Notes under the pieces: model-generated | The model's database searches: none | The model's input: the letters and a program-made list of their open reading frames with translations, nothing else | What the model was told of the DNA's origin: nothing | Part shown: positions 1 to 52,738 of the stretch, in pieces | Layout of the letters: every line of letters begins with the position of its first letter | Position numbering within the stretch: the stretch's first letter is position 1 | Position numbers and translations under genes: made by a program | Origin: Shinella sp. WSJ-2 | GTDB taxonomy: Bacteria; Pseudomonadota; Alphaproteobacteria; Rhizobiales; Rhizobiaceae | Assembly: GCF_003432075.1 (NCBI RefSeq) | Contig: NZ_QWBU01000020.1 | Location: 1 to 52,738, forward strand | DNA length: 52,738 bases | Direction of reading: 5' to 3'

Positions 1-67
1 GCTCAGTAACGCCATGTCAATCACTCCACAGCCCTCGCTGAAAACTCGCGAGGGACGGTTGAAACAT

Positions 68-124
68 GGGTCAATTCTCAATGGAAATATCGGGCTATGC
101 CGGGTCAGTTCTCAGTGGCAATCA
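68..124. repeat. Pair of direct repeats resembling an IS21-type end
   Basis: Two imperfect direct copies of a roughly 20-base unit of the form GGGTCA(A/G)TTCTCA(A/G)TGG begin at 68 and 102. Repeated transposase-binding units of this general look occur at the ends of IS21-family elements. No istA or istB gene is visible in the window, so this would be a remnant or the edge of an element lying to the left. The family assignment is from memory of such ends and is tentative. Confidence 0.35.
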
Positions 125-173
125 ACAAACAACTTCTTTAATCTCATCGGACATCTCGGCCCTCCAACGCTTG

Positions 174-204
174 GCGTAATATGCAGTGAAACTGTATATT
201 ACGC
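174..204. repeat. Strong 13-bp hairpin
   Basis: The arms GCGTAATATGCAG and CTGTATATTACGC pair over 13 positions, with one G-T wobble, around a five-base TGAAA loop. No poly-T tract follows on either strand, so it is not an obvious terminator. It lies about 50 bases from the paired IS-like repeats and could belong to a mobile-element end or be an operator. Confidence 0.5.
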
Positions 205-954
205 TCTAGGCTACCTTCGGTGCTTTTGCAACCAGCCTCGATGCTTCCTGCCCACCAGTCTGTACCACGTCCCCAGAGCAAAAGTATCTTCGCTCGCGCA
301 GGTCCTGCGACGATCCGCTTTCTGCGATGGGAACACATGGGGACACAGTGAAAGGCGGTTTGCGCTTCGGGTTAGAACCCGAGCTAACCATGAGAAGCTC
401 GACACCGCGATCGGGGCATTTGAGAACCTTCGTCAGCAGATTTCGCGTCGCGATGGACCGGGTCTTGGATGATGTCTTCTGGCCACAGGATTGGTCTTGA
501 CGTCCGACCGCCGTCTCCGATTCGATCGCGCTGGACGCGAAAGATCTGGCTCCGGGGTCCGGCACCCTGTTTCCATGCGCATCGAAGACGCGCTGGCTGG
601 AATTCCAAGGGCATAGACGGTCGAGACACGCCTTTTTCACACCGCGCTAGCGCTGGTGTGGGGTCGAGATTGCGATCATCCACCCGTCCTCTGCCACCGA
701 CAACCAAGTCAGAGGAGTAGTCGTCCGGCCGTACGCGCAATTCATCGACGCCGGCTTTCTGGCTATCCGCCGCAGCAATGGAGCGGACAATCAGCTCGCG
801 AAACGCTTCATTGCTGGTTTCTGGGAGTATCACGAAGCGCTGCTCCGAGAAGCAATGACGTCGTGAAACATATTGCGCCGAGTTATTTCCCCGCAGGTGC
901 AAAATCCGCAGGTACCAAATCCAGGGCTGAGAACACAGAGATTTGTAAAGTCAC
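205..954. other. Stretch without a recognisable gene
   Basis: Open frames of 60 to 170 codons exist on both strands (the longest is 384-902 on minus), but none shows a recognisable domain, a convincing ribosome-binding site or a sensible neighbour. Several frames overlap one another. The stretch is best read as decayed or non-coding accessory DNA next to the IS-like repeats. A degenerate gene on the minus strand cannot be excluded. Confidence 0.4.
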
Positions 955-1371
955 TCAGCGGTCCTTGAATGATCTGAGAATATCGATCAAACGCGGCGCC
1001 ATCTCGCGGATTTCGGTCAGGTGAATGGCGCTCAGCTGCTCGAGGACGGCGTCTGCCTTTTGCGTCAGCGCCAGGGTCTGCCGTCGGCGGTCGGCAGGGT
1101 CGACTTGCCGGATCACGTAGCCGGCGGCCACAAGGCGGCCGACCAGTTCCGTCGAGGAATGCGGCGCGATCATCAGCCGCTCAGCAAGCTTGCCGACCGT
1201 CATCGCCTCCCCTCCGCCATGGCCCCGGATTGCCAACAGCGCCTGATGCTGCTGGGCCGGGAGCCCTTCCTGTTGGGCGGCCGACGTGCTGAAATCCATG
1301 AAACGGCGGAGCGTGTAGCGTAAATTGGAGAGCGCCTCGTAATCGGCATCGCTCAGCTTGTCTCTCGCCAT
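955..1371 (-). CDS. MarR-family transcriptional regulator
   Basis: A 138-residue protein with the MarR fold: an N-terminal dimerisation helix, then a winged helix-turn-helix around residues 50-100. The wing carries the family signature DPADRRRQTLALT, and a C-terminal helical dimer arm follows. I chose the ATG at 1371 over a GTG at 1380 because a GGGAG motif lies 8 bases before it. It is divergent from the ClC channel gene, and an imperfect palindrome at 1488-1509 lies between them, so it probably controls itself and the channel. The ligand is unknown. The family call is firm; the target is inferred. Confidence 0.9.
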   Translation of the reverse strand: MARDKLSDADYEALSNLRYTLRRFMDFSTSAAQQEGLPAQQHQALLAIRGHGGGEAMTVGKLAERLMIAPHSSTELVGRLVAAGYVIRQVDPADRRRQTLALTQKADAVLEQLSAIHLTEIREMAPRLIDILRSFKDR

Positions 1372-1487
1372 TTTCCGCACTCCCGCATTCCGCAGCCGTC
1401 GCGATTTGGCAGCGGTTTATCCGCCTTAACGCACGAGAGAGCGGCCGACTAGGGCGATCTGCACCCTTCGCCGACTGGCATGTTGAT

Positions 1488-1509
1488 TTATGTCGCATTA
1501 CGATATATC
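1488..1509. promoter_or_regulatory. Candidate MarR operator before the ClC gene
   Basis: The site reads TTATGTC, then GCATTAC, then GATATATC, an imperfect inverted repeat 15 bases before the ClC start. Seventeen of its 22 positions match a second site at 3686-3708 in front of an orphan gene. The size and symmetry fit MarR-family operators. That the adjacent MarR protein binds it is inference. Confidence 0.55.
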
Positions 1510-1523
1510 TGCGGCTACCTCAT

Positions 1524-3350
1524 ATGACAGAAATGGACGATGCCATGCAGCAGACGAAGCCGCACCACCGGCCGCACGACTTTACCGGAGGCCTCGCCCG
1601 CCGCGAGGCCGGTGACTTCACGACCGACCGGCGCGTGCTGGCGCTGATCGGCATGGCCCTGATCGTCGGCACCGGCGGGGCGCTGGCGGCCAAGCTGCTG
1701 GTGAACCTGATCGCCCTCGTCACCAACCTCGTCTGGTTCGGCACGCTGAGCCTGGCGGCCTCCTCTCCGGCCGATGCGCCGCGCTCGCTGTGGATGGTCG
1801 CCACCCCGGTTATCGGTGGCCTCGTCATCGGCCTCATGGCGCGGTTCGGCTCGGAAAAAATCCGCGGCCACGGCATTCCCGAAGCCATCGAGGCAATCCT
1901 CATCGGTGGAAGCCGCATGTCGCCGAAAGTCGCCATTCTGAAGCCCCTGTCCTCGGCGATTTCCATCGGCACCGGCGGGCCGTTCGGCGCGGAAGGGCCG
2001 ATCATCATGACCGGCGGAGCCATTGGATCGCTCTTTGCCCAGTTCTTCCACCTGAGCGCTGCCGAGCGCAAGACGCTGCTCGTGGCCGGGGCCGCCGCCG
2101 GCATGACCGCGATCTTCGGCTCGCCGATCGCCGCCGTGACGCTTGCCGTCGAACTGCTGCTGTTCGAATGGAAGCCGCGCAGCTTCATCCCCGTCGCCCT
2201 TGCCGCCTGTGTTTCGGCTTGCTGGCGTCCCTTTCTGTTCGAGGCGGGTGCACTCTTTCCAAAACAGTTCCACATGGACCTGCCCTGGTGGGGTATCGGC
2301 CTCTGCGCCGTCATAGGCATCATCGCCGGCCTGCAATCCGGTCTGCTCACCACGCTGCTCTATCGCATCGAGGACGCCTTCGAGGCCTTGCCGATCCACT
2401 GGATGTGGTGCCCGGCGATCGGCGGCCTTGCCGTCGGGCTGGGCGGCCTGATCGAGCCGCGCGCGCTCGGCGTCGGTTACGACATCATCGACGGCCTGCT
2501 GAACAACAGCATGCTGCCGCAGGCCGTGCTGATAATCCTGCTGGTGAAGGCTGCGATCTGGTTGATCTCGCTGTCATCTGGCACATCGGGCGGCGTGCTT
2601 GCGCCGCTGCTCATTCTCGGCGGCGCGCTCGGCTGGCTGGTCGGCCTCGTTTTTCCCGGCGACCCCGGTTTCTGGGCCCTCATCGGCATGGCCGCGATGA
2701 TGGGTGGCACGATGCGCGCGCCGCTGACCGGCACCTTCTTTGCCGTGGAACTCACTGGGGACGTTTCGACCCTGCTGCCGCTGCTCGCTGCGACCATTTC
2801 CGCCTATGCGGTGACGGTACTTCTCCTGCGCCGGTCGATCCTGACGGAGAAGATCGCCCGGCGCGGCCAGCACATCACCCGCGAATACGGCATCGATCCC
2901 TTCGAATATACCCGCGCCTGCGACATCATGATCGCAACGGTAGACACGCTTCCCGCCGAGATGCGCGTCGGCGATGCCTCCGCCTTCTTCGCCACCACCG
3001 AACGGACGCACCGCATCTATCCCGTCATCGACGGATCAGGCTGCTTGAAGGGGGTCGTCTCGCGCGGCGATGCCCTGCGCTGGCAACAGGACCCGGCACT
3101 CGCCGATCAAAGCCTCGATGAGCGTGTCTCCGACACCTCGGTGCCTGTCGCTCATCCGGAAGACACGATCGGCTATGTCGCCGACCTCATGCTCGCCACC
3201 GATGTCGGTCGCATCCCCGTCGTCGATCCTGAAACGGGCCGCCTGCTCGGCCTCGTCGCACGCAAGGACCTTCTGCGGCTTCGTCACGCGGCCAATGCCA
3301 GCGAGAATGAGCGTAAACCCTATCTCGGGGCTGGAAAGGCAAGCAGATGA
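1524..3350 (+). CDS. ClC-family chloride channel/antiporter with CBS domains
   Basis: A 608-residue inner-membrane protein. Residues 35-440 form the ClC transport core. The three selectivity-filter motifs are visible: GHGIPE at 115-120 (GSGIP position), GAEGP at 155-159 with the gating glutamate E157, and GTSGGVLAP near residue 353. A tandem CBS pair fills residues 458-595 and usually binds adenine nucleotides as a regulatory unit. His replaces Ser in the first filter motif, as in some bacterial ClC subfamilies. Whether it is a channel or a Cl-/H+ antiporter cannot be settled here. A second possible ATG lies at 1533. The divergent MarR gene and the operator at 1488-1509 suggest local control. 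Confidence 0.92.
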   Translation: MTEMDDAMQQTKPHHRPHDFTGGLARREAGDFTTDRRVLALIGMALIVGTGGALAAKLLVNLIALVTNLVWFGTLSLAASSPADAPRSLWMVATPVIGGLVIGLMARFGSEKIRGHGIPEAIEAILIGGSRMSPKVAILKPLSSAISIGTGGPFGAEGPIIMTGGAIGSLFAQFFHLSAAERKTLLVAGAAAGMTAIFGSPIAAVTLAVELLLFEWKPRSFIPVALAACVSACWRPFLFEAGALFPKQFHMDLPWWGIGLCAVIGIIAGLQSGLLTTLLYRIEDAFEALPIHWMWCPAIGGLAVGLGGLIEPRALGVGYDIIDGLLNNSMLPQAVLIILLVKAAIWLISLSSGTSGGVLAPLLILGGALGWLVGLVFPGDPGFWALIGMAAMMGGTMRAPLTGTFFAVELTGDVSTLLPLLAATISAYAVTVLLLRRSILTEKIARRGQHITREYGIDPFEYTRACDIMIATVDTLPAEMRVGDASAFFATTERTHRIYPVIDGSGCLKGVVSRGDALRWQQDPALADQSLDERVSDTSVPVAHPEDTIGYVADLMLATDVGRIPVVDPETGRLLGLVARKDLLRLRHAANASENERKPYLGAGKASR

Positions 3351-3371
3351 AGCAGATGTGATCCCTTTCGG

Positions 3372-3655
3372 CTAAAGCTGAGCCGTACCGGCTTTGAAGA
3401 TCGCATCGACACGCGCGATCCACGAGCAGGCATGATCGAACAGGAGCGCAAAATCGTAACGCCACTCCAGAAGGCGCAACTGCCATGTCCTATCGTCGAA
3501 AGCTGAGAAACGGTCATCGAGCTTCTGTTTTAAAGCGAGGAGTTCCCCAATTGCGGCGTAGCGGCTTCCTGGTCCGCCGTATGAGACGAAGCGGCCTGGA
3601 GTTGTTGATCCAGTTCGAGAAGTTCGACTTTCAACTTTGCGAAATCTGGAGACAT
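3372..3655 (-). pseudogene. Frameshifted small orphan gene
   Basis: Starting at ATG 3655, preceded by GAGGA, the frame encodes a helical Leu/Gln/Glu-rich N-terminus (MSPDFAKLKVELLELDQQLQ) and stops after 41 codons. From about 3540 another frame continues with a coherent sequence (ELLALKQKLDDRFSAFDD..., then WRYDFALLFDHACSW) to a stop at 3372. The 284-base span is not a multiple of three, so one indel would join the two halves into a protein of about 94 residues, probably part coiled coil. I do not recognise the family. A MarR-type site lies 31 bases upstream. The frameshift could be real or a sequencing error. Confidence 0.45.
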
Positions 3656-3685
3656 CGCGTCAGTCCTCAATTACGCCTGGATAAA

Positions 3686-3708
3686 TTATATCACATAACG
3701 ATATAATC
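3686..3708. promoter_or_regulatory. Second copy of the MarR-type operator
   Basis: A perfect 7-base inverted repeat, TTATATC and GATATAA, with a 7-base spacer. It matches the site before the ClC gene at 17 of 22 positions. It lies 31 bases upstream of the orphan gene that starts at 3655 on minus, so both sides of the ClC locus may answer to the same MarR regulator. Confidence 0.55.
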
Positions 3709-3898
3709 TCAGGATCGTTCGTGAAATTCTTGTTGCATAGACGGCGAGACATTGAGCTTCATGCTACGATACACGGACGGCAGAGCGGCTTTCACCGAGC
3801 GGCATGGCCGCAGGTGTTCTCAAGATGGAGTGGTGCGACCGCTGCAGGCCGGCAATCAAACAGTGAATCCTACCCTGCGTGGCGGGGAAAGGAAGAGA

Positions 3899-4102
3899 TC
3901 ACATTTGAAACGCTTGAGCGACTGGCCGACTGATCGGCAAACCTAAGCCTACGCCACTCGACACGGCATCGTTGCCCCTGAAGAATGGAGTGAGAATGGT
4001 ATCGCTATGCTCTGCTGCGATGCTACGGACTTTACCCTCGATATGGGGCTCATAAGTCGCACCTCGCTTCGAACTTGAAGCGAGCACTTCCAGCGGCATC
4101 AT
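3899..4102 (-). pseudogene. Remnant of a sensor histidine kinase C-terminus
   Basis: The last 35 residues of this frame read like the end of a HATPase_c domain: a PFFRGNDAV stretch (F-box region), then SSGVGLGLPISRPVAQAF, the G2 box GxGLGL with its following helix. Nothing upstream encodes the H-box, N-box or G1 box, and the frame ends soon after the G2 helix. It is therefore a decayed fragment. The similarity is short, so confidence is limited. Confidence 0.4.
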
Positions 4103-4144
4103 TAGGGTAACGTCGGAACTGCGGCACTCACCACAATATAGTAT

Positions 4145-4834
4145 CTAGGGCTCCAAGCCCGCGCACCGGGCTGTGTTTCGAATGTGGGTTTCCATTTGCA
4201 ACCGAGCGCCCACCGGATCGTTTGCGCTCAGCGCCGCGATTATGCGGCGATGCTCTGCAATGGATTCACGCATGCGAGCGGGATCAGTTATAGGAATGGG
4301 TTGTCGTTGCGTCGCTGTCAACTGATCGCGTACCGTCTGGTAGAGTGCACGCAGCATGGCGTTGCTGCAGGCCGATGCGATGATCGCATGGAATTCCAGG
4401 TCGGCTTCGACGTTGGCCAATAGATCCTGCTGCGCCCAGCCTTGCTCCATCTGCTGGGTCATTTTTTCCATCTGATCCAGTTGATTTGCCATCAGCCGCC
4501 CTGCTGCAAGACTAGCCATCTGCCCTTCCAACATGATCCGGGTCTGGAACACGTCGAAAACCGAATAGCTGTCGGAGTAACGCCAGGGCCCCATGTGATT
4601 GGAAGCGGACGGCGGACCACCGGAGACGAATGTTCCCCGTCCCGCCTCGGTCTTCAGCAAACCAAGGGTTTCGAGCGTCAGCAAAGCCTCCCGCAGCGAG
4701 GCACGACTGATACCGAATTTTTGCGAGAATTCACGCTGCGAGGGAATTTTCTCTCCCGGCTTGAGGCTGCCGCCCTGAATCATACTCTGGATTTCGCGGG
4801 CGACGGATTGGGGCAGCAGGGTCTTGTTTAGCAT
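4145..4834 (-). CDS. GntR/FadR-family transcriptional regulator
   Basis: A 229-residue regulator with an N-terminal winged helix-turn-helix (residues 1-75; GEKIPSQREFSQKFGISRASLREALLTLE contains the GntR recognition helix) and a C-terminal all-helical FCD domain (about 95-225) of the kind that binds small carboxylates, often with a metal. The start at 4834 is preferred because the GntR helix 1 begins there; the frame stays open further upstream without homology. It is divergent from a transporter/hydantoinase operon, with a palindrome at 4951-4981 between them, so it likely represses or induces that operon. The effector is unknown but may be the transported compound. Confidence 0.92.
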   Translation of the reverse strand: MLNKTLLPQSVAREIQSMIQGGSLKPGEKIPSQREFSQKFGISRASLREALLTLETLGLLKTEAGRGTFVSGGPPSASNHMGPWRYSDSYSVFDVFQTRIMLEGQMASLAAGRLMANQLDQMEKMTQQMEQGWAQQDLLANVEADLEFHAIIASACSNAMLRALYQTVRDQLTATQRQPIPITDPARMRESIAEHRRIIAALSANDPVGARLQMETHIRNTARCAGLEP

Positions 4835-4950
4835 TGTACGTCTTCCATCTCCCCTGCGATACTCCCGTCCCTGGTCGTCGGAAGGACAATCTCGCATCAA
4901 GTCTATTTTATCCAGACCGTCCCTTGCAATTGCCAAACAGGCGTGCTTCC

Positions 4951-4981
4951 TTGGTCCTACTGGTCTGACCAGTTAGACCAA
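4951..4981. promoter_or_regulatory. Nested palindromic GntR operator
   Basis: A perfect 15-base palindrome ACTGGTCTGACCAGT (4959-4973) sits inside a larger one. Outer arms TTGGTC (4951-4956) and GACCAA (4976-4981) are placed symmetrically about the same centre, with only two mismatched pairs over 31 bases. The TGGTC-N-GACCA core matches the FadR-subfamily operator pattern. It lies 39 bases before the substrate-binding protein start and about 117 before the regulator start. Confidence 0.75.
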
Positions 4982-5019
4982 GCGTAGCCGTTTCATTGCC
5001 AAAAAATCAAGGGGAACCT

Positions 5020-5820
5020 ATGAAAGCGCTTACACTCTTTACTTCGACGACCGCCTCCGCTCTGCTTGCCGCGGCAGCGTTCATCACCCCCGCCATAGCC
5101 GCCGACCTTACCGTCGGCGCCAATATCGGCAACGTTCCGTGGGAATTCCAGAATGCGTCAGGCGAAACCGTCGGTTTCGAAATTGACCTGATAAACGAGG
5201 TCGGCAAGCGGCTGGGCAAGTCGGTTGAGTTCGTCAACGTCCCGTTCAATGGCCTGTTTTCGGCCGTCCAATCCGGCCGCATCAATATGGCGGTATCGTC
5301 CATCACTATCACCGACAAACGGCTGCAGTCCGTAACCTTCGCGCAGCCCTACTACGACAGCGACCAGTCCTTGACGGTGACGGCAGCCAGCGGGATTACA
5401 GGGCTTTCGGGCATGGAAGGCAAGGTCGTGGGTGTCGACACCGGCTCGACGGGCGACATGTGGGCCACCAACAACGGTTCGCAATACAAGTTCGGCGAAA
5501 TCCGCAAGTTTGAAGGCCTGTCGCCCGCCATGCTCGACCTCGTTGCCGGTCGCATCGACGGCTACATCAGCGATATCCCAGCGCTGCTCTACTACGTCAA
5601 GGATAAGCCGGACCTCAAGGTAGTCGAACGTATCCCTACCGGCGAGAAATATTCGGTCATGTTCAACAAAGACGACCCGCTGGCCAAGGAGGTCAACGAC
5701 GTGATCTCGACGCTGAAGAAGGAAGGTTTCGTCGCCAAGCTGCATGAAACCTGGTTCGGCGCCAAGGCCGAGGACACCACCTCGACTGTCATGGTGATGG
5801 ACATGCCGGTCGGCAAGTAA
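5020..5820 (+). CDS. ABC transporter substrate-binding protein, family 3
   Basis: A 266-residue periplasmic binding protein. Residues 1-27 are a Sec signal peptide ending in AIAA. The mature part is a family 3 SBP: VGFEIDLINEVGKRLGKSVEFVNV is the family signature, followed by the two-lobed fold with the GVDTGSTGDMW segment. The ATG at 5020 follows AAGGGGAA and starts the signal peptide. It is the first gene of an operon with a permease, an ATPase, a class V PLP enzyme and a hydantoinase. The substrate is probably an amino acid or a cyclic ureide, but the sequence does not define it. Confidence 0.9.
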   Translation: MKALTLFTSTTASALLAAAAFITPAIAADLTVGANIGNVPWEFQNASGETVGFEIDLINEVGKRLGKSVEFVNVPFNGLFSAVQSGRINMAVSSITITDKRLQSVTFAQPYYDSDQSLTVTAASGITGLSGMEGKVVGVDTGSTGDMWATNNGSQYKFGEIRKFEGLSPAMLDLVAGRIDGYISDIPALLYYVKDKPDLKVVERIPTGEKYSVMFNKDDPLAKEVNDVISTLKKEGFVAKLHETWFGAKAEDTTSTVMVMDMPVGK

Positions 5821-5888
5821 GCCACGCCTCCTCGTGACGGCGGCACGCTGGTGTCGTCGTCAACTCCACAGCGACAGCCGGTGGCTCC

Positions 5889-6563
5889 ATGAATCTGGTC
5901 AATACCTTCTTCAATATTCCCATCCTGATCGACACATTCCCGCTTCTGCTATCGGGATTGCTCGTCACACTGGAGATTGGCGTCACCAGCATTGTTGCCG
6001 GTCTCGCCGGCGGATTGTTCCTCGCTCTGGTCAGGCTTTATGGACCGGGCCCGGTGCCATTCCTCTCCAAGATCTACATCGACATCTTCCGCTCGATCCC
6101 GCTTCTGGTGCTGTTGATCATCGTATACTACGCCCTGCCCTTTGTCGGCATCCGTTTCTCGCCCTTCGTCTCCGCAGTCGTTGCGCTCACGCTTGTCTCT
6201 GCCGCATACACCGCGGAAATTTTCCGCGCGGGTATCGAGGCCATCCCACACGGGCAGTTCGAAGCTTCGCAGGCGCTGGGGCTCTCTGGCCGCCACATGA
6301 TGGTCGACGTCATCCTGCCCCAGGCGATCAAGATCGTCATTCCGCCGTTGACGAACAATTGCATCAACGTCCTGAAGGATACGGCCCTAGCCTCCGTCGT
6401 CGCCATGCCCGATCTCCTTAAGCAGGCGACCCAGGCGCAGGCGCTGGCTGCCAACCCCACGCCCCTGATCGGCGCGGCGCTGATCTATGTCGCCTTGCTC
6501 TGGCCGCTGGTCGCCATCGTCGCGCGACTGGAAAAACGTTTCGGCAAGGACAAACGCCCATGA
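5889..6563 (+). CDS. Polar amino acid-type ABC transporter permease
   Basis: A 224-residue inner-membrane protein of the HisM/GlnP type with about five transmembrane helices. The cytoplasmic EAA loop, which docks the ATPase, is visible as [18 protein letters not shown] near residues 117-134. It follows the binding protein by 68 bases and overlaps the ATPase gene by four bases (ATGA). Only one permease gene is present where many systems have two, so it would act as a homodimer. Confidence 0.92.
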
Positions 6564-7297
6564 CCCCCCTCATCAAGATCAGCAATCTAAAAAAAGCCTA
6601 CGGCGCTTTCACTGTCCTGCACGGCATCGATCTCGATATATCGGAGGGCGAAGTTGTCTGCGTCATTGGTCCCTCCGGGTCTGGAAAATCAACGCTGATA
6701 CGCTGCATCAACCGCCTGGAGGCTTTTTCCGACGAGAGCAGTATCATCGTGGACGGCGTTACCGTCGGCCCTGGCAAAGCGCTGGCGAAGGTGCGTGCCG
6801 AAGTCGGCATGGTTTTTCAGTCATTCAATCTCTTCCCACATCTGACCGTGCTGAAGAACGTTATGCTGGCACCAATGCGGGTGCGCGGTGCAAAACCGGC
6901 GGAAGCTGAGCGCAAGGCCCGAGACCTGCTAACCCGGGTCGGGATCGCGACACAGGCCGAAAAGTATCCGGGCAAGCTTTCCGGCGGCCAGCAACAGCGC
7001 GTCGCAATCGCCCGCGCATTGGCGATGGAACCCAAGGTCATGCTTTTTGATGAGCCGACCTCCGCACTCGATCCGGAAATGGTCGGTGAGGTGCTGGACG
7101 TGATGAAGACCCTCGCCGGCACCGGCGTGACCATGGTCGTCGTCACCCACGAAATGGGTTTTGCCCGCCAGGTGGCCGATCGGGTCATCTTCATGGACGG
7201 CGGCCGCATCGTCGAGCAGGGCACGCCCTCCGAAATCTTCGACAATCCCAGAGAAGACCGGACGCGCAGCTTCCTGCGCTCGGTTCTCGATCACTGA
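6560..7297 (+). CDS. Amino acid-type ABC transporter ATPase
   Basis: A 245-residue ABC ATPase of the GlnQ/HisP type. Walker [10 protein letters not shown] is at 37-45, the Q-loop at [10 protein letters not shown], the signature LSGGQQQR near 139-146, Walker [14 protein letters not shown] near 160-172, and the switch His in VVTHEMGF. Its start overlaps the permease stop, which shows translational coupling. It energises uptake of the ligand bound by the product of the first gene of the operon. Confidence 0.94.
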
Positions 7298-7322
7298 ATA
7301 CAAATTGGGTCTGGAGGACCAT

Positions 7323-8603
7323 ATGCCGAACCAAAATACATCCGCAAAAGCGGCACTCGACCTCGATTTCGTCCGCAGCCAGTTTCCCGGCCTGTCCCAT
7401 GGCTGGACATTTTTCGACAATGCCGGCGGGTCACAGATCCTGAAGCGGGCGGTTGAACGGATCAATACCTTCCTCTATGACAAGAATGTCCAGATCGGCG
7501 GAAGCTACGAGGTTTCGCAGGCAGCCGCAAAGGCACTCTACGAGGCCCGCACCGCGGCCATGCATCTCGTAAACGCGTCACGGCCGGAAGAAATCGTCTT
7601 TGGCAACTCGACGACGGCACTCTTGCAGAACCTCGCCCGCGCGATGGTGAGCCAGCTTGCACGGGGCGACGAGATTATCATTACGATCGCCGATCATGAA
7701 TCGAACATCGGTCCGTGGGACAGGCTGCGTGACGCCGGCATCGTCATCAAGACGTGGCCGCTCAACAAGGACACGTACACGCTAGACCTTGTCGACCTTG
7801 AACCGCTGATGTCGGTCCGCACCAAGCTCGTCTGCGTCACCCACGTTTCCAATATTCTCGGTTCGATCAATCCGGTGCGCGAAATCGCGGATTTCGTTCA
7901 CGCACGGGGCGCACGCATCTGTGTAGATGCCGTCGCCTATGCGCCGCATCGCGTGGTGGACGTTCAGGCCTTCGACGTCGATTACTACGTCTTCAGCCTC
8001 TACAAGACCTACGGTCCGCACTATGCGCTGATGTACGGCAAGTATGACCATCTGCTGGAACTGGATACGCTCTATCACTATTTCTACGGCAAGGACAAAG
8101 TGCCGGGCAAACTGGAACCCGGCAATCCGAACTACGAACTTGCCTACGCCACCTGCGGCATTGTCGACTACCTTACCGAAATCGGGGAAATGGCCGGCGA
8201 AACCGGTTCCACCCGCGAGAAGATCGTTGCGGCTTATGGTGCGATCACGGCGCAGGAAAACGAACTTGTCGATCGACTGCTAACCTATCTGCGTGGCCGC
8301 AATGACTGCCGTATTATCGGTCATAGCGCCAACCGTGACGGCACGCGCATTCCGACGGTCAGCTTTGTCTTCGACGGCCGGGATTCTGCGGAAATCTGCA
8401 AGGCAATGGACGTACACCGGATCGCAATCCGGTTCGGCGATTTTCACTCGCGCCGCCTGGCGGAGTACCTCGATCTCACCGAGAACAATGGCATGGTCCG
8501 GGTCTCGATGGTTCACTACAACACGATCGATGAAATCGACCGGATGACGAAGGCGCTGGATACGATCCTCGCATCGTCCGCCGGCTCCGCGACTGCCGCC
8601 TGA
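7323..8603 (+). CDS. Cysteine desulfurase-like class V PLP enzyme
   Basis: A 426-residue fold-type I PLP protein of the class V aminotransferase/NifS superfamily. The PLP lysine is K228 in FSLYKTYGPH, the PLP-ring partner D202 in ICVDAVAYAPH, and the cofactor-stacking histidine H125 in ADHESN. The substrate is bound near the N-terminal FFDNAGGS loop. The ATG at 7323 has GGAGG just upstream; an earlier in-frame start at 7161 lies inside the ATPase gene and is rejected. It resembles the VC1184-like cysteine desulfurase-like group, whose activity is poorly defined. The neighbouring hydantoinase suggests a catabolic rather than Fe-S role. Confidence 0.85.
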   Translation: MPNQNTSAKAALDLDFVRSQFPGLSHGWTFFDNAGGSQILKRAVERINTFLYDKNVQIGGSYEVSQAAAKALYEARTAAMHLVNASRPEEIVFGNSTTALLQNLARAMVSQLARGDEIIITIADHESNIGPWDRLRDAGIVIKTWPLNKDTYTLDLVDLEPLMSVRTKLVCVTHVSNILGSINPVREIADFVHARGARICVDAVAYAPHRVVDVQAFDVDYYVFSLYKTYGPHYALMYGKYDHLLELDTLYHYFYGKDKVPGKLEPGNPNYELAYATCGIVDYLTEIGEMAGETGSTREKIVAAYGAITAQENELVDRLLTYLRGRNDCRIIGHSANRDGTRIPTVSFVFDGRDSAEICKAMDVHRIAIRFGDFHSRRLAEYLDLTENNGMVRVSMVHYNTIDEIDRMTKALDTILASSAGSATAA

Positions 8604-8621
8604 GAACCGGAAGAGCGCAGC

Positions 8622-10025
8622 ATGTCCTTCGATACGATCATCCGGAACGGCACCGTCGTTACCGCCAGCGATACCTTCCGATGCGATGTCGGCATTCGCA
8701 ATGGCCGCATCACCGCAATGGCCGATAACCTTAGTGATGCGGACGAGATCATCGATGCCAGTGGCCTCTATGTGATGCCTGGTGGTATCGACAGCCATGT
8801 GCACTTAGCGCAGCCATCCGGCGACGGGATCGTCATGGCCGACGATTTCGCGAGCGGCACGCTCTCGGCAGCCTTTGGCGGAAATACGACGGTCATGCCA
8901 TTCTGCCTGCAGGAAAAAGGATCAACGCTGCGGGAGGCGCTCAAGGCGTATCACGCAAAAGCGGAGGGCGAGTGCTACGTCGATGTCAGCTTCCATATCA
9001 TCGTCACCGACCCGACGAGTCATGTACTCGGGCAGGAACTGCCAGCCCTCGTGGAGGATGGATACACGTCGATCAAGGTTTTCATGACCTACGAGAACCT
9101 TCGTCTGCGCGACGATGAAATCCTGGCGACCCTGGACAGTGCCAGGACATCCGGCGCGTTGGTCATGGTCCATTGCGAAAACGAGGACGCAATCCGATTC
9201 CTGATCGGCCGTCACGAAGCGAATGGCGAGTTTGCTGCAAAATATCATGCGACAAGCCGCCCGGTCGCCGCCGAGCGGGAGGCGACGCATCGTGCTCTCT
9301 CCCTGGCGGAGATCGTCGATACGCCGATCGTCATCGTCCATGTATCGAACCGGCAGGCGATGGAGGAAATCCAACGCGCGAGGGCACGCGGTAGCAAGGT
9401 GGCGGGTGAGACCTGCCCGCAATACCTTATGCTCACGGCTGACGACCTCGATGCCACGGAATTGGAGGGCGCGAAATTCGTCTGCTCGCCACCGCCACGC
9501 GACGAGGAAAGCCAGATTGCCTGCTGGGAGGGCCTGCAAAACGGGACGTTCGATCTATTCTCATCCGACCACTGCCCCTTTCGCTACGATGATGACTCGG
9601 GCAAGCTCAATGAAAAGGGCAAGCGAAACTTCCGATGGATCCCCAACGGCATTCCCGGCGTGGAAACGCGGCTGCCGATCCTGTTTTCGGAAGGCGTCAA
9701 CAAGGGGCGCATCGATCTCAACCGGTTCGTCGCCTTGTCTTCCACCAATCATGCCAAGCTGTATGGCCTCTATCCACGCAAGGGCACGGTCGCGATCGGC
9801 TCCGATGCAGATATTGCGCTGTGGGACCCGAAAAAATCGGTCGTCATCACGAACGAGATCCTTCACCACGGCGCTGACTACACACCCTATGAAGGACTTG
9901 CGATTACCGGTTGGCCGGTGCGCGTGATGGTCCGCGGAAAGACGGTGATCGACGGAGACGCCCTCGTCGCACAGAAGGGTCTGGGCGATTACTTGGCACG
10001 AGCACGTTCACCGTTGTCTAACTGA
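8622..10025 (+). CDS. Dihydropyrimidinase/D-hydantoinase
   Basis: A 467-residue cyclic amidohydrolase that hydrolyses 5,6-dihydropyrimidines or 5-substituted hydantoins to N-carbamoyl amino acids. The binuclear metal site is complete: H59 and H61 (SHVH), the carboxylated lysine K152 (TSIKVFMTYEN), H184 (MVHCEN), H240 (IVHVSN) and D316 (SSDHCPF). It follows the PLP enzyme by 18 bases in the GntR-controlled operon. No carbamoylase is present in the window, so the fate of the carbamoyl product is open. Substrate specificity cannot be read from sequence. Confidence 0.9.
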   Translation: MSFDTIIRNGTVVTASDTFRCDVGIRNGRITAMADNLSDADEIIDASGLYVMPGGIDSHVHLAQPSGDGIVMADDFASGTLSAAFGGNTTVMPFCLQEKGSTLREALKAYHAKAEGECYVDVSFHIIVTDPTSHVLGQELPALVEDGYTSIKVFMTYENLRLRDDEILATLDSARTSGALVMVHCENEDAIRFLIGRHEANGEFAAKYHATSRPVAAEREATHRALSLAEIVDTPIVIVHVSNRQAMEEIQRARARGSKVAGETCPQYLMLTADDLDATELEGAKFVCSPPPRDEESQIACWEGLQNGTFDLFSSDHCPFRYDDDSGKLNEKGKRNFRWIPNGIPGVETRLPILFSEGVNKGRIDLNRFVALSSTNHAKLYGLYPRKGTVAIGSDADIALWDPKKSVVITNEILHHGADYTPYEGLAITGWPVRVMVRGKTVIDGDALVAQKGLGDYLARARSPLSN

Positions 10026-10386
10026 TAATTCACAACACTGGCTCCGGTCCGGGAGGTTTATGGTTTGCGAGAAGTCCTATACCCGTCCATATCTTCAGTG
10101 CTTCTCGCTCTTGAACTTAGTCGAACCGTCCGCCCAGACCCTTTGCGAAGGAGTTGAAGGCGCTTCAAAGACTTGGTCTGGCGAGAGTGTTCAGGGTCGG
10201 GCGGCAGCGTGACTGTCCGTTGATGTCGCGAAACCTAGCATCAGCGGACTTTGTCGCTCCCCCGACCAGTCCGGGTACAGGCGCCGAGTTCAGTCTCCCA
10301 AGCACGCTCCACGTCGCGCCCACAGACGGTCCGATACTTCGTCAGCTTCTGCGGCGAACGCATCCGCTGCAGACAGCCCAACACAA
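10026..10386. other. Intergenic stretch, nothing recognised
   Basis: Between the hydantoinase stop and the stop of the convergent solute-binding protein I see no convincing coding frame, RNA gene or strong T-tailed terminator. Short open frames here lack ribosome-binding sites and recognisable domains. Confidence 0.4.
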
Positions 10387-11190
10387 TCACCGAATGCTAA
10401 ACGGAAAATATTTTGCGTTAATGGTGTCGTAGATGTCGTTGGACTGTATCGTCTCGAGCGCGGCATTGAACTTGGCGAGCAACTGTCTGTCGGAAGGCCG
10501 CAACGCGATGCCGGCTCCATCGCCGAAATATTCGGCGTCCTTGATATCGCCGCCCAGGAACTCGCAGCAGCTTCCCGCCCGAGTATTGGCCAGCCAGTCA
10601 TAGACCGCAAGCTTGTCTTCCATGATGATGTCGACATCTCCGTCGGCCAAGCCTTTGTACAGGTCTGGCGAAGCCTTAAACACCGTCTTTGAGACATCCC
10701 CATAAAACTTCTGGGCATACGCCTCCTGGGAGGTGCCGGAAGTGACGCCGAGCTTCAGGTCCTTGAGGTCATCCGGCGCGGTCCCTGCAATGCCGGCTCC
10801 CTTACGGGAGATGAAAATTGATGGGCTGTCGTAGTATTTCTGGGTGAACGAGACCTTCTCGCGCCGCTCGGCGCTCATCGACATTGACGAGATGATGGCA
10901 TCGTAGCGTTTGTCCAGAAGGCTGGGGATCATCGTCGTCCATTCCTGGATGACGAACTCGCATTTCAGCTTTGCCGTCTCACAGAGTGCCTTGGCGATCT
11001 CGACGTCGAAGCCCTGGAGCTGGTTTGCCGAGTCCAGATAGTTGAAAGGCGGGAATGCGCCCTCGACGGCGATCCGGATCGTATCGTTCTCGGAGGCCGA
11101 GATGGCCCTGGGCTGGCTGAAGGAGGCAATGGAGACCATGCAGGCCAGCGCCAGAATTTTCCGTCTGTCAAGAGAGTTCAATCGCAGCAT
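10387..11190 (-). CDS. Lone family 3 solute-binding protein
   Basis: A 267-residue periplasmic binding protein of the lysine/arginine/ornithine type. It has an N-terminal signal (SLDRRKILALACMVSIASFS), then FPPFNYLDSANQLQGFDVEIAKALCE, the family 3 signature, and SMSMSAERREKVSFTQKYYDSP, typical of basic amino-acid binders. No permease or ATPase lies beside it. It is divergent from a CHASE4-like/GGDEF/EAL gene across a 159-base gap, so it may be an orphan transporter subunit or present a ligand to a sensor. Confidence 0.88.
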   Translation of the reverse strand: MLRLNSLDRRKILALACMVSIASFSQPRAISASENDTIRIAVEGAFPPFNYLDSANQLQGFDVEIAKALCETAKLKCEFVIQEWTTMIPSLLDKRYDAIISSMSMSAERREKVSFTQKYYDSPSIFISRKGAGIAGTAPDDLKDLKLGVTSGTSQEAYAQKFYGDVSKTVFKASPDLYKGLADGDVDIIMEDKLAVYDWLANTRAGSCCEFLGGDIKDAEYFGDGAGIALRPSDRQLLAKFNAALETIQSNDIYDTINAKYFPFSIR

Positions 11191-11349
11191 GTCGGCCCTT
11201 CATGTGGAAGACGCTCCAGCAGAGACGCGTCTGGCGGCTGTTGCACACCACTACTCAACAACAAAAAGATTAAAGAGCTGGACGTGTTGAGCGCGCAATT
11301 TTGCAACAGTTTGGAAAGCCTTTCGTAAACAATCAGGTGCAGGATCGGG

Positions 11350-13710
11350 ATGATTTTCGGAGACGATTGTGTGTCGGGCCAAGCAGCAACCAGGAGAACG
11401 GCTGACAAACGTCCCGGGATAACCTCAGGCTCGATATTGCTGCTGCTTGCCATCAGTGGATTAGCAATTCTCGGGCTGGTTTTTCTGGCAGCGATCTGGG
11501 CCGGCTCCGAGAGTGATGCCGCCGCCCTTGATCGACAGCGCCACCTCGTTAACGACCGGCTCGAAGACCAGGTAAAACGGGTGTCGCAGGAGATCCAGAT
11601 GATCGGCGCAGGCTACGCGTCGTTCCTTGCGGCAGACCCTGCTGTTCTCGAAGAGAAAATCATCGGTCCAAACCGCGGCAGCGGCGCGTCATCCGCCGAG
11701 ACCTTCGGCAAGATCGCGACGACAGCGTTTGGCTATAACGCCGCTTTCCTGGTCACGTCGTCAGGGGAGCTTGCGCTAAATGCAGACGCGGAAACGGCGC
11801 GGCGCTTCAAGTGGGTGCGCCCCCTGCTCCAGCCTCTAATCCACGACCTGGAAACCGATCAGCCGCAGCCATCGACATCGGCTGCGAAACCGAGCCGGGT
11901 ACAGCTAATGCGGCTTGAAGGCCGTCCTTCGGTTGCTGGCGTCGTGTCGATAAAGGGCGCTTCACCAGCCGGTGCCCATGAGCACGGTCAGGGCGCCCAG
12001 TTCTATCTCGTCGTCTTCCGCTTCCTTGACGGCGCCACTCTCGACACGATCAGCCGTGAGCAAGGGCTGGCAGGCGCGCGCTATGCCCGCACCGCTGACC
12101 AGGAGCACAACGAGGTTGCCTTCCAGATCGCGGCGACAGGATCCGGCGAACCGATCGGGTTTATCATCTGGGAGCCGGATCTTCCTGGCTCGCGGGTGAT
12201 CGGCCGTCTCGTTCCGGTGCTCTCCATTGCCGGGCTCATCATTGCCGGCCTGTTCTTTGCGCTAATGGGACGATTGCGCAAAAGCCTGAGGGAACTCAGC
12301 GCCAGCGAGCACCATGCGCGGCATCTGTCGGTGCACGACGTTCTGACCGGTCTTCCTAATCGAGCACTGTTTGCAGTCCATCTTGTGCAATGCCTCCCGG
12401 ATCTTGCGCCGCTTCGTAGACGCGCCGTGATCGCATTGATCGATCTCGACAAGTTCAAGGAGGTCAACGACAGCTACGGGCATGCCGCCGGCGACGAGCT
12501 CCTGCGTGCAGCTGTCGGTCGAATGAGCGCGCTGATCAAGCCCGGCGATACTCTCTCAAGGTTCGGCGGCGACGAATTTGCCCTTCTTCTTCCTGACCTC
12601 GACGAGGCAGATAATGTCTATCTGGCGATCTGTAACGGCATCATCGACGAGTTGAGCAAGCCATTTCAGCTCAACACCGGCGATGCCGCCGTTCGCATCG
12701 GATGTTCAATTGGTATCGTTGTCATCCAGGATGCGTCCCATCCAACCAACGAGCTCCTGCGACGCGCCGACGTTGCGCTTTATGAGGCCAAGTCCAGCGG
12801 GCGGGGGCGGCTGGTCGAGTATGATCCTTGCCTGGACCATCGGGTCGAGGCCCGGGAAAATCTTAAAAATGATCTTCGCCTGCTCCTGGAACAGACCGGC
12901 GAGGATCCCGGCCTCCAAGTGCGTCCGTCTGCGGCCCATGTCGGCCGGCTGGAGGTATATTATCAGGGCGTCTATCATGGCGATGGCAGCGGACGCCTTT
13001 CAGGCGCCGAAGCGCTGGTGCGCTGGCATCACCCGACGCTGGGTCTATTGTCGCCGGACAAATTCATTCCGATCGCCGAAGAAAGCGGCGTGATCCTCCG
13101 GCTCGGCGAATGGGTCCTTCGCGACGCGGCGCAGTCGGCCGCAAGCTGGCCGGCCGCGCTGTCGCTTTCGGTCAACGTGTCCCCGTCGCAGATCCGTCAT
13201 CGCGGCTTCGAAAGCCATGTCCTGTCAATCCTGTCGGAGGCCGGCCTGCGGCCTTCGCGGCTTGAGCTGGAACTCACGGAGGCCGCCTTGTTCGACATTG
13301 ACGAAAGAGGCCAGGCGACCCTCGGCGTGCTCCGGTCGCATGGAATTCGGATTGCGCTCGATGACTTCGGCACCGGCTTCTCCTCTCTCAGCCATCTCAT
13401 TCAGTTCAACATCGACCGCATCAAGATCGACCGATCTTTCGTGAGCCTGCTCGGCACCAAAGCCGAGGGTGCAGCCATCGTATCCGCCATTCTCGGACTT
13501 AGCCGCACCCTCGGCAAGGCCACTACGGCCGAAGGAATAGAGACTGAGGGCCAGAAAGACTTCCTGGTCGCTGCGGGATGCAGCGATCTGCAGGGCTACC
13601 TGCTCTCCCGTCCCGTACCCTTGAGCGAATTTCGGAAAAAGATTGACGGCGTTCAAGTCGCTGAGGACCGCGCTACGATGAACGTCGCCGCGCAAACAGT
13701 AAGCGCTTGA
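11350..13710 (+). CDS. Membrane-bound CHASE4-like/GGDEF/EAL protein
   Basis: A 786-residue bifunctional cyclic-di-GMP enzyme. There are transmembrane helices at about 27-50 and 290-310, with a periplasmic sensor of about 240 residues between them that resembles CHASE4. The GGDEF domain (about 325-490) has the intact RFGGDEF active loop. The EAL domain (about 525-770) has EALVRW, LELELTEAALFD, IALDDFGTGFSSL, IKIDRSFV and EGIE, so the metal and catalytic residues are present. Both diguanylate cyclase and phosphodiesterase activity are possible; the net direction is unknown. The divergent solute-binding protein gene is a candidate input partner. Confidence 0.92.
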   Translation: MIFGDDCVSGQAATRRTADKRPGITSGSILLLLAISGLAILGLVFLAAIWAGSESDAAALDRQRHLVNDRLEDQVKRVSQEIQMIGAGYASFLAADPAVLEEKIIGPNRGSGASSAETFGKIATTAFGYNAAFLVTSSGELALNADAETARRFKWVRPLLQPLIHDLETDQPQPSTSAAKPSRVQLMRLEGRPSVAGVVSIKGASPAGAHEHGQGAQFYLVVFRFLDGATLDTISREQGLAGARYARTADQEHNEVAFQIAATGSGEPIGFIIWEPDLPGSRVIGRLVPVLSIAGLIIAGLFFALMGRLRKSLRELSASEHHARHLSVHDVLTGLPNRALFAVHLVQCLPDLAPLRRRAVIALIDLDKFKEVNDSYGHAAGDELLRAAVGRMSALIKPGDTLSRFGGDEFALLLPDLDEADNVYLAICNGIIDELSKPFQLNTGDAAVRIGCSIGIVVIQDASHPTNELLRRADVALYEAKSSGRGRLVEYDPCLDHRVEARENLKNDLRLLLEQTGEDPGLQVRPSAAHVGRLEVYYQGVYHGDGSGRLSGAEALVRWHHPTLGLLSPDKFIPIAEESGVILRLGEWVLRDAAQSAASWPAALSLSVNVSPSQIRHRGFESHVLSILSEAGLRPSRLELELTEAALFDIDERGQATLGVLRSHGIRIALDDFGTGFSSLSHLIQFNIDRIKIDRSFVSLLGTKAEGAAIVSAILGLSRTLGKATTAEGIETEGQKDFLVAAGCSDLQGYLLSRPVPLSEFRKKIDGVQVAEDRATMNVAAQTVSA

Positions 13711-13825
13711 GCGCCGAAGGCAAGTGGGGACTTACCGTCCACCAGTGACAGCCCAGTTTCGAGACGGAAGCTCCTCTTCGGCGGCGGCCGTCAGTTCGAG
13801 ATAGTTCCGGTTCAATCGCGGTCAA

Positions 13826-13906
13826 TCAAAACCACTGCCACGCCATCCGAAAGCAGGCGTAGGCACCAATGCCAATGACCAATAGCAAAGCAATCTTACG
13901 AGCCAT
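13826..13906 (-). CDS. Possible 26-residue single-helix membrane peptide
   Basis: An ATG-started frame of 26 codons encodes MARKIALLLVIGIGAYACF followed by a short Trp-rich end: a basic N-terminus and one hydrophobic helix. No clear ribosome-binding site precedes it. It sits 38 bases from the left end of the insertion sequence. It may be a small membrane protein, the N-terminus of a gene cut by the IS, or chance. Confidence 0.2.
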   Translation of the reverse strand: MARKIALLLVIGIGAYACFRMAWQWF

Positions 13907-13943
13907 GACGCGCTACCGCTGGGGTGTCCGTCGTCGAATGATC

Positions 13944-15421
13944 TGAGACTTTTGGGACTTCCGAAGATTGGAGTTTCCGGCTCGGTTTGCGGGTTGATTT
14001 AAGCTGCTTTGGCGTGGTGGTTCAAGCGACGCTGTCTGATGGTGTCTCGTTTGATCCTTTCGCGTTCGAGCAGGATGGTCTGGCCGCGCCCGAAGTAGAC
14101 GTCAGCCGGGGTGAGATTGTCGAGGCTCTCGTGGTATCGGCGATGGTTGTAATGGTCGACGAAGGCCGCGATCTGGGCTTCGAGGTCTTCCCGGAAGAAG
14201 TAGTTTTCGAGCAGGATGCGGTTCTTCAGCGTCTGGTGCCAGCGTTCGATCTTGCCCTGCGTTTGCGGATGGCCGGGAGCGCCATGGACCTGCTCGATCT
14301 TGTATTTTTCCAGCCATTCGCCGAGATCGGAGGCGACGTAAGACGGACCGTTGTCGGACAGAAGGCGGGGCCGGTGTTCGACCTTGACGCGGTAGCAGCC
14401 CGACGCGGCAAGGGCCAGGTCGAGTGTGTCGGTGACGTCGTCCACCTTCATGGTCGTGCACAGCTTCCAAGCGACGATGTAGCGTGAGAAGTCGTCGAGC
14501 ACGGTAGACAGATAGAACCAGCCCCAGCCGATGACCTTCAGATAGGTGAAGTCGGTCTGCCACATCTCGTTCGGGCGGGTGGTCTTGTCCTTGAATTCGT
14601 CGCTGGCCTTGATGACGATGTAGGCTGGCGACGTGATCAGGTCATGCGTCTTGAGCAGGCGATAGACCGAAGCCTCTGACACGAAATAGCTTTCCGTGTC
14701 GGTGAACTTCACCGCCAGCTCGCGCGGCGACAGATCGGCATGGTCCAGCGCCATGGTGATGATGCGGTCCCGGATGTCATCGGGAATGCGATTCCAGACC
14801 CGTGACGGTGCGGACGTCCGGTCCTCCAGGCCTTCGACGCCGTGGGTCAGGAACCGGTCATACCAACGGTAGAAGGTCGGCCGTGGAATGCCCAGCTTGT
14901 CGAGGGTCTGCCTGGCGGGCAGATGCGACTGCTCGACGAGCCGGATGATCTCAAGCTTCTCGGCGGCGGGATATCTCATTCTTCGTCGCCCCCATCCCCG
15001 ATCATGCTTTTTTTGAGCATGCGGTTTTCCAGGGTGAGATCGGCCAGCGCCTCCTTTCAGGTCGCGGCTCTCCCGGCGCAGTGCCTTCACCTCGTCGCTG
15101 GTCGCCGAGCGGGCGGTGTCCCCTGCGAGCCGCTTCTTGCCCGCTTCGAGAAATTCCTTCGACCAGCTATAGTAGAGGCTCTCGGCGATCCCCTCGCGGC
15201 GGCAGATCGCGGCAATGCTGTCCTCACCGCGCAGACCGTCCAGCACGATGCGGATTTTATCCTCTGCCGAGTGGTGCTTGCGCGTGGCGCGGCGGATGTC
15301 CTTGATGACCTGTTCGGCCGCCGGCTTCTGCGGCCCGGATTTTTGTCTCATCTTCGCTTCCTTTGAATGAGCTACGATGAGCCGAAAATCCTCTCTTCTC
15401 GATTAAGCCACTTCTGTCTCA
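13944..15421 (-). mobile_element. IS3-family insertion sequence
   Basis: The element is bounded by imperfect inverted repeats of about 40 bases. Both begin TGAGAC when read inward and end in a shared CGGCTC (left 13944 onward, right end at 15421 read on minus). One transposase frame lies between them. I see no matching 3-5 base direct repeat at the two flanks, so the copy may have taken part in a rearrangement. Its right end cuts the DUF1206 gene. Confidence 0.75.
13999..15351 (-). CDS. IS3-family transposase, OrfA and OrfB fused in one frame
   Basis: A 450-residue frame. Residues 1-95 match OrfA (helix-turn-helix, CRREGIAESLYYSWSKEF). From about residue 125 (MRYPAAEKLEII) it is OrfB with the rve integrase core and DDE motif: D in WQTDFTYL, D in LLSDNGPSYVA, E in KIERWHQ. 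IS3 elements normally keep OrfA and OrfB in different frames joined by -1 slippage. The A7G slip site is still present (T7 at 15008-15014 on plus). Here one extra base around 15051-15054 already shifts OrfA into the OrfB frame, so residues 95-124 read as out-of-frame sequence and the OrfA leucine-zipper region is lost. Confidence 0.85.
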   Translation of the reverse strand: MRQKSGPQKPAAEQVIKDIRRATRKHHSAEDKIRIVLDGLRGEDSIAAICRREGIAESLYYSWSKEFLEAGKKRLAGDTARSATSDEVKALRRESRDLKGGAGRSHPGKPHAQKKHDRGWGRRRMRYPAAEKLEIIRLVEQSHLPARQTLDKLGIPRPTFYRWYDRFLTHGVEGLEDRTSAPSRVWNRIPDDIRDRIITMALDHADLSPRELAVKFTDTESYFVSEASVYRLLKTHDLITSPAYIVIKASDEFKDKTTRPNEMWQTDFTYLKVIGWGWFYLSTVLDDFSRYIVAWKLCTTMKVDDVTDTLDLALAASGCYRVKVEHRPRLLSDNGPSYVASDLGEWLEKYKIEQVHGAPGHPQTQGKIERWHQTLKNRILLENYFFREDLEAQIAAFVDHYNHRRYHESLDNLTPADVYFGRGQTILLERERIKRDTIRQRRLNHHAKAA

Positions 15422-16130
15422 AAGGCGCTGATCCGGAACAAGCTCTCGACAGCCTCCTTAAGCAGCCCTTCAGACAGGTTTGGGTTGGTTGATAGCCGCG
15501 GGCCTGATCGGCTTCGTCGTTTGGCGTCTTGCCCAGTCGATCGGCAATGCCGACAACCATAACCATGACGCGAAGGGGACGGCGATCAGGATCAGCCTGT
15601 TGGGAAGCGCGCTCGCCTATATCGGTCTCACCTATTATGCGATCGACCGTGTCGCCGGTCTTGGCGGCGAGAGTGACGGGGGCGGCGAAAAGGGGCTGGC
15701 CGAATGGATCATGTCTCAACCCGCGGGACAGTGGCTTGCCAGCGCCATTGGGATCGGCTTTATTATCGGTGGCATCGTGACGATCGCCAAGGGCGTGTTG
15801 CGAGTCTACGAGAAGTACCTCTCGCCAAAGGCGCGCGACAGCAAGCCGATCATGTTCGCATGCGTATATGGCCTCGCGGCTCGAGGCGTTTTGTTTGTCA
15901 TCGTCGGGGGCTTCTTCTGCTATGCGGCCTTCATGGTGTCGCCCGAACAGGCCGGAAGTCTCGCGGATGCACTAAACTCGCTTCATGGTCTGCCGTTCGG
16001 TGGCGTTCTCTATACGACGGTAGCAATCGGGCTGGCATCCTTCGGGGCCTATAATCTGATCCAAGCGCGCTACCGTATAGTACGAGAACCGTCTGTGACG
16101 CGCGAAATCAATAATGCCGCGAAGATATGA
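15421..16130 (+). pseudogene. DUF1206 membrane protein, cut by IS and frameshifted
   Basis: The body (15480-16130) encodes a multi-pass DUF1206 protein: LIGFVVWRLAQSIGNADNH, then three further hydrophobic helical hairpins, ending near NNAAKI. Read from the IS edge, an upstream frame encodes DPEQALDSLLKQPFRQVWVG, which is the expected preceding DUF1206 segment, and then stops. One missing base near 15495 separates the two frames. The first 60-80 residues are absent and were presumably removed by the IS. The gene is therefore broken twice. DUF1206 function is unknown. Confidence 0.75.
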
Positions 16131-16246
16131 GCTCTTGATGGGAATCGAACCGTCGACCCGCAAATTCCCCAAGCTAGTTCGCCGCCTGCGTTCAACATCA
16201 GGTCCGATTGACGCTTGCAGAAGAGTACGGCTGCAGCTACATTACT

Positions 16247-16258
16247 GGATATATATCC
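16247..16258. promoter_or_regulatory. Palindrome before the toxin-antitoxin pair
   Basis: A perfect 12-base palindrome GGATATATATCC lies 10 bases before the antitoxin start and abuts its GGAGG ribosome-binding site. Type II antitoxins usually repress their own operon by binding such sites. Binding here is inferred. Confidence 0.5.
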
Positions 16259-16268
16259 GGAGGATCTG

Positions 16269-16568
16269 ATGTCTAGCTCTCAGACACGTGCAATTCAAAA
16301 TTATAGGAGCCGCTTGGGCGACCGCGGCCTTGCTCGCTTCGAGGTGCTCGGGCGGGATAGCGATCGGAGCCTTATCAGATCACTGGCACGCAGGTTAGCA
16401 GAAGATGGCCCGGAAGCAGCCAGTTTGCGTGCTGTTGTAAGCGAAACACTTGCCGGAGAGCCGCCTAAAAGAGGTGGTATCCTTGCAGCTCTCCGCAGAT
16501 CGCCCCTCGTTGGAGCAGAACTCGAAATCTCACGTTCACGCGAAGAAGGTCGAGAGATCGATTTATAA
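16269..16568 (+). CDS. Antitoxin partner of VapC
   Basis: A 99-residue, charged protein (SSSQTRAIQNYRSRLGDRGL at the start, EISRSREEGREIDL at the end). The size, the position before a PIN toxin and the one-base overlap with it (TAATG) identify it as the antitoxin. The C-terminal acidic/basic tail probably wraps the toxin active site. The ATG at 16269 follows GGAGG; an earlier in-frame start at 16215 has no such signal. It belongs to a group often annotated as plasmid-type VapB-like proteins. The DNA-binding fold is not clear by eye. Confidence 0.75.
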   Translation: MSSSQTRAIQNYRSRLGDRGLARFEVLGRDSDRSLIRSLARRLAEDGPEAASLRAVVSETLAGEPPKRGGILAALRRSPLVGAELEISRSREEGREIDL

Positions 16569-16999
16569 TGCGTTATCTGCTCGACACGAACATTCTCAGC
16601 AATATTACAAAGCCCGAACCGTCAGAATCGCTATTAAAGTGGATGGCCGAGCAAGCTGACGCTGACTTATTTATCGCATCGCTCACCATCGCTGAAATTC
16701 ACCGCGGAATTCTGGAGAAGCCGGCGGGCAAGAAGCGTTTCGCTCTCGAAGCGTGGTTTGCCGGTAGTGAGGGGCCACGCGCACTATTTGCGGGCCGCAT
16801 ACTTTCATTCGATGAGAAGGCAGCGCTCATCTGGGGCGAGTTAATGGCACAAGGAAAGGCGGCGGGCCGTCCAAGAAGTGCATTGGACACGATTGTCGCG
16901 GCCATTGCCCAGGCCAATAGCTGTATTGTTGTGACCGACAATGAGCGGGATTTTCACGGGGTAGAAATAATCAACCCCCTCCGGCAAACCGCAATCTAA
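16568..16999 (+). CDS. vapC: VapC-type PIN-domain ribonuclease toxin
   Basis: A 143-residue PIN-domain protein. The acidic metal-binding residues are D6 (LLDTNILS), E43 (AEIHRG), D107 (SALDTIVAAIA) and D124 (VVTDNERDF), so the Mg2+-dependent RNase site is complete. It is translationally coupled to the antitoxin. VapC toxins cleave tRNA or rRNA; the target is not predictable from this sequence. The pair sits between a broken gene next to an IS and the denitrification island, which fits an accessory replicon. Confidence 0.92.
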   Translation: MRYLLDTNILSNITKPEPSESLLKWMAEQADADLFIASLTIAEIHRGILEKPAGKKRFALEAWFAGSEGPRALFAGRILSFDEKAALIWGELMAQGKAAGRPRSALDTIVAAIAQANSCIVVTDNERDFHGVEIINPLRQTAI

Positions 17000-17068
17000 A
17001 ACGGCCGGCAGTTTTTAAGCTCTTGAACGGATATGAACCAAAAACCCCTACTTTAACCAACGCAGACC

Positions 17069-17779
17069 CTAAAATGTCATTGAGCCATGTGCGCTTGCAA
17101 CTGCCTTGCGCAGATCCCCGATGGCATCACTCGATGCCGCGGGCAGCTCCTGGCCCTCGAGATCCTTTGGCATCTTCCAGCCTGGTTCGACGCCCTCCAT
17201 ATTCGGCAGTTCATGGGCAATGCCCTTGTGGCAGTCGATACAGGTCGCCTTGCCCGGCAGGAGATACTTCGAGTGGATGTCGGCGGCCCGTTGCGTCTGC
17301 TTGGTGAAGTCCATCGCCGCGGCGGAATGGCAATTGCGGCATTCAAGGCTGTCATTCGCCTTCAGGCGCGCCCATTCGTGCTTGGCCAGCTCCAACCGCT
17401 TGTCGAGGAATTTTTCACGGGTGTTGATCGTGCCGAAGATCTTGCCCCAGACCTCCTTCGAGGCCTGCATCTTGCGGGCGATCTTGTCGGTCCACTGGTG
17501 CGGCACATGGCAATCCGGGCAGGAGGCGCGCACGCCGGAGCGATTGGTGAAATGCACCGTATTGGTCAGCTCCTGATAAACGTTGTCTTTCATCTCGTGA
17601 CAGGAGGTGCAGAATTTTTCCGTATTGGTCAGTTCCAGCGCCGTGTTGAACGCGCCCCAGAACATCACGCCGCCGACGAAGCCGCCGAGCGTCAGGAAGG
17701 CGAGGCTGAGCGTTGCCGCCGGCGTCGTCAGAATAGTCCAGACCCAGAGCAGGATTGCCTTGATGCTCGCCATCATCAT
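17069..17779 (-). CDS. napC: NapC tetrahaem c-type cytochrome
   Basis: A 236-residue NapC/NirT quinol dehydrogenase. One N-terminal membrane anchor (about 18-42) is followed by a periplasmic domain with four CxxCH haem motifs: CTSCH, CPDCH, CRNCH and CIDCH. It takes electrons from ubiquinol and passes them to NapAB. It is the last gene of napEFDABC. Its ATG triplet overlaps the napB stop, so expression is coupled. Confidence 0.97.
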
Positions 17780-18267
17780 TCGCTTCCCGCACCGGTGACG
17801 CCGAGCTCGCTCATGTCCTTGAACGTGTTGCCGACAAGCGGCTTCTTGTCCGCCTGCGGCACATGGCAGGCGGTGCAGAAGTAGCGCCGCGGCGAGACGT
17901 CGGCGAGCATCTGGCCTTCACGGGTCATGTAGTGGGTGACGCTGATCATCGGCGCACCGGCATCCTGCGAGAACTCTCGCTTGTGACAGGACAGGCAGCG
18001 GTTGGCATTGACCGACAGCTGGTAACCGTCGATCGAATGCGGAATGATCGGCGGCTGCTCGGGGTAGGCGCGCATGCGCCTGATATCGTCGACGATCCAC
18101 TTCGGCAGCGGATCGGCCGGCACCTCCTGCATCTTGTCTCCGTCAGGGCCGGAGAGCTGCGGCACCATCTGCGCCATGGCGCTGGTGGCGATCACGGCGG
18201 CGCTGAGCGCGGCCAGCAGCCATCCTCTGGGGAGGGTTATGCGACGGGTACGATCTTGACTGCGCAT
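17776..18267 (-). CDS. napB: NapB dihaem cytochrome, nitrate reductase small subunit
   Basis: A 163-residue periplasmic dihaem cytochrome c with CLSCH and CTACH motifs. A signal helix ([16 protein letters not shown]) lies near residues 17-33. It carries electrons from NapC to the NapA molybdenum site. The ATG at 18267 makes the gene overlap the 3' end of napA by 31 bases. That start gives a sensible basic signal region (MRSQDRTRR), but it has only a weak ribosome-binding site, so a shorter N-terminus is possible. Confidence 0.95.
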
Positions 18268-20741
18268 TTCTTGTAATCCGTCTGTTTCGAGATGGGATCG
18301 GTAGCGTCGAGCGTGACCTTGTTGATGAACTGGCTGGCATCGAACCACGGCACGAAGATCACGCCTGATGGCATACGGTTTCGCCCGCGCGTCTCGACGC
18401 GCGAACGGATTTCGCCGCGCCGCGAGATGATGCGGATTTCCGAGCCCTGGTTGAGACCGCGCTTGCGGGCGTCGTCCGCGTTCATGAAGCAGCGCGCGCC
18501 GGGAAATGCCTTGAAGAGTTCGGGCACGCGCATTGTCATCGAACCGGAATGCCAGTGTTCCAGCACGCGGCCGGTGACCAGCCAGGTATCGTATTCATCG
18601 TCGGGAGATTCGGCCGGCGGCTCGTAGGGCACGGCGATGATCGCCGCCCTGCCGTCCTTGTTGCCGTAGAATTTCACCCCTTCGCCGGGCTTCACATAGG
18701 GGTCGTAGCCCTCACGGTAGCGCCACAGCGTTTCCTTGCCGTCGACGACCGGCCAGCGCAGCCCGCGCACCTCGTGATAGGTATCGTAGGGTGCAAGGTC
18801 ATGACCATGGCCGCGGCCGAAGGCGGCATATTCCTCGAACAGGCCCTTCTGGATATAGAAGCCGAAATGCTGGGCCTCGTTGTTGGCGTGCTCAGGCTTG
18901 ACCTCGCTGATCGGGAATTTCGCGACGTCGCTGTCGGCATAGAGCACCTGATAGAGTGTCTTCCCCTTGTAATCGGGGTTGGCAGCGAGGATGTCCGCCG
19001 GCCAGACCTCGTCTGTTGTGAAGCGCTTGGAGAATTCCACCAACTGCCAGAGGTCGGAGCGCGCCTCGCCCGGCGCCTGCACCAGCTGATGCCAGACATG
19101 GGTGCGCCGCTCCGCATTGCCGTAGGCCCCCTCCTTCTCCACCCACATGGCAGCAGGCAGGACAAGGTCGGCGCTCATCGCCGTGATCGTCGGATAGGCA
19201 TCCGACACGACGATGAAATTGTCCGGGTTGCGATAGCCCTGATAGGTCTCGTTGGCGGTGTTCGGCCCGGCCTGGACGTTGTTGTTGACCTGCACCCAGT
19301 AGAAATTGAGCTTGCCGTCCTTGAGCATCCGGTCCTGCTGGACCGCGTGATAGCCCGGCTTGTCCGGGATGATGCCGTGCGGAATGCGCCAGATTTCCTC
19401 CGCATGCTTGCGGTGTTCCGGGTTCGTCACCACCATGTCGGCCGGCAGGCGGTGGGCGAAGGTGCCGACCTCGCGCGCCGTGCCGCAGGCGGACGGCTGG
19501 CCGGTCAGCGAGAACGGGCTGTTGCCGGGCTCGGAAATCTTGCCCGTCAACAGATGCAGGTTGTAGACCATCTGATTGGCCCAGACGCCGCGCACATGCT
19601 GGTTGAAGCCCATGGTCCAGAGCGACATGACCTTACGATCAGGGTCGGCATATAGCTCGGCGAGCTGCTTGAGGAAGCCGGCCTCGACGCCGGTCATCTC
19701 GACCGCCTTTTCCAGCGTGTATTCGGCGACGAAGGCCTTGAAGGCCTCGTAGTCCATCGGTTCGGTCTTGCCGGGATCGGCGGAATTAGCAGCTTTCAGC
19801 TCGACCGGATTGTCCGGGCGCAGGCCGTAGCCGATATCGGTGACGCCGCGCACGAACTTCGTGTGATCGCGTACGAATGCCTCGTTCACCCGGCCGGACT
19901 GGATGATGTGATTGGCGATGTAGTTGAGGATGACGAGGTCCGTGCCCGGCTTGAAGACCATCGGAATGTCCGCAAGGTCCATGCTGCGGTGGGTGAAGGT
20001 GGAGAGCACCGCCACACGCACATGGTCGTGGCCGAGCCGCCGGTCGGCAATGCGGGTCCACAGGATCGGGTGCATCTCCGCCATGTTCGAGCCCCAGAGC
20101 ACGAAGGCGTCGGCATGTTCGAAATCGTCATAGCAGCCCATCGGCTCGTCCATGCCGAACGTGCGCATGAAGGCATAGGCGGCTGAGGCCATGCAGTGGC
20201 GGGCATTCGGATCGAGATTGTTCGAGCGGAAGCCGGCGCGCATAAGCTTGGTCGCGGCATAGCCCTCGAAGATCGTCCACTGGCCGGAACCGAACATGCC
20301 GAGCGCCGTCGGACCTTTTTCCTTCAGCACCTTCTTGGCCTGTTCGGCCATCACGTCGAAGGCCTCTTCCCAGGTCACCGGCTCGAACTCACCGTCCTTG
20401 GCATAGGTACCGTCGCGCTTGCGCAGGAGCGGCGTCGTCAGGCGATCGGCCCCGTACATGATCTTGGAGAGAAAATAGCCCTTGATGCAGTTCAGGCCGC
20501 GATTGACCTCGGCCTGCATATCGCCATGGGTGGCAACGACCTTGCCTTCCTTGACGCCCACCATGACGCCGCAGCCCGTGCCGCAGAACCGGCACGGCGC
20601 CTTGTCCCATTTGATTTCGAGAGCGCTCACGCCGCCCGGCACCGGCTGGGCGGCCGCCGGCAGTGCAATGCCGGCCGCCGCCGCAGCGACGCCCGCCGCC
20701 TGGGCCTTCAGGATGTCACGCCGCGTCAGTTCGCTGCCCAT
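18237..20741 (-). CDS. napA: NapA periplasmic nitrate reductase catalytic subunit
   Basis: An 834-residue Mo-bisMGD nitrate reductase that reduces nitrate to nitrite in the periplasm. The twin-arginine signal is TRRDILKAQ (residues 6-14). The [4Fe-4S] cysteines are C50, C53, C57 and C85 (CRFCGTGC...NCIKGYF). The molybdenum ligand is C183 in [12 protein letters not shown]. The start at 20741 is chosen because it begins directly before the Tat signal. The gene overlaps napD by 26 bases and napB by 31, as in a tightly packed nap operon. Confidence 0.98.
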
Positions 20742-21000
20742 CAGCCTCGTTCCCTTCCAATTCGACATGTTCGAAAACCATGTTTGCCGCGATCACACCG
20801 TCGAGGAGCGAGATGCGCATCAGCGTATCGCCCAGCACCCCGGTCGACGGTCCCTCGATGACGATGACGATCTTGCCCTTGTCTGCGCCATGCACCTCGA
20901 CATTGTCGAAGCCGGCAAGGGCCGCCAGCACACCGTTGAACCCACCGGGCTTGGTGGCGATGACCGCGCTGGAAATGTGATGTTGCCGCCGCTCATGCAT
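20716..21000 (-). CDS. napD: NapD, NapA Tat-signal chaperone
   Basis: A 94-residue cytoplasmic ferredoxin-fold protein of the NapD family. [13 protein letters not shown] at the start and GKIVIVIEG in the middle are typical. NapD binds the NapA twin-arginine signal and holds back export until the cofactor is inserted. It overlaps both napF (by 8 bases) and napA. Confidence 0.93.
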
Positions 21001-21493
21001 AGGCGGCCTCCGCGCTCTGCGGCACGATCGAAACCGCGCTGACGGGACAGACGGAAATACAGGCGCCGCAGCCCGTACAGGCCGCGGCCGTCAACTCTGG
21101 TACGAAGGGTCCGCCAAGCACCGGACGAAACCGGATCGCGCCGGTGGGACAGGCGTCCCGGCAGGCCTGACAGTCGACGCGCTGGAAGGGCAAACAGGAC
21201 GTGGCGATGGCGACGACGTGATCGAATCGGGTCACCGCGTCCTCGGCAAAGACAGGCTCGGGACAGTGCTCCGCGCAAGCGCCACAGAAAGTGCACTCGC
21301 CTGCGGCGAAATCGAGTACAGGGCGATTGTCGACGAGGCTGACAATGCCGGTCGGACAGTGTTCGACACAGGCACCGCAACCAGTGCAGTCGGCGCTCGC
21401 CGCATCCAGCATGCCGGGAGGCCGGATAGAGACGGCCGCGCTCCGCCTGCTGCCTTTCAGAAAATCGCGCCGGGATAGTGCTTCCTGTCGCAT
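20993..21493 (-). CDS. napF: NapF ferredoxin-type protein
   Basis: A 166-residue iron-sulfur protein with four cysteine clusters: CTGCGACVEHCP, CTFCGACAEHCP, a variant CLPFQRVDCQACRDACP, and CTGCGACISVCP. NapF acts in the cytoplasm and is linked to maturation of NapA. SRRDFLKG near residues 7-14 resembles a twin-arginine motif but is not followed by a hydrophobic stretch. The ATG at 21493 is preferred over a longer upstream frame that would overlap napE. Confidence 0.93.
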   Translation of the reverse strand: MRQEALSRRDFLKGSRRSAAVSIRPPGMLDAASADCTGCGACVEHCPTGIVSLVDNRPVLDFAAGECTFCGACAEHCPEPVFAEDAVTRFDHVVAIATSCLPFQRVDCQACRDACPTGAIRFRPVLGGPFVPELTAAACTGCGACISVCPVSAVSIVPQSAEAAYA

Positions 21494-21503
21494 GGCCACC
21501 CAC

Positions 21504-21695
21504 TCAATGGCTAGGCGGGCCGGGTGGCCCGAAGATGATCTGGAAGCCCCATACAAGGAAGCCATACCCCCCAACGATACCAACCGCGAGGATGGGCCAG
21601 ATGCCGAAGGCGAGGATGAAGAATGTCAGCAATTCGCGGCGCCGGCTGGATTTCGGCGCGCGCGGCGGCGGACGATCTGTCAAGACGTCGGACAA
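21504..21695 (-). CDS. napE: NapE small membrane protein
   Basis: A 63-residue protein with one or two membrane segments (LLTFFILAFGIWPILAVGIV), as in the NapE/TorE family. Its exact role in nitrate reduction is unclear. It starts with TTG at 21695, nine bases after a strong GGAGG; no ATG in frame fits. It is the first gene of the nap operon and has an Fnr/NnrR-type box about 98 bases upstream. Confidence 0.88.
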   Translation of the reverse strand: MSDVLTDRPPPRAPKSSRRRELLTFFILAFGIWPILAVGIVGGYGFLVWGFQIIFGPPGPPSH

Positions 21696-21719
21696 AGATG
21701 CTTACCTCCGGCGACAATT

Positions 21720-21946
21720 CATTGCCGCGATACTAGCATCCATCCCCAAGAAAGAAAGAATAATAAACTATACTTTTTCTATCATAATTATATTTGTGTA
21801 ATGTCAAATCCGGATATATCGACAGAAATACATCGAAGTGCGAATCACTCCTAGAAAAACGCCGATAATTTAAGATAAATATTATAATAAATAAGAATAA
21901 TTCAGAATTTACTGAATAATGACGCGGTAAAATAAACACCAGAACG
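21720..21946. other. AT-rich intergenic stretch between napE and nnrR
   Basis: This stretch is far richer in A and T than its surroundings, with runs such as ATAAATATTATAATAAATAA. It carries the nap regulatory box at 21793-21808 and an inverted repeat ATTCAG-N6-CTGAAT at 21900-21917, just past the nnrR stop. An 81-codon minus-strand frame across it is probably chance. Confidence 0.6.
21793..21808. promoter_or_regulatory. Fnr/NnrR-type box upstream of napE
   Basis: TTTG-TGTAATGT-CAAA, the TTG-N8-CAA layout of Crp/Fnr-family sites. On the minus strand the same bases contain TTGACA. It lies 98 bases before the napE start codon. Confidence 0.6.
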
Positions 21947-22642
21947 TCAGTCGCGGCCACCGTCCGCGAGAGCGGCAAGGCCGGCCATATCCCTCACCAG
22001 AAGCTTCTGGCGACCACCCTCGACAAGGCCCTGCGATTCCCAGGCACTTAGGATGCGCGAGACGGTGTGCAGCGTCGTGCCGGTCATTTCGGCAATGTCC
22101 TGCCGGGAGATCGGGAAATCGATACGCACACCCTCGCCTTCCTTGCGGCCGGCCTGCTTGGAGAGCCTGAGCACGGCATGCGCCACGCGGCGCTCCACCT
22201 CCTGCGTCGACATTTCCCGGATGCGGGTGTGCGCCTCTTCCAGTCGCTGGCCGATCGTCTGCATGGCGCTGACGGCAAGGCGGGGGTTCTGTTCGACAAA
22301 ATGCGGCCAGAGATCTGTCGGCCAGCCGAGGATGACGCTTTCCGTCGCGGCCTTCGCGGTGCCCGGATAGTCGGAGCGCTGCAAAGCCTTGGCAAAGCCG
22401 AAGAGATCGCCGGGATGCACGACGCGCACGATGATCTGCTGGCCGTCCTCCGTCACCTGCGTCACCTTCAGGCGACCGTGCAGCAGCAGGAAGAAGCTCG
22501 CCGCCTGCTGGCCCTGCTCGAAGACGGCATCGCCCTGCGGCACGCGACGCGCCGTCGCGTGATTTAGCAGCCTGTCGAGATCCTCGTCGCTCATCCTGTC
22601 GAACAGGGCAAGCGACCGGACGACGGTCCGGTCAATCTTCAC
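21947..22642 (-). CDS. nnrR: NnrR-type Crp/Fnr regulator of denitrification
   Basis: A 231-residue regulator. It has an N-terminal cyclic-nucleotide-type beta barrel (about 15-125), a dimer helix, and a C-terminal helix-turn-helix near 165-205 (FPISRQDIAEMTGTTLHTVSRILSAW). It lacks the N-terminal cysteine cluster of Fnr, which matches NnrR/Nnr proteins that sense NO, probably through haem. The start is GTG at 22642. It is the obvious candidate to bind the TTG-N8-CAA boxes listed in this window. It lies between nap and nirVK. Confidence 0.9.
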   Translation of the reverse strand: MKIDRTVVRSLALFDRMSDEDLDRLLNHATARRVPQGDAVFEQGQQAASFFLLLHGRLKVTQVTEDGQQIIVRVVHPGDLFGFAKALQRSDYPGTAKAATESVILGWPTDLWPHFVEQNPRLAVSAMQTIGQRLEEAHTRIREMSTQEVERRVAHAVLRLSKQAGRKEGEGVRIDFPISRQDIAEMTGTTLHTVSRILSAWESQGLVEGGRQKLLVRDMAGLAALADGGRD

Positions 22643-22658
22643 AATCGTTTCCCTTTGC

Positions 22659-22678
22659 GTGCACCGTCATCGGTGCAC
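22659..22678. repeat. Inverted repeat in the nnrR leader
   Basis: Perfect 8-base arms GTGCACCG and CGGTGCAC are separated by TCAT, 17 bases before the nnrR start and 36 bases past the nirV stop. It does not have the TTG-N8-CAA form and has no T tract. It may be a leader hairpin or an operator for another factor. Confidence 0.5.
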
Positions 22679-22713
22679 CCGGCTTCTATCATGCCTCTCC
22701 GCCGGCAAAAAGT

Positions 22714-23628
22714 TCAGAACGCAAGTCCGCGCGTTTTCAACCTGGCAAGAAGCGGGGCGTACCAGCGTGTATCCTTGACCAGCCGGAAGCCGACATTGTC
22801 AGGCGGAACCCCGACCGCGCAACCGCCGCCCTTCGGGTTGCGTACGAACGAACTCAACGCCGCCCGGTGCTTGCCGCTCGCGACATAGATGCCGCAGGAC
22901 GACACGTCGTTCACGACGGTACCGGCCTTGTCGAGATTAAAGCGCCGGTTGCAGGTCGCCGTCCACTCCCAGATATTGCCGGCGAAATCCGCAAAGCCGT
23001 ATTCGTTCTCGCCGAAACGGCCGAGCGGCTGCGGCACCGGATCACGCGACGCCTTGCGCGCCGCCTCGCGGTTATAGTCGGCGAGCCAGCGATCGGCCGG
23101 ATTGGTGCTGTTGATATCGACGCCGAGCGCATCGTCGGGAAACCGGGACCCCGCGGCAAAAGCAAGATCCTGGTCGGTCGGCAACACCCAGACCTCGCCG
23201 GTGCGCGCACTCAGCCAGCCGGCATAGGCGATGGCATCATCATAGCTGACGCCGGTCGCCGGTGTCGTGGTGGCATCGTGAGGTGCAAAGCCCGGCTCGG
23301 CCGCCGGACAGACGCCGTCGGCCACGCAGCGGCCATAGTCGGCAGCCGTCACCTGATATTTCATGATGGTGAGCGGGCGGCGCATGGTGACGCTCTTCAC
23401 CGGCCCATCGACGGCAAAGCCGTTGCGGAAGAACTCGCCGCTGTCGCGATACTCGAAGCGGCGCGGCGCGATTTCCACCGTCAACGGCTCGTCCAACACG
23501 GGGCCGGTAGCCGCCAATCCGATAAGATCAGCCTTGATCGCGAGCGTGCCGGCAAGTGCCGCCAGCAGCAGGGCGGGAAGCGCAAGTGATTTCAGGGGAA
23601 TGCCGGGTTTCGATGTCAGCGCAGCCAT
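22714..23628 (-). CDS. nirV: NirV, formylglycine-generating-enzyme-like protein
   Basis: A 304-residue protein of the FGE-sulfatase (SUMF1) fold, found beside nirK in rhizobia and related denitrifiers. It has an N-terminal membrane/signal helix (SLALPALLLAALAGTLAI), then the family stretches MKYQVTAADYGRCV, VSYDDAIAYAGWLSARTG, YGFADFAGNIWEWTATC and VPPDNVGFRLVKD. Its role with NirK is not established. The ATG at 23628 starts just before the signal helix. It lies downstream of nirK in the same direction. Confidence 0.92.
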   Translation of the reverse strand: MAALTSKPGIPLKSLALPALLLAALAGTLAIKADLIGLAATGPVLDEPLTVEIAPRRFEYRDSGEFFRNGFAVDGPVKSVTMRRPLTIMKYQVTAADYGRCVADGVCPAAEPGFAPHDATTTPATGVSYDDAIAYAGWLSARTGEVWVLPTDQDLAFAAGSRFPDDALGVDINSTNPADRWLADYNREAARKASRDPVPQPLGRFGENEYGFADFAGNIWEWTATCNRRFNLDKAGTVVNDVSSCGIYVASGKHRAALSSFVRNPKGGGCAVGVPPDNVGFRLVKDTRWYAPLLARLKTRGLAF

Positions 23629-23718
23629 GAAGGCCTCCTTACGCCTCGCCCGGACGATCGTTCGGCGTCCGGGAGTGGGCGCCGATTGGTATGGGAATCG
23701 CAGCCTTGCGATCCGCAA

Positions 23719-23744
23719 GCGCGCCCGTCCCAAGACGGGCGCGC
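23719..23744. repeat. GC-rich hairpin between nirK and nirV
   Basis: Arms of 11 bases (GCGCGCCCGTC and GACGGGCGCGC) flank a CCAA loop in the 131-base gap after the nirK stop. No T run follows on the minus strand, so it may shape the 3' end of the nirK message or attenuate nirV rather than end transcription fully. Confidence 0.6.
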
Positions 23745-23759
23745 CTTTGTCGGGTGGTG

Positions 23760-24902
23760 TCAGGCGCCGCTGGGCGGTGTGACCGAGGTCATCAGGTCAT
23801 CGTTCCAGTCGCCGGTGACGGCGAAGTGGCCGGCGGCACCCAGTTCGAAGGCCTCGATGAGGTTGTGGTTCACATAGGCGTAGATGCCGGGCTGCTGGAA
23901 GGTATAGTAGGCCGCGCCCGCCGTGCCGCCCGGAATGAACCAGGTTTCCTGGTCGACATCAGGTGGATTGTGGAACTTGCCGGTCTGCCAGACATAGTCG
24001 CCATGGCCGCCGATCAGGTGCGGGCGGGTGTCGCGGTTGGCCTGCGAATGCACGACCAGCACCCTGTCGCCCACCTTGGCCTTCAGCGCGTTGTCGCCCG
24101 TCAGTGCGCCCACGGCGCCATTGAAGACGATGTGGCTCGGGGTGAGGGTCCGCATGACCGCAAGCGTATCGTCATAGGCGTCGCCGACGCTGGCATATTT
24201 CTTGAAGTTGCCCTCGGCATCACGGGGGACATAAAAGTCCTGCTCGCCGACATAGTAGATGTGGTCATAGGTCAGCTCCTTGCCGTGGCCATCACTCAGG
24301 CCTTCGCGCGGCAGCACCATGATGGCGCCGTTCATGCCCGAGGTGACGTGCCACGGCACCATTCCGGGAGGTGCGCAGTGGTAGACGAAGACGCCTGCCT
24401 TGGTGGCCTTGAAGCGCAGCACGGTGCGTTCGCCGGGATTGACCACCGTCAGCGCGCCGCCGCCGAGAGCGCCGGTCGCCGCATGGAAGTCGATATTGTG
24501 CTGCAGCTCGTTGGTCTCGGGGTTGATCAGCGTCAGCTCGACATAGTCGTTCTGGTGCACCACCATCAGCGGGCCGGGAACCGAGCCGTTGAAGGTCATG
24601 GCGTGCACTTCCGTGCCCTTGTCGTCGAGGATCATCTTCTTTTCCTCGATCGTCATGGTGAACTCATAGACCTTCGGGCCGCCTTCGGCCTTCTGGGTGT
24701 GGGCGTGCACGAAGGGCGGCTTGACGAGCTCGACCTTCACGCGCTCCAGCTTGGCGATGTCGGCCGCGGTCGCCGCGGCGTTTGTTTCGACCGCGCCGCC
24801 TTCGGCGCGGGCCATCGACGCCGCAATGATCGGCGTCAGGACGCCGGCAAACGCGGCACCGCCGAGGATCGTGCGGCGGGTCATCTGAAACTGCTCGGTC
24901 AT
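23760..24902 (-). CDS. nirK: NirK copper-containing nitrite reductase
   Basis: A 380-residue periplasmic enzyme reducing nitrite to NO, made of two cupredoxin domains. A Tat signal is present ([14 protein letters not shown]). Type 1 copper ligands are H135, C176, H185 and M190. Type 2 ligands are H140, H175 and H346, with catalytic D138 (HNIDFH) and a conserved second-domain histidine in [15 protein letters not shown] precedes the ATG. It is divergent from nnrS, with an NnrR-type box at 25047-25062 between them, and is followed by nirV. Confidence 0.98.
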
Positions 24903-25046
24903 TGAATTTCTCCTTTTCGAAAGGACGGAGCGATGTGTCTATCGCCAGGTCCTCTCTGTTCTAGGAGCATTCGCGCCAACCTCTTTGTGGTGGGACAAAC
25001 AGGCCCTTCCGGCCGCTGCGGCATTTTGGCAGATGCTGATTTGCTC

Positions 25047-25062
25047 TTTGCCATCTCGCAAA
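25047..25062. promoter_or_regulatory. NnrR-type box between nirK and nnrS
   Basis: TTTG-CCATCTCG-CAAA, with the symmetry extending outward (CTCTTTGC to the left, GCAAAGA to the right). It is 145 bases from the nirK start and 59 from the nnrS start, so it can serve both directions. Confidence 0.75.
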
Positions 25063-25120
25063 GAAAGAGCCCGATGGAGGCCCTAGAAACAGCTGACGAT
25101 TGCAAAGGAAAGTGACATCA

Positions 25121-26338
25121 ATGTCTGCAAATCCCCCCGTCAGTCCATCCGTCGGCCGCCCCGTGCCGCGCGGTCTTTCCCGCACCGGACCAGTGCTCTT
25201 CTCCTATGGGTTCCGGCCATTCTTTCTCGGCGGCGCGCTCTGGGCCATCGCGGCCATGGGTCTGTGGATCGCCGCGATAACAGGCCACATCACGATTGCC
25301 GAGACCTATGGCGCGCCCAACTGGCACGCGCACGAAATGCTGTTCGGCTTCGCCTCCGCCGTACTCGCAGGCTTCCTGCTGACGGCCGTGCCGAACTGGA
25401 CCGGGCGCCTGCCGGTTTCCGGCTGGCCGCTGGCAGGCCTCTTTGCGCTCTGGTGCGCCGGCCGCATCGCACTTCTCACCTCCGATGCGATCGGCGTGGC
25501 CGTGGCCGCCACCATCGATGCGCTCTTCCTGCCCGTCCTGCTCGCCATCTGCACGCGCGAGGTGGTGGCCGGGCGCAAGTGGAAGGATCTGAAGGTTCTG
25601 GCCGGGCTCGCCGCCCTGTCGCTCGCCAATGCGCTCTATCACATGGCAGCCATTCATGGCGGGCACGACCCTATGGCGATCCGCCTCGCCGTCGCCGCCT
25701 ATGTCGTGCTGGTCATGATCGTCGGCGGGCGCATCATTCCAAGCTTTACGCGCAACTGGCTCAACAAGTTCGGCCGCACCGATTTTCCGGTGCCCTACAA
25801 CACCTATGACATGGTCGCGATCCTCGCAGGTGCCGGTGCATTCGGCCTCTGGGCCATTCTCCCCGAGCACCCGGCAACCGCTGCTGCGGGCGCGGCCGCT
25901 GGCGCCCTCCATTGCATCCGCCTGCACCGCTGGCGCGGCTGGACGGTGGCACAAGACCGGATCCTCGTCATCCTGCACATCGCCTATACCTTCATCCCGC
26001 TCGGCCTTTTGGCTATCAGCCTCAGCGCATTGGGATATCTCGAAGAACGCTCGGTGCTGCATCTGCTCTCGGTCGGCGCCATCGCCTGCATGATGCTGGC
26101 GGTCATGACGCGGGCGAGCCTTGGCCATACCGGCCGCGCCCTGGTCGCCTCGAAGGTCACGGTGGCCTCCTATGCCGCCCTCATCCTCTGCGCGCTGGTG
26201 CGCCCACTCGCGGAAATCCTGCCGGACCTCAGCCCCATCCTCTATGCTGCTTCGGGCCTGCTCTGGATCACCGCCTTCGGCCTCTACTGCCTGGAATATG
26301 CGCCCATGCTCGCGCGAAAACGCCGCGCACCGCTTTGA
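25121..26338 (+). CDS. nnrS: NnrS haem- and copper-containing membrane protein
   Basis: A 405-residue protein with about twelve transmembrane helices. The NnrS signature includes FSYGFRPFFLGGALWA at the start and WHAHEMLFGFASAVLAGFLLTAVPNW with conserved histidines. NnrS relieves nitrosative stress in denitrifiers, probably by limiting dinitrosyl-iron complexes. The ATG at 25121 follows AAAGGAAA. It is divergent from nirK and shares its NnrR box. Confidence 0.95.
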   Translation: MSANPPVSPSVGRPVPRGLSRTGPVLFSYGFRPFFLGGALWAIAAMGLWIAAITGHITIAETYGAPNWHAHEMLFGFASAVLAGFLLTAVPNWTGRLPVSGWPLAGLFALWCAGRIALLTSDAIGVAVAATIDALFLPVLLAICTREVVAGRKWKDLKVLAGLAALSLANALYHMAAIHGGHDPMAIRLAVAAYVVLVMIVGGRIIPSFTRNWLNKFGRTDFPVPYNTYDMVAILAGAGAFGLWAILPEHPATAAAGAAAGALHCIRLHRWRGWTVAQDRILVILHIAYTFIPLGLLAISLSALGYLEERSVLHLLSVGAIACMMLAVMTRASLGHTGRALVASKVTVASYAALILCALVRPLAEILPDLSPILYAASGLLWITAFGLYCLEYAPMLARKRRAPL

Positions 26339-26344
26339 AATGCG

Positions 26345-26374
26345 AAAGGCCCGGAGGTTATCTCCGGGCCTTTT
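26345..26374. terminator. Bidirectional terminator after nnrS
   Basis: AAAGGCCCGGAG pairs exactly with CTCCGGGCCTTT around a GTTAT loop, with A and T tracts on the outer edges. It ends nnrS (plus) and the DUF59 operon (minus). Confidence 0.9.
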
Positions 26375-26377
26375 CGT

Positions 26378-26677
26378 TCATGCGACATCCAGCATCATCT
26401 GCGGCGTCCACGGCGGCTCGTAGGTCAGCCGCACCTCGGCATATTCGACACCCGGCACATACCAGACGCAGGCCTGCACCGCCTCCTTGAGGAAATCCGT
26501 CGCCGGGCAGAAACGTGTCGTCGTGGTCATGGTGACGTAGACGACCCCGCCCTCCTCCACCACGATGTCGTAGACCAGGCCGAGATCGACAATATTCTTG
26601 CCGATCTCGGGGTCGATGATCATGCGCAGGGCGGTGCGGATGTCCTCGGTCAGCGTGGCCTTGTCCATCTCGTTCAT
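26378..26677 (-). CDS. DUF59/MIP18-family metal-sulfur assembly protein
   Basis: A 99-residue DUF59 protein. The motif IDPEIGKNIVDLGLVYDI is typical, and TTTTRFCPATDFLKE carries the conserved Cys of the PaaD/SufT group. Members help mature or repair Fe-S and other metal sites. I chose the ATG at 26677; a TTG at 26686 would overlap the upstream stop codon. It is the last gene of a four-gene operon with DUF2249 and NnrS/CcoN-like proteins, so Fe-S repair under NO is a reasonable guess. Confidence 0.85.
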   Translation of the reverse strand: MNEMDKATLTEDIRTALRMIIDPEIGKNIVDLGLVYDIVVEEGGVVYVTMTTTTRFCPATDFLKEAVQACVWYVPGVEYAEVRLTYEPPWTPQMMLDVA

Positions 26678-26682
26678 CGCCG

Positions 26683-27201
26683 TCAAGCCTCCCCGATCCG
26701 CACGAGGATGCGGTAGGCCGATCCCGTCTCATCGAAATTGCCGGCCCATTGGTGGCCGCGCTTGGTCAGCTCCGGGAACAAGAACAGCGGTTCGCGCGCC
26801 AGCACGGCGAAGAGCACCTCGCCCGGCTCCAGCGCTTCGGCAGCCGCAAGAATACGCACCATCGGCTCCGGCGGATCGAGATCGGTGAGGTCGAGATGTT
26901 CGGACGGATCCGGCCAGGTTTCGGGGCGATCGGCGTCGACAGAGGTCTCGACGGGCGCCGCGTCCTTCTTCGGCGTGAACAGCACCTCCCAGTCGCCGCC
27001 GTCGATCTCGCGGGCTTCATGATCGAAGCCACGCCCTTCCATCACACGAAACAGCGGCTGCGGACGAAACGTCGCAAGCAGCGTCAACGCCTGTCCGGGC
27101 TGCAGGTCTTGAACAGCCTGCATGATCGCCTGGAACGGCTCGCCGCCGCTGCGCAGGATCGGCCGCACGTCGAGCACCTTCGGTGTAATCTCGGACATCA
27201 T
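26683..27201 (-). CDS. Protein with two DUF2249 domains
   Basis: A 172-residue cytoplasmic protein with two DUF2249 modules. The first (about 8-72) contains LDVRPILRSGGEPFQAIMQAVQ; the second (about 100-170) contains LDLTDLDPPEPMVRILAAAEAL. DUF2249 is a TusA/SirA-like fold found in denitrification clusters, with no settled biochemical role. The start is one of two adjacent ATGs after GGAG. It overlaps the membrane-protein gene upstream by four bases. Confidence 0.85.
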   Translation of the reverse strand: MMSEITPKVLDVRPILRSGGEPFQAIMQAVQDLQPGQALTLLATFRPQPLFRVMEGRGFDHEAREIDGGDWEVLFTPKKDAAPVETSVDADRPETWPDPSEHLDLTDLDPPEPMVRILAAAEALEPGEVLFAVLAREPLFLFPELTKRGHQWAGNFDETGSAYRILVRIGEA

Positions 27202-28556
27202 TTATCTCCTTGGAAAGCGGATAGAGGCAGAAAGAGGCGCGGCCGCACCATGCCGGCAGGCGCACGTAGCGCAGCCGGCACGATGGAAAGGCGGCGCGCC
27301 CGGATGAATTCGCGGATCAGACAAAGCGTCGACAAAAGCTGCCCTGCGACGGCCATCCGGAAAAAGCCGGTCGTTCCGGCAGCAAGGGAGAGCACCGCGA
27401 TGCCGACGGCACCGTAATAGAGACGGAACAGGATCAACGCGTGGCGCTCGTCGACGAGGTCCTGCACCCGCGGCACGGGCGCACGGCCCAGGACGGGGCC
27501 ATAGGCCTCCAGCCAGGTGAGAAAGGCGACGATCTTGTAGAGCTGGGCAAGGCCGAGCCCGGTGAGCCAACCGAAAACGAACAGGTAGACGACCGCCGCC
27601 ACCATATTGCCGGACCTGAGGGAGGGGACGTTGAGAAGGAGGATAGAGAGGGCACACAAGCCAAGCGCCGCGAAACTCGCGCGAATATTCAGTTCCGCCT
27701 GCTTTCGCTTCCGCCCACGATAGATGTGCAGGACATCCGCGCCGTAAAGCATGACGGCCATCAGCGTGAGCAGCAGCGCGGCGGCGAAAAGCAGCGCGGC
27801 ACCGAAAATGCCGGACAGCACGAAGACCACCGCCACGACAACAAGCCCGACAGCCAAGCTCGCACCCCACCAGGCGGCGCGGCTGGTCGAACGTTCGACC
27901 TCCGGCGCCAGCAGAAACATCGAGAACAGCCGGTAGCTGACACCGACCGCCGTCGCGCTCAACCAGCCCCCGAGGCCAAGGGCGGCATGCAGCGCGACGC
28001 CATCGGCAACGAGCCGGTCGAGCAATGGACTTTCCGTGAAACCGGACAGGGTGGCCGTGAACGCAGAACCGATCAGGGCCGCGCCGACAAGCGCGGCAAG
28101 ACCGGTGGCGACGAAGCGGGCGGGTAGCGGCAGAGGCCGCGCAGAAAGAAGCGTGACGGCGAGAATGCCGGCAAACAGGCCGAAACCGGCCAGAAGCATA
28201 ACGCCGCCGATGGGCAGCAGGGCAAGCGGCAGGTCCAATGCCGCAGACAGCGCAACGAACCCGCCCAGAAGGCAGCCCAGCCCGCCGAGCAGCAGCAACA
28301 GGGCCGGCATGGCAAAACGCCCGCCGATGACAGGCCGGGCGATGAGCACCGGCACGAATTGCAAGAGCGCCCCGGCCATCAGCAGGCTCAGCCAGCCGAT
28401 GGCGATGAGATGGACGACGACAAGCGTTTCCGGCGCGCTGATATCGGCAAAGGGATAGCCGTAGCCGGCCACCATCAGCCCCTGCCCCGCCACGAGCATG
28501 AGGCAGGCGGCGGCGAAGTAGGACATGGTCCAGCGGGAGAGCGTTGCGCCCGGCAT
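27198..28556 (-). CDS. Multi-pass membrane protein, NnrS/CcoN-like, uncharacterised
   Basis: A 452-residue protein with about twelve transmembrane helices. Two histidine helices stand out: VVVHLIAIGWLSLLMAGALL near residue 47 and ALHAALGLGGWLSATAVGVS near residue 190. The first resembles the haem-ligating helix of CcoN/NorB and NnrS proteins, so the protein may bind haem. It lacks an obvious set of copper-B histidines. It lies between DUF2249 genes and downstream of an NnrR-type box. The function is unknown; a role in NO handling is inferred from context only. Confidence 0.7.
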   Translation of the reverse strand: MPGATLSRWTMSYFAAACLMLVAGQGLMVAGYGYPFADISAPETLVVVHLIAIGWLSLLMAGALLQFVPVLIARPVIGGRFAMPALLLLLGGLGCLLGGFVALSAALDLPLALLPIGGVMLLAGFGLFAGILAVTLLSARPLPLPARFVATGLAALVGAALIGSAFTATLSGFTESPLLDRLVADGVALHAALGLGGWLSATAVGVSYRLFSMFLLAPEVERSTSRAAWWGASLAVGLVVVAVVFVLSGIFGAALLFAAALLLTLMAVMLYGADVLHIYRGRKRKQAELNIRASFAALGLCALSILLLNVPSLRSGNMVAAVVYLFVFGWLTGLGLAQLYKIVAFLTWLEAYGPVLGRAPVPRVQDLVDERHALILFRLYYGAVGIAVLSLAAGTTGFFRMAVAGQLLSTLCLIREFIRARRLSIVPAALRAPAGMVRPRLFLPLSAFQGDK

Positions 28557-28581
28557 GTCGGTTTGCCTCGCCGCAACCTGT

Positions 28582-28863
28582 TCAGTGTTCGGAACCGCAG
28601 CAGCAGTCGCAGCCGCCGCCGTCTTCCAGCCGGTCGATCTCGACGCGCCAGACTTCCGGACCCTGTTCGAGATAATCCCAGCCGAACTGGCCGGGGAAAT
28701 TGGTCTCGAGCTGGTAGTGCAAAGGTCGCGGATCGTGATCGCTGGTGATCAGCATGGATTTGCCGGGCATCAACGCGCCAAGCATGCCGAAAATGCGCGG
28801 ATGGCGTTCGCGCGGCGGAATGGTGCGCACGTCGATGAGGGGCTTGTCCAGGGTCTCAGACAT
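28582..28863 (-). CDS. DUF2249 protein with cysteine-rich tail
   Basis: A 93-residue protein. DUF2249 fills residues 8-80 (LIDVRTIPPRERHPRIFGML, then FGWDYLEQGPEVWRVEI). The last residues read GGGCDCCCGSEH: four cysteines and a histidine that could bind iron, copper or another metal. It is the first gene of the operon and starts 102 bases from an NnrR-type box. The tail is not a general part of the DUF2249 fold. The function is unknown. Confidence 0.85.
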   Translation of the reverse strand: MSETLDKPLIDVRTIPPRERHPRIFGMLGALMPGKSMLITSDHDPRPLHYQLETNFPGQFGWDYLEQGPEVWRVEIDRLEDGGGCDCCCGSEH

Positions 28864-28964
28864 GGTTTGGTGTTTCCGTCCCGGCCGTTCCGATACCGTT
28901 CCGGAAGGGCACGGCCCGACCCGACCGGAACCACCTGACGCTAACCCTACGCGCCGCCAGGCAC

Positions 28965-28980
28965 TTTGACCCTGCGCAAA
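28965..28980. promoter_or_regulatory. NnrR-type box, DUF2249/hemN promoter, site 1
   Basis: TTTG-ACCCTGCG-CAAA lies between two divergent genes, 102 bases before the DUF2249 start and 109 before hemN. It matches the TTTG-N8-CAAA pattern exactly. Confidence 0.7.
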
Positions 28981-29014
28981 CAATCGACGATTTTCAGGCC
29001 TCTTGCCGCGCTGC

Positions 29015-29028
29015 TTGGCATTTCGCAA
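29015..29028. promoter_or_regulatory. NnrR-type box, DUF2249/hemN promoter, site 2
   Basis: TTG-GCATTTCG-CAA, 61 bases before the hemN start. Its centre is 49 bases from that of site 1, close to five helical turns, so two dimers could sit on the same face of the DNA. Confidence 0.6.
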
Positions 29029-29088
29029 AGAAGACTGCCCCGGCCGCTCCTACCCTTTCCGCAATCGACACACGAAAAGGAACGCGCC

Positions 29089-30441
29089 ATGCAACAGGCC
29101 CTGATCGAGAAATACGGAGAGGCGCGGCTGCCGCGCTATACGAGCTATCCGACCGCGCCCGCCTTCGCTCCCGTCGTCGGCGCCGGCACCTATGGCGACT
29201 GGCTGTCTAACATCAAGCCGGGCACCGAGGCCTCGCTCTACCTGCACATCCCCTTCTGTCGGTCCATGTGCTGGTATTGCGGTTGCCACACCACCATCAC
29301 CCAGAAGGACGCGCCGATCCTCGACTATCTCGACATGCTGCGACAGGAGATCGGCCTCGTCTCCGACCGGGTGGAAAACCGCATCAAGATGAAACACATC
29401 CATTTCGGCGGCGGCACGCCGACGATCATGCAGCCGGAGGAGTTCCGCGATCTCATCGGCCTGCTGCGCGCCCGCTTCGGCCTCGTTGCCGGCGCGGAGA
29501 TCGCGGTGGAGATCGACCCGCGCACGCTGACGGCAGAGATGGCGGCAGCGCTCGGCGAGGCGGGCGTCACCCGCGCGAGCCTCGGCGTGCAGAGTTTCGA
29601 TCCCGTCGTGCAGAAGGCGATCAACCGCATACAGAGCGAGGCGCAGACCGCCGAGGCCGTGACCCGGCTGCGCGCGGCCGGTGTCGGTGGCATCAATTTC
29701 GACCTCATCTACGGCCTGCCGCACCAGACGGTGCAATCCTGCATCGACACGGCGAAGGCGGCGGTCGCCATGCGGCCGGAGCGTTTCGCCGTCTTTGGCT
29801 ATGCCCACATCCCCTCCTTCAAGAAGCACCAGCGGCTGATCGACGAACGCGCGCTGCCCGATGCCGCCGCACGCGCCGCGCAGGCGGAGGCGATTGCCGA
29901 AACACTCGTTGCCGCCGGCTATGTTCGCATCGGTCTCGATCACTATGCGCTCCCGAGCGATGATCTCGCGATCGCCGCAAAACGCGGCCGGCTGCGGCGC
30001 AACTTCCAGGGCTATACGACGGATACTTGCGAAACGCTGATCGGCTTCGGCGCCTCGTCCATCGGCCGCACGCCGGATGGTTATGTCCAGAACGAGGTGC
30101 CGCCCGGCCTCTATGCCCAGCGCATCGCCTCGGGTCGGTTGGCCACCGTCAAGGGATACCGGCTGACTGCCGAAGACCGGCTGCGCGCCGAAATCATCGA
30201 ACGGCTGATGTGCAATTTCCGCGCTGACATCACCACCATCGCCGCCCGTCACGGTTTCGACGCGGCCCCCCTTTTGGACGGCAATGCGCGGCTGGCAGCG
30301 CTCGCTGATGACGGCGCCGTCGATATAAGCGGCGGCACGGTCACGGTGCGGCAGGATCATCGTTTCATCATCCGCGCCGTCGCTGCCGCCTTCGACGCCT
30401 ATATCGACCAGTCGGCCCGCACGCACAGCAAGGCTGCCTGA
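29089..30441 (+). CDS. hemN: HemN oxygen-independent coproporphyrinogen III oxidase
   Basis: A 450-residue radical SAM enzyme that makes protoporphyrinogen IX for haem without O2. The [4Fe-4S] motif is CRSMCWYCGC, with C57, C61 and C64 as cluster ligands and C66 as the extra conserved Cys. GGGTP follows (FGGGTPTIM), and the HemN C-terminal domain is present. The ATG at 29089 is preferred over a longer frame that would run through both regulatory boxes. It supplies haem for the cytochromes of this island. Confidence 0.95.
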   Translation: MQQALIEKYGEARLPRYTSYPTAPAFAPVVGAGTYGDWLSNIKPGTEASLYLHIPFCRSMCWYCGCHTTITQKDAPILDYLDMLRQEIGLVSDRVENRIKMKHIHFGGGTPTIMQPEEFRDLIGLLRARFGLVAGAEIAVEIDPRTLTAEMAAALGEAGVTRASLGVQSFDPVVQKAINRIQSEAQTAEAVTRLRAAGVGGINFDLIYGLPHQTVQSCIDTAKAAVAMRPERFAVFGYAHIPSFKKHQRLIDERALPDAAARAAQAEAIAETLVAAGYVRIGLDHYALPSDDLAIAAKRGRLRRNFQGYTTDTCETLIGFGASSIGRTPDGYVQNEVPPGLYAQRIASGRLATVKGYRLTAEDRLRAEIIERLMCNFRADITTIAARHGFDAAPLLDGNARLAALADDGAVDISGGTVTVRQDHRFIIRAVAAAFDAYIDQSARTHSKAA

Positions 30442-30445
30442 ACGC

Positions 30446-30480
30446 AAAAGGCCCGGCGTGGTGCGGCACGCCGGGCCTTT
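30446..30480. terminator. Bidirectional terminator between hemN and norD
   Basis: AAAGGCCCGGCGTG pairs with CACGCCGGGCCTTT across a short GTGCGG loop. It lies between two convergent genes and carries A and T tracts on its edges. Confidence 0.9.
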
Positions 30481-30499
30481 CTCGCAGATCCTGTGTCCT

Positions 30500-32398
30500 C
30501 TATCCCACAAGACCGCGATAGATCGCCGGCAGCGCCGCTGGCAGCCGGGCGATATTACTGACAATGGCGTAGCCGTTGCGGCCGAAGATGGCGGGCACAT
30601 AGGCTTGCGCCTCCCGGTCGACCGTCACGCCGAAGACGCCAAGGCCCGTGCGCCGCGCGTCGTTGACGGCGCGGCGGCTATCCTCCAGCGCGAAACGCCC
30701 CTCGTAGTGATCGACGTCGTTCGGCTTGCCGTCCGTCAGGATCAGCAGCAGCTTGCGGCGGTTCGGCTGCGCGCGGAGCTTCGCCGCCGCATGGCGGATC
30801 GCCGGGCCGATGCGAGTGTAGAAACCCGGCTTCAGCGCCGCGATGCGCGCCTCGACGCCATGGCCCATCGGCTCGCCGAAATCCTTGACCGTCTCGACGC
30901 GCACCCAGGAGCGGCGGCGCGAGGTGAAGGTCAGGATGGAATGGCTATCGCCGCAGGCCGCGAGGCCATGGGACAGAACCAGCAGCGCCTCCTTCTCCAC
31001 GTCGAGCACCCGGCGGTTGTCGAACCAGGCATCAGTGGAGAGCGACACGTCCACCAGGATGGTGACGGCGAGGTCATGCGCCTGCGGCCGGCTCATCAGG
31101 TGGATGCGATCGCTGCCCTGCCCGCCGGCGGCGAGATCGCTGCGCGCCCTGACCACCGCATCAAGGTCGAGTTCGGCGCCGTCGAGCTGCGCACGCAGCA
31201 TTTCATGGCGCGGCCGCAGCACCTCGAATTGCCGGCGCACACGGCGGATGAGGCTTTTCGTATCGGCATCGGTCTCCGGGATCTCGGCCGCATCCGGCGC
31301 GGGCGCGGCCAGCACGCGGCAATGGTCCGGCAGATAGGTGGCCGTGCGATAATCCCATTCGGGATAGGTGAACTCACCCGTCAGCCGCGTGCGGTCCATC
31401 GCCTCCGGCGGCAGGTCGAGATCGAAACGGAAGCGCGCGGCGGGACGCCCCTTGCGCTCGCCGAGCGTCATGTCGTCGAGTTCATCGGCAGCCGAGGAAT
31501 CGTGGTCGTCGCTGTCGTCGCCGGGGCGGTCGACATTGACCATCTCGGCCATCGCCAAAATCTTCTCGAAGCGGTTGAGAATGAAGGGGCTGCGTTCGCT
31601 CTTGCGGTTCTCTGCCTTCTCACGCAGCGCCACATGACGCTCCGTTTCCGGTGCGTCGGGGTTTGTTCCCGTGGCCGGCTGGTCTTCATCACCGCGTCCC
31701 TCACCCTCCTCGCGCCACAGCGCATTCGGCCAGAGCGGCACGGGAAGCATCGGCAGATAGCCGGCAGGTGCACGATGCGGAAAAATCACCGGCAGCGTCC
31801 CGTCGGCAAGCCCGGCGCCCTTGCGCAGCAGACTGAGGATGCGGTTCTCGACATGGCGCTCGACGGAGGGCAGCGGGCGGTGCTGGCGCGCTTCCAGCGT
31901 CGCGGCGCAAAGCCCGCGGTAGCGCCTCGCAAGGCCGGGAAAGGCCGCAAGTACCGCTTTCACCATCGCTTCCGCGCGCTGGAGAATGGCAAGGTCCCGC
32001 AGCAGCGGGTCACTTTCGGCAACAGGCTCGAGCGGCATCGCAGCCATGGCGGCGGCGAGCCAGACATAGAGATCGCGGTTGAGTGCGCGCTCCGGGAAAA
32101 GGTCGACTGCGCCGGGCAGCATGACGGTCGCGTGGTCGCGGCCGGGCTGCACCAGCTTCTCCTCGCCAAGCCCCATGCGCTGGCGCAACCGCAACCGATG
32201 CGTCGAGGTGCGCCCACGCGCCGGCGCGATCTGCACCGCGCCCTCCCCGCCGAAACCGCGAAAGCAGACGGCGAGCACCGGGCGAACATCTTCCAGCCGC
32301 ACCGCCTGGTCCGGATAGCGCGGCCAGCTGCCGGTATTGCCGACCAGCCGGTGCCACGCCCGGCCGACGGTCTCCTCAAGCTCCAGAAAATACAGCAT
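30500..32398 (-). CDS. norD: NorD, VWA-domain NO reductase activation protein
   Basis: A 632-residue protein needed for active NO reductase. The von Willebrand A domain fills about the last 200 residues, with the MIDAS motif DVSLSTDAW (D-x-S-x-S) and LLLILTDGKPND. The N-terminal 400 residues are charged and of low similarity, as in other NorD proteins. It pairs with NorQ as a MoxR-type ATPase/VWA chaperone couple, thought to insert the non-haem iron of NorB. It is the last gene of norEFCBQD. Confidence 0.95.
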   Translation of the reverse strand: MLYFLELEETVGRAWHRLVGNTGSWPRYPDQAVRLEDVRPVLAVCFRGFGGEGAVQIAPARGRTSTHRLRLRQRMGLGEEKLVQPGRDHATVMLPGAVDLFPERALNRDLYVWLAAAMAAMPLEPVAESDPLLRDLAILQRAEAMVKAVLAAFPGLARRYRGLCAATLEARQHRPLPSVERHVENRILSLLRKGAGLADGTLPVIFPHRAPAGYLPMLPVPLWPNALWREEGEGRGDEDQPATGTNPDAPETERHVALREKAENRKSERSPFILNRFEKILAMAEMVNVDRPGDDSDDHDSSAADELDDMTLGERKGRPAARFRFDLDLPPEAMDRTRLTGEFTYPEWDYRTATYLPDHCRVLAAPAPDAAEIPETDADTKSLIRRVRRQFEVLRPRHEMLRAQLDGAELDLDAVVRARSDLAAGGQGSDRIHLMSRPQAHDLAVTILVDVSLSTDAWFDNRRVLDVEKEALLVLSHGLAACGDSHSILTFTSRRRSWVRVETVKDFGEPMGHGVEARIAALKPGFYTRIGPAIRHAAAKLRAQPNRRKLLLILTDGKPNDVDHYEGRFALEDSRRAVNDARRTGLGVFGVTVDREAQAYVPAIFGRNGYAIVSNIARLPAALPAIYRGLVG

Positions 32399-32407
32399 GG
32401 TCAGACC

Positions 32408-33211
32408 TCACCGGATCATCGCATCGGCGATTTCGAGAAGGGCGGCGCGCACATCCGGTTCGTCGGTCAAGGGCTCGATCATCGCGGCGCGCACGGCCTC
32501 ACGCACGCTCATGCCGCTGTCGATAAGGCAGGCGCAATAGACGAGCAGGCGCGTCGAGACACCCTCTTCGAGGTCATGCCCCTTCAGCGCGCGCAGCCGG
32601 TGCGCCAGTGCTACGAGCGGCGCAATACGCGCCTCGTCCAGCCCGCTCTCCGTGGCGACCACGGCGATCTCGGCGGCCTTCGGCAGGAAATCGAACTCGA
32701 TGGCGACGAAGCGCTGGCGCGTGGAGGGCTTCAGCGCCTTCAGAAGGTTCTGGTAGCCGGGATTGTAGGAGACAACGAGCATGAAGCCAACAGGCGCTTC
32801 CAGCACCTCGCCGGTGCGCTCCAGCGGCAGGATACGCCGGTCGTCGGTCAGCGGATGCAGCACGACCGCCACGTCCTTGCGGGCTTCCACGATTTCGTCG
32901 AGATAACACACACCGCCCTCGCGTACGGCGCGCGTCAGCGGGCCATCGACCCAGACCGTATCGCCGCCCTTCAGCAGGTAGCGACCGGTCAGATCGGCGG
33001 CCGAGAGATCGTCGTGGCAGGAGACCGTCGAGAGCGGCAGGTTGAGCTTTGCCGCCATATGGCTGACGAAGCGGGTCTTGCCGCAGCCGGTCGGGCCTTT
33101 CAACAGCAGGGGAAGCTGGCGCACCCACGCCTTTTCGAACAGTTCGCATTCATTGCCGGAAGGGCTGTAGGCGGGAATATCCGCACGGGCGGCCTTGAGC
33201 ATCACGGTCAT
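32408..33211 (-). CDS. norQ: NorQ, MoxR-type AAA+ ATPase
   Basis: A 267-residue AAA+ ATPase. Walker A is GPTGCGKT (39-46), Walker B GVCYLDEIVEA, and sensor 1 VVSYNPGYQN. The ATG at 33211 is used because the conserved NorQ N-terminus (ARADIPAYSPSGNECELFEKA) begins there; the upstream extension lacks similarity. It works with NorD in assembly of the NorB active site. Confidence 0.96.
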   Translation of the reverse strand: MTVMLKAARADIPAYSPSGNECELFEKAWVRQLPLLLKGPTGCGKTRFVSHMAAKLNLPLSTVSCHDDLSAADLTGRYLLKGGDTVWVDGPLTRAVREGGVCYLDEIVEARKDVAVVLHPLTDDRRILPLERTGEVLEAPVGFMLVVSYNPGYQNLLKALKPSTRQRFVAIEFDFLPKAAEIAVVATESGLDEARIAPLVALAHRLRALKGHDLEEGVSTRLLVYCACLIDSGMSVREAVRAAMIEPLTDEPDVRAALLEIADAMIR

Positions 33212-33275
33212 TGCGGTCTCCAAATCTGATAGAGGAAAGGTGCCGGCCCCGTGGGATGACGGGGCCGGCCAGCGC

Positions 33276-34622
33276 TCACTCGGCCGGTTGGACCATCCGG
33301 GTGAGGCTGTCGGTGCGCTCACGGCCGGGCACCAGCACGGCCCAGATGAACATCAGCGCAGAGACGAGCACGACCACGCCCGAGCCGAGTCGGACCCAGT
33401 AGAACAGTGCCAGCTGGTCCTGCACGTCCATGAAGCTTTCGCCGAGCACACGCTGGAGGTGGATCTGCACGACGCCCGCAAAGGTGAGCGCGAAGGTCAT
33501 GACCGACATGGCTGTGCACATGATCCAGAAGCTGACGATCGAGAGCCATTGGTTATAGGGCTGGCGACCACGGAGCTCCGGGATGGCATAGGCCATCATG
33601 GCGAGGTTCAGCATCACATAGGCGCCGAAGAAGGCGAGGTGTCCGTGGGCTGCCGTCATCTGCGTTCCGTGGCTGTAGTAGTTCACCGACGACAGCGTGT
33701 GCAGGAAGCCCCAGACACCGGCGCCGAAGAAGGCCATGACCGAGCAGCCGATCGACCAGAGCAGCGCCGCCTTGTTCGGATGGTTGCGGCCGGCCTTCCA
33801 GGTCATCACGAAGGTGAAGATGACCATGGTGAAGAAGGGCGCCACTTCGAGTGTCGAGAACAGCGAGCCGATCCACTGCCAGTAGCCCGGCGCGCCGATC
33901 CAGTAATAGTGATGGCCGGTGCCAAGGATGCCCGAGAACAGCGCCAAGCCGACGATGACATAGAGCCACTTCTCCACGACTTCGCGGTCGATGCCGTTGA
34001 GCTTGATCATCAGGAAGGCGAGCACCGAGGCCATGATCAGCTCCCAGACACCTTCGACCCAGAGATGGATGACGTACCACCAGTACATCTTGTCGAGCGC
34101 AAGGTTCGCCGGATTGTAGAAGGCGAAGAGGAAGAACAGCGCCAGACCCCACAGGCCGAAGAGCAGGATGTTGATAACAGTGGTCTTGCGGCCCTTCAGC
34201 GCCGTCATGGTAATGTTGAACAGGAACATCAGCACGACAACGACGATGCCGACCTTGGCGATGAAGGTCTGCTCGAGGAATTCGCGGCCCTCATGGATGC
34301 GGAACATGTAGCCGACGACCGTCAGGCCCGCCGCGACGAAGAACATCCAGAACTGCGCGATCGCCAGCCTGGGGCTGTAAAGCTCCGTCTCGGTCTCCTC
34401 GGGGATCATGTAATAGGTGGCGCCCATGAAGCCCATGAGCAGCCAGACGACGAGCGCATTGGTGTGGATCATGCGCACGATGTTGAAGGGCAAGAGTTCG
34501 GACAGCGTATTGGGCAACACATAGATCGTGCCGGCCACAACACCGAAGAGCACCTGGGCGAGGAAGAGGCCGAGCGCGCCATAAAAGTACAGCATCGCGA
34601 CCTTTTGCGTTTGATATTTCAT
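33276..34622 (-). CDS. norB: NorB, cytochrome c-dependent NO reductase catalytic subunit
   Basis: A 448-residue membrane protein of the haem-copper oxidase superfamily that reduces 2 NO to N2O. Twelve helices are predicted. The histidine motifs are present: MIHTNALVVWLLMGFMGATY (low-spin haem side), VIHLWVEGVWELIMASVLAF (iron-B His and Glu), GTGHHYYWIG, and AHGHLAFFGAYVMLNLAMM. The absence of an N-terminal quinol-oxidising extension, together with the presence of norC, shows the cNor type. The start MKYQTQK at 34622 follows GGAGAG. Confidence 0.97.
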   Translation of the reverse strand: MKYQTQKVAMLYFYGALGLFLAQVLFGVVAGTIYVLPNTLSELLPFNIVRMIHTNALVVWLLMGFMGATYYMIPEETETELYSPRLAIAQFWMFFVAAGLTVVGYMFRIHEGREFLEQTFIAKVGIVVVVLMFLFNITMTALKGRKTTVINILLFGLWGLALFFLFAFYNPANLALDKMYWWYVIHLWVEGVWELIMASVLAFLMIKLNGIDREVVEKWLYVIVGLALFSGILGTGHHYYWIGAPGYWQWIGSLFSTLEVAPFFTMVIFTFVMTWKAGRNHPNKAALLWSIGCSVMAFFGAGVWGFLHTLSSVNYYSHGTQMTAAHGHLAFFGAYVMLNLAMMAYAIPELRGRQPYNQWLSIVSFWIMCTAMSVMTFALTFAGVVQIHLQRVLGESFMDVQDQLALFYWVRLGSGVVVLVSALMFIWAVLVPGRERTDSLTRMVQPAE

Positions 34623-34633
34623 GTCGTCTCTCC

Positions 34634-35086
34634 TTAACCGGCGTCGTTCGGCGGCCAGTTCTGGGTCTTGATCTTGCTCGTCCATTCGAGGAAGTCGGCG
34701 AGATCGTTGACCTCCTGTTCGGTGAGGTTGAATTGCGGCATCTGCCGCCGGCCTTCCGCGCCGCTCGGCTGGGCGGCCATCCAGGCCTTCAGTGCCTCAC
34801 GGGCGCCTTCGGGGTCTTCCACGCCGCCATAGCGCTTCCACACATTGCCCAGCTCCGGTGCGAAATAGGCCCCCTCACCCAGCAGCGTATGGCAGTTGAT
34901 ACAGGCGTTCTTTTCCCAGACATGTTTGCCGCGCGCGACGCTGTCGGTGAGCGTCGTCTCGTCGGTGGAGGTCGTGCGCATGTAGTAATGCGAATGGGCG
35001 GTCAGCCCCACGAAGATCGTGAAGAAGAAGATGGACCCGCCATAGAAGACGTTGCGGGCCCCGGTCTTGGTTAGGCGCTCTGCCAT
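34634..35086 (-). CDS. norC: NorC, NO reductase cytochrome c subunit
   Basis: A 150-residue membrane-anchored monohaem cytochrome c. One helix lies at about 12-32; the haem motif CINCH is at 62-66, and the distal Met is probably in RRQMPQF. It passes electrons from soluble donors to NorB. The ATG at 35086 follows CAGGGG. An NnrR-type box lies 125 bases upstream, in the gap after norF. Confidence 0.96.
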   Translation of the reverse strand: MAERLTKTGARNVFYGGSIFFFTIFVGLTAHSHYYMRTTSTDETTLTDSVARGKHVWEKNACINCHTLLGEGAYFAPELGNVWKRYGGVEDPEGAREALKAWMAAQPSGAEGRRQMPQFNLTEQEVNDLADFLEWTSKIKTQNWPPNDAG

Positions 35087-35210
35087 CCCCTGGTCCTTTC
35101 CTGGCCGGAGCCCCAAGGGTCCGGCGTCAAACCCCGCTCTTACGGTTGTCGGCGATCCCCTCGCCGATGATGCGGGACGCTTCCGTTCTAGCGCCGCAGG
35201 AAAAGGCGTC

Positions 35211-35226
35211 TTTGCGCGCAGGCAAA
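35211..35226. promoter_or_regulatory. NnrR-type box upstream of norC
   Basis: TTTG-CGCGCAGG-CAAA, with perfect TTTGC/GCAAA arms. It lies in the norF-norC gap, 125 bases before norC, and suggests a second promoter inside the nor cluster. Confidence 0.75.
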
Positions 35227-35241
35227 GAGCGGGACAATTCG

Positions 35242-35517
35242 TCAGCCGATGAGTGAGACGGTGACGGCGCGCACGAGCGCCAGCGACAAGAGAACCGCCG
35301 GCCAGGCGAGCAGCGCGGACTTCAGCACGCCGCGGCTGGTGCGCAGCTCCATGAAGTCGAGCACGATGAATCGCCCCTTGGCATAGGCCATGATAAGCAC
35401 GGCGGTGATGGGCACCAGCAATCCGCCCGAAAGGCCGCCGACAAAGGCGCCGCCGGCGGCGAGCGTCAGCAGCATGGCGAGGGTAGCGAAAAACTGTTCG
35501 CGAGCCTGTCGGGTCAT
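35242..35517 (-). CDS. norF: NorF, small membrane protein of the nor cluster
   Basis: A 91-residue protein with three membrane helices, similar in layout to cytochrome oxidase subunit IV. AYAKGRFIVLDFMELR in the middle is typical of NorF. It accompanies NorE and supports NO reductase activity or stability. It starts ten bases after the norE stop. Confidence 0.87.
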   Translation of the reverse strand: MTRQAREQFFATLAMLLTLAAGGAFVGGLSGGLLVPITAVLIMAYAKGRFIVLDFMELRTSRGVLKSALLAWPAVLLSLALVRAVTVSLIG

Positions 35518-35527
35518 CCGGATATCC

Positions 35528-36088
35528 TCAGGTAAGATAGACGATGGGGAACATGACGAGCCAGACGAGATCGATCGCGTGCCACAGCGTCGCGATCATC
35601 ACGACATTGCCGCGCGCGGGCCGCCAAGCGACGAGAAAAAGGATCGCCGCGCCGAAGACGACATGCAGCAGATGGAAGCCCGTGACGAGGAAATAGAGTT
35701 CGGTGAGCCGGCCGAGATCGCCGATACCGGAGCGGATCTCCAACACGTATTCGAAAGCCTTCACGGCGGCAAAGGCGAGGCCGAGGAGCGCCGCCAGCAC
35801 GAGGGGGCGGCGGACAGCCTTACCGTCGGCGCCGAGCCGCACCGTCAGCGCGGCCTGCCAGCCACTCAGCACGAGGATGATCGTATTGGCGGCCGCGAGG
35901 CCCGGATGAAGATGGCTGCGGAACGACGCCGCGCCATCCGGGTCCAGCATCGTCATGATCATGAAAGCGATCAGCAGCACGCCGAAGGCGGCAAGCTCGC
36001 TCCAGACCAGGATCCACAACAGCAGGCCGTCGCCCTCGCCACCCTGCGCCTTCGTCACCGCCATGCTGAAATCACCCGTCGTCGCCAT
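35528..36088 (-). CDS. norE: NorE, cytochrome oxidase subunit III-like protein
   Basis: A 186-residue protein with five membrane helices related to subunit III of haem-copper oxidases (LWILVWSELAAFGVLLIAF, TGFHLLHVVFGAAILF, ATLWHAIDLVWLVMFPIVY). The ATG at 36088 is chosen because the long upstream frame covers the regulatory box and another gene. It is the first gene of norEF. An NnrR-type box lies 33 bases upstream. Confidence 0.93.
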   Translation of the reverse strand: MATTGDFSMAVTKAQGGEGDGLLLWILVWSELAAFGVLLIAFMIMTMLDPDGAASFRSHLHPGLAAANTIILVLSGWQAALTVRLGADGKAVRRPLVLAALLGLAFAAVKAFEYVLEIRSGIGDLGRLTELYFLVTGFHLLHVVFGAAILFLVAWRPARGNVVMIATLWHAIDLVWLVMFPIVYLT

Positions 36089-36120
36089 GCCCCTTTCTAA
36101 CCGGGCGAGAGGAGACCTTC

Positions 36121-36136
36121 TTTGCGCCGGCACAAA
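36121..36136. promoter_or_regulatory. NnrR-type box between norE and a small plus-strand gene
   Basis: TTTG-CGCCGGCA-CAAA, 33 bases from the norE start and 52 bases from the start of the gene at 36188. With the six bases that follow (GACCAG) it is almost identical to the box at 39300. Confidence 0.75.
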
Positions 36137-36187
36137 GACCAGCGCGCGCGGACGCGGCAGGATGGCGACAAAGGAAAGGATACCCTC

Positions 36188-36343
36188 ATGACCGACGCGC
36201 AGATCGGCCTTCTCGTCGCGACCCCCGTCATCATCGGCTTCGCCCTGATGCTCTACCGCATGGGCGTGCTCCAGGGCGCCGGCACAGTCTCGGCCGTCGG
36301 CGCTTCCGTGGTCATCGCCGCCGTACTGTTCTTCGGGCAATAA
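36188..36343 (+). CDS. Small membrane protein, 51 residues
   Basis: A 51-residue protein with two short hydrophobic helices (IGLLVATPVIIGFALMLY, then VSAVGASVVIAAVLFF). A good AAAGGAAAGG motif precedes the ATG. It is divergent from norE under a shared NnrR-type box and is followed nine bases later by a hemerythrin gene. I do not recognise a family. It may be an accessory subunit of a membrane complex of this island. Confidence 0.7.
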   Translation: MTDAQIGLLVATPVIIGFALMLYRMGVLQGAGTVSAVGASVVIAAVLFFGQ

Positions 36344-36352
36344 GGTGGAAGC

Positions 36353-36814
36353 ATGAGCGGACAAAACCTCACCGCCGCCGATATCGGTCGGCTGGAAACC
36401 CTGCATAGCGATCTACTCGACTTATGCCTGCGCCTCGAGGAAGCCGCCAGCGATCCCACCATCGCCGGAGAGCTGCGAGACCTCGCCGACGCCATCCCGC
36501 CGCTCCTGAAATCCGTACACGACCTAGAGGAGCGCCTGCTCTTCCCGGATTTCGACCGACACGCCGGTTCCTGCTTCGCCGCCATGACCATTGAGCGCCT
36601 GAAGGCCGAGCACCGCTGCGACCGACTGGCGGCGGAGGAACTGTCGCTCACGCTAAAGGCCGTCGCCGACGGCCGTTGCGGGCTTTCGCCAGACACCGTC
36701 GCACGCATGCTCGCCGGTTTTCAGGAAAGCCTGCGCCGCCACGTCTTTTCCGAAAAGATGATCCTCGAAAGCTTGCTTGCCGCAAAGGATGATGAGCGCA
36801 AGATTTTTGGTTGA
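36353..36814 (+). CDS. Hemerythrin HHE-domain protein
   Basis: A 153-residue four-helix protein with the spaced His/Glu pattern of hemerythrins: ETLHSDLLDL, SVHDLEERLLFPDF, LKAEHRCDRLAAEE and SLRRHVFSEKMILESLL. It probably binds a di-iron centre, and so could sense or bind O2 or NO. It shares the NnrR-box promoter with the 51-residue gene and ends eight bases from the convergent ubiV stop. Its precise role is unknown. Confidence 0.82.
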   Translation: MSGQNLTAADIGRLETLHSDLLDLCLRLEEAASDPTIAGELRDLADAIPPLLKSVHDLEERLLFPDFDRHAGSCFAAMTIERLKAEHRCDRLAAEELSLTLKAVADGRCGLSPDTVARMLAGFQESLRRHVFSEKMILESLLAAKDDERKIFG

Positions 36815-36822
36815 AATGCTTG

Positions 36823-37755
36823 TCATCCGCCCGCCGTGGTCGCGCTACGCCCCCGCGCCACCCAGGCCGCTCCCTCCTGCTGGTGCAGGAAGCCGTTCGA
36901 AAAGCGTATGCCTGGATAAGCCTTCTCCAGCTCTCGAACAGCCTCTTTCCCTTCGATCCGCCCATCGAGCGTCGCGCGGTAGAGAGCCGCTACCCTAACC
37001 ATGTCGCAATCCTGTGGAGAAAGCCTGACGCGGGTGAGGCCCGCCTCCATCAACACCGCGAGATCATCCAGGAGCACGACGCAACTGTTCGACATAGTCT
37101 GGACGCCGTTCAGGACGAGGAACGACTGTCGGTCGAGCGTGCGCAGCGGCAGGCCGTCGGGATCCTCACCGCAGATGAACTGGCAATTGTCCTTGGTCAG
37201 CCCCTTCGAGCGGGCATGGGCGCAGCGCGCGGAGATGGCGAGCGGCATGCGGCCGAAGGCGAAGAGTTCGAAGGCAAAGTCCGGCATGGCCTGCAGCATC
37301 TGCCGGATGGAGGTAGCGGGAAGCTCCGGCGGGAGACAGACCACATCCGCACCGCGCGCGGCAAGCGTGCGCGCCGTCGCGGCATTGTAGACATTGACCA
37401 ATGGGCCGATGGAATGCGGCCTCCCTTTGAGAAGCCCGAGGGCGGATAGGTCGTTTGCTTCCACTTTGTGGTGCGCGTCGCGAATGAGGTCGCGCACATG
37501 TCGGCTTTCGCGTTCCAGCGTCACCATGGCGAGCGTCGAGAGCGTCACCTGCTTGCCGGCGGCTTCCAGACGCTCGATAACGTCGGCAATATGCGGCTCG
37601 CTGAAATGCTGGCGCTTGGAGCAGACAGTCTCGCCGAGCGTCACGTGATCAATGTCCGCCTCATCGGCGATGCGGAAATAGAAATCCCGCCATTTCGGAC
37701 CGTCCCAGAGGTAGTAGATCGGCCCGAGGCTTAGCGCTGTCCGCCTGGTTTTCAT
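36823..37755 (-). CDS. ubiV: UbiV, O2-independent ubiquinone hydroxylation protein
   Basis: A 310-residue U32-type protein. With UbiU it hydroxylates ubiquinone intermediates without O2. The Fe-S cysteines are visible as ETVCSKRQHF and, further on, ARCAHARSKGLTKDNCQFIC. Its size and the neighbouring ubiU and ubiT distinguish it from true U32 peptidases. It starts eleven bases after ubiU and is the last gene of ubiTUV. Confidence 0.93.
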   Translation of the reverse strand: MKTRRTALSLGPIYYLWDGPKWRDFYFRIADEADIDHVTLGETVCSKRQHFSEPHIADVIERLEAAGKQVTLSTLAMVTLERESRHVRDLIRDAHHKVEANDLSALGLLKGRPHSIGPLVNVYNAATARTLAARGADVVCLPPELPATSIRQMLQAMPDFAFELFAFGRMPLAISARCAHARSKGLTKDNCQFICGEDPDGLPLRTLDRQSFLVLNGVQTMSNSCVVLLDDLAVLMEAGLTRVRLSPQDCDMVRVAALYRATLDGRIEGKEAVRELEKAYPGIRFSNGFLHQQEGAAWVARGRSATTAGG

Positions 37756-37766
37756 CGCTTCGTCTC

Positions 37767-38744
37767 CTATCGCCAGCGTTTGTCATAGGCGCCGGAGGTG
37801 GTGCGCTGCCCTTCGCTCATCGCCCGCAGCCTGGAAACGAGCGCAGTACGCTCCGTCGGGCTCGCGCGGAGCGCCTTCTTCAACGAGGACACCACCTCGG
37901 CGACATAGGCCTTGCCGCGCTGCCGCCCCTCGATCTTCAAGGCACACACGCCGGCCGCCTTCAGCGCATCGATCTCGTCGATCACATCAAGCGAAACAGG
38001 ATCTTCGAAGGCGTAGCCCTCCGTGCCGCCGACATCGAAGCGGCCCTTGCAGAGCGTCGGATAGCCGGAGGCCTCGCCGGGGCCGAAGCGGTTGATCGTG
38101 TAGGCGCCGAGTTCGGAAACGAGTGCGCCGGCCTCCTCCCGGTAACGGACATGGCTGGCCGGCGAGCAGACGCCGTTCATGTTGGGTGACTTGCCGGTCG
38201 CATAGGACGACAGCGAACACCGCCCCTCTGCCATGACGCAGAGGCCGCCGAAGGCAAAAACCTCCACCTCGCAATCGATCTGCCGCGTCAGCCGGGCGAT
38301 ATCCTGCACCGTCAGAACGCGCGGCAAGACCACGCGCTTGGCACCGAAGGCCTCGACGAGGAAGCGGATCGCATCGGGGTTGGAGGCCGACGCCTGGACA
38401 GAGACATGCAGTCGCTGCTCCGGATATCGTTCCGCTACATAGGCCATCAGCCCGAAATCGGCGATGATCAGGGCATCGGCCCCGATCGTCACCGCATCGT
38501 CGGCGGCGGAATACCAGAGCGCTTCGTCGCCCGCACGCATGAAGGTGTTGAGCGCCACGAAGGTCTGCACGCCCTTGCGGCGCGCGAGCGCGATGGACTG
38601 GCGCAGTTCCTCGCGGCTGAAGTTCAGGCCGGGGAAGTTGCGGGCGTTGGTCTCATCGCGAAAGCCGCAGTATATGGCGTCGGCGCCGGCCTCTATCGCC
38701 TCGCGAAAGGCGGCGGGGGTGCCGGCAGGGCAGATCAGTTCCAT
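37767..38744 (-). CDS. ubiU: UbiU, O2-independent ubiquinone hydroxylation protein
   Basis: A 325-residue U32-family protein. The N-terminus MELICPAGTPAAFREAIEAG and the cysteine block GLCVMAEGRCSLSSY...NMNGVCS fit UbiU, whose four cysteines hold a [4Fe-4S] cluster; a further Cys lies in YPTLCKGRFD. It forms a heterodimer with UbiV that uses prephenate as hydroxyl donor in the species studied. It overlaps ubiT by ten bases. Confidence 0.94.
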   Translation of the reverse strand: MELICPAGTPAAFREAIEAGADAIYCGFRDETNARNFPGLNFSREELRQSIALARRKGVQTFVALNTFMRAGDEALWYSAADDAVTIGADALIIADFGLMAYVAERYPEQRLHVSVQASASNPDAIRFLVEAFGAKRVVLPRVLTVQDIARLTRQIDCEVEVFAFGGLCVMAEGRCSLSSYATGKSPNMNGVCSPASHVRYREEAGALVSELGAYTINRFGPGEASGYPTLCKGRFDVGGTEGYAFEDPVSLDVIDEIDALKAAGVCALKIEGRQRGKAYVAEVVSSLKKALRASPTERTALVSRLRAMSEGQRTTSGAYDKRWR

Positions 38745-39241
38745 GCCGCGCCCCTCCCCCCGAGTGCCCGCGCCCGGATGTGACGTGCAGCCCCGCTCAC
38801 CAGTGGCGAAAACGGCCCTGCCAGCGCGCCGAGTTCGCGCGGCAGATCGATGGCGCTGTCATCAAGCGCATTGCGCAGCGCCAGCATGGCCTCCATGTCG
38901 CCGGTAACCGAGAGATCGCGCGAGAAGAACAGCGCATCGGCATCGCAACGCCCCTCCAGCAGGCCCAGCAGCAATGCGAGAGGCCCATCGATTCGCGCAT
39001 CCGCCAAAGGCGGCTCGCCACGAAAGACGGACAGCATGCGGGTCGCCGGCACGATGCGGAAATGCAAGGAAAGATCGGAGGGCGAGAAGCAGTAGCGGGT
39101 CTGCCTGTAGTCGCCGAGACGGTCGAAGAGATCCGGATGCCCCTTCAGCACGCCGGTAAAAATCGTGCGCGCGACGCGCTCCACGAACCAGAGCGGTGCG
39201 ATTTCGGCAGATTTTGCAAGAAGCGGAGAGAGATAGGGCAT
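38735..39241 (-). CDS. ubiT: UbiT, SCP2-domain ubiquinone accessory factor
   Basis: A 168-residue protein with an SCP2 lipid-binding domain (about 40-145; YRQTRYCFSPSDLSLHFRIV, DARIDGPLALLLGLLEG and FFSRDLSVTGDMEAML are typical of UbiT/YhbT). It is thought to hold hydrophobic ubiquinone intermediates for anaerobic synthesis. It is the first gene of ubiTUV and lies divergent from ubiD across a shared NnrR-type box. Confidence 0.9.
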   Translation of the reverse strand: MPYLSPLLAKSAEIAPLWFVERVARTIFTGVLKGHPDLFDRLGDYRQTRYCFSPSDLSLHFRIVPATRMLSVFRGEPPLADARIDGPLALLLGLLEGRCDADALFFSRDLSVTGDMEAMLALRNALDDSAIDLPRELGALAGPFSPLVSGAARHIRARALGGRGAAWN

Positions 39242-39299
39242 GCGGCTCGCCTTGGCGGGAAAGAACGCGCAAAGCCTAGGGAGCCGCGGCCCTCAAGTG

Positions 39300-39315
39300 T
39301 TTGCGCCAGCACAAA
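39300..39315. promoter_or_regulatory. NnrR-type box between ubiT and ubiD
   Basis: TTTG-CGCCAGCA-CAAA, 58 bases from the ubiT start and 33 bases from the ubiD start. Together with the next six bases it differs at one position from the norE box at 36121. Confidence 0.72.
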
Positions 39316-39348
39316 GACCAGGCTGTTTTTCCCCGGCAGAAGTTCGGC

Positions 39349-40860
39349 ATGAAACCCGAAAGCCCTATTCCCCGCCGCCATGACACCCTTCAGGATTTCG
39401 TCGCTCTGCTGGAGCAGCGGGGGCGACTGAAGCGCATCCACGAGCCTGTCTCGCTGGTGCACGAGATCACCGAAATCCATCGCCGCGTGCTGGCACAGGA
39501 AGGCCCGGCGCTGCTCTTCGAACAACCGGTTGATGCCGCCGGCACTGTCCAGCCCATTCCACTCCTTGCCAATCTTTTCGGCACCCGAGAGCGGATCGAA
39601 TGGGGTTTTGGCCTGGAGGCCGGCGGCCTACCGCAGCTTGCATCGTTTCTGGCAGACCTGCGCGATCCCAAGCCGCCGCGATCGATGCGGGACGCCTGGC
39701 AGAAGCTGCCGCATCTCAAAGCCGCGCTTTCGATGAACCCGCGCACCATCACCCGCCCGCCCTGCCAGCACACGATCTGGCAGGGGGAGGCCATCGACCT
39801 CGATCGTCTGCCGATCCAGACCTGTTGGCCCGGCGAGCCGGCACCACTGGTCAGCTGGCCCCTGGTGATCACACAGGCGCCCTACGACCCAGACGACACC
39901 AATGTCGGCATCTATCGCATGCAGAAGCTCGGCAAGAACCGGTTGATCCTGCGCTGGCTGGCGCATCGCGGTGGCGCGCGCCATCACCGGCTCTGGCAGG
40001 CACATGGCGAAAACATGCCGGTCGCGATCGTCATTGGCGCCGATCCCGCCACGATCCTCTCGGCGGTCATGCCCCTACCGGACGGCATGAGCGAACTGGC
40101 CTTTGCCGGCGTGCTCAGCGGCCGGCGGCAGCAGACGGCGCAGTGTGTCACCGTACCGCTGCCCATTCCGGCCGGCGCTGAAATCGTGCTGGAAGGCACG
40201 GTCTCCACGCGGGAAATGGCGGACGAAGGTCCCTATGGCGATCATACCGGCTACTACAATTCCGTCGAGGCCTTCCCGGTGCTGACGCTGTCGGCGATCA
40301 CCCTGCGGAAAAACCCGCTCTATCTCTCGACCTATACCGGACGCCCGCCTGACGAACCCTCGCGGCTCGGCGAGGCGATGAACGACCTCTTCGTGCAGCT
40401 GGTGAAACGGCAGTTTCCCGAAATCCGCGATCTCTGGCTGCCGCCCGAGGCCTGCTCCTATCGCGCCATGGTCGTTTCGATCGACAAGCGCTATCCGGGC
40501 CAGGCACGGCGCGTGATGATGGGGCTGTGGTCCATGTTGCCGCAGTTCAACTATACCAAGCTCGTCATCGCCGTGGATGGCGATATCGATGTCAAAAGCT
40601 GGCCGGATGTCATCTGGGCACTCTCCACGCGCTTCGACGCAAGCCGCGACCTTGTCGTCATCGAGAACACGCCGATCGACTATCTCGACTTCGCCTCGCC
40701 CAAATCCGGCCTCGGCGGCAAGCTCGGTCTCGATGCCACCAACAAGATCGGCGCGGAAACCGAGCGCGAATGGGGCCGCCCCCTCGCCATGTCGCCAGAG
40801 GTTACCGCACGGGTCGACTGCCTCTGGCAGACGCTCGGCCTCGGAGAGGTGACTGCGTGA
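39349..40860 (+). CDS. ubiD: UbiD-family prenylated-FMN decarboxylase
   Basis: A 503-residue UbiD enzyme that removes the carboxyl group of 4-hydroxy-3-polyprenylbenzoate in ubiquinone synthesis. The family block STREMADEGPYGDHTGYYN carries the catalytic Glu residues, and IYRMQKLGKNRLILRWLAHRGG is the prFMN/metal-binding region. The ATG at 39349 puts the start just downstream of the box. It overlaps ubiX by four bases (GTGA), and UbiX makes its prenylated flavin. A paralogue acting on another aromatic acid is possible, but the context favours ubiquinone. Confidence 0.93.
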   Translation: MKPESPIPRRHDTLQDFVALLEQRGRLKRIHEPVSLVHEITEIHRRVLAQEGPALLFEQPVDAAGTVQPIPLLANLFGTRERIEWGFGLEAGGLPQLASFLADLRDPKPPRSMRDAWQKLPHLKAALSMNPRTITRPPCQHTIWQGEAIDLDRLPIQTCWPGEPAPLVSWPLVITQAPYDPDDTNVGIYRMQKLGKNRLILRWLAHRGGARHHRLWQAHGENMPVAIVIGADPATILSAVMPLPDGMSELAFAGVLSGRRQQTAQCVTVPLPIPAGAEIVLEGTVSTREMADEGPYGDHTGYYNSVEAFPVLTLSAITLRKNPLYLSTYTGRPPDEPSRLGEAMNDLFVQLVKRQFPEIRDLWLPPEACSYRAMVVSIDKRYPGQARRVMMGLWSMLPQFNYTKLVIAVDGDIDVKSWPDVIWALSTRFDASRDLVVIENTPIDYLDFASPKSGLGGKLGLDATNKIGAETEREWGRPLAMSPEVTARVDCLWQTLGLGEVTA

Positions 40861-41429
40861 CGACGCAACGCGTCATCGTCGGTATCTCCGGCGCATCGGG
40901 CGCGGCACTCGGCGTTCGCATCGTCGAAAGGCTCGCAACACTGCCCGGTATTGCAACCCATCTGGTTGTCTCGGACGCAGCACGGCGCACGCTTGCGCTG
41001 GAATGCGGCCCCGATACGCTCGATCGGCTTATCGCTCTTGCTCAGCACCACCCGATCGACGATATCGGCGCCTCCCTTGCCAGTGGCTCCTTTCCGGTCC
41101 GCGGCATGGTCATCGCGCCCTGCTCCATGCAAACACTCTCTTCGATCGCGACCGGGCGAACCGAGACGCTGCTCACGCGCGCAGCGGATGTGCAATTGAA
41201 GGAGCGCCGCCGCCTCGTGCTGCTTGCGCGGGAAACGCCCCTGCATCTCGGACACCTGCGCAGCATGGTCGCGGCGACCGAGATGGGGGCCATCATCATG
41301 CCACCCGTCCCGGCCTTCTATCACTGCCCAAGCTCCGTCGCCGAGATCATCGACCACCTCGCCGCCCGCGCCATCGACCTGCTCGCGCTTCCTCACCCTC
41401 TCCTGGCAAAGAAATGGGAGGGCACCTGA
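40857..41429 (+). CDS. ubiX: UbiX flavin prenyltransferase
   Basis: A 190-residue flavoprotein that attaches a dimethylallyl group to FMN to make the UbiD cofactor. The Rossmann-like start IVGISGASGAALGVR is characteristic, with MVIAPCSMQTLSSIATG and RRLVLLARETPLHLGHLRSM further on. The start is GTG at 40857, overlapping the ubiD stop, so translation is coupled. The frame is open far upstream, but that part shadows ubiD. Confidence 0.95.
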   Translation: MTTQRVIVGISGASGAALGVRIVERLATLPGIATHLVVSDAARRTLALECGPDTLDRLIALAQHHPIDDIGASLASGSFPVRGMVIAPCSMQTLSSIATGRTETLLTRAADVQLKERRRLVLLARETPLHLGHLRSMVAATEMGAIIMPPVPAFYHCPSSVAEIIDHLAARAIDLLALPHPLLAKKWEGT

Positions 41430-41686
41430 TAGGAATTCGCCGCCCCGCACGAGAAACTGCTTCACAAGGGATTATGCAGGCTTCACGAGCTAACCTACGA
41501 GGAGCAACCTGGCGGATGGCCGAGGTTACTTTCGGAGATCAATGGAATTGGTCGTGCGCCATCCCTAAGACTGCCTGTAGCGCCAGATCTGCCGTTGTGT
41601 CAGGCTGTACTCAACATATTCTTGAAATAGCAAAGAAGGCGGAGAGCAATCGTTCTCCGGCCCTCATTTTCGGTCTTGAATCTTGT

Positions 41687-42124
41687 TTACAGGCCCATTT
41701 TAGCGATGGCCGCATCCAAGCGTTCGCGGGCTTTCTTCGGCAGCTTGCCGGTCTTGACGGCGTCGAGGTTAGCCGGTGTATCGCCGACGACGACAAGACC
41801 CACCATGCCCATGCCGACATGCGGCGTGCACTTCACGCCATAGGCGCCGGGCTTGTCGAAAGTGACCTTATAGGTCTCGTTCATCTTGCTCTTGAAGGCC
41901 TCCGCGCCTTCGGGGATGAAGTCCTTGATCGTCTCGACGTTGTGGCCCTTGTCGGTGGGTATGAAGGTAACCGTGTCGCCGGGGGCGACCTTCACGAAGG
42001 CGGGCTCGAACACCATGGCGCCCTCGGCACCCTTGTTGAGCATGTGTACTTCAAAATCTGCCGCACCGGCGGGAAGGGCAAGCGCGAAAAGGACCGCTGC
42101 TGCGCCGACGATGCTCTTTACCAT
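41687..42124 (-). CDS. paz: Pseudoazurin, blue copper electron carrier
   Basis: A 145-residue periplasmic cupredoxin. The signal peptide ends at about ALPAGAA (15-21). Type 1 copper ligands are H61 (DKGHNVE), C99, H102 and M107 ([10 protein letters not shown]). Pseudoazurin donates electrons to NirK and NosZ. The ATG at 42124 is preferred over an in-frame GTG at 42133. An Fnr-type box lies 79 bases upstream. Confidence 0.95.
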
Positions 42125-42202
42125 AATACGCACTGGAGTTCTCCTTGCTGACGAACGTCAATCGTTCATGAGAAAGGGATAGGCCACGGGAACGCTCCGT
42201 TC

Positions 42203-42218
42203 TTTGACGTTGATCAAA
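42203..42218. promoter_or_regulatory. Fnr-type box upstream of pseudoazurin
   Basis: TTTG-ACGTTGAT-CAAA. The inner TTGAC-N4-ATCAA is closer to the classic Fnr consensus than the other boxes in the window, so this gene may answer to Fnr/FixK as well as, or instead of, NnrR. Confidence 0.72.
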
Positions 42219-42219
42219 C

Positions 42220-42518
42220 AACGGCGATAGAGTGGTCACCGGCGGTATGATCGGAGCATTGTTATCCGTCGCAATCGGAACGCCACATTGAAACGCTCGT
42301 TCCATCCCGACTACGATCACACTCATTGTCACTGGTTTGCTAAATGGCGTCTCTCGGTGGGCAACCGCAGTCGTCGTGATTCCTGGACGCCAACCACTGT
42401 TGGGAATACCACGACGTTTCCAGGAGTCTTGATTGTCTCTGGCTTGGCATACCTAACTGCACGATTAGATGCCCTTTGCGAAAATGGAACAGGCTGTTCC
42501 GCCAATGTTAAGATGGCC
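42220..42518. other. Intergenic stretch, nothing recognised
   Basis: Between the pseudoazurin promoter and the copCD stop codon there are short frames on both strands, but none with a ribosome-binding site or known domain. The base composition is less GC-rich than the flanks. It may be leftover inserted DNA. Confidence 0.35.
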
Positions 42519-44117
42519 TTATCGTGGTAGTTCAATCGTGTCTTCAAGCCGTACGAGTTCAAAATCACTGATGAGAATATCAACCCTCACGCGCCATTGT
42601 CCGGCAATGGGCAGGTTGACATCGGCGGCACGCCACACGCCGTCGGCGTGCAACATGGCTTTCCGGCGCATCGGCTCGATACCCGCTTGCGGATTGGAAA
42701 GCGCGAAAGCCACTTCTTTCGGCGTGATAGCCGTGAACTCCGGTGCCAGGATGATGGCGGACAGCCCGACCGGACCGGCGCGTCCGGGCGTGACAGCAAT
42801 TTCAGCCATCGCCTTGTCCGCATGGACATGGATCGACACCGGCTGCGCAGCTGCTATCGCCAGCGCGCGGGGCGGCGGCGTGAACCGCCATGTGGCGGCG
42901 ACAACAAAAATGACGAGGGCGATCATGGTCTCGATGATAGCAGCGCGGGCAAGCCGCCGTGCCGCGCCCTGCTCGCCGCGTTCGGCTGGTTTGGTAAAGA
43001 CCCAGCGATTGGCTGCCACGAGAAGAAACAGGACCACGAGCAGCGCCGTCTTTGCGAGAAGAACATTGCCGTAGGCCGTGGAAACGAGCGCATCGAATGT
43101 CTGGACCTGCACGATGGCCAACAGCAGGCCAGACGCGGTCAGTGCAGCGACGCAAACGGGAATAAGACGGGAAAAACGACCAAGCGCCTGCCGCGCAGCA
43201 TCGCCTCCATGTTGTAAAGCGTAGGCCAGTGGTGGGAGAGAGCCGATCCAGATGGCAATCGTGACTACATGCACGAAGACCGCCGGCCGCATCAGCCATT
43301 GCGGCGTCGCCGAACTCGCATGGCCACTCAATGCCATCGCCGCGCTTCCGGCGACAATTGCAACAAGCGATGCCGCGCGGCCCGAAACAGTCGTCCTTGA
43401 AGAGGTTGCGAGCGCCAGAAGAAACGCAGAGGAGAGCGCCATGACGGTCAGGCCGAAACTCGTCTCGAGGCCGGCGCTCCATACCGCGTGATCCGCCAGA
43501 CTGGAGAGCGGGGCGCCCAGGGCATCGAGCCCCTGCAATCCCAGAGAGACCGCCGTCCCCGAAATGCCGAGCAGCAGAGCTGCTCTTATAACCGGCAATC
43601 CATCGACGCCACCGGGGATCAGCCACCGGACGGCGAAAAGGCCCCCGATCCCGAAGAAGAGACCGGCATACATCGCGATGCGGGCAAGCCATAGCGCCAT
43701 CCTGACCGGCCAGTCGATCACCTCCCCGGCAGCCTGCGGCGCGTTGCTCGGCGCGCCAATCGAAAAGATCGTGGAACCCGCGATGGGATGTCCGTCCTCG
43801 GACACGACGCGCCAGGCAAGCACATGGGTTCCTACGGCAAGGTCGCCGGGTGCCGTGATCTCGAGCGTGCGATCGCGCAGAACGAATGTTTCCAGCGTCT
43901 TCGACTGCCCATCGGGCAGGATGAGCCGCAGCACGAGCGGCGACACCGGCTCGCTGAAGTACAGCGACAGGGTTTTCGGCGGCGCATTGACGACGGCGCC
44001 GTCAGCCGGCACCGCGCCCGTCAACGAGGCATGCGCCATCGCTGCCACAGCGAGGCAGTACCAGAAGATGCCGGTCAGAAAAACCTGGATACAGGATCGG
44101 CCAAGATGGTCCCGCAC
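42519..44117 (-). CDS. CopC-CopD fusion copper transport protein
   Basis: A 532-residue protein. Residues 28-120 are a periplasmic CopC domain starting AHASLTGAVPADGAVV, whose first His is a usual copper ligand, with EDGHPIAGS further on. Residues 135-420 are a CopD membrane domain with about eight helices (HVVTIAIWIGSLPPLAYAL). A C-terminal extracytoplasmic tail follows. CopC-CopD fusions of the YcnJ type import copper. The start is probably GTG at 44117. It lies downstream of a YcnI-like gene and likely supplies copper for NirK and NosZ. Confidence 0.9.
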   Translation of the reverse strand: MRDHLGRSCIQVFLTGIFWYCLAVAAMAHASLTGAVPADGAVVNAPPKTLSLYFSEPVSPLVLRLILPDGQSKTLETFVLRDRTLEITAPGDLAVGTHVLAWRVVSEDGHPIAGSTIFSIGAPSNAPQAAGEVIDWPVRMALWLARIAMYAGLFFGIGGLFAVRWLIPGGVDGLPVIRAALLLGISGTAVSLGLQGLDALGAPLSSLADHAVWSAGLETSFGLTVMALSSAFLLALATSSRTTVSGRAASLVAIVAGSAAMALSGHASSATPQWLMRPAVFVHVVTIAIWIGSLPPLAYALQHGGDAARQALGRFSRLIPVCVAALTASGLLLAIVQVQTFDALVSTAYGNVLLAKTALLVVLFLLVAANRWVFTKPAERGEQGAARRLARAAIIETMIALVIFVVAATWRFTPPPRALAIAAAQPVSIHVHADKAMAEIAVTPGRAGPVGLSAIILAPEFTAITPKEVAFALSNPQAGIEPMRRKAMLHADGVWRAADVNLPIAGQWRVRVDILISDFELVRLEDTIELPR

Positions 44118-44171
44118 GACAATCTCCGAAGGACAGATGGACCGGCGCCCGAAAGCGCCGCCTTTGCGGGT

Positions 44172-44702
44172 TCAGTGGCCGCTTACGGCCTCAAGCAGCT
44201 TCACGCCGGGGGCGGGAAGCTCGAGATCGTCCTCGGACTGGCCTGCGGCCGGGATTTCGATCCAGCGCTCAGCCACACCATCCGGGCACTCCTGCACTAC
44301 GGGGAAGTGCAGCGTTTCACCCGCCTTCAGATCCTTCGTCAGATAGACCCGCAGCACGAATTCGTCATATTCGTCGTCGCCGAGATTTCCGCCGCTCCAG
44401 ACGATTTCCTTCACGCCTTCGCTGGTCGGCGTGCCGTAGTAGTCGTAGGATTTAGCATAGGCGCCCTTGATCTTTTCAAGCGTCCAGCCGGCCTTCGGCT
44501 GCGGCTTCACCGCAATCACGCCTTCGGGGATCTGCACGCGCACCACATTGGTCGGCTTGCCCTCGCAGCCGTGCGGCACCTGGAAGATCGCGCGATAGGT
44601 CGAGCCGACCGGCGCCTCCTTCAACTGCAACGAAACATGGGCAAGGGCGGCGCTGGAACCGAGCGCAAGGGCGGCAACGGTTGCAAGTGTTCTTTTCAGC
44701 AT
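44172..44702 (-). CDS. YcnI-like DUF1775 copper-binding protein
   Basis: A 176-residue secreted protein. The signal peptide ends at SSAALA, directly before H22 (AHVSLQLKEAPVGSTY). The new N-terminal His and the conserved Trp residues (AGWTLEKI, EIVWSGG) form the Cu(II) site in YcnI proteins. It lacks an obvious C-terminal membrane anchor. It sits 54 bases before copCD, a pairing known from ycn-type copper import operons. Confidence 0.9.
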   Translation of the reverse strand: MLKRTLATVAALALGSSAALAHVSLQLKEAPVGSTYRAIFQVPHGCEGKPTNVVRVQIPEGVIAVKPQPKAGWTLEKIKGAYAKSYDYYGTPTSEGVKEIVWSGGNLGDDEYDEFVLRVYLTKDLKAGETLHFPVVQECPDGVAERWIEIPAAGQSEDDLELPAPGVKLLEAVSGH

Positions 44703-44872
44703 TGTCAGTCTCCAAGAGAGCCGGTCATCCCTGCCGGCAAGGTATGATGGAAAAAGGAAAGGAGATAGGAGCGCGAGGGCATGCAGCAGGCGGTCCGCTC
44801 ATGCAGCGATCAGGGCAGGGAAAACCTGCACAACATGCTCGCACGATGGCCTTGCCGGCACTGGCCCGGCGA

Positions 44873-45265
44873 TCAGGCGAGTGTCGGGGGACCGCGCGGA
44901 TGTCCGGGCAAAGCCTCATGCGCCGAAGGCGCGTGGTCGTCATACCCGTCGAAAATCCGCTGCGAGGGTTGTGCAAGCGGATTGAACAGGATGAGGACAG
45001 GACGATACGGCGGAACGAGGCCTGCCGCCATACCGCAGGCCAGCGTGCAGCAATCGGGAGCGAGCGAGCGCTCCTTGCCCGGCGTCGATGCCGGTTTCTG
45101 CTCGTCGAGATGGGTGATGCAGAGCGGATTACCATAGGCATCCACCGCCGAACTGCCGGCCGTGGCAGCTTGGGCCAAGGGGCTCAGAAGAACCTGCAAC
45201 GCCATCAGCACGGCGGCGGCGAAAGCCACCCAGCCGTTCCGGCGCTGCTGCATGTATATCGTCAT
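44873..45265 (-). CDS. DUF2946 family small exported protein
   Basis: A 130-residue protein with a signal or anchor helix (WVAFAAAVLMALQVLLSPLAQA) and a conserved DCCTLACGMAAG motif with three cysteines, as in DUF2946 proteins found beside copper genes. It may bind copper. I chose the ATG at 45265 over 45280. It heads the DUF2946/ycnI-like/copCD group and faces ric across an NnrR-type box. Confidence 0.75.
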   Translation of the reverse strand: MTIYMQQRRNGWVAFAAAVLMALQVLLSPLAQAATAGSSAVDAYGNPLCITHLDEQKPASTPGKERSLAPDCCTLACGMAAGLVPPYRPVLILFNPLAQPSQRIFDGYDDHAPSAHEALPGHPRGPPTLA

Positions 45266-45341
45266 CAAAACCTCTCGCACCGAGGCTTACCAAGCGCGCC
45301 GCGTGACGAAAAGGCTCCCGGCTCGCCGAATTGTCGCACTC

Positions 45342-45357
45342 TTTGCGGTGCAGCAAG
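45342..45357. promoter_or_regulatory. NnrR-type box between DUF2946 and ric
   Basis: TTTG-CGGTGCAG-CAAG, with an intact TTG-N8-CAA core. It lies 76 bases from the DUF2946 start and 109 from the ric start, so it could drive both the copper module and ric. Confidence 0.6.
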
Positions 45358-45466
45358 CAGCGCCACGATAACTTCTCATGCATCCGCTCTTTTGTTCGGC
45401 CGGGCGCAAAGATGACGCATGACGATCCTGCAAAATGGAGCTCTTCCCTCCTTCAAAGGATCAAGC

Positions 45467-46144
45467 ATGCAAACGCTTTCTCTCAAGACCACGGTGACCA
45501 CCATTGCCGCCGAACTGCCGGGTGCGGCCGAACTGTTTCGCCGCTCTGCCATCAATTTCTGCTGTGCGGGTGATATCCCTCTGCGCCAAGCGGCCGAACG
45601 GGCCGGCTTATCGCCGGCAGAACTGCTTGCCGAGCTGGAAGCGCTCCAGCGGATGGCCGGTATTGAAGCGCCACAGGAGACCGGGCCGCTCATTGATCAT
45701 CTTCTGTCGCGCTACCATGAGACCCATCGCCGCGAACTGGCCTTTTTGATCCCGCTTGCCGAGAAGGTCGAACGCGTTCACGGCGACCATCCCGTCGCCC
45801 CATCAGGACTGGCTCGCGCACTGGTCGCGCTGAAGGCGGAACTGGAAGACCACATGACGAGCGAGGAGCAAATCCTCTTCCCCCTGATGCGGCAAGGGCA
45901 AAACACGCGGATTTCCCGCCCGATCATGCAGATGCGCCATGAACATGCCGATACGGTCAGGCTTCTTCAGGATATCGAGCATGCAGCCCATGGCATGGCG
46001 CTGCCGGAGGGCGCCTGCGGGTCGTGGACGGCGCTCTATACGGGGCTGCGCAAGCTCACCGATGATCTCGTCTTGCACATGCATCTGGAGAATACCGTGC
46101 TTTTCCCGCGCTTCGAGACGCCGGAAGCCGCCATCGGCGCCTAA
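45467..46144 (+). CDS. ric: Ric/YtfE/ScdA di-iron repair protein
   Basis: A 225-residue protein. It has an N-terminal DUF542 domain with the FCCAGDIPL motif (C32, C33), then a hemerythrin-like domain (about 75-220) with His/Glu ligands in LLSRYHETHRREL, LEDHMTSEEQILFP, QMRHEHADTVR and LHMHLENTVLFPRFE. Ric proteins repair Fe-S clusters damaged by NO or peroxide. The ATG at 45467 begins at the conserved N-terminus. The NnrR-type box upstream fits induction by NO. Confidence 0.94.
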   Translation: MQTLSLKTTVTTIAAELPGAAELFRRSAINFCCAGDIPLRQAAERAGLSPAELLAELEALQRMAGIEAPQETGPLIDHLLSRYHETHRRELAFLIPLAEKVERVHGDHPVAPSGLARALVALKAELEDHMTSEEQILFPLMRQGQNTRISRPIMQMRHEHADTVRLLQDIEHAAHGMALPEGACGSWTALYTGLRKLTDDLVLHMHLENTVLFPRFETPEAAIGA

Positions 46145-46158
46145 GCCCGAGACGGAAA

Positions 46159-46185
46159 GCGGCATCCGGATTTTCCGGGTGCCGC
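46159..46185. terminator. Hairpin between ric and the 49-residue gene
   Basis: GCGGCATCCGG pairs with CCGGGTGCCGC (one wobble) around an ATTTT loop, 15 bases past the ric stop and just beyond the end of the convergent gene at 46201. There is no long T tract, so it is a modest terminator candidate for both. Confidence 0.6.
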
Positions 46186-46200
46186 TCCATCACACATTCG

Positions 46201-46350
46201 TCAGACGAAGACCATCACGGCCACATAGCCGACGGCGATCAGGACAAGCCCGGCGATCAGCATCGGTATCAGACTGCTGCCGTTGATTTCCCTGCCGCTG
46301 ACCTGCTCACCGGAAAACACCAGGGGTTTGCGCGGTTCTTTTTTGTCCAT
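46201..46350 (-). CDS. 49-residue membrane protein after nosX
   Basis: A small frame starting at ATG 46350. It encodes a charged N-terminus (MDKKEPRKPLVFSGEQVSGR) and one C-terminal transmembrane helix (PMLIAGLVLIAVGYVAVMVF). An AACGACGAGAGG stretch before the ATG can serve as ribosome-binding site. It lies 36 bases past the nosX stop on the same strand, so it is probably the last gene of the nos operon. I do not recognise a family. Confidence 0.65.
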   Translation of the reverse strand: MDKKEPRKPLVFSGEQVSGREINGSSLIPMLIAGLVLIAVGYVAVMVFV

Positions 46351-46386
46351 GACAGCCTCTCGTCGTTGCGGTGATCGAATGCTTGG

Positions 46387-47301
46387 CTAGACGCTGGCCT
46401 CCAGACGTGCGCCTTCGAAATGTCCGAGCATGACCCGGATTTCCTCCTGATCGGAGATCAGACAGGCAGCGGTGGCGAGTGCGTCGGCAATGGCGGCGGA
46501 TGGCGCCGAGACCGAGACCGAACGCCACGCCGATGCCGCCGGCCTGCCGGTCGTAGGATCGAGGATATGGCCATCGTGGCCTGCCTGATCGAAGGTCGTA
46601 CCGAGTGGGGCAGAAGTGGCGAGCGCGCGCTGGCGCAGCGACAGGCGTTCTCCCGTTTCCAGGCGTACCGGCCAGTTCCCGCCCTCCGGCTTACCGCCAA
46701 GCGCCCGCAGCTCACCCGTATCGATCAGGATATTGCTCAGCCCCTCCGCCTCCAGCAGGGCGGCGACCCGATCGGCGACATAGCCTTGGCCGATACCATT
46801 CAATGTCAGGGCCATGCCGGGTTGCAGGGTGATGGCGGCCGCGTCGAGTTCCACCTTCGCCCAGCCGGTCCCGCGGCGGACCGTCTCGACCGCTTGCGCA
46901 TCGGGCTTCCGCCCGCCTGCAGCCGCTTCGGCCCAGAGCGCCCAGAGCGGTTGCACGGTGGGGTCGAACCGTCCGCCGCTTGCGCGGTGGACGGTACCGG
47001 CCAGCGACAGGCAGTCGAGCAATTCGAAAGGCGGTGCGGGGAGATGCCCGTCGCGGTTCAGACGAGACAACGCGCTCTGCGGCCTGTAGAGGCTGAGCAT
47101 ATCTTCCAGCCGGTCGATCTCGGCCATGACGCGGGCGGCGATGACCTCCCCATCGGGATGGTCGAGCCGGATCGAGGCGCGTGCGCCCAACGCCTGTCCC
47201 GTCCATCGACGGGTCGTACCCTTTGAGGTCGCGCGGGCAGTAGCAGGCAAGAAGGCCAGAGCGGCGGAAATCGTGATCAGGCGGCGTCGGGTGATGGGCA
47301 T
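46387..47301 (-). CDS. nosX: NosX, ApbE-type flavin transferase
   Basis: A 304-residue exported protein of the ApbE family that attaches FMN covalently to NosR-type proteins. It has a Tat-like signal (ITRRRLITISAALAFLP). ApbE blocks visible are DRLEDMLSLYRPQSALSRLN, LTLNGIGQGYVADRV, ILIDTGELRALGG and HILDPTTGRPA. It starts four bases after the nosL stop. Confidence 0.95.
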   Translation of the reverse strand: MPITRRRLITISAALAFLPATARATSKGTTRRWTGQALGARASIRLDHPDGEVIAARVMAEIDRLEDMLSLYRPQSALSRLNRDGHLPAPPFELLDCLSLAGTVHRASGGRFDPTVQPLWALWAEAAAGGRKPDAQAVETVRRGTGWAKVELDAAAITLQPGMALTLNGIGQGYVADRVAALLEAEGLSNILIDTGELRALGGKPEGGNWPVRLETGERLSLRQRALATSAPLGTTFDQAGHDGHILDPTTGRPAASAWRSVSVSAPSAAIADALATAACLISDQEEIRVMLGHFEGARLEASV

Positions 47302-47304
47302 GGG

Positions 47305-47889
47305 TCAGCCTCCGGCTTTGTTGGGCAGGGCACGCAGGCGGCCATCGAAATCCGCATCGTCGTCGTTCCCCTGGTCCGCCCCGGCATCGACCGGCGCGAG
47401 AACCATGTCATTGGTGATGTCGGCGAGCGTCAGCACGCGGCCGCCCTCGGCGCGAACGAAATCCTCGGCGCGCTCCCGGCTGGAAAACGGAACCGCTTCC
47501 GGCGCCCCCATGCCGCCCGCACGCGCCGAGCCGAGAACGTAGAAAGCCTTGTCGGCGGCGATCCAGTTGCCATCGCCGGGGCGGCCCCAGGTCGCACCTG
47601 CTTTGCCCATGTCGTTGACATAGACGGCGAGGATCGGCGAGACCTGCTCGGGGCCGCGCATATAGGCGATGGCATCGCGCACCTGGCTGAAGAACAGCGG
47701 CGCGGCGTTGCCTTCGAGGAAAACCTGCGCCTTCGGGCCGGGATGCTCCAGGAGGTTCATTTGGCAATAGTGACCGAGGGTCTCCGGCGTCATGTCCTGC
47801 GGCGTCGTGCTCTGGGCCACCTCCTCCTTGCAGGCGGAAAGCAGCGCGAGGGCGGTGACGAACAGGGCTGAACGAAGCGAAATCCTCAT
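47305..47889 (-). CDS. nosL: NosL copper-binding lipoprotein
   Basis: A 194-residue outer-membrane-type lipoprotein with lipobox LLSAC (Cys near residue 20). It delivers Cu(I) for the NosZ copper centres. Conserved NosL segments are HYCQMNLLEHPGPKAQVFLE, with the Cys-x-Met copper site, and WIAADKAFYVLGS. It overlaps the nosY end by four bases. Confidence 0.95.
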   Translation of the reverse strand: MRISLRSALFVTALALLSACKEEVAQSTTPQDMTPETLGHYCQMNLLEHPGPKAQVFLEGNAAPLFFSQVRDAIAYMRGPEQVSPILAVYVNDMGKAGATWGRPGDGNWIAADKAFYVLGSARAGGMGAPEAVPFSSRERAEDFVRAEGGRVLTLADITNDMVLAPVDAGADQGNDDDADFDGRLRALPNKAGG

Positions 47890-48707
47890 GGTGTCACCTT
47901 ACGGAAAGCCGTCACGGCAAGCGCGATGGCGGCGAGCGGCCATACGAAGAGCGAAGCGGCCGATTGCCAGAGCGGAATGGCGCCCGCCGCACCGCCAATG
48001 CCGCCGGCCGCCGCAACGGCCTCCGCCGCCGAGAGATTGAAGACGCGGAAGGCATCGGCGGGATTGGCAAGCAGGGCAACCGGCAGCGCCTGCGTGGTGA
48101 AGGCACCGCCGCCATACGAGACGATCAACGCAAGCAGCGCGAGGTCGTAGAGCACGACCGCCACGAGCCAGAGCGCGATGGCAAAACCGGCGGCTCCGGA
48201 GGGCCTACGCGCCAAAGCCGAGAGCGCATAGCCCGCACCGAGGAAGGTGGCCCCGAGCAGCACGGAGGACCAGATCAGCCGCAACAAGGAGCCAAGCCCC
48301 CTAATCGCCTCGGCATCGGACCAGATGGCGACCAACGCCGCCGAGCCGTAACCGAGCGTAACCGCGAGAGAGAGGATCACGAGATGGGCGAGCAGCTTAC
48401 CGAGCAGGATGTGCAGGCGCGAGACAGGATAGGTGAGCAGCAGCGGCAGCGTGCCGCGCTCCACCTCGCCCGCTACCCCATCAAAGCTCATTAGGAGCGC
48501 GAGCAGCGGCACGAGATAGACGGCGAGCGACGTGAGCGAGGCGACCGTCACCGAGAGCCGGTCCACACCCACATCCCCCGTCGGTGCGGCACCGGCGGCA
48601 GCGAGCACCAGCGCAAACAGCACCATCATGCCCGTCGCGATGGAGACCCAGCGATTGCGAAAGGCGATGCGGAATTCCGAGATCGCGATGGCGAGGATGC
48701 GCTTCAT
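47886..48707 (-). CDS. nosY: NosY, ABC transporter permease of the nos system
   Basis: A 273-residue inner-membrane protein with six helices. The family start is RILAIAISEFRIAFRNRWV, and LMSFDGVAGEVERGTLPLLLTYPVSR is the conserved cytoplasmic loop. It forms a complex with NosF and NosD for maturation of the NosZ CuZ cluster. It overlaps nosF by four bases. Confidence 0.96.
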   Translation of the reverse strand: MKRILAIAISEFRIAFRNRWVSIATGMMVLFALVLAAAGAAPTGDVGVDRLSVTVASLTSLAVYLVPLLALLMSFDGVAGEVERGTLPLLLTYPVSRLHILLGKLLAHLVILSLAVTLGYGSAALVAIWSDAEAIRGLGSLLRLIWSSVLLGATFLGAGYALSALARRPSGAAGFAIALWLVAVVLYDLALLALIVSYGGGAFTTQALPVALLANPADAFRVFNLSAAEAVAAAGGIGGAAGAIPLWQSAASLFVWPLAAIALAVTAFRKVTP

Positions 48708-49606
48708 TGCCCGTCCCTCCGGCTGAAATGACTGTAGATATCTTCGAGGCTCGGTGGGATCACATCGAGATCCGCGACGTCGCCCCCGAGCGCGGCTATT
48801 CGGGCCAGGAGCGGCAGTTTTTGCGCCTGCGCGCAGGAAAGGCGCAGAAGTCCATCTCCGCTCGCAACGGCCTGGGGAAAGGCCGCCGTAAGAGAAGGTG
48901 TACGGTTGGAAGTGGGGCGAACGAGAAGGGAGACGGGCAGTGCCGCGCGGGCCCGCAGATCGGCGAGAGTGCCCTCTGCCACCAGTTCGCCCCCCGAGAG
49001 GATAAGGATGCGGTCTGTCCGCGCCTCTACTTCGGTCAGCACGTGGGAAGAAAGCAGGATCGCGGTTCCCTCGGCGGCGAGGCCGTCGAGGAGATCGTAG
49101 AAATCGCGCCGCGACACCGGGTCGAGACCCGACGTGGGCTCATCCAGTACGAGGAGACCCGGGCGACCGATCAGCGTCTGCGCGAGGCCGACGCGCTGGC
49201 GCATGCCCTTGGAATAGGTGCCGATGCGTCGGTGCCCCGCCTTCTCTAGCCCGACGCGGGCAAGAAGCGCCATGGCTTGCTTCGGGTTCTCCCCACGCAG
49301 TGCGAGATAGTGGCGAAGCTGCTCCTCTCCAGTCAAAGCGGGGTGGAAGGCAGCGTTCTCGGGCAGATAGGCCACCTGAGCGCGCGCCGCCGAAGAACCG
49401 GGCGCCATGCCGCAAACCGTGACGTCGCCGCTGTCATAGGGGATGAGGCCGAGGACGATCTTCATCAAGGTCGATTTGCCGGCACCGTTGTGGCCGAGCA
49501 GCGCCGCGCGTCGCCCCGCTTCCAGCGTCAGCGAAACGGCCTTCAGCGCCTTCACCTCGCCGAAGCGCTTAGTGAGCCGAGAGATTGTCAGGGTCGGTGT
49601 CATCAT
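48704..49606 (-). CDS. nosF: NosF, ABC transporter ATPase of the nos system
   Basis: A 300-residue ABC ATPase. Walker A is GHNGAGKST, the signature YSKGMRQR, and Walker B LLVLDEPTSGLDP. It energises the NosDFY complex in CuZ assembly. Two adjacent ATGs mark the start, and its 5' end overlaps nosD by 38 bases. Confidence 0.96.
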   Translation of the reverse strand: MMTPTLTISRLTKRFGEVKALKAVSLTLEAGRRAALLGHNGAGKSTLMKIVLGLIPYDSGDVTVCGMAPGSSAARAQVAYLPENAAFHPALTGEEQLRHYLALRGENPKQAMALLARVGLEKAGHRRIGTYSKGMRQRVGLAQTLIGRPGLLVLDEPTSGLDPVSRRDFYDLLDGLAAEGTAILLSSHVLTEVEARTDRILILSGGELVAEGTLADLRARAALPVSLLVRPTSNRTPSLTAAFPQAVASGDGLLRLSCAQAQKLPLLARIAALGGDVADLDVIPPSLEDIYSHFSRRDGQ

Positions 49607-50897
49607 AATTTCCTTCGGCCCAGCGACCCGCGGTTTCGGCTTCGTAGCCGAGGATTTCGGGCGGGACAGATATGGTGAGAGGCCGCATCAGCGGCGCACT
49701 GTCGCGTACGCCGCCGGGCAGCGTCGCGGGAAAGTCCCGCTGGCTCCAGCGCACGAGCTGCACGGCGGGCGAACCGATGAGCAGACTTGCCGCCGGCTGC
49801 GACCAGAGAATCTGGTCCATCAGATCGTTGGGGCGGTAGAAGCTGTCGGCGATGCCATCGCCATTCAGGTCAAAGGCCGGGTGGTCGGACCAGAAATTGC
49901 CCCTGCCCCGATGGCTCCATTCCATGTTGCGCGTGCCGACATATTTCACCTGCTCGCGGTTGGCGATGAAGGCGTTGCCGGTCAGTACGTTCTTCTCGGA
50001 CCCGGCGGTGAAATGGATGCCGATGCCGCAGCCCTCCAAGCGATTGTTCCAGATCAGGTTCTTGTGGGCGTTGTATATGAACAGGCATTTCTTGGTGCCG
50101 CCGCGCACGAGATTGCCCGTGACGTCGGCATTGTTGGCATAGTTCAGCATCAGACCGTGCTCGCGGTCGCCGAGGCTCAGATTGTTGAGGATCTTCGCCT
50201 TGTTGGAGAACATGATGGCGAAGCCGAGATGGTTGCCGATTGAGATATTGCCGGAGATCTCGGTGTTGCGGGTGTACATGAAATGCACGGCAAACCGCAG
50301 ATCGCGCATGACGTTGCCGCGGTAAATGCTATCGGCGCTGGCATTTGAGAAGATGCCATCACGGCCATAGCGGATGACATTGTTCTCGAGCAGCGTACCT
50401 GGGCTGTTCCAGACATAAATGCCGTTGCCGCGCTCATTCATGCGGGCGTTGTCCGTGCCGATGATCTCGTTTCCGCTGACGACGGCGTTGCGGCCGCCAT
50501 GCACATCGATGCCATGCATATTGCCGGTAATGAGCAGCTTCTCGATCCGCGCGCGATCAGCCCCCTGTAGAATCTTGACGCCAGAATCGAGGTCCTGATT
50601 GATGCGACCAGAGCCGGTGACGGTGAAGCCCGAAAGGGCCACATCCTCAGCGGATATCGTGACGACGCTGCCCTGTCTCTCGCCGTCGACCACCGCGCCG
50701 CGCGGCCCTCTGATCGTGAGCGGCCGGTCGATGGTGACGGGGCCGATATAGGCCCCGTCAGTGAGCACAAGCACATCGCCAGCCGCCGCACCGGCAATGG
50801 CCTCTGCGAGATTGCCCGCGCCCGGCGCGACAGCACTGTCCGCCGCGGCTAGCGGCGAAGCGAGCAGAAGGCCGATCAGGAGAACGGGCAGCCGCAT
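49569..50897 (-). CDS. nosD: NosD periplasmic CuZ maturation protein
   Basis: A 442-residue exported protein with a signal peptide (LPVLLIGLLLASPLAAA) and a right-handed parallel beta-helix of repeated CASH/NosD units (NAVVSGNEIIG, GTLLENNVIRYG, SIYRGNVMRD, TEISGNISIGN, LIWNNRLEGCG). It receives copper and helps load NosZ. It starts four bases after the nosZ stop. Confidence 0.96.
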   Translation of the reverse strand: MRLPVLLIGLLLASPLAAADSAVAPGAGNLAEAIAGAAAGDVLVLTDGAYIGPVTIDRPLTIRGPRGAVVDGERQGSVVTISAEDVALSGFTVTGSGRINQDLDSGVKILQGADRARIEKLLITGNMHGIDVHGGRNAVVSGNEIIGTDNARMNERGNGIYVWNSPGTLLENNVIRYGRDGIFSNASADSIYRGNVMRDLRFAVHFMYTRNTEISGNISIGNHLGFAIMFSNKAKILNNLSLGDREHGLMLNYANNADVTGNLVRGGTKKCLFIYNAHKNLIWNNRLEGCGIGIHFTAGSEKNVLTGNAFIANREQVKYVGTRNMEWSHRGRGNFWSDHPAFDLNGDGIADSFYRPNDLMDQILWSQPAASLLIGSPAVQLVRWSQRDFPATLPGGVRDSAPLMRPLTISVPPEILGYEAETAGRWAEGNYDDTDPDNLSAH

Positions 50898-50900
50898 GCC

Positions 50901-52738
50901 TCAAGCGTCCTTCGGTTCGACGAACATACGGCCGCGCATTTCCATGTGCAGCGCATGGCAGAACCATTGGCAATAGTACCAATAGACGCCGGGATTGGCC
51001 GCGACGAAGGTGACGGAGCTCGTCATTTGCGGTCCCACCTCCATGGCAACGCCATGGTTGCCCATGGTGAAGCCGTGCGTCAGGTCGTCGATCTCGTCGA
51101 GATTGGTGACGATAACCGTGACCTCATCACCTTCCTTCACGGTGAAGCTTTCCTGGCTGAAGCTCGGCGCGACCGACGTCATATAGACGCGCACCTTGTT
51201 GCCGTCGCGGATGATGGCGTCGGTCCACTCATCGATATTCACGCCGTCCAGCTCGGCCTGCTTGCGAGTTTCTGCCCACATCTCGTCCCGACGATCCCAG
51301 ACGGATTTTATATTTGGCAGGATAGAAGGTGCGACCGCGATAGCATCATGGGGCTCTGCGAAGGTCGGACCATCATGCACGAGCACCATCTTATCACCCG
51401 ATATGTCTATCAGCTGGTCGTTTTCGGGCTTAAGTGGTCCGACGTTCAGGAAGCGGTCCTTTGAAAATTTGCATAAGCACACCAGCCAGTCATTCGCCGC
51501 ATCGAGGGTCTCGCCCATAACAATTTTCAGATGTCCTGGCTGATACTGGACGTCGAGCTTGTCCTTGATCGGATTGATCTTCTCCCCAGAATACGCGCGG
51601 ATGGCCTCGTCGATGTTCCATTTCACCACCTGACTGTCGAGGAAGAGCGACGTATAGGCGTTGCCGCGACCATCGAAGGCGGTGTGCAACGGGCCAAGTC
51701 CGAGTTCCGGTTCCGCCACCACGGCACTGCGCGGCTCGGTATTGTCGTAGAAGATCGCATCGAATTTGGTGACGTCGAGCACTGTGACTGTCGGCGAAAG
51801 CTTGCCGGCGACGCACAAGTGCTTCTTGTCCGGCGCCATGTTGCAGCCGTGCGGGTTGTTGGCGATCGGGATGTAGCGCGTGAAGAGCGACTTGGCCTCC
51901 TTGCGGCCATCCAGCACCTTGACGCCGTTGATCTCTTCATACTTGCCGGCGGCGATCGCCTTCTCGATCTCGGCGAGGTTGAAGACGACGACGTGGTCCA
52001 TCTCGGACTTGGTCATCTCTTCCAACGACATGCCCATTTCGGAGTTGTAGCAGGTCGAGAAGGCCCACTTGCCCTCGTAGTCGGCATCGCAATTGTCGAG
52101 GTTGCCGGAAACCTGCACCTGCCAGGCGACCTCCCACTTATCGGCGTCGACTGCGGTGAAGATGTTCACATAGGTCGAAACGTCCTTCATGGTCGAGCCG
52201 TCGTTGACGAGCGGCGCCTCGTCCTCGCCGTTGCAGAAGACGTAGTTCGAGCGCGGCCACTTCTGCGGGCGAAGGCCGTGGATGCCCTTGGCGTTCGGGA
52301 TCTCCAGGATCGCGTCGGTCTTCATCACGTCGCAGCGCACGCGCGCGACGCGCGTATTGGCCTTGTCGTTCATGAAGAGGTAGCGCCCGTCATATTTTCC
52401 TTCGGTGAAGGACATGTGGACGTGGTGCAGGTCGCCGTTGTCGTGGATTTTCTTGCCGTTAGCGGCGAGCTGTTTCTTCGTCTTCTCCGTCATCGTGCGC
52501 TGGTGGATGTGGATCGATTCGTTCGTCTGGCCCCAGCCGGTGGCCGAGCAGCGGTTGAACACCGGCACACGCATCAATTCGCGCATCGAGGGAATGCCGA
52601 GGATACGCATCTCGCCGGTCTGGCCAGAGGACCAGAAGCCGTAATAGTCGTCCAGCTTACCGGGCGCGACCGAACCGTCGGCGCCCGCCGCGGCGCGGGC
52701 CGGCGTCGCAAGGCCAGCGGCGCCGAGGCCGAGGGCGG
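50901..52738 (-). CDS. nosZ: NosZ nitrous oxide reductase, 5' end missing
   Basis: A partial gene of about 612 codons that runs off the right edge; the first visible residues are the end of a Tat-type signal ([16 protein letters not shown]). NosZ reduces N2O to N2. The N-terminal propeller has DLHHVHMSF and [14 protein letters not shown] with CuZ histidines. The C-terminal cupredoxin domain has the CuA motif [12 protein letters not shown] (both Cys, His and Met). It looks like clade I, Tat-exported NosZ. nosR is expected beyond the edge. Confidence 0.97.

Follow-up and report, generated by a model that had tools for sequence, protein, structure and literature searches.

The 52,738-nt stretch of the Shinella sp. 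WSJ-2 genome analysed here (the window) carries what is very likely a denitrification island in which NnrR, encoded in the island itself, switches on most genes that lie behind a short box, the pseudoazurin gene (paz) and perhaps nap probably being read by FNR. Ten short sites tie the denitrification genes together; most are kept in relatives, and they mostly appear to match NnrR. The sequence shows the boxes, how enriched and conserved they are, and that their half-sites fall into two classes; from this we infer binding by NnrR, the NO signal and the response of the genes. NnrR, an NO-responsive activator of the CRP/FNR type, most likely binds ctTTGcg-N4-cgCAAag as a dimer and would activate nirK-nirV-nnrR, nnrS, the DUF2249 operon, hemN and norCBQD, along with norE, orf51 and the hemerythrin gene, ubiTUV, ubiDX and, with less certainty, ric. 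With nnrR standing third behind nirK, the regulator would be supplied from a promoter that it targets itself. Most of this picture is already known, the consensus and the links to hemN and COG4309 being found in Rodionov 2005 (PMC1274295). The less expected regulon member would be the genes for O2-free ubiquinone, whose switch, in many bacteria elsewhere, resembles the kind read by an oxygen regulator.

A sequence-only reading of this DNA had proposed that nine TTG-N8-CAA sites define one NnrR regulon. All nine are where it placed them and fit the pattern, seven of them with full TTTG/CAAA arms (each of its coordinates is that of the leading T of TTTG, or of TTG in the case of 29015). All are intergenic, six of them in five divergent gaps, a result that rests partly on start choices: the norE start was set by hand to 36100 (frame open to 36406), and that of the DUF2249 gene was taken as 28863 (frame open to TTG at 29028). 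The first site, TTTGTGTAATGTCAAA (21793..21808; log-odds +7.4, perhaps FNR-class), lies about 95 bp upstream of napE (minus strand). The gene nnrR (21947..22642, minus; PF13545, PF00027) follows nirK (23760..24902, minus; TIGR02376 above cut-off) and, in the nirV position, a gene with an FGE-sulfatase domain (22714..23628, minus; PF03781), which we take to be nirV. In the gap between nirK and nnrS (25193..26338, plus; PF05940; start uncertain), the NnrR-type box TTTGCCATCTCGCAAA (25047..25062) is accompanied by a tenth site absent from the earlier list, TTTGTGGTGGGACAAA (24984..24999), also NnrR-type and with full arms. Two further NnrR-type boxes, TTTGACCCTGCGCAAA (28965..28980; one half TTGA) and the weaker CTTGGCATTTCGCAAA (29014..29029), about 74 bp before hemN, share the gap between hemN (29089..30441, plus; PF04055, PF06969) and an operon of a DUF2249 gene, a gene for a 452-aa protein of heme-copper-oxidase fold (p452) and a DUF2249-TusA gene (26683..28863, minus). 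Upstream of norCBQD (30500..35086, minus; norC, 34634-35086, is first, and norC and norD are assigned by domain and place) lies the NnrR-type TTTGCGCGCAGGCAAA (35211..35226). The NnrR-type TTTGCGCCGGCACAAA (36121..36136) separates norE (35528..36100, minus; COX3 family, PF00510), which is followed by a COX4-like gene (35242-35517; PF03626), from orf51 (36188-36343, plus). The latter, entered as 36188 in the sequence-only reading, is a conserved 51-aa ORF, for which 37 of the 84 loci searched gave a match, and precedes a hemerythrin gene (36353-36814, plus; PF01814). Between ubiTUV (36823..39241, minus; ubiT, 38735-39241, first) and ubiDX (39349..41429, plus), the box TTTGCGCCAGCACAAA (39300..39315) is NnrR-type here (log-odds +16.1); UbiU (NF047963) and UbiT (NF047962) score above cut-off, and ubiV, on the same strand, is assigned by PF01136 and place. 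The box TTTGACGTTGATCAAA (42203..42218; log-odds -4.6) has FNR-type halves and lies upstream of a gene for a pseudoazurin-like cupredoxin (41687..42124, minus; PF00127), presumably pseudoazurin. The last box, TTTGCGGTGCAGCAAG (45342..45357; NnrR-type, weaker), lies between a DUF2946-like gene (minus) and the iron-sulfur repair gene ric/ytfE (45467..46144, plus; TIGR03652 above cut-off). Uncharacterised genes thus stand behind conserved NnrR-type boxes, namely the DUF2249 operon with its NOR-like 452-aa protein and the gene for the 51-aa membrane peptide. The contig stops 128 bp short of nosZ.

The regulator gene does lie within the island, as the earlier reading held, and encodes a CRP/FNR protein with the helix TTLHTVSR. 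At the specificity position of this helix, 50 of the 53 rows of homologues read carry His, and Phe or Tyr replaces it in three rows of the class sample; the FNR-like and DNR-like proteins of the same genome have Glu there. Helix and motif are linked in this way in Rodionov 2005 (PMC1274295) and Dufour 2010 (PMC2908626), as far as the sections cited here go. The boxes are split by the fourth base of the half-site, TTGC and TTGT being NnrR-like and TTGA FNR-like. A class score contrasting norC/norE boxes, which we took as NnrR targets on the strength of published work, with the ubiT boxes found in NnrR-less genomes (those lacking a match at E <= 1e-30; at most 7 candidates scored per genome in the class sample) separated 59/66 and 22/24 left-out boxes correctly. 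Nine of the ten window sites score NnrR over FNR, and the paz box does not. Eight boxes look NnrR-like: both in the nirK/nnrS gap, both in the DUF2249/hemN gap, and those at norC, norE/orf51, ubiT/ubiD and, weakest, ric.

At orthologous promoters, arms and position are kept at most boxes and the other bases vary. In a first sample of relatives (G), where a gene was scored as having a box if TTG-N8-CAA occurred once or more within 260 bp, boxes were found at nirK (5/5), nnrS (5/6), DUF2249 (7/7), hemN (6/6), norC (6/6), norE (6/6), hemerythrin (7/7), ubiD (11/11) and paz (6/6), and within the same 260 bp none preceded the inner operon genes norB (0/6) and p452 (0/5). The ubiT rows of G075 and G057 are boxless in this tally only because the sequence ended there; the box is present. 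A second sample (L), the best 80 of 465 confirmed candidate loci with 300 bp upstream read, gave 29/30 for norC, 32/32 for norE, 26/27 for hemerythrin, 75/77 for ubiD, 7/7 for nirK and 8/10 for hemN, and 0/28 for norB over the same distance. Two controls in these best 80 of 465 were unclean, since full arms with a spacer of 12 occur at 8/30 norC loci and a short-form match precedes p452 in 2/3 loci. The pair of boxes 63 bp apart in the nirK/nnrS gap is kept in G075, G057 and G011. Excluded from the counts were a second weak G040 match (L073), L277 (match at the locus edge) and L257; L206, L224, L230, L242, L247 and L261 were dropped from the NnrR-presence count because they were judged to duplicate G-sample records. 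Where a genome had several ubiT boxes the most palindromic was kept, and L283, one of 22 loci in one comparison, was translated in the wrong frame.

The idea of one NnrR regulon is partly right. It holds for the nirK/nnrS, DUF2249/hemN, norC, norE/orf51 and ubiT/ubiD boxes, which are NnrR-like and kept, but not for paz, whose box has the halves TTGAC/TTGAT, with TTGA on both sides as expected for FNR. Besides its log-odds of -4.6, two TTGA halves recur in 7/11 relatives (4/6 in the G sample, 3/5 among the best 80 of 465); G103, L211 and L246 have composite boxes and G106 none. The pseudoazurin box is thus probably read by the FNR of this genome, alone or together with NnrR. A report that azu1 of Ensifer meliloti is NO-induced with NnrR involved (PMC4064527, as far as the part cited goes) counts against this assignment. 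FNR may perhaps read the nap box as well: this box scores +7.4 here, G011 and G057 have boxes with two TTGA halves no more than 5 bp from its position, and near that place G071 has one two-TTGA and one mixed box; no box was found there in G075 and several others of 13 relatives. For ric, membership stands on weaker ground: its box scores NnrR-like, and an upstream box occurs in 5/12 loci, none with full arms (best 80 of 465), and in one of two G-sample relatives (G057, not G117).

The alphaproteobacterial NnrR regulon of Rodionov 2005 (PMC1274295) has the same consensus, ctTTGcgnnnncgCAAag, and targets nir, nor, nnrS and hemN; the main text of that paper contains no mention of ubi, quinone, U32, peptidase, azu or pseudoazurin. 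In Bradyrhizobium diazoefficiens an nnrR mutation lowers expression of nirK, norE, norC, hemN1, hemN2 and nosR and, by -10.3 and -15 fold, of bll7628/bll7627, which have the box TTGTTCCCGCTCAA (PMC6710368). This pair (annotated "sterol-binding protein" and "U32 family peptidase"; SCP2/U32) resembles ubiT/ubiU as in the Shinella island; it figures as a candidate NnrR target in the portion of that paper drawn on here, which does not name it as ubiquinone genes.

The ubiT box is present at 79/79 loci read and has an NnrR-type half in 70/79 Rhizobiales loci (both from the best 80 of 465). Outside the family of Shinella it is FNR-type in 20/21 box-bearing genomes sampled, and a non-A half was found there in 0/2 NnrR-bearing genomes. 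With relatedness uncorrected, ubiT boxes free of TTGA occur only where NnrR exists (31/86 versus 0/28 genomes). Among the 28 NnrR-less genomes, 22 have two TTGA halves, and in L212, L248, L252, L256, G081 and G214 one half is still non-A, which in all but G214 makes a box that is NnrR-like in one half despite the absence of NnrR. A rule that presence of NnrR entails an NnrR box was rejected, because two TTGA halves accompany NnrR in eight Brucella-group loci (L224, L233, L236, L243, L244, L247, L263, L264) and in L280. We tentatively propose, as a possibility that is still somewhat doubtful, that in Rhizobiaceae and some neighbouring families the ubiTUV/ubiDX promoter moved from FNR and oxygen to NnrR and NO through a change of the fourth half-site base from A to C or T, the composite boxes being in-between states, so that O2-free ubiquinone would be made only during the reduction of nitrite to NO.

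It is conceivable, if unlikely, that the boxes are read mainly by an oxygen regulator, FNR (or FixK), and that NnrR has only part of them. An FNR gene (C1:300183), whose product has a Glu helix, neighbours a hemN-like gene in this genome, and the gap between the two holds the FNR box TTGATTTTGATCAA; in relatives, FNR-like boxes predominate at paz and around the position of the nap box, and NnrR-less Martelella and Ciceribacter genomes retain the ubi box. In the data of Dufour 2010 used here (PMC2908626), RSP0466-4/RSP0467-8 of Rhodobacter sphaeroides (lipid carrier, U32/ubiD) share a CRP/FNR promoter box, as in Shinella, and ubiT/ubiD is an FnrL ChIP-chip target with the FNR-type TTGATgtagGTCAA, whereas both halves of the Shinella box are NnrR-type. 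Because the FnrL ChIP-chip site at R. sphaeroides hemN is TTGCGcaggATCAA (same source), one TTGCG half is compatible with FNR. In Escherichia coli, too, UbiTUV is switched on by an anaerobic CRP/FNR activator, but this is an oxygen regulator with two separate FNR sites between the divergent ubiUV and ubiT (PMC10470549, in the part cited). Against reading mainly by FNR stand the lack of a TTGA half in the window's ubiT/ubiD box, the distribution of TTGA-free ubiT boxes given above, and the rarity of TTGA in the boxes that relatives have at norC, norE and ric (A fractions 0.02, 0.13 and 0; best 80 of 465).

Less probable still is that some of the boxes are read by a third CRP/FNR protein (C2:51577), which is DNR-like and has the helix LAPEALSR. 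Besides this genome, 5/5 NnrR-less genomes examined encode it, all of which retain the ubiT box, and Dufour 2010 (PMC2908626) placed RSP0465/RSP0466 (U32, lipid carrier) computationally in a DNR regulon, so that the candidate NO regulator for ubiT/ubiU is DNR there and NnrR here. The helix of the third protein, however, carries Glu, from which the rule set out in Rodionov 2005 (PMC1274295) predicts TTGA halves, and the neighbours of its gene look unrelated by eye. The passages of Dufour 2010 considered here also state that RSP0465/0466 may have come under FnrL in R. sphaeroides; with the DNR assignment, a change of regulator at the ubi genes was thus already suggested in print.

The preferred reading, activation of most box genes by NnrR, also accords with enrichment of the sites. 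TTTG-N8-CAAA occurs at 38 sites in the 5.14 Mb genome and at 8 in the 52.7 kb contig (0.39 expected), so that 1% of the genome holds 8/38 of them (binomial P ~5e-9). Spacers of 2-7 and 9-15 with full arms give 0 or 1 window site each, and first-order resampling per gap gave a mean of 0.137 full-arm sites and a maximum of 4 (2000 runs). Gene calls came from our own codon-bias script, and for the count inside and between genes five genes, one of them at the contig start, were added by hand and norE was shortened; in the window, eight full-arm sites lie in gaps and none in genes, and for these full-arm sites the equal density that the sequence-only reading named as contrary evidence is not seen. 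Gap location is not telling by itself, because 25/30 full-arm sites outside the window are likewise not within a called gene, and it was rejected as evidence; so was the short form TTG-N8-CAA, with 7/19 window matches within genes. A near-perfect box at a DUF2794 gene (C28:110127) has a counterpart at its position in 0/29 relatives read (56 have the gene), and 3/29 have a short-form match elsewhere within 300 bp. That these promoter boxes are AT-rich palindromes due to chance, as these outside sites and the DUF2794 box might suggest, is scarcely credible, being contradicted for most sites by the spacing-specific enrichment and by the boxes kept at orthologous promoters, and it retains some plausibility for 45342 and 21793. 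In a leave-one-out matrix scan of the window, as proposed earlier, 29014 is equalled or exceeded by five other positions and 45342 by three, and 8/10 sites score above every other position.

The window comprises the entire contig C13 (52,738 bp) of the Shinella sp. WSJ-2 genome (G000; 5.14 Mb in 29 contigs). The island opens with napE-F-D-A-B-C, nnrR, an FGE-domain gene (in the nirV position) and nirK on the minus strand, followed by nnrS (+), a minus-strand block of a DUF59-type gene, DUF2249-TusA, the gene of a 452-aa protein (p452) and DUF2249 (which we take to be COG4309), then hemN (+), norD, Q, B, C, a COX4-like gene and norE (-), orf51 and hemerythrin (+), ubiV, U, T (-), ubiD and ubiX (+), pseudoazurin (paz), CopCD, DUF1775 and a DUF2946 hit too weak to reach the family's cut-off (all -), ric (+), and finally nosX, L, Y, F, D, Z (-). 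The names napE, F, D, B, C, nirV and nosX, L, Y, F, D, Z are assigned from position or general knowledge alone, those of norC, norD, norE, ubiV and pseudoazurin partly so.

All nine TTG-N8-CAA sites that the sequence-only reading had joined into one NnrR regulon are present and real, and a tenth, full-arm site at 24984 had been overlooked. The full-arm form TTTG-N8-CAAA occurs eight times in the window, always in gaps, and other spacers yield 0 or 1 match each. Only 38 full-arm sites exist genome-wide, so that eight lie within 1% of the genome (binomial P ~5e-9); the reversed control pattern has 30 matches in the genome and one in the window. When the proposed matrix scan was run leave-one-out, eight of ten sites outscored all other window positions, the weaker two being 29014 and 45342. 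The observation of the boxes is sound and was somewhat understated.

The boxes are conserved in relatives, with constant arms and variable central bases. Among 20 regions from 14 relatives' genomes, searched with the island proteins, two boxes 63 bp apart are kept in the nirK/nnrS gap of G075, G057 and G011, and a pair 48-49 bp apart in the DUF2249/hemN gap of G075, G057, G011, G106 and G071 (G045 and G103 show a different spacing). A box is also kept at norC, norE/orf51, ubiT/ubiD and paz, and inner operon genes of this sample carry none (norB 0/6, p452 0/5). In 80 named loci around ubiT, the best 80 of 465, boxes precede nirK (7/7), nnrS (2/3), DUF2249 (7/7), hemN (8/10), norC (29/30), norE (32/32), hemerythrin (26/27), ubiD (75/77), paz (5/5) and ric (5/12), and norB in 0/28. 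Controls in these loci were not empty: p452 had a short-form match in 2/3, and spacer 12 with full arms was present at 8/30 norC loci. The gene nnrR itself has an upstream box in 1/9 cases in the first sample and 1/12 named loci. Conservation rather than score is the criterion for a real box: a DUF2794 site outside the island reaches log-odds 19.3 in the NnrR matrix, above every island box, and a box stands at the same position in 0/29 orthologous promoters read.

Much of this regulon has been described. Rodionov 2005 (PMC1274295) gave the consensus, named nir, nor, nnrS and hemN as targets, and stated that COG4309 is probably co-transcribed with nor genes. The published table for a B. diazoefficiens nnrR mutant (PMC6710368) includes, with a box, bll7628 (sterol-binding protein, -10.3) as well as bll7627 (U32 peptidase, -15); by our reading these correspond to ubiT and ubiU. 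Dufour 2010 (PMC2908626) computationally assigns U32 and lipid-carrier genes to the DNR regulon, suggests that they passed to FnrL in R. sphaeroides, and reports the same divergent ubi promoter there as an FnrL ChIP-chip target. Anaerobic ubiquinone and NO-reductase genes are described as clustered and co-regulated in H. denitrificans. A search confined largely to non-subscription literature found no paper joining NnrR and UbiU. The island is well supported as a new instance of the known NnrR regulon, and its ubiTUV/ubiDX promoter is the part that deserves a bench test.

Which regulator reads each box may be reflected in the half-sites. The CRP-type helix family has 26 matches in the genome, 11 above the cut-off; among nine proteins read, NnrR and two others seem capable of recognising TTG-N8-CAA, the two others being FNR (N-terminal cysteine cluster, helix LTIETVSR) and a DNR-like protein (helix LAPEALSR). 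In the NnrR helix, TTLHTVSR, His replaces Glu. Rodionov 2005 (PMC1274295) ties this His/Glu position to one base of the half-site, and Dufour 2010 (PMC2908626) notes that NnrR deviates at this residue, with a motif that looks less like that of FNR. Training sets were 66 norC/norE boxes, with fourth base C 0.70, T 0.16 and A 0.08, versus 24 ubiT boxes of NnrR-less genomes, with A 0.87.

On the resulting log-odds scale (positive, NnrR-like; negative, FNR-like) the boxes score 12.5 and 16.2 (nirK/nnrS), 6.5 and 7.5 (DUF2249/hemN), 13.7 (norC), 15.3 (norE), 16.1 (ubiT/ubiD), 6.6 (ric), 7.4 (nap) and -4.6 (paz). As an interpretation, a single NnrR regulon holds for most boxes and is too wide for one or two, paz and, less surely, nap. 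Here, as in G057, G011, G045, G050, L208, L272 and L275, both halves of the paz box are TTGA; the box is composite in G103, L211 and L246, and lacks a TTGA half in G106. We would place paz under FNR or joint control. Against this placing, E. meliloti azu1 is reported in PMC4064527 to be NO-induced with NnrR involved. Elsewhere in the genome (C24:297079), a second gene, pseudoazurin-like by eye, has a full-arm FNR-like box, TTTGACCAAAGTCAAA. The nap box appears ambiguous, NnrR-like in score here versus FNR-like in some relatives: both halves are TTGA in G011 and G057, at most 5 bp from the same place, G071 has a two-TTGA box and a mixed one at distances of 18-33 bp, and G075 has no box near that place. 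Any such box lies within 700 bp in 8/14 napF-bearing genomes. FNR or joint control of nap would carry less weight than for paz.

The ubi promoter was surveyed through ubiT. This gene is present in 25/121 family and 41/385 class genomes (our genome in both), and 42/65 distinct genomes have a box within 350 bp upstream, compared with 2 to 6 for control spacers 5-7 and 9-14 and 13 for spacer 4. Of 40 class genomes, 21 have a ubiT box, with two TTGA halves in 20. The named ubiT loci, nearly all Rhizobiales by title, have a box in 79/79, usually 60-90 bp upstream of ubiT, against 2 to 9 for other spacers; these boxes have no TTGA half in 26, one in 44 and two in 9; NnrR was found in 39/40 and 36/39 of their genomes. 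Because these loci include five from Devosia, the non-FNR form extends beyond Rhizobiaceae. Boxes without a TTGA half occur in 31/86 NnrR genomes versus 0/28 NnrR-less ones (Fisher 4e-5), and boxes with two in 13/86 versus 22/28 (1e-9), kinship being ignored in both. Any non-A half is associated with NnrR in the family sample alone (P = 0.047, kinship ignored), with no association outside the family. Three Martelella and one Ciceribacter (L212, L248, L252 and L256), NnrR-less at E <= 1e-30, retain TTTGCGCTRGCTCAAA before ubiT, as does the NnrR-less G081. These genomes have FNR and DNR-like proteins, and none of the loci read from them showed a TTLHTVSR helix. Eight Brucella-group genomes have NnrR, yet their ubiT boxes carry two TTGAT halves. 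Both groups count against a strict NnrR reading of the ubi boxes, and because of them the half-site shift is best described as following lineages, though not without exceptions. Composite ubi boxes may be readable by both NnrR and FNR.

Two further genes of the island deserve mention. The 452-aa protein (27198-28556, minus strand, between the DUF2249 genes) has no match in Pfam (E up to 0.05) or NCBIfam (E up to 0.001); its predicted structure (pLDDT 89) resembles NO reductase and cbb3 oxidase subunit I, with a modelled match to RdNOR 4xyd at E 1.2e-7 and TM ~0.6. Only two His, 49 and 190, are invariant in an alignment of 26 sequences, whereas this fold has six metal ligands. A 51-aa membrane-like peptide (36188-36343, plus strand) in the norE/hemerythrin gap is conserved, with matches in 37/84 loci searched. 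On another contig (C22:181386 and 181492), a pair of full-arm boxes, of which one scores as NnrR-like and the other as FNR-like, lies upstream of a gene that by eye resembles cytochrome oxidase subunit II.
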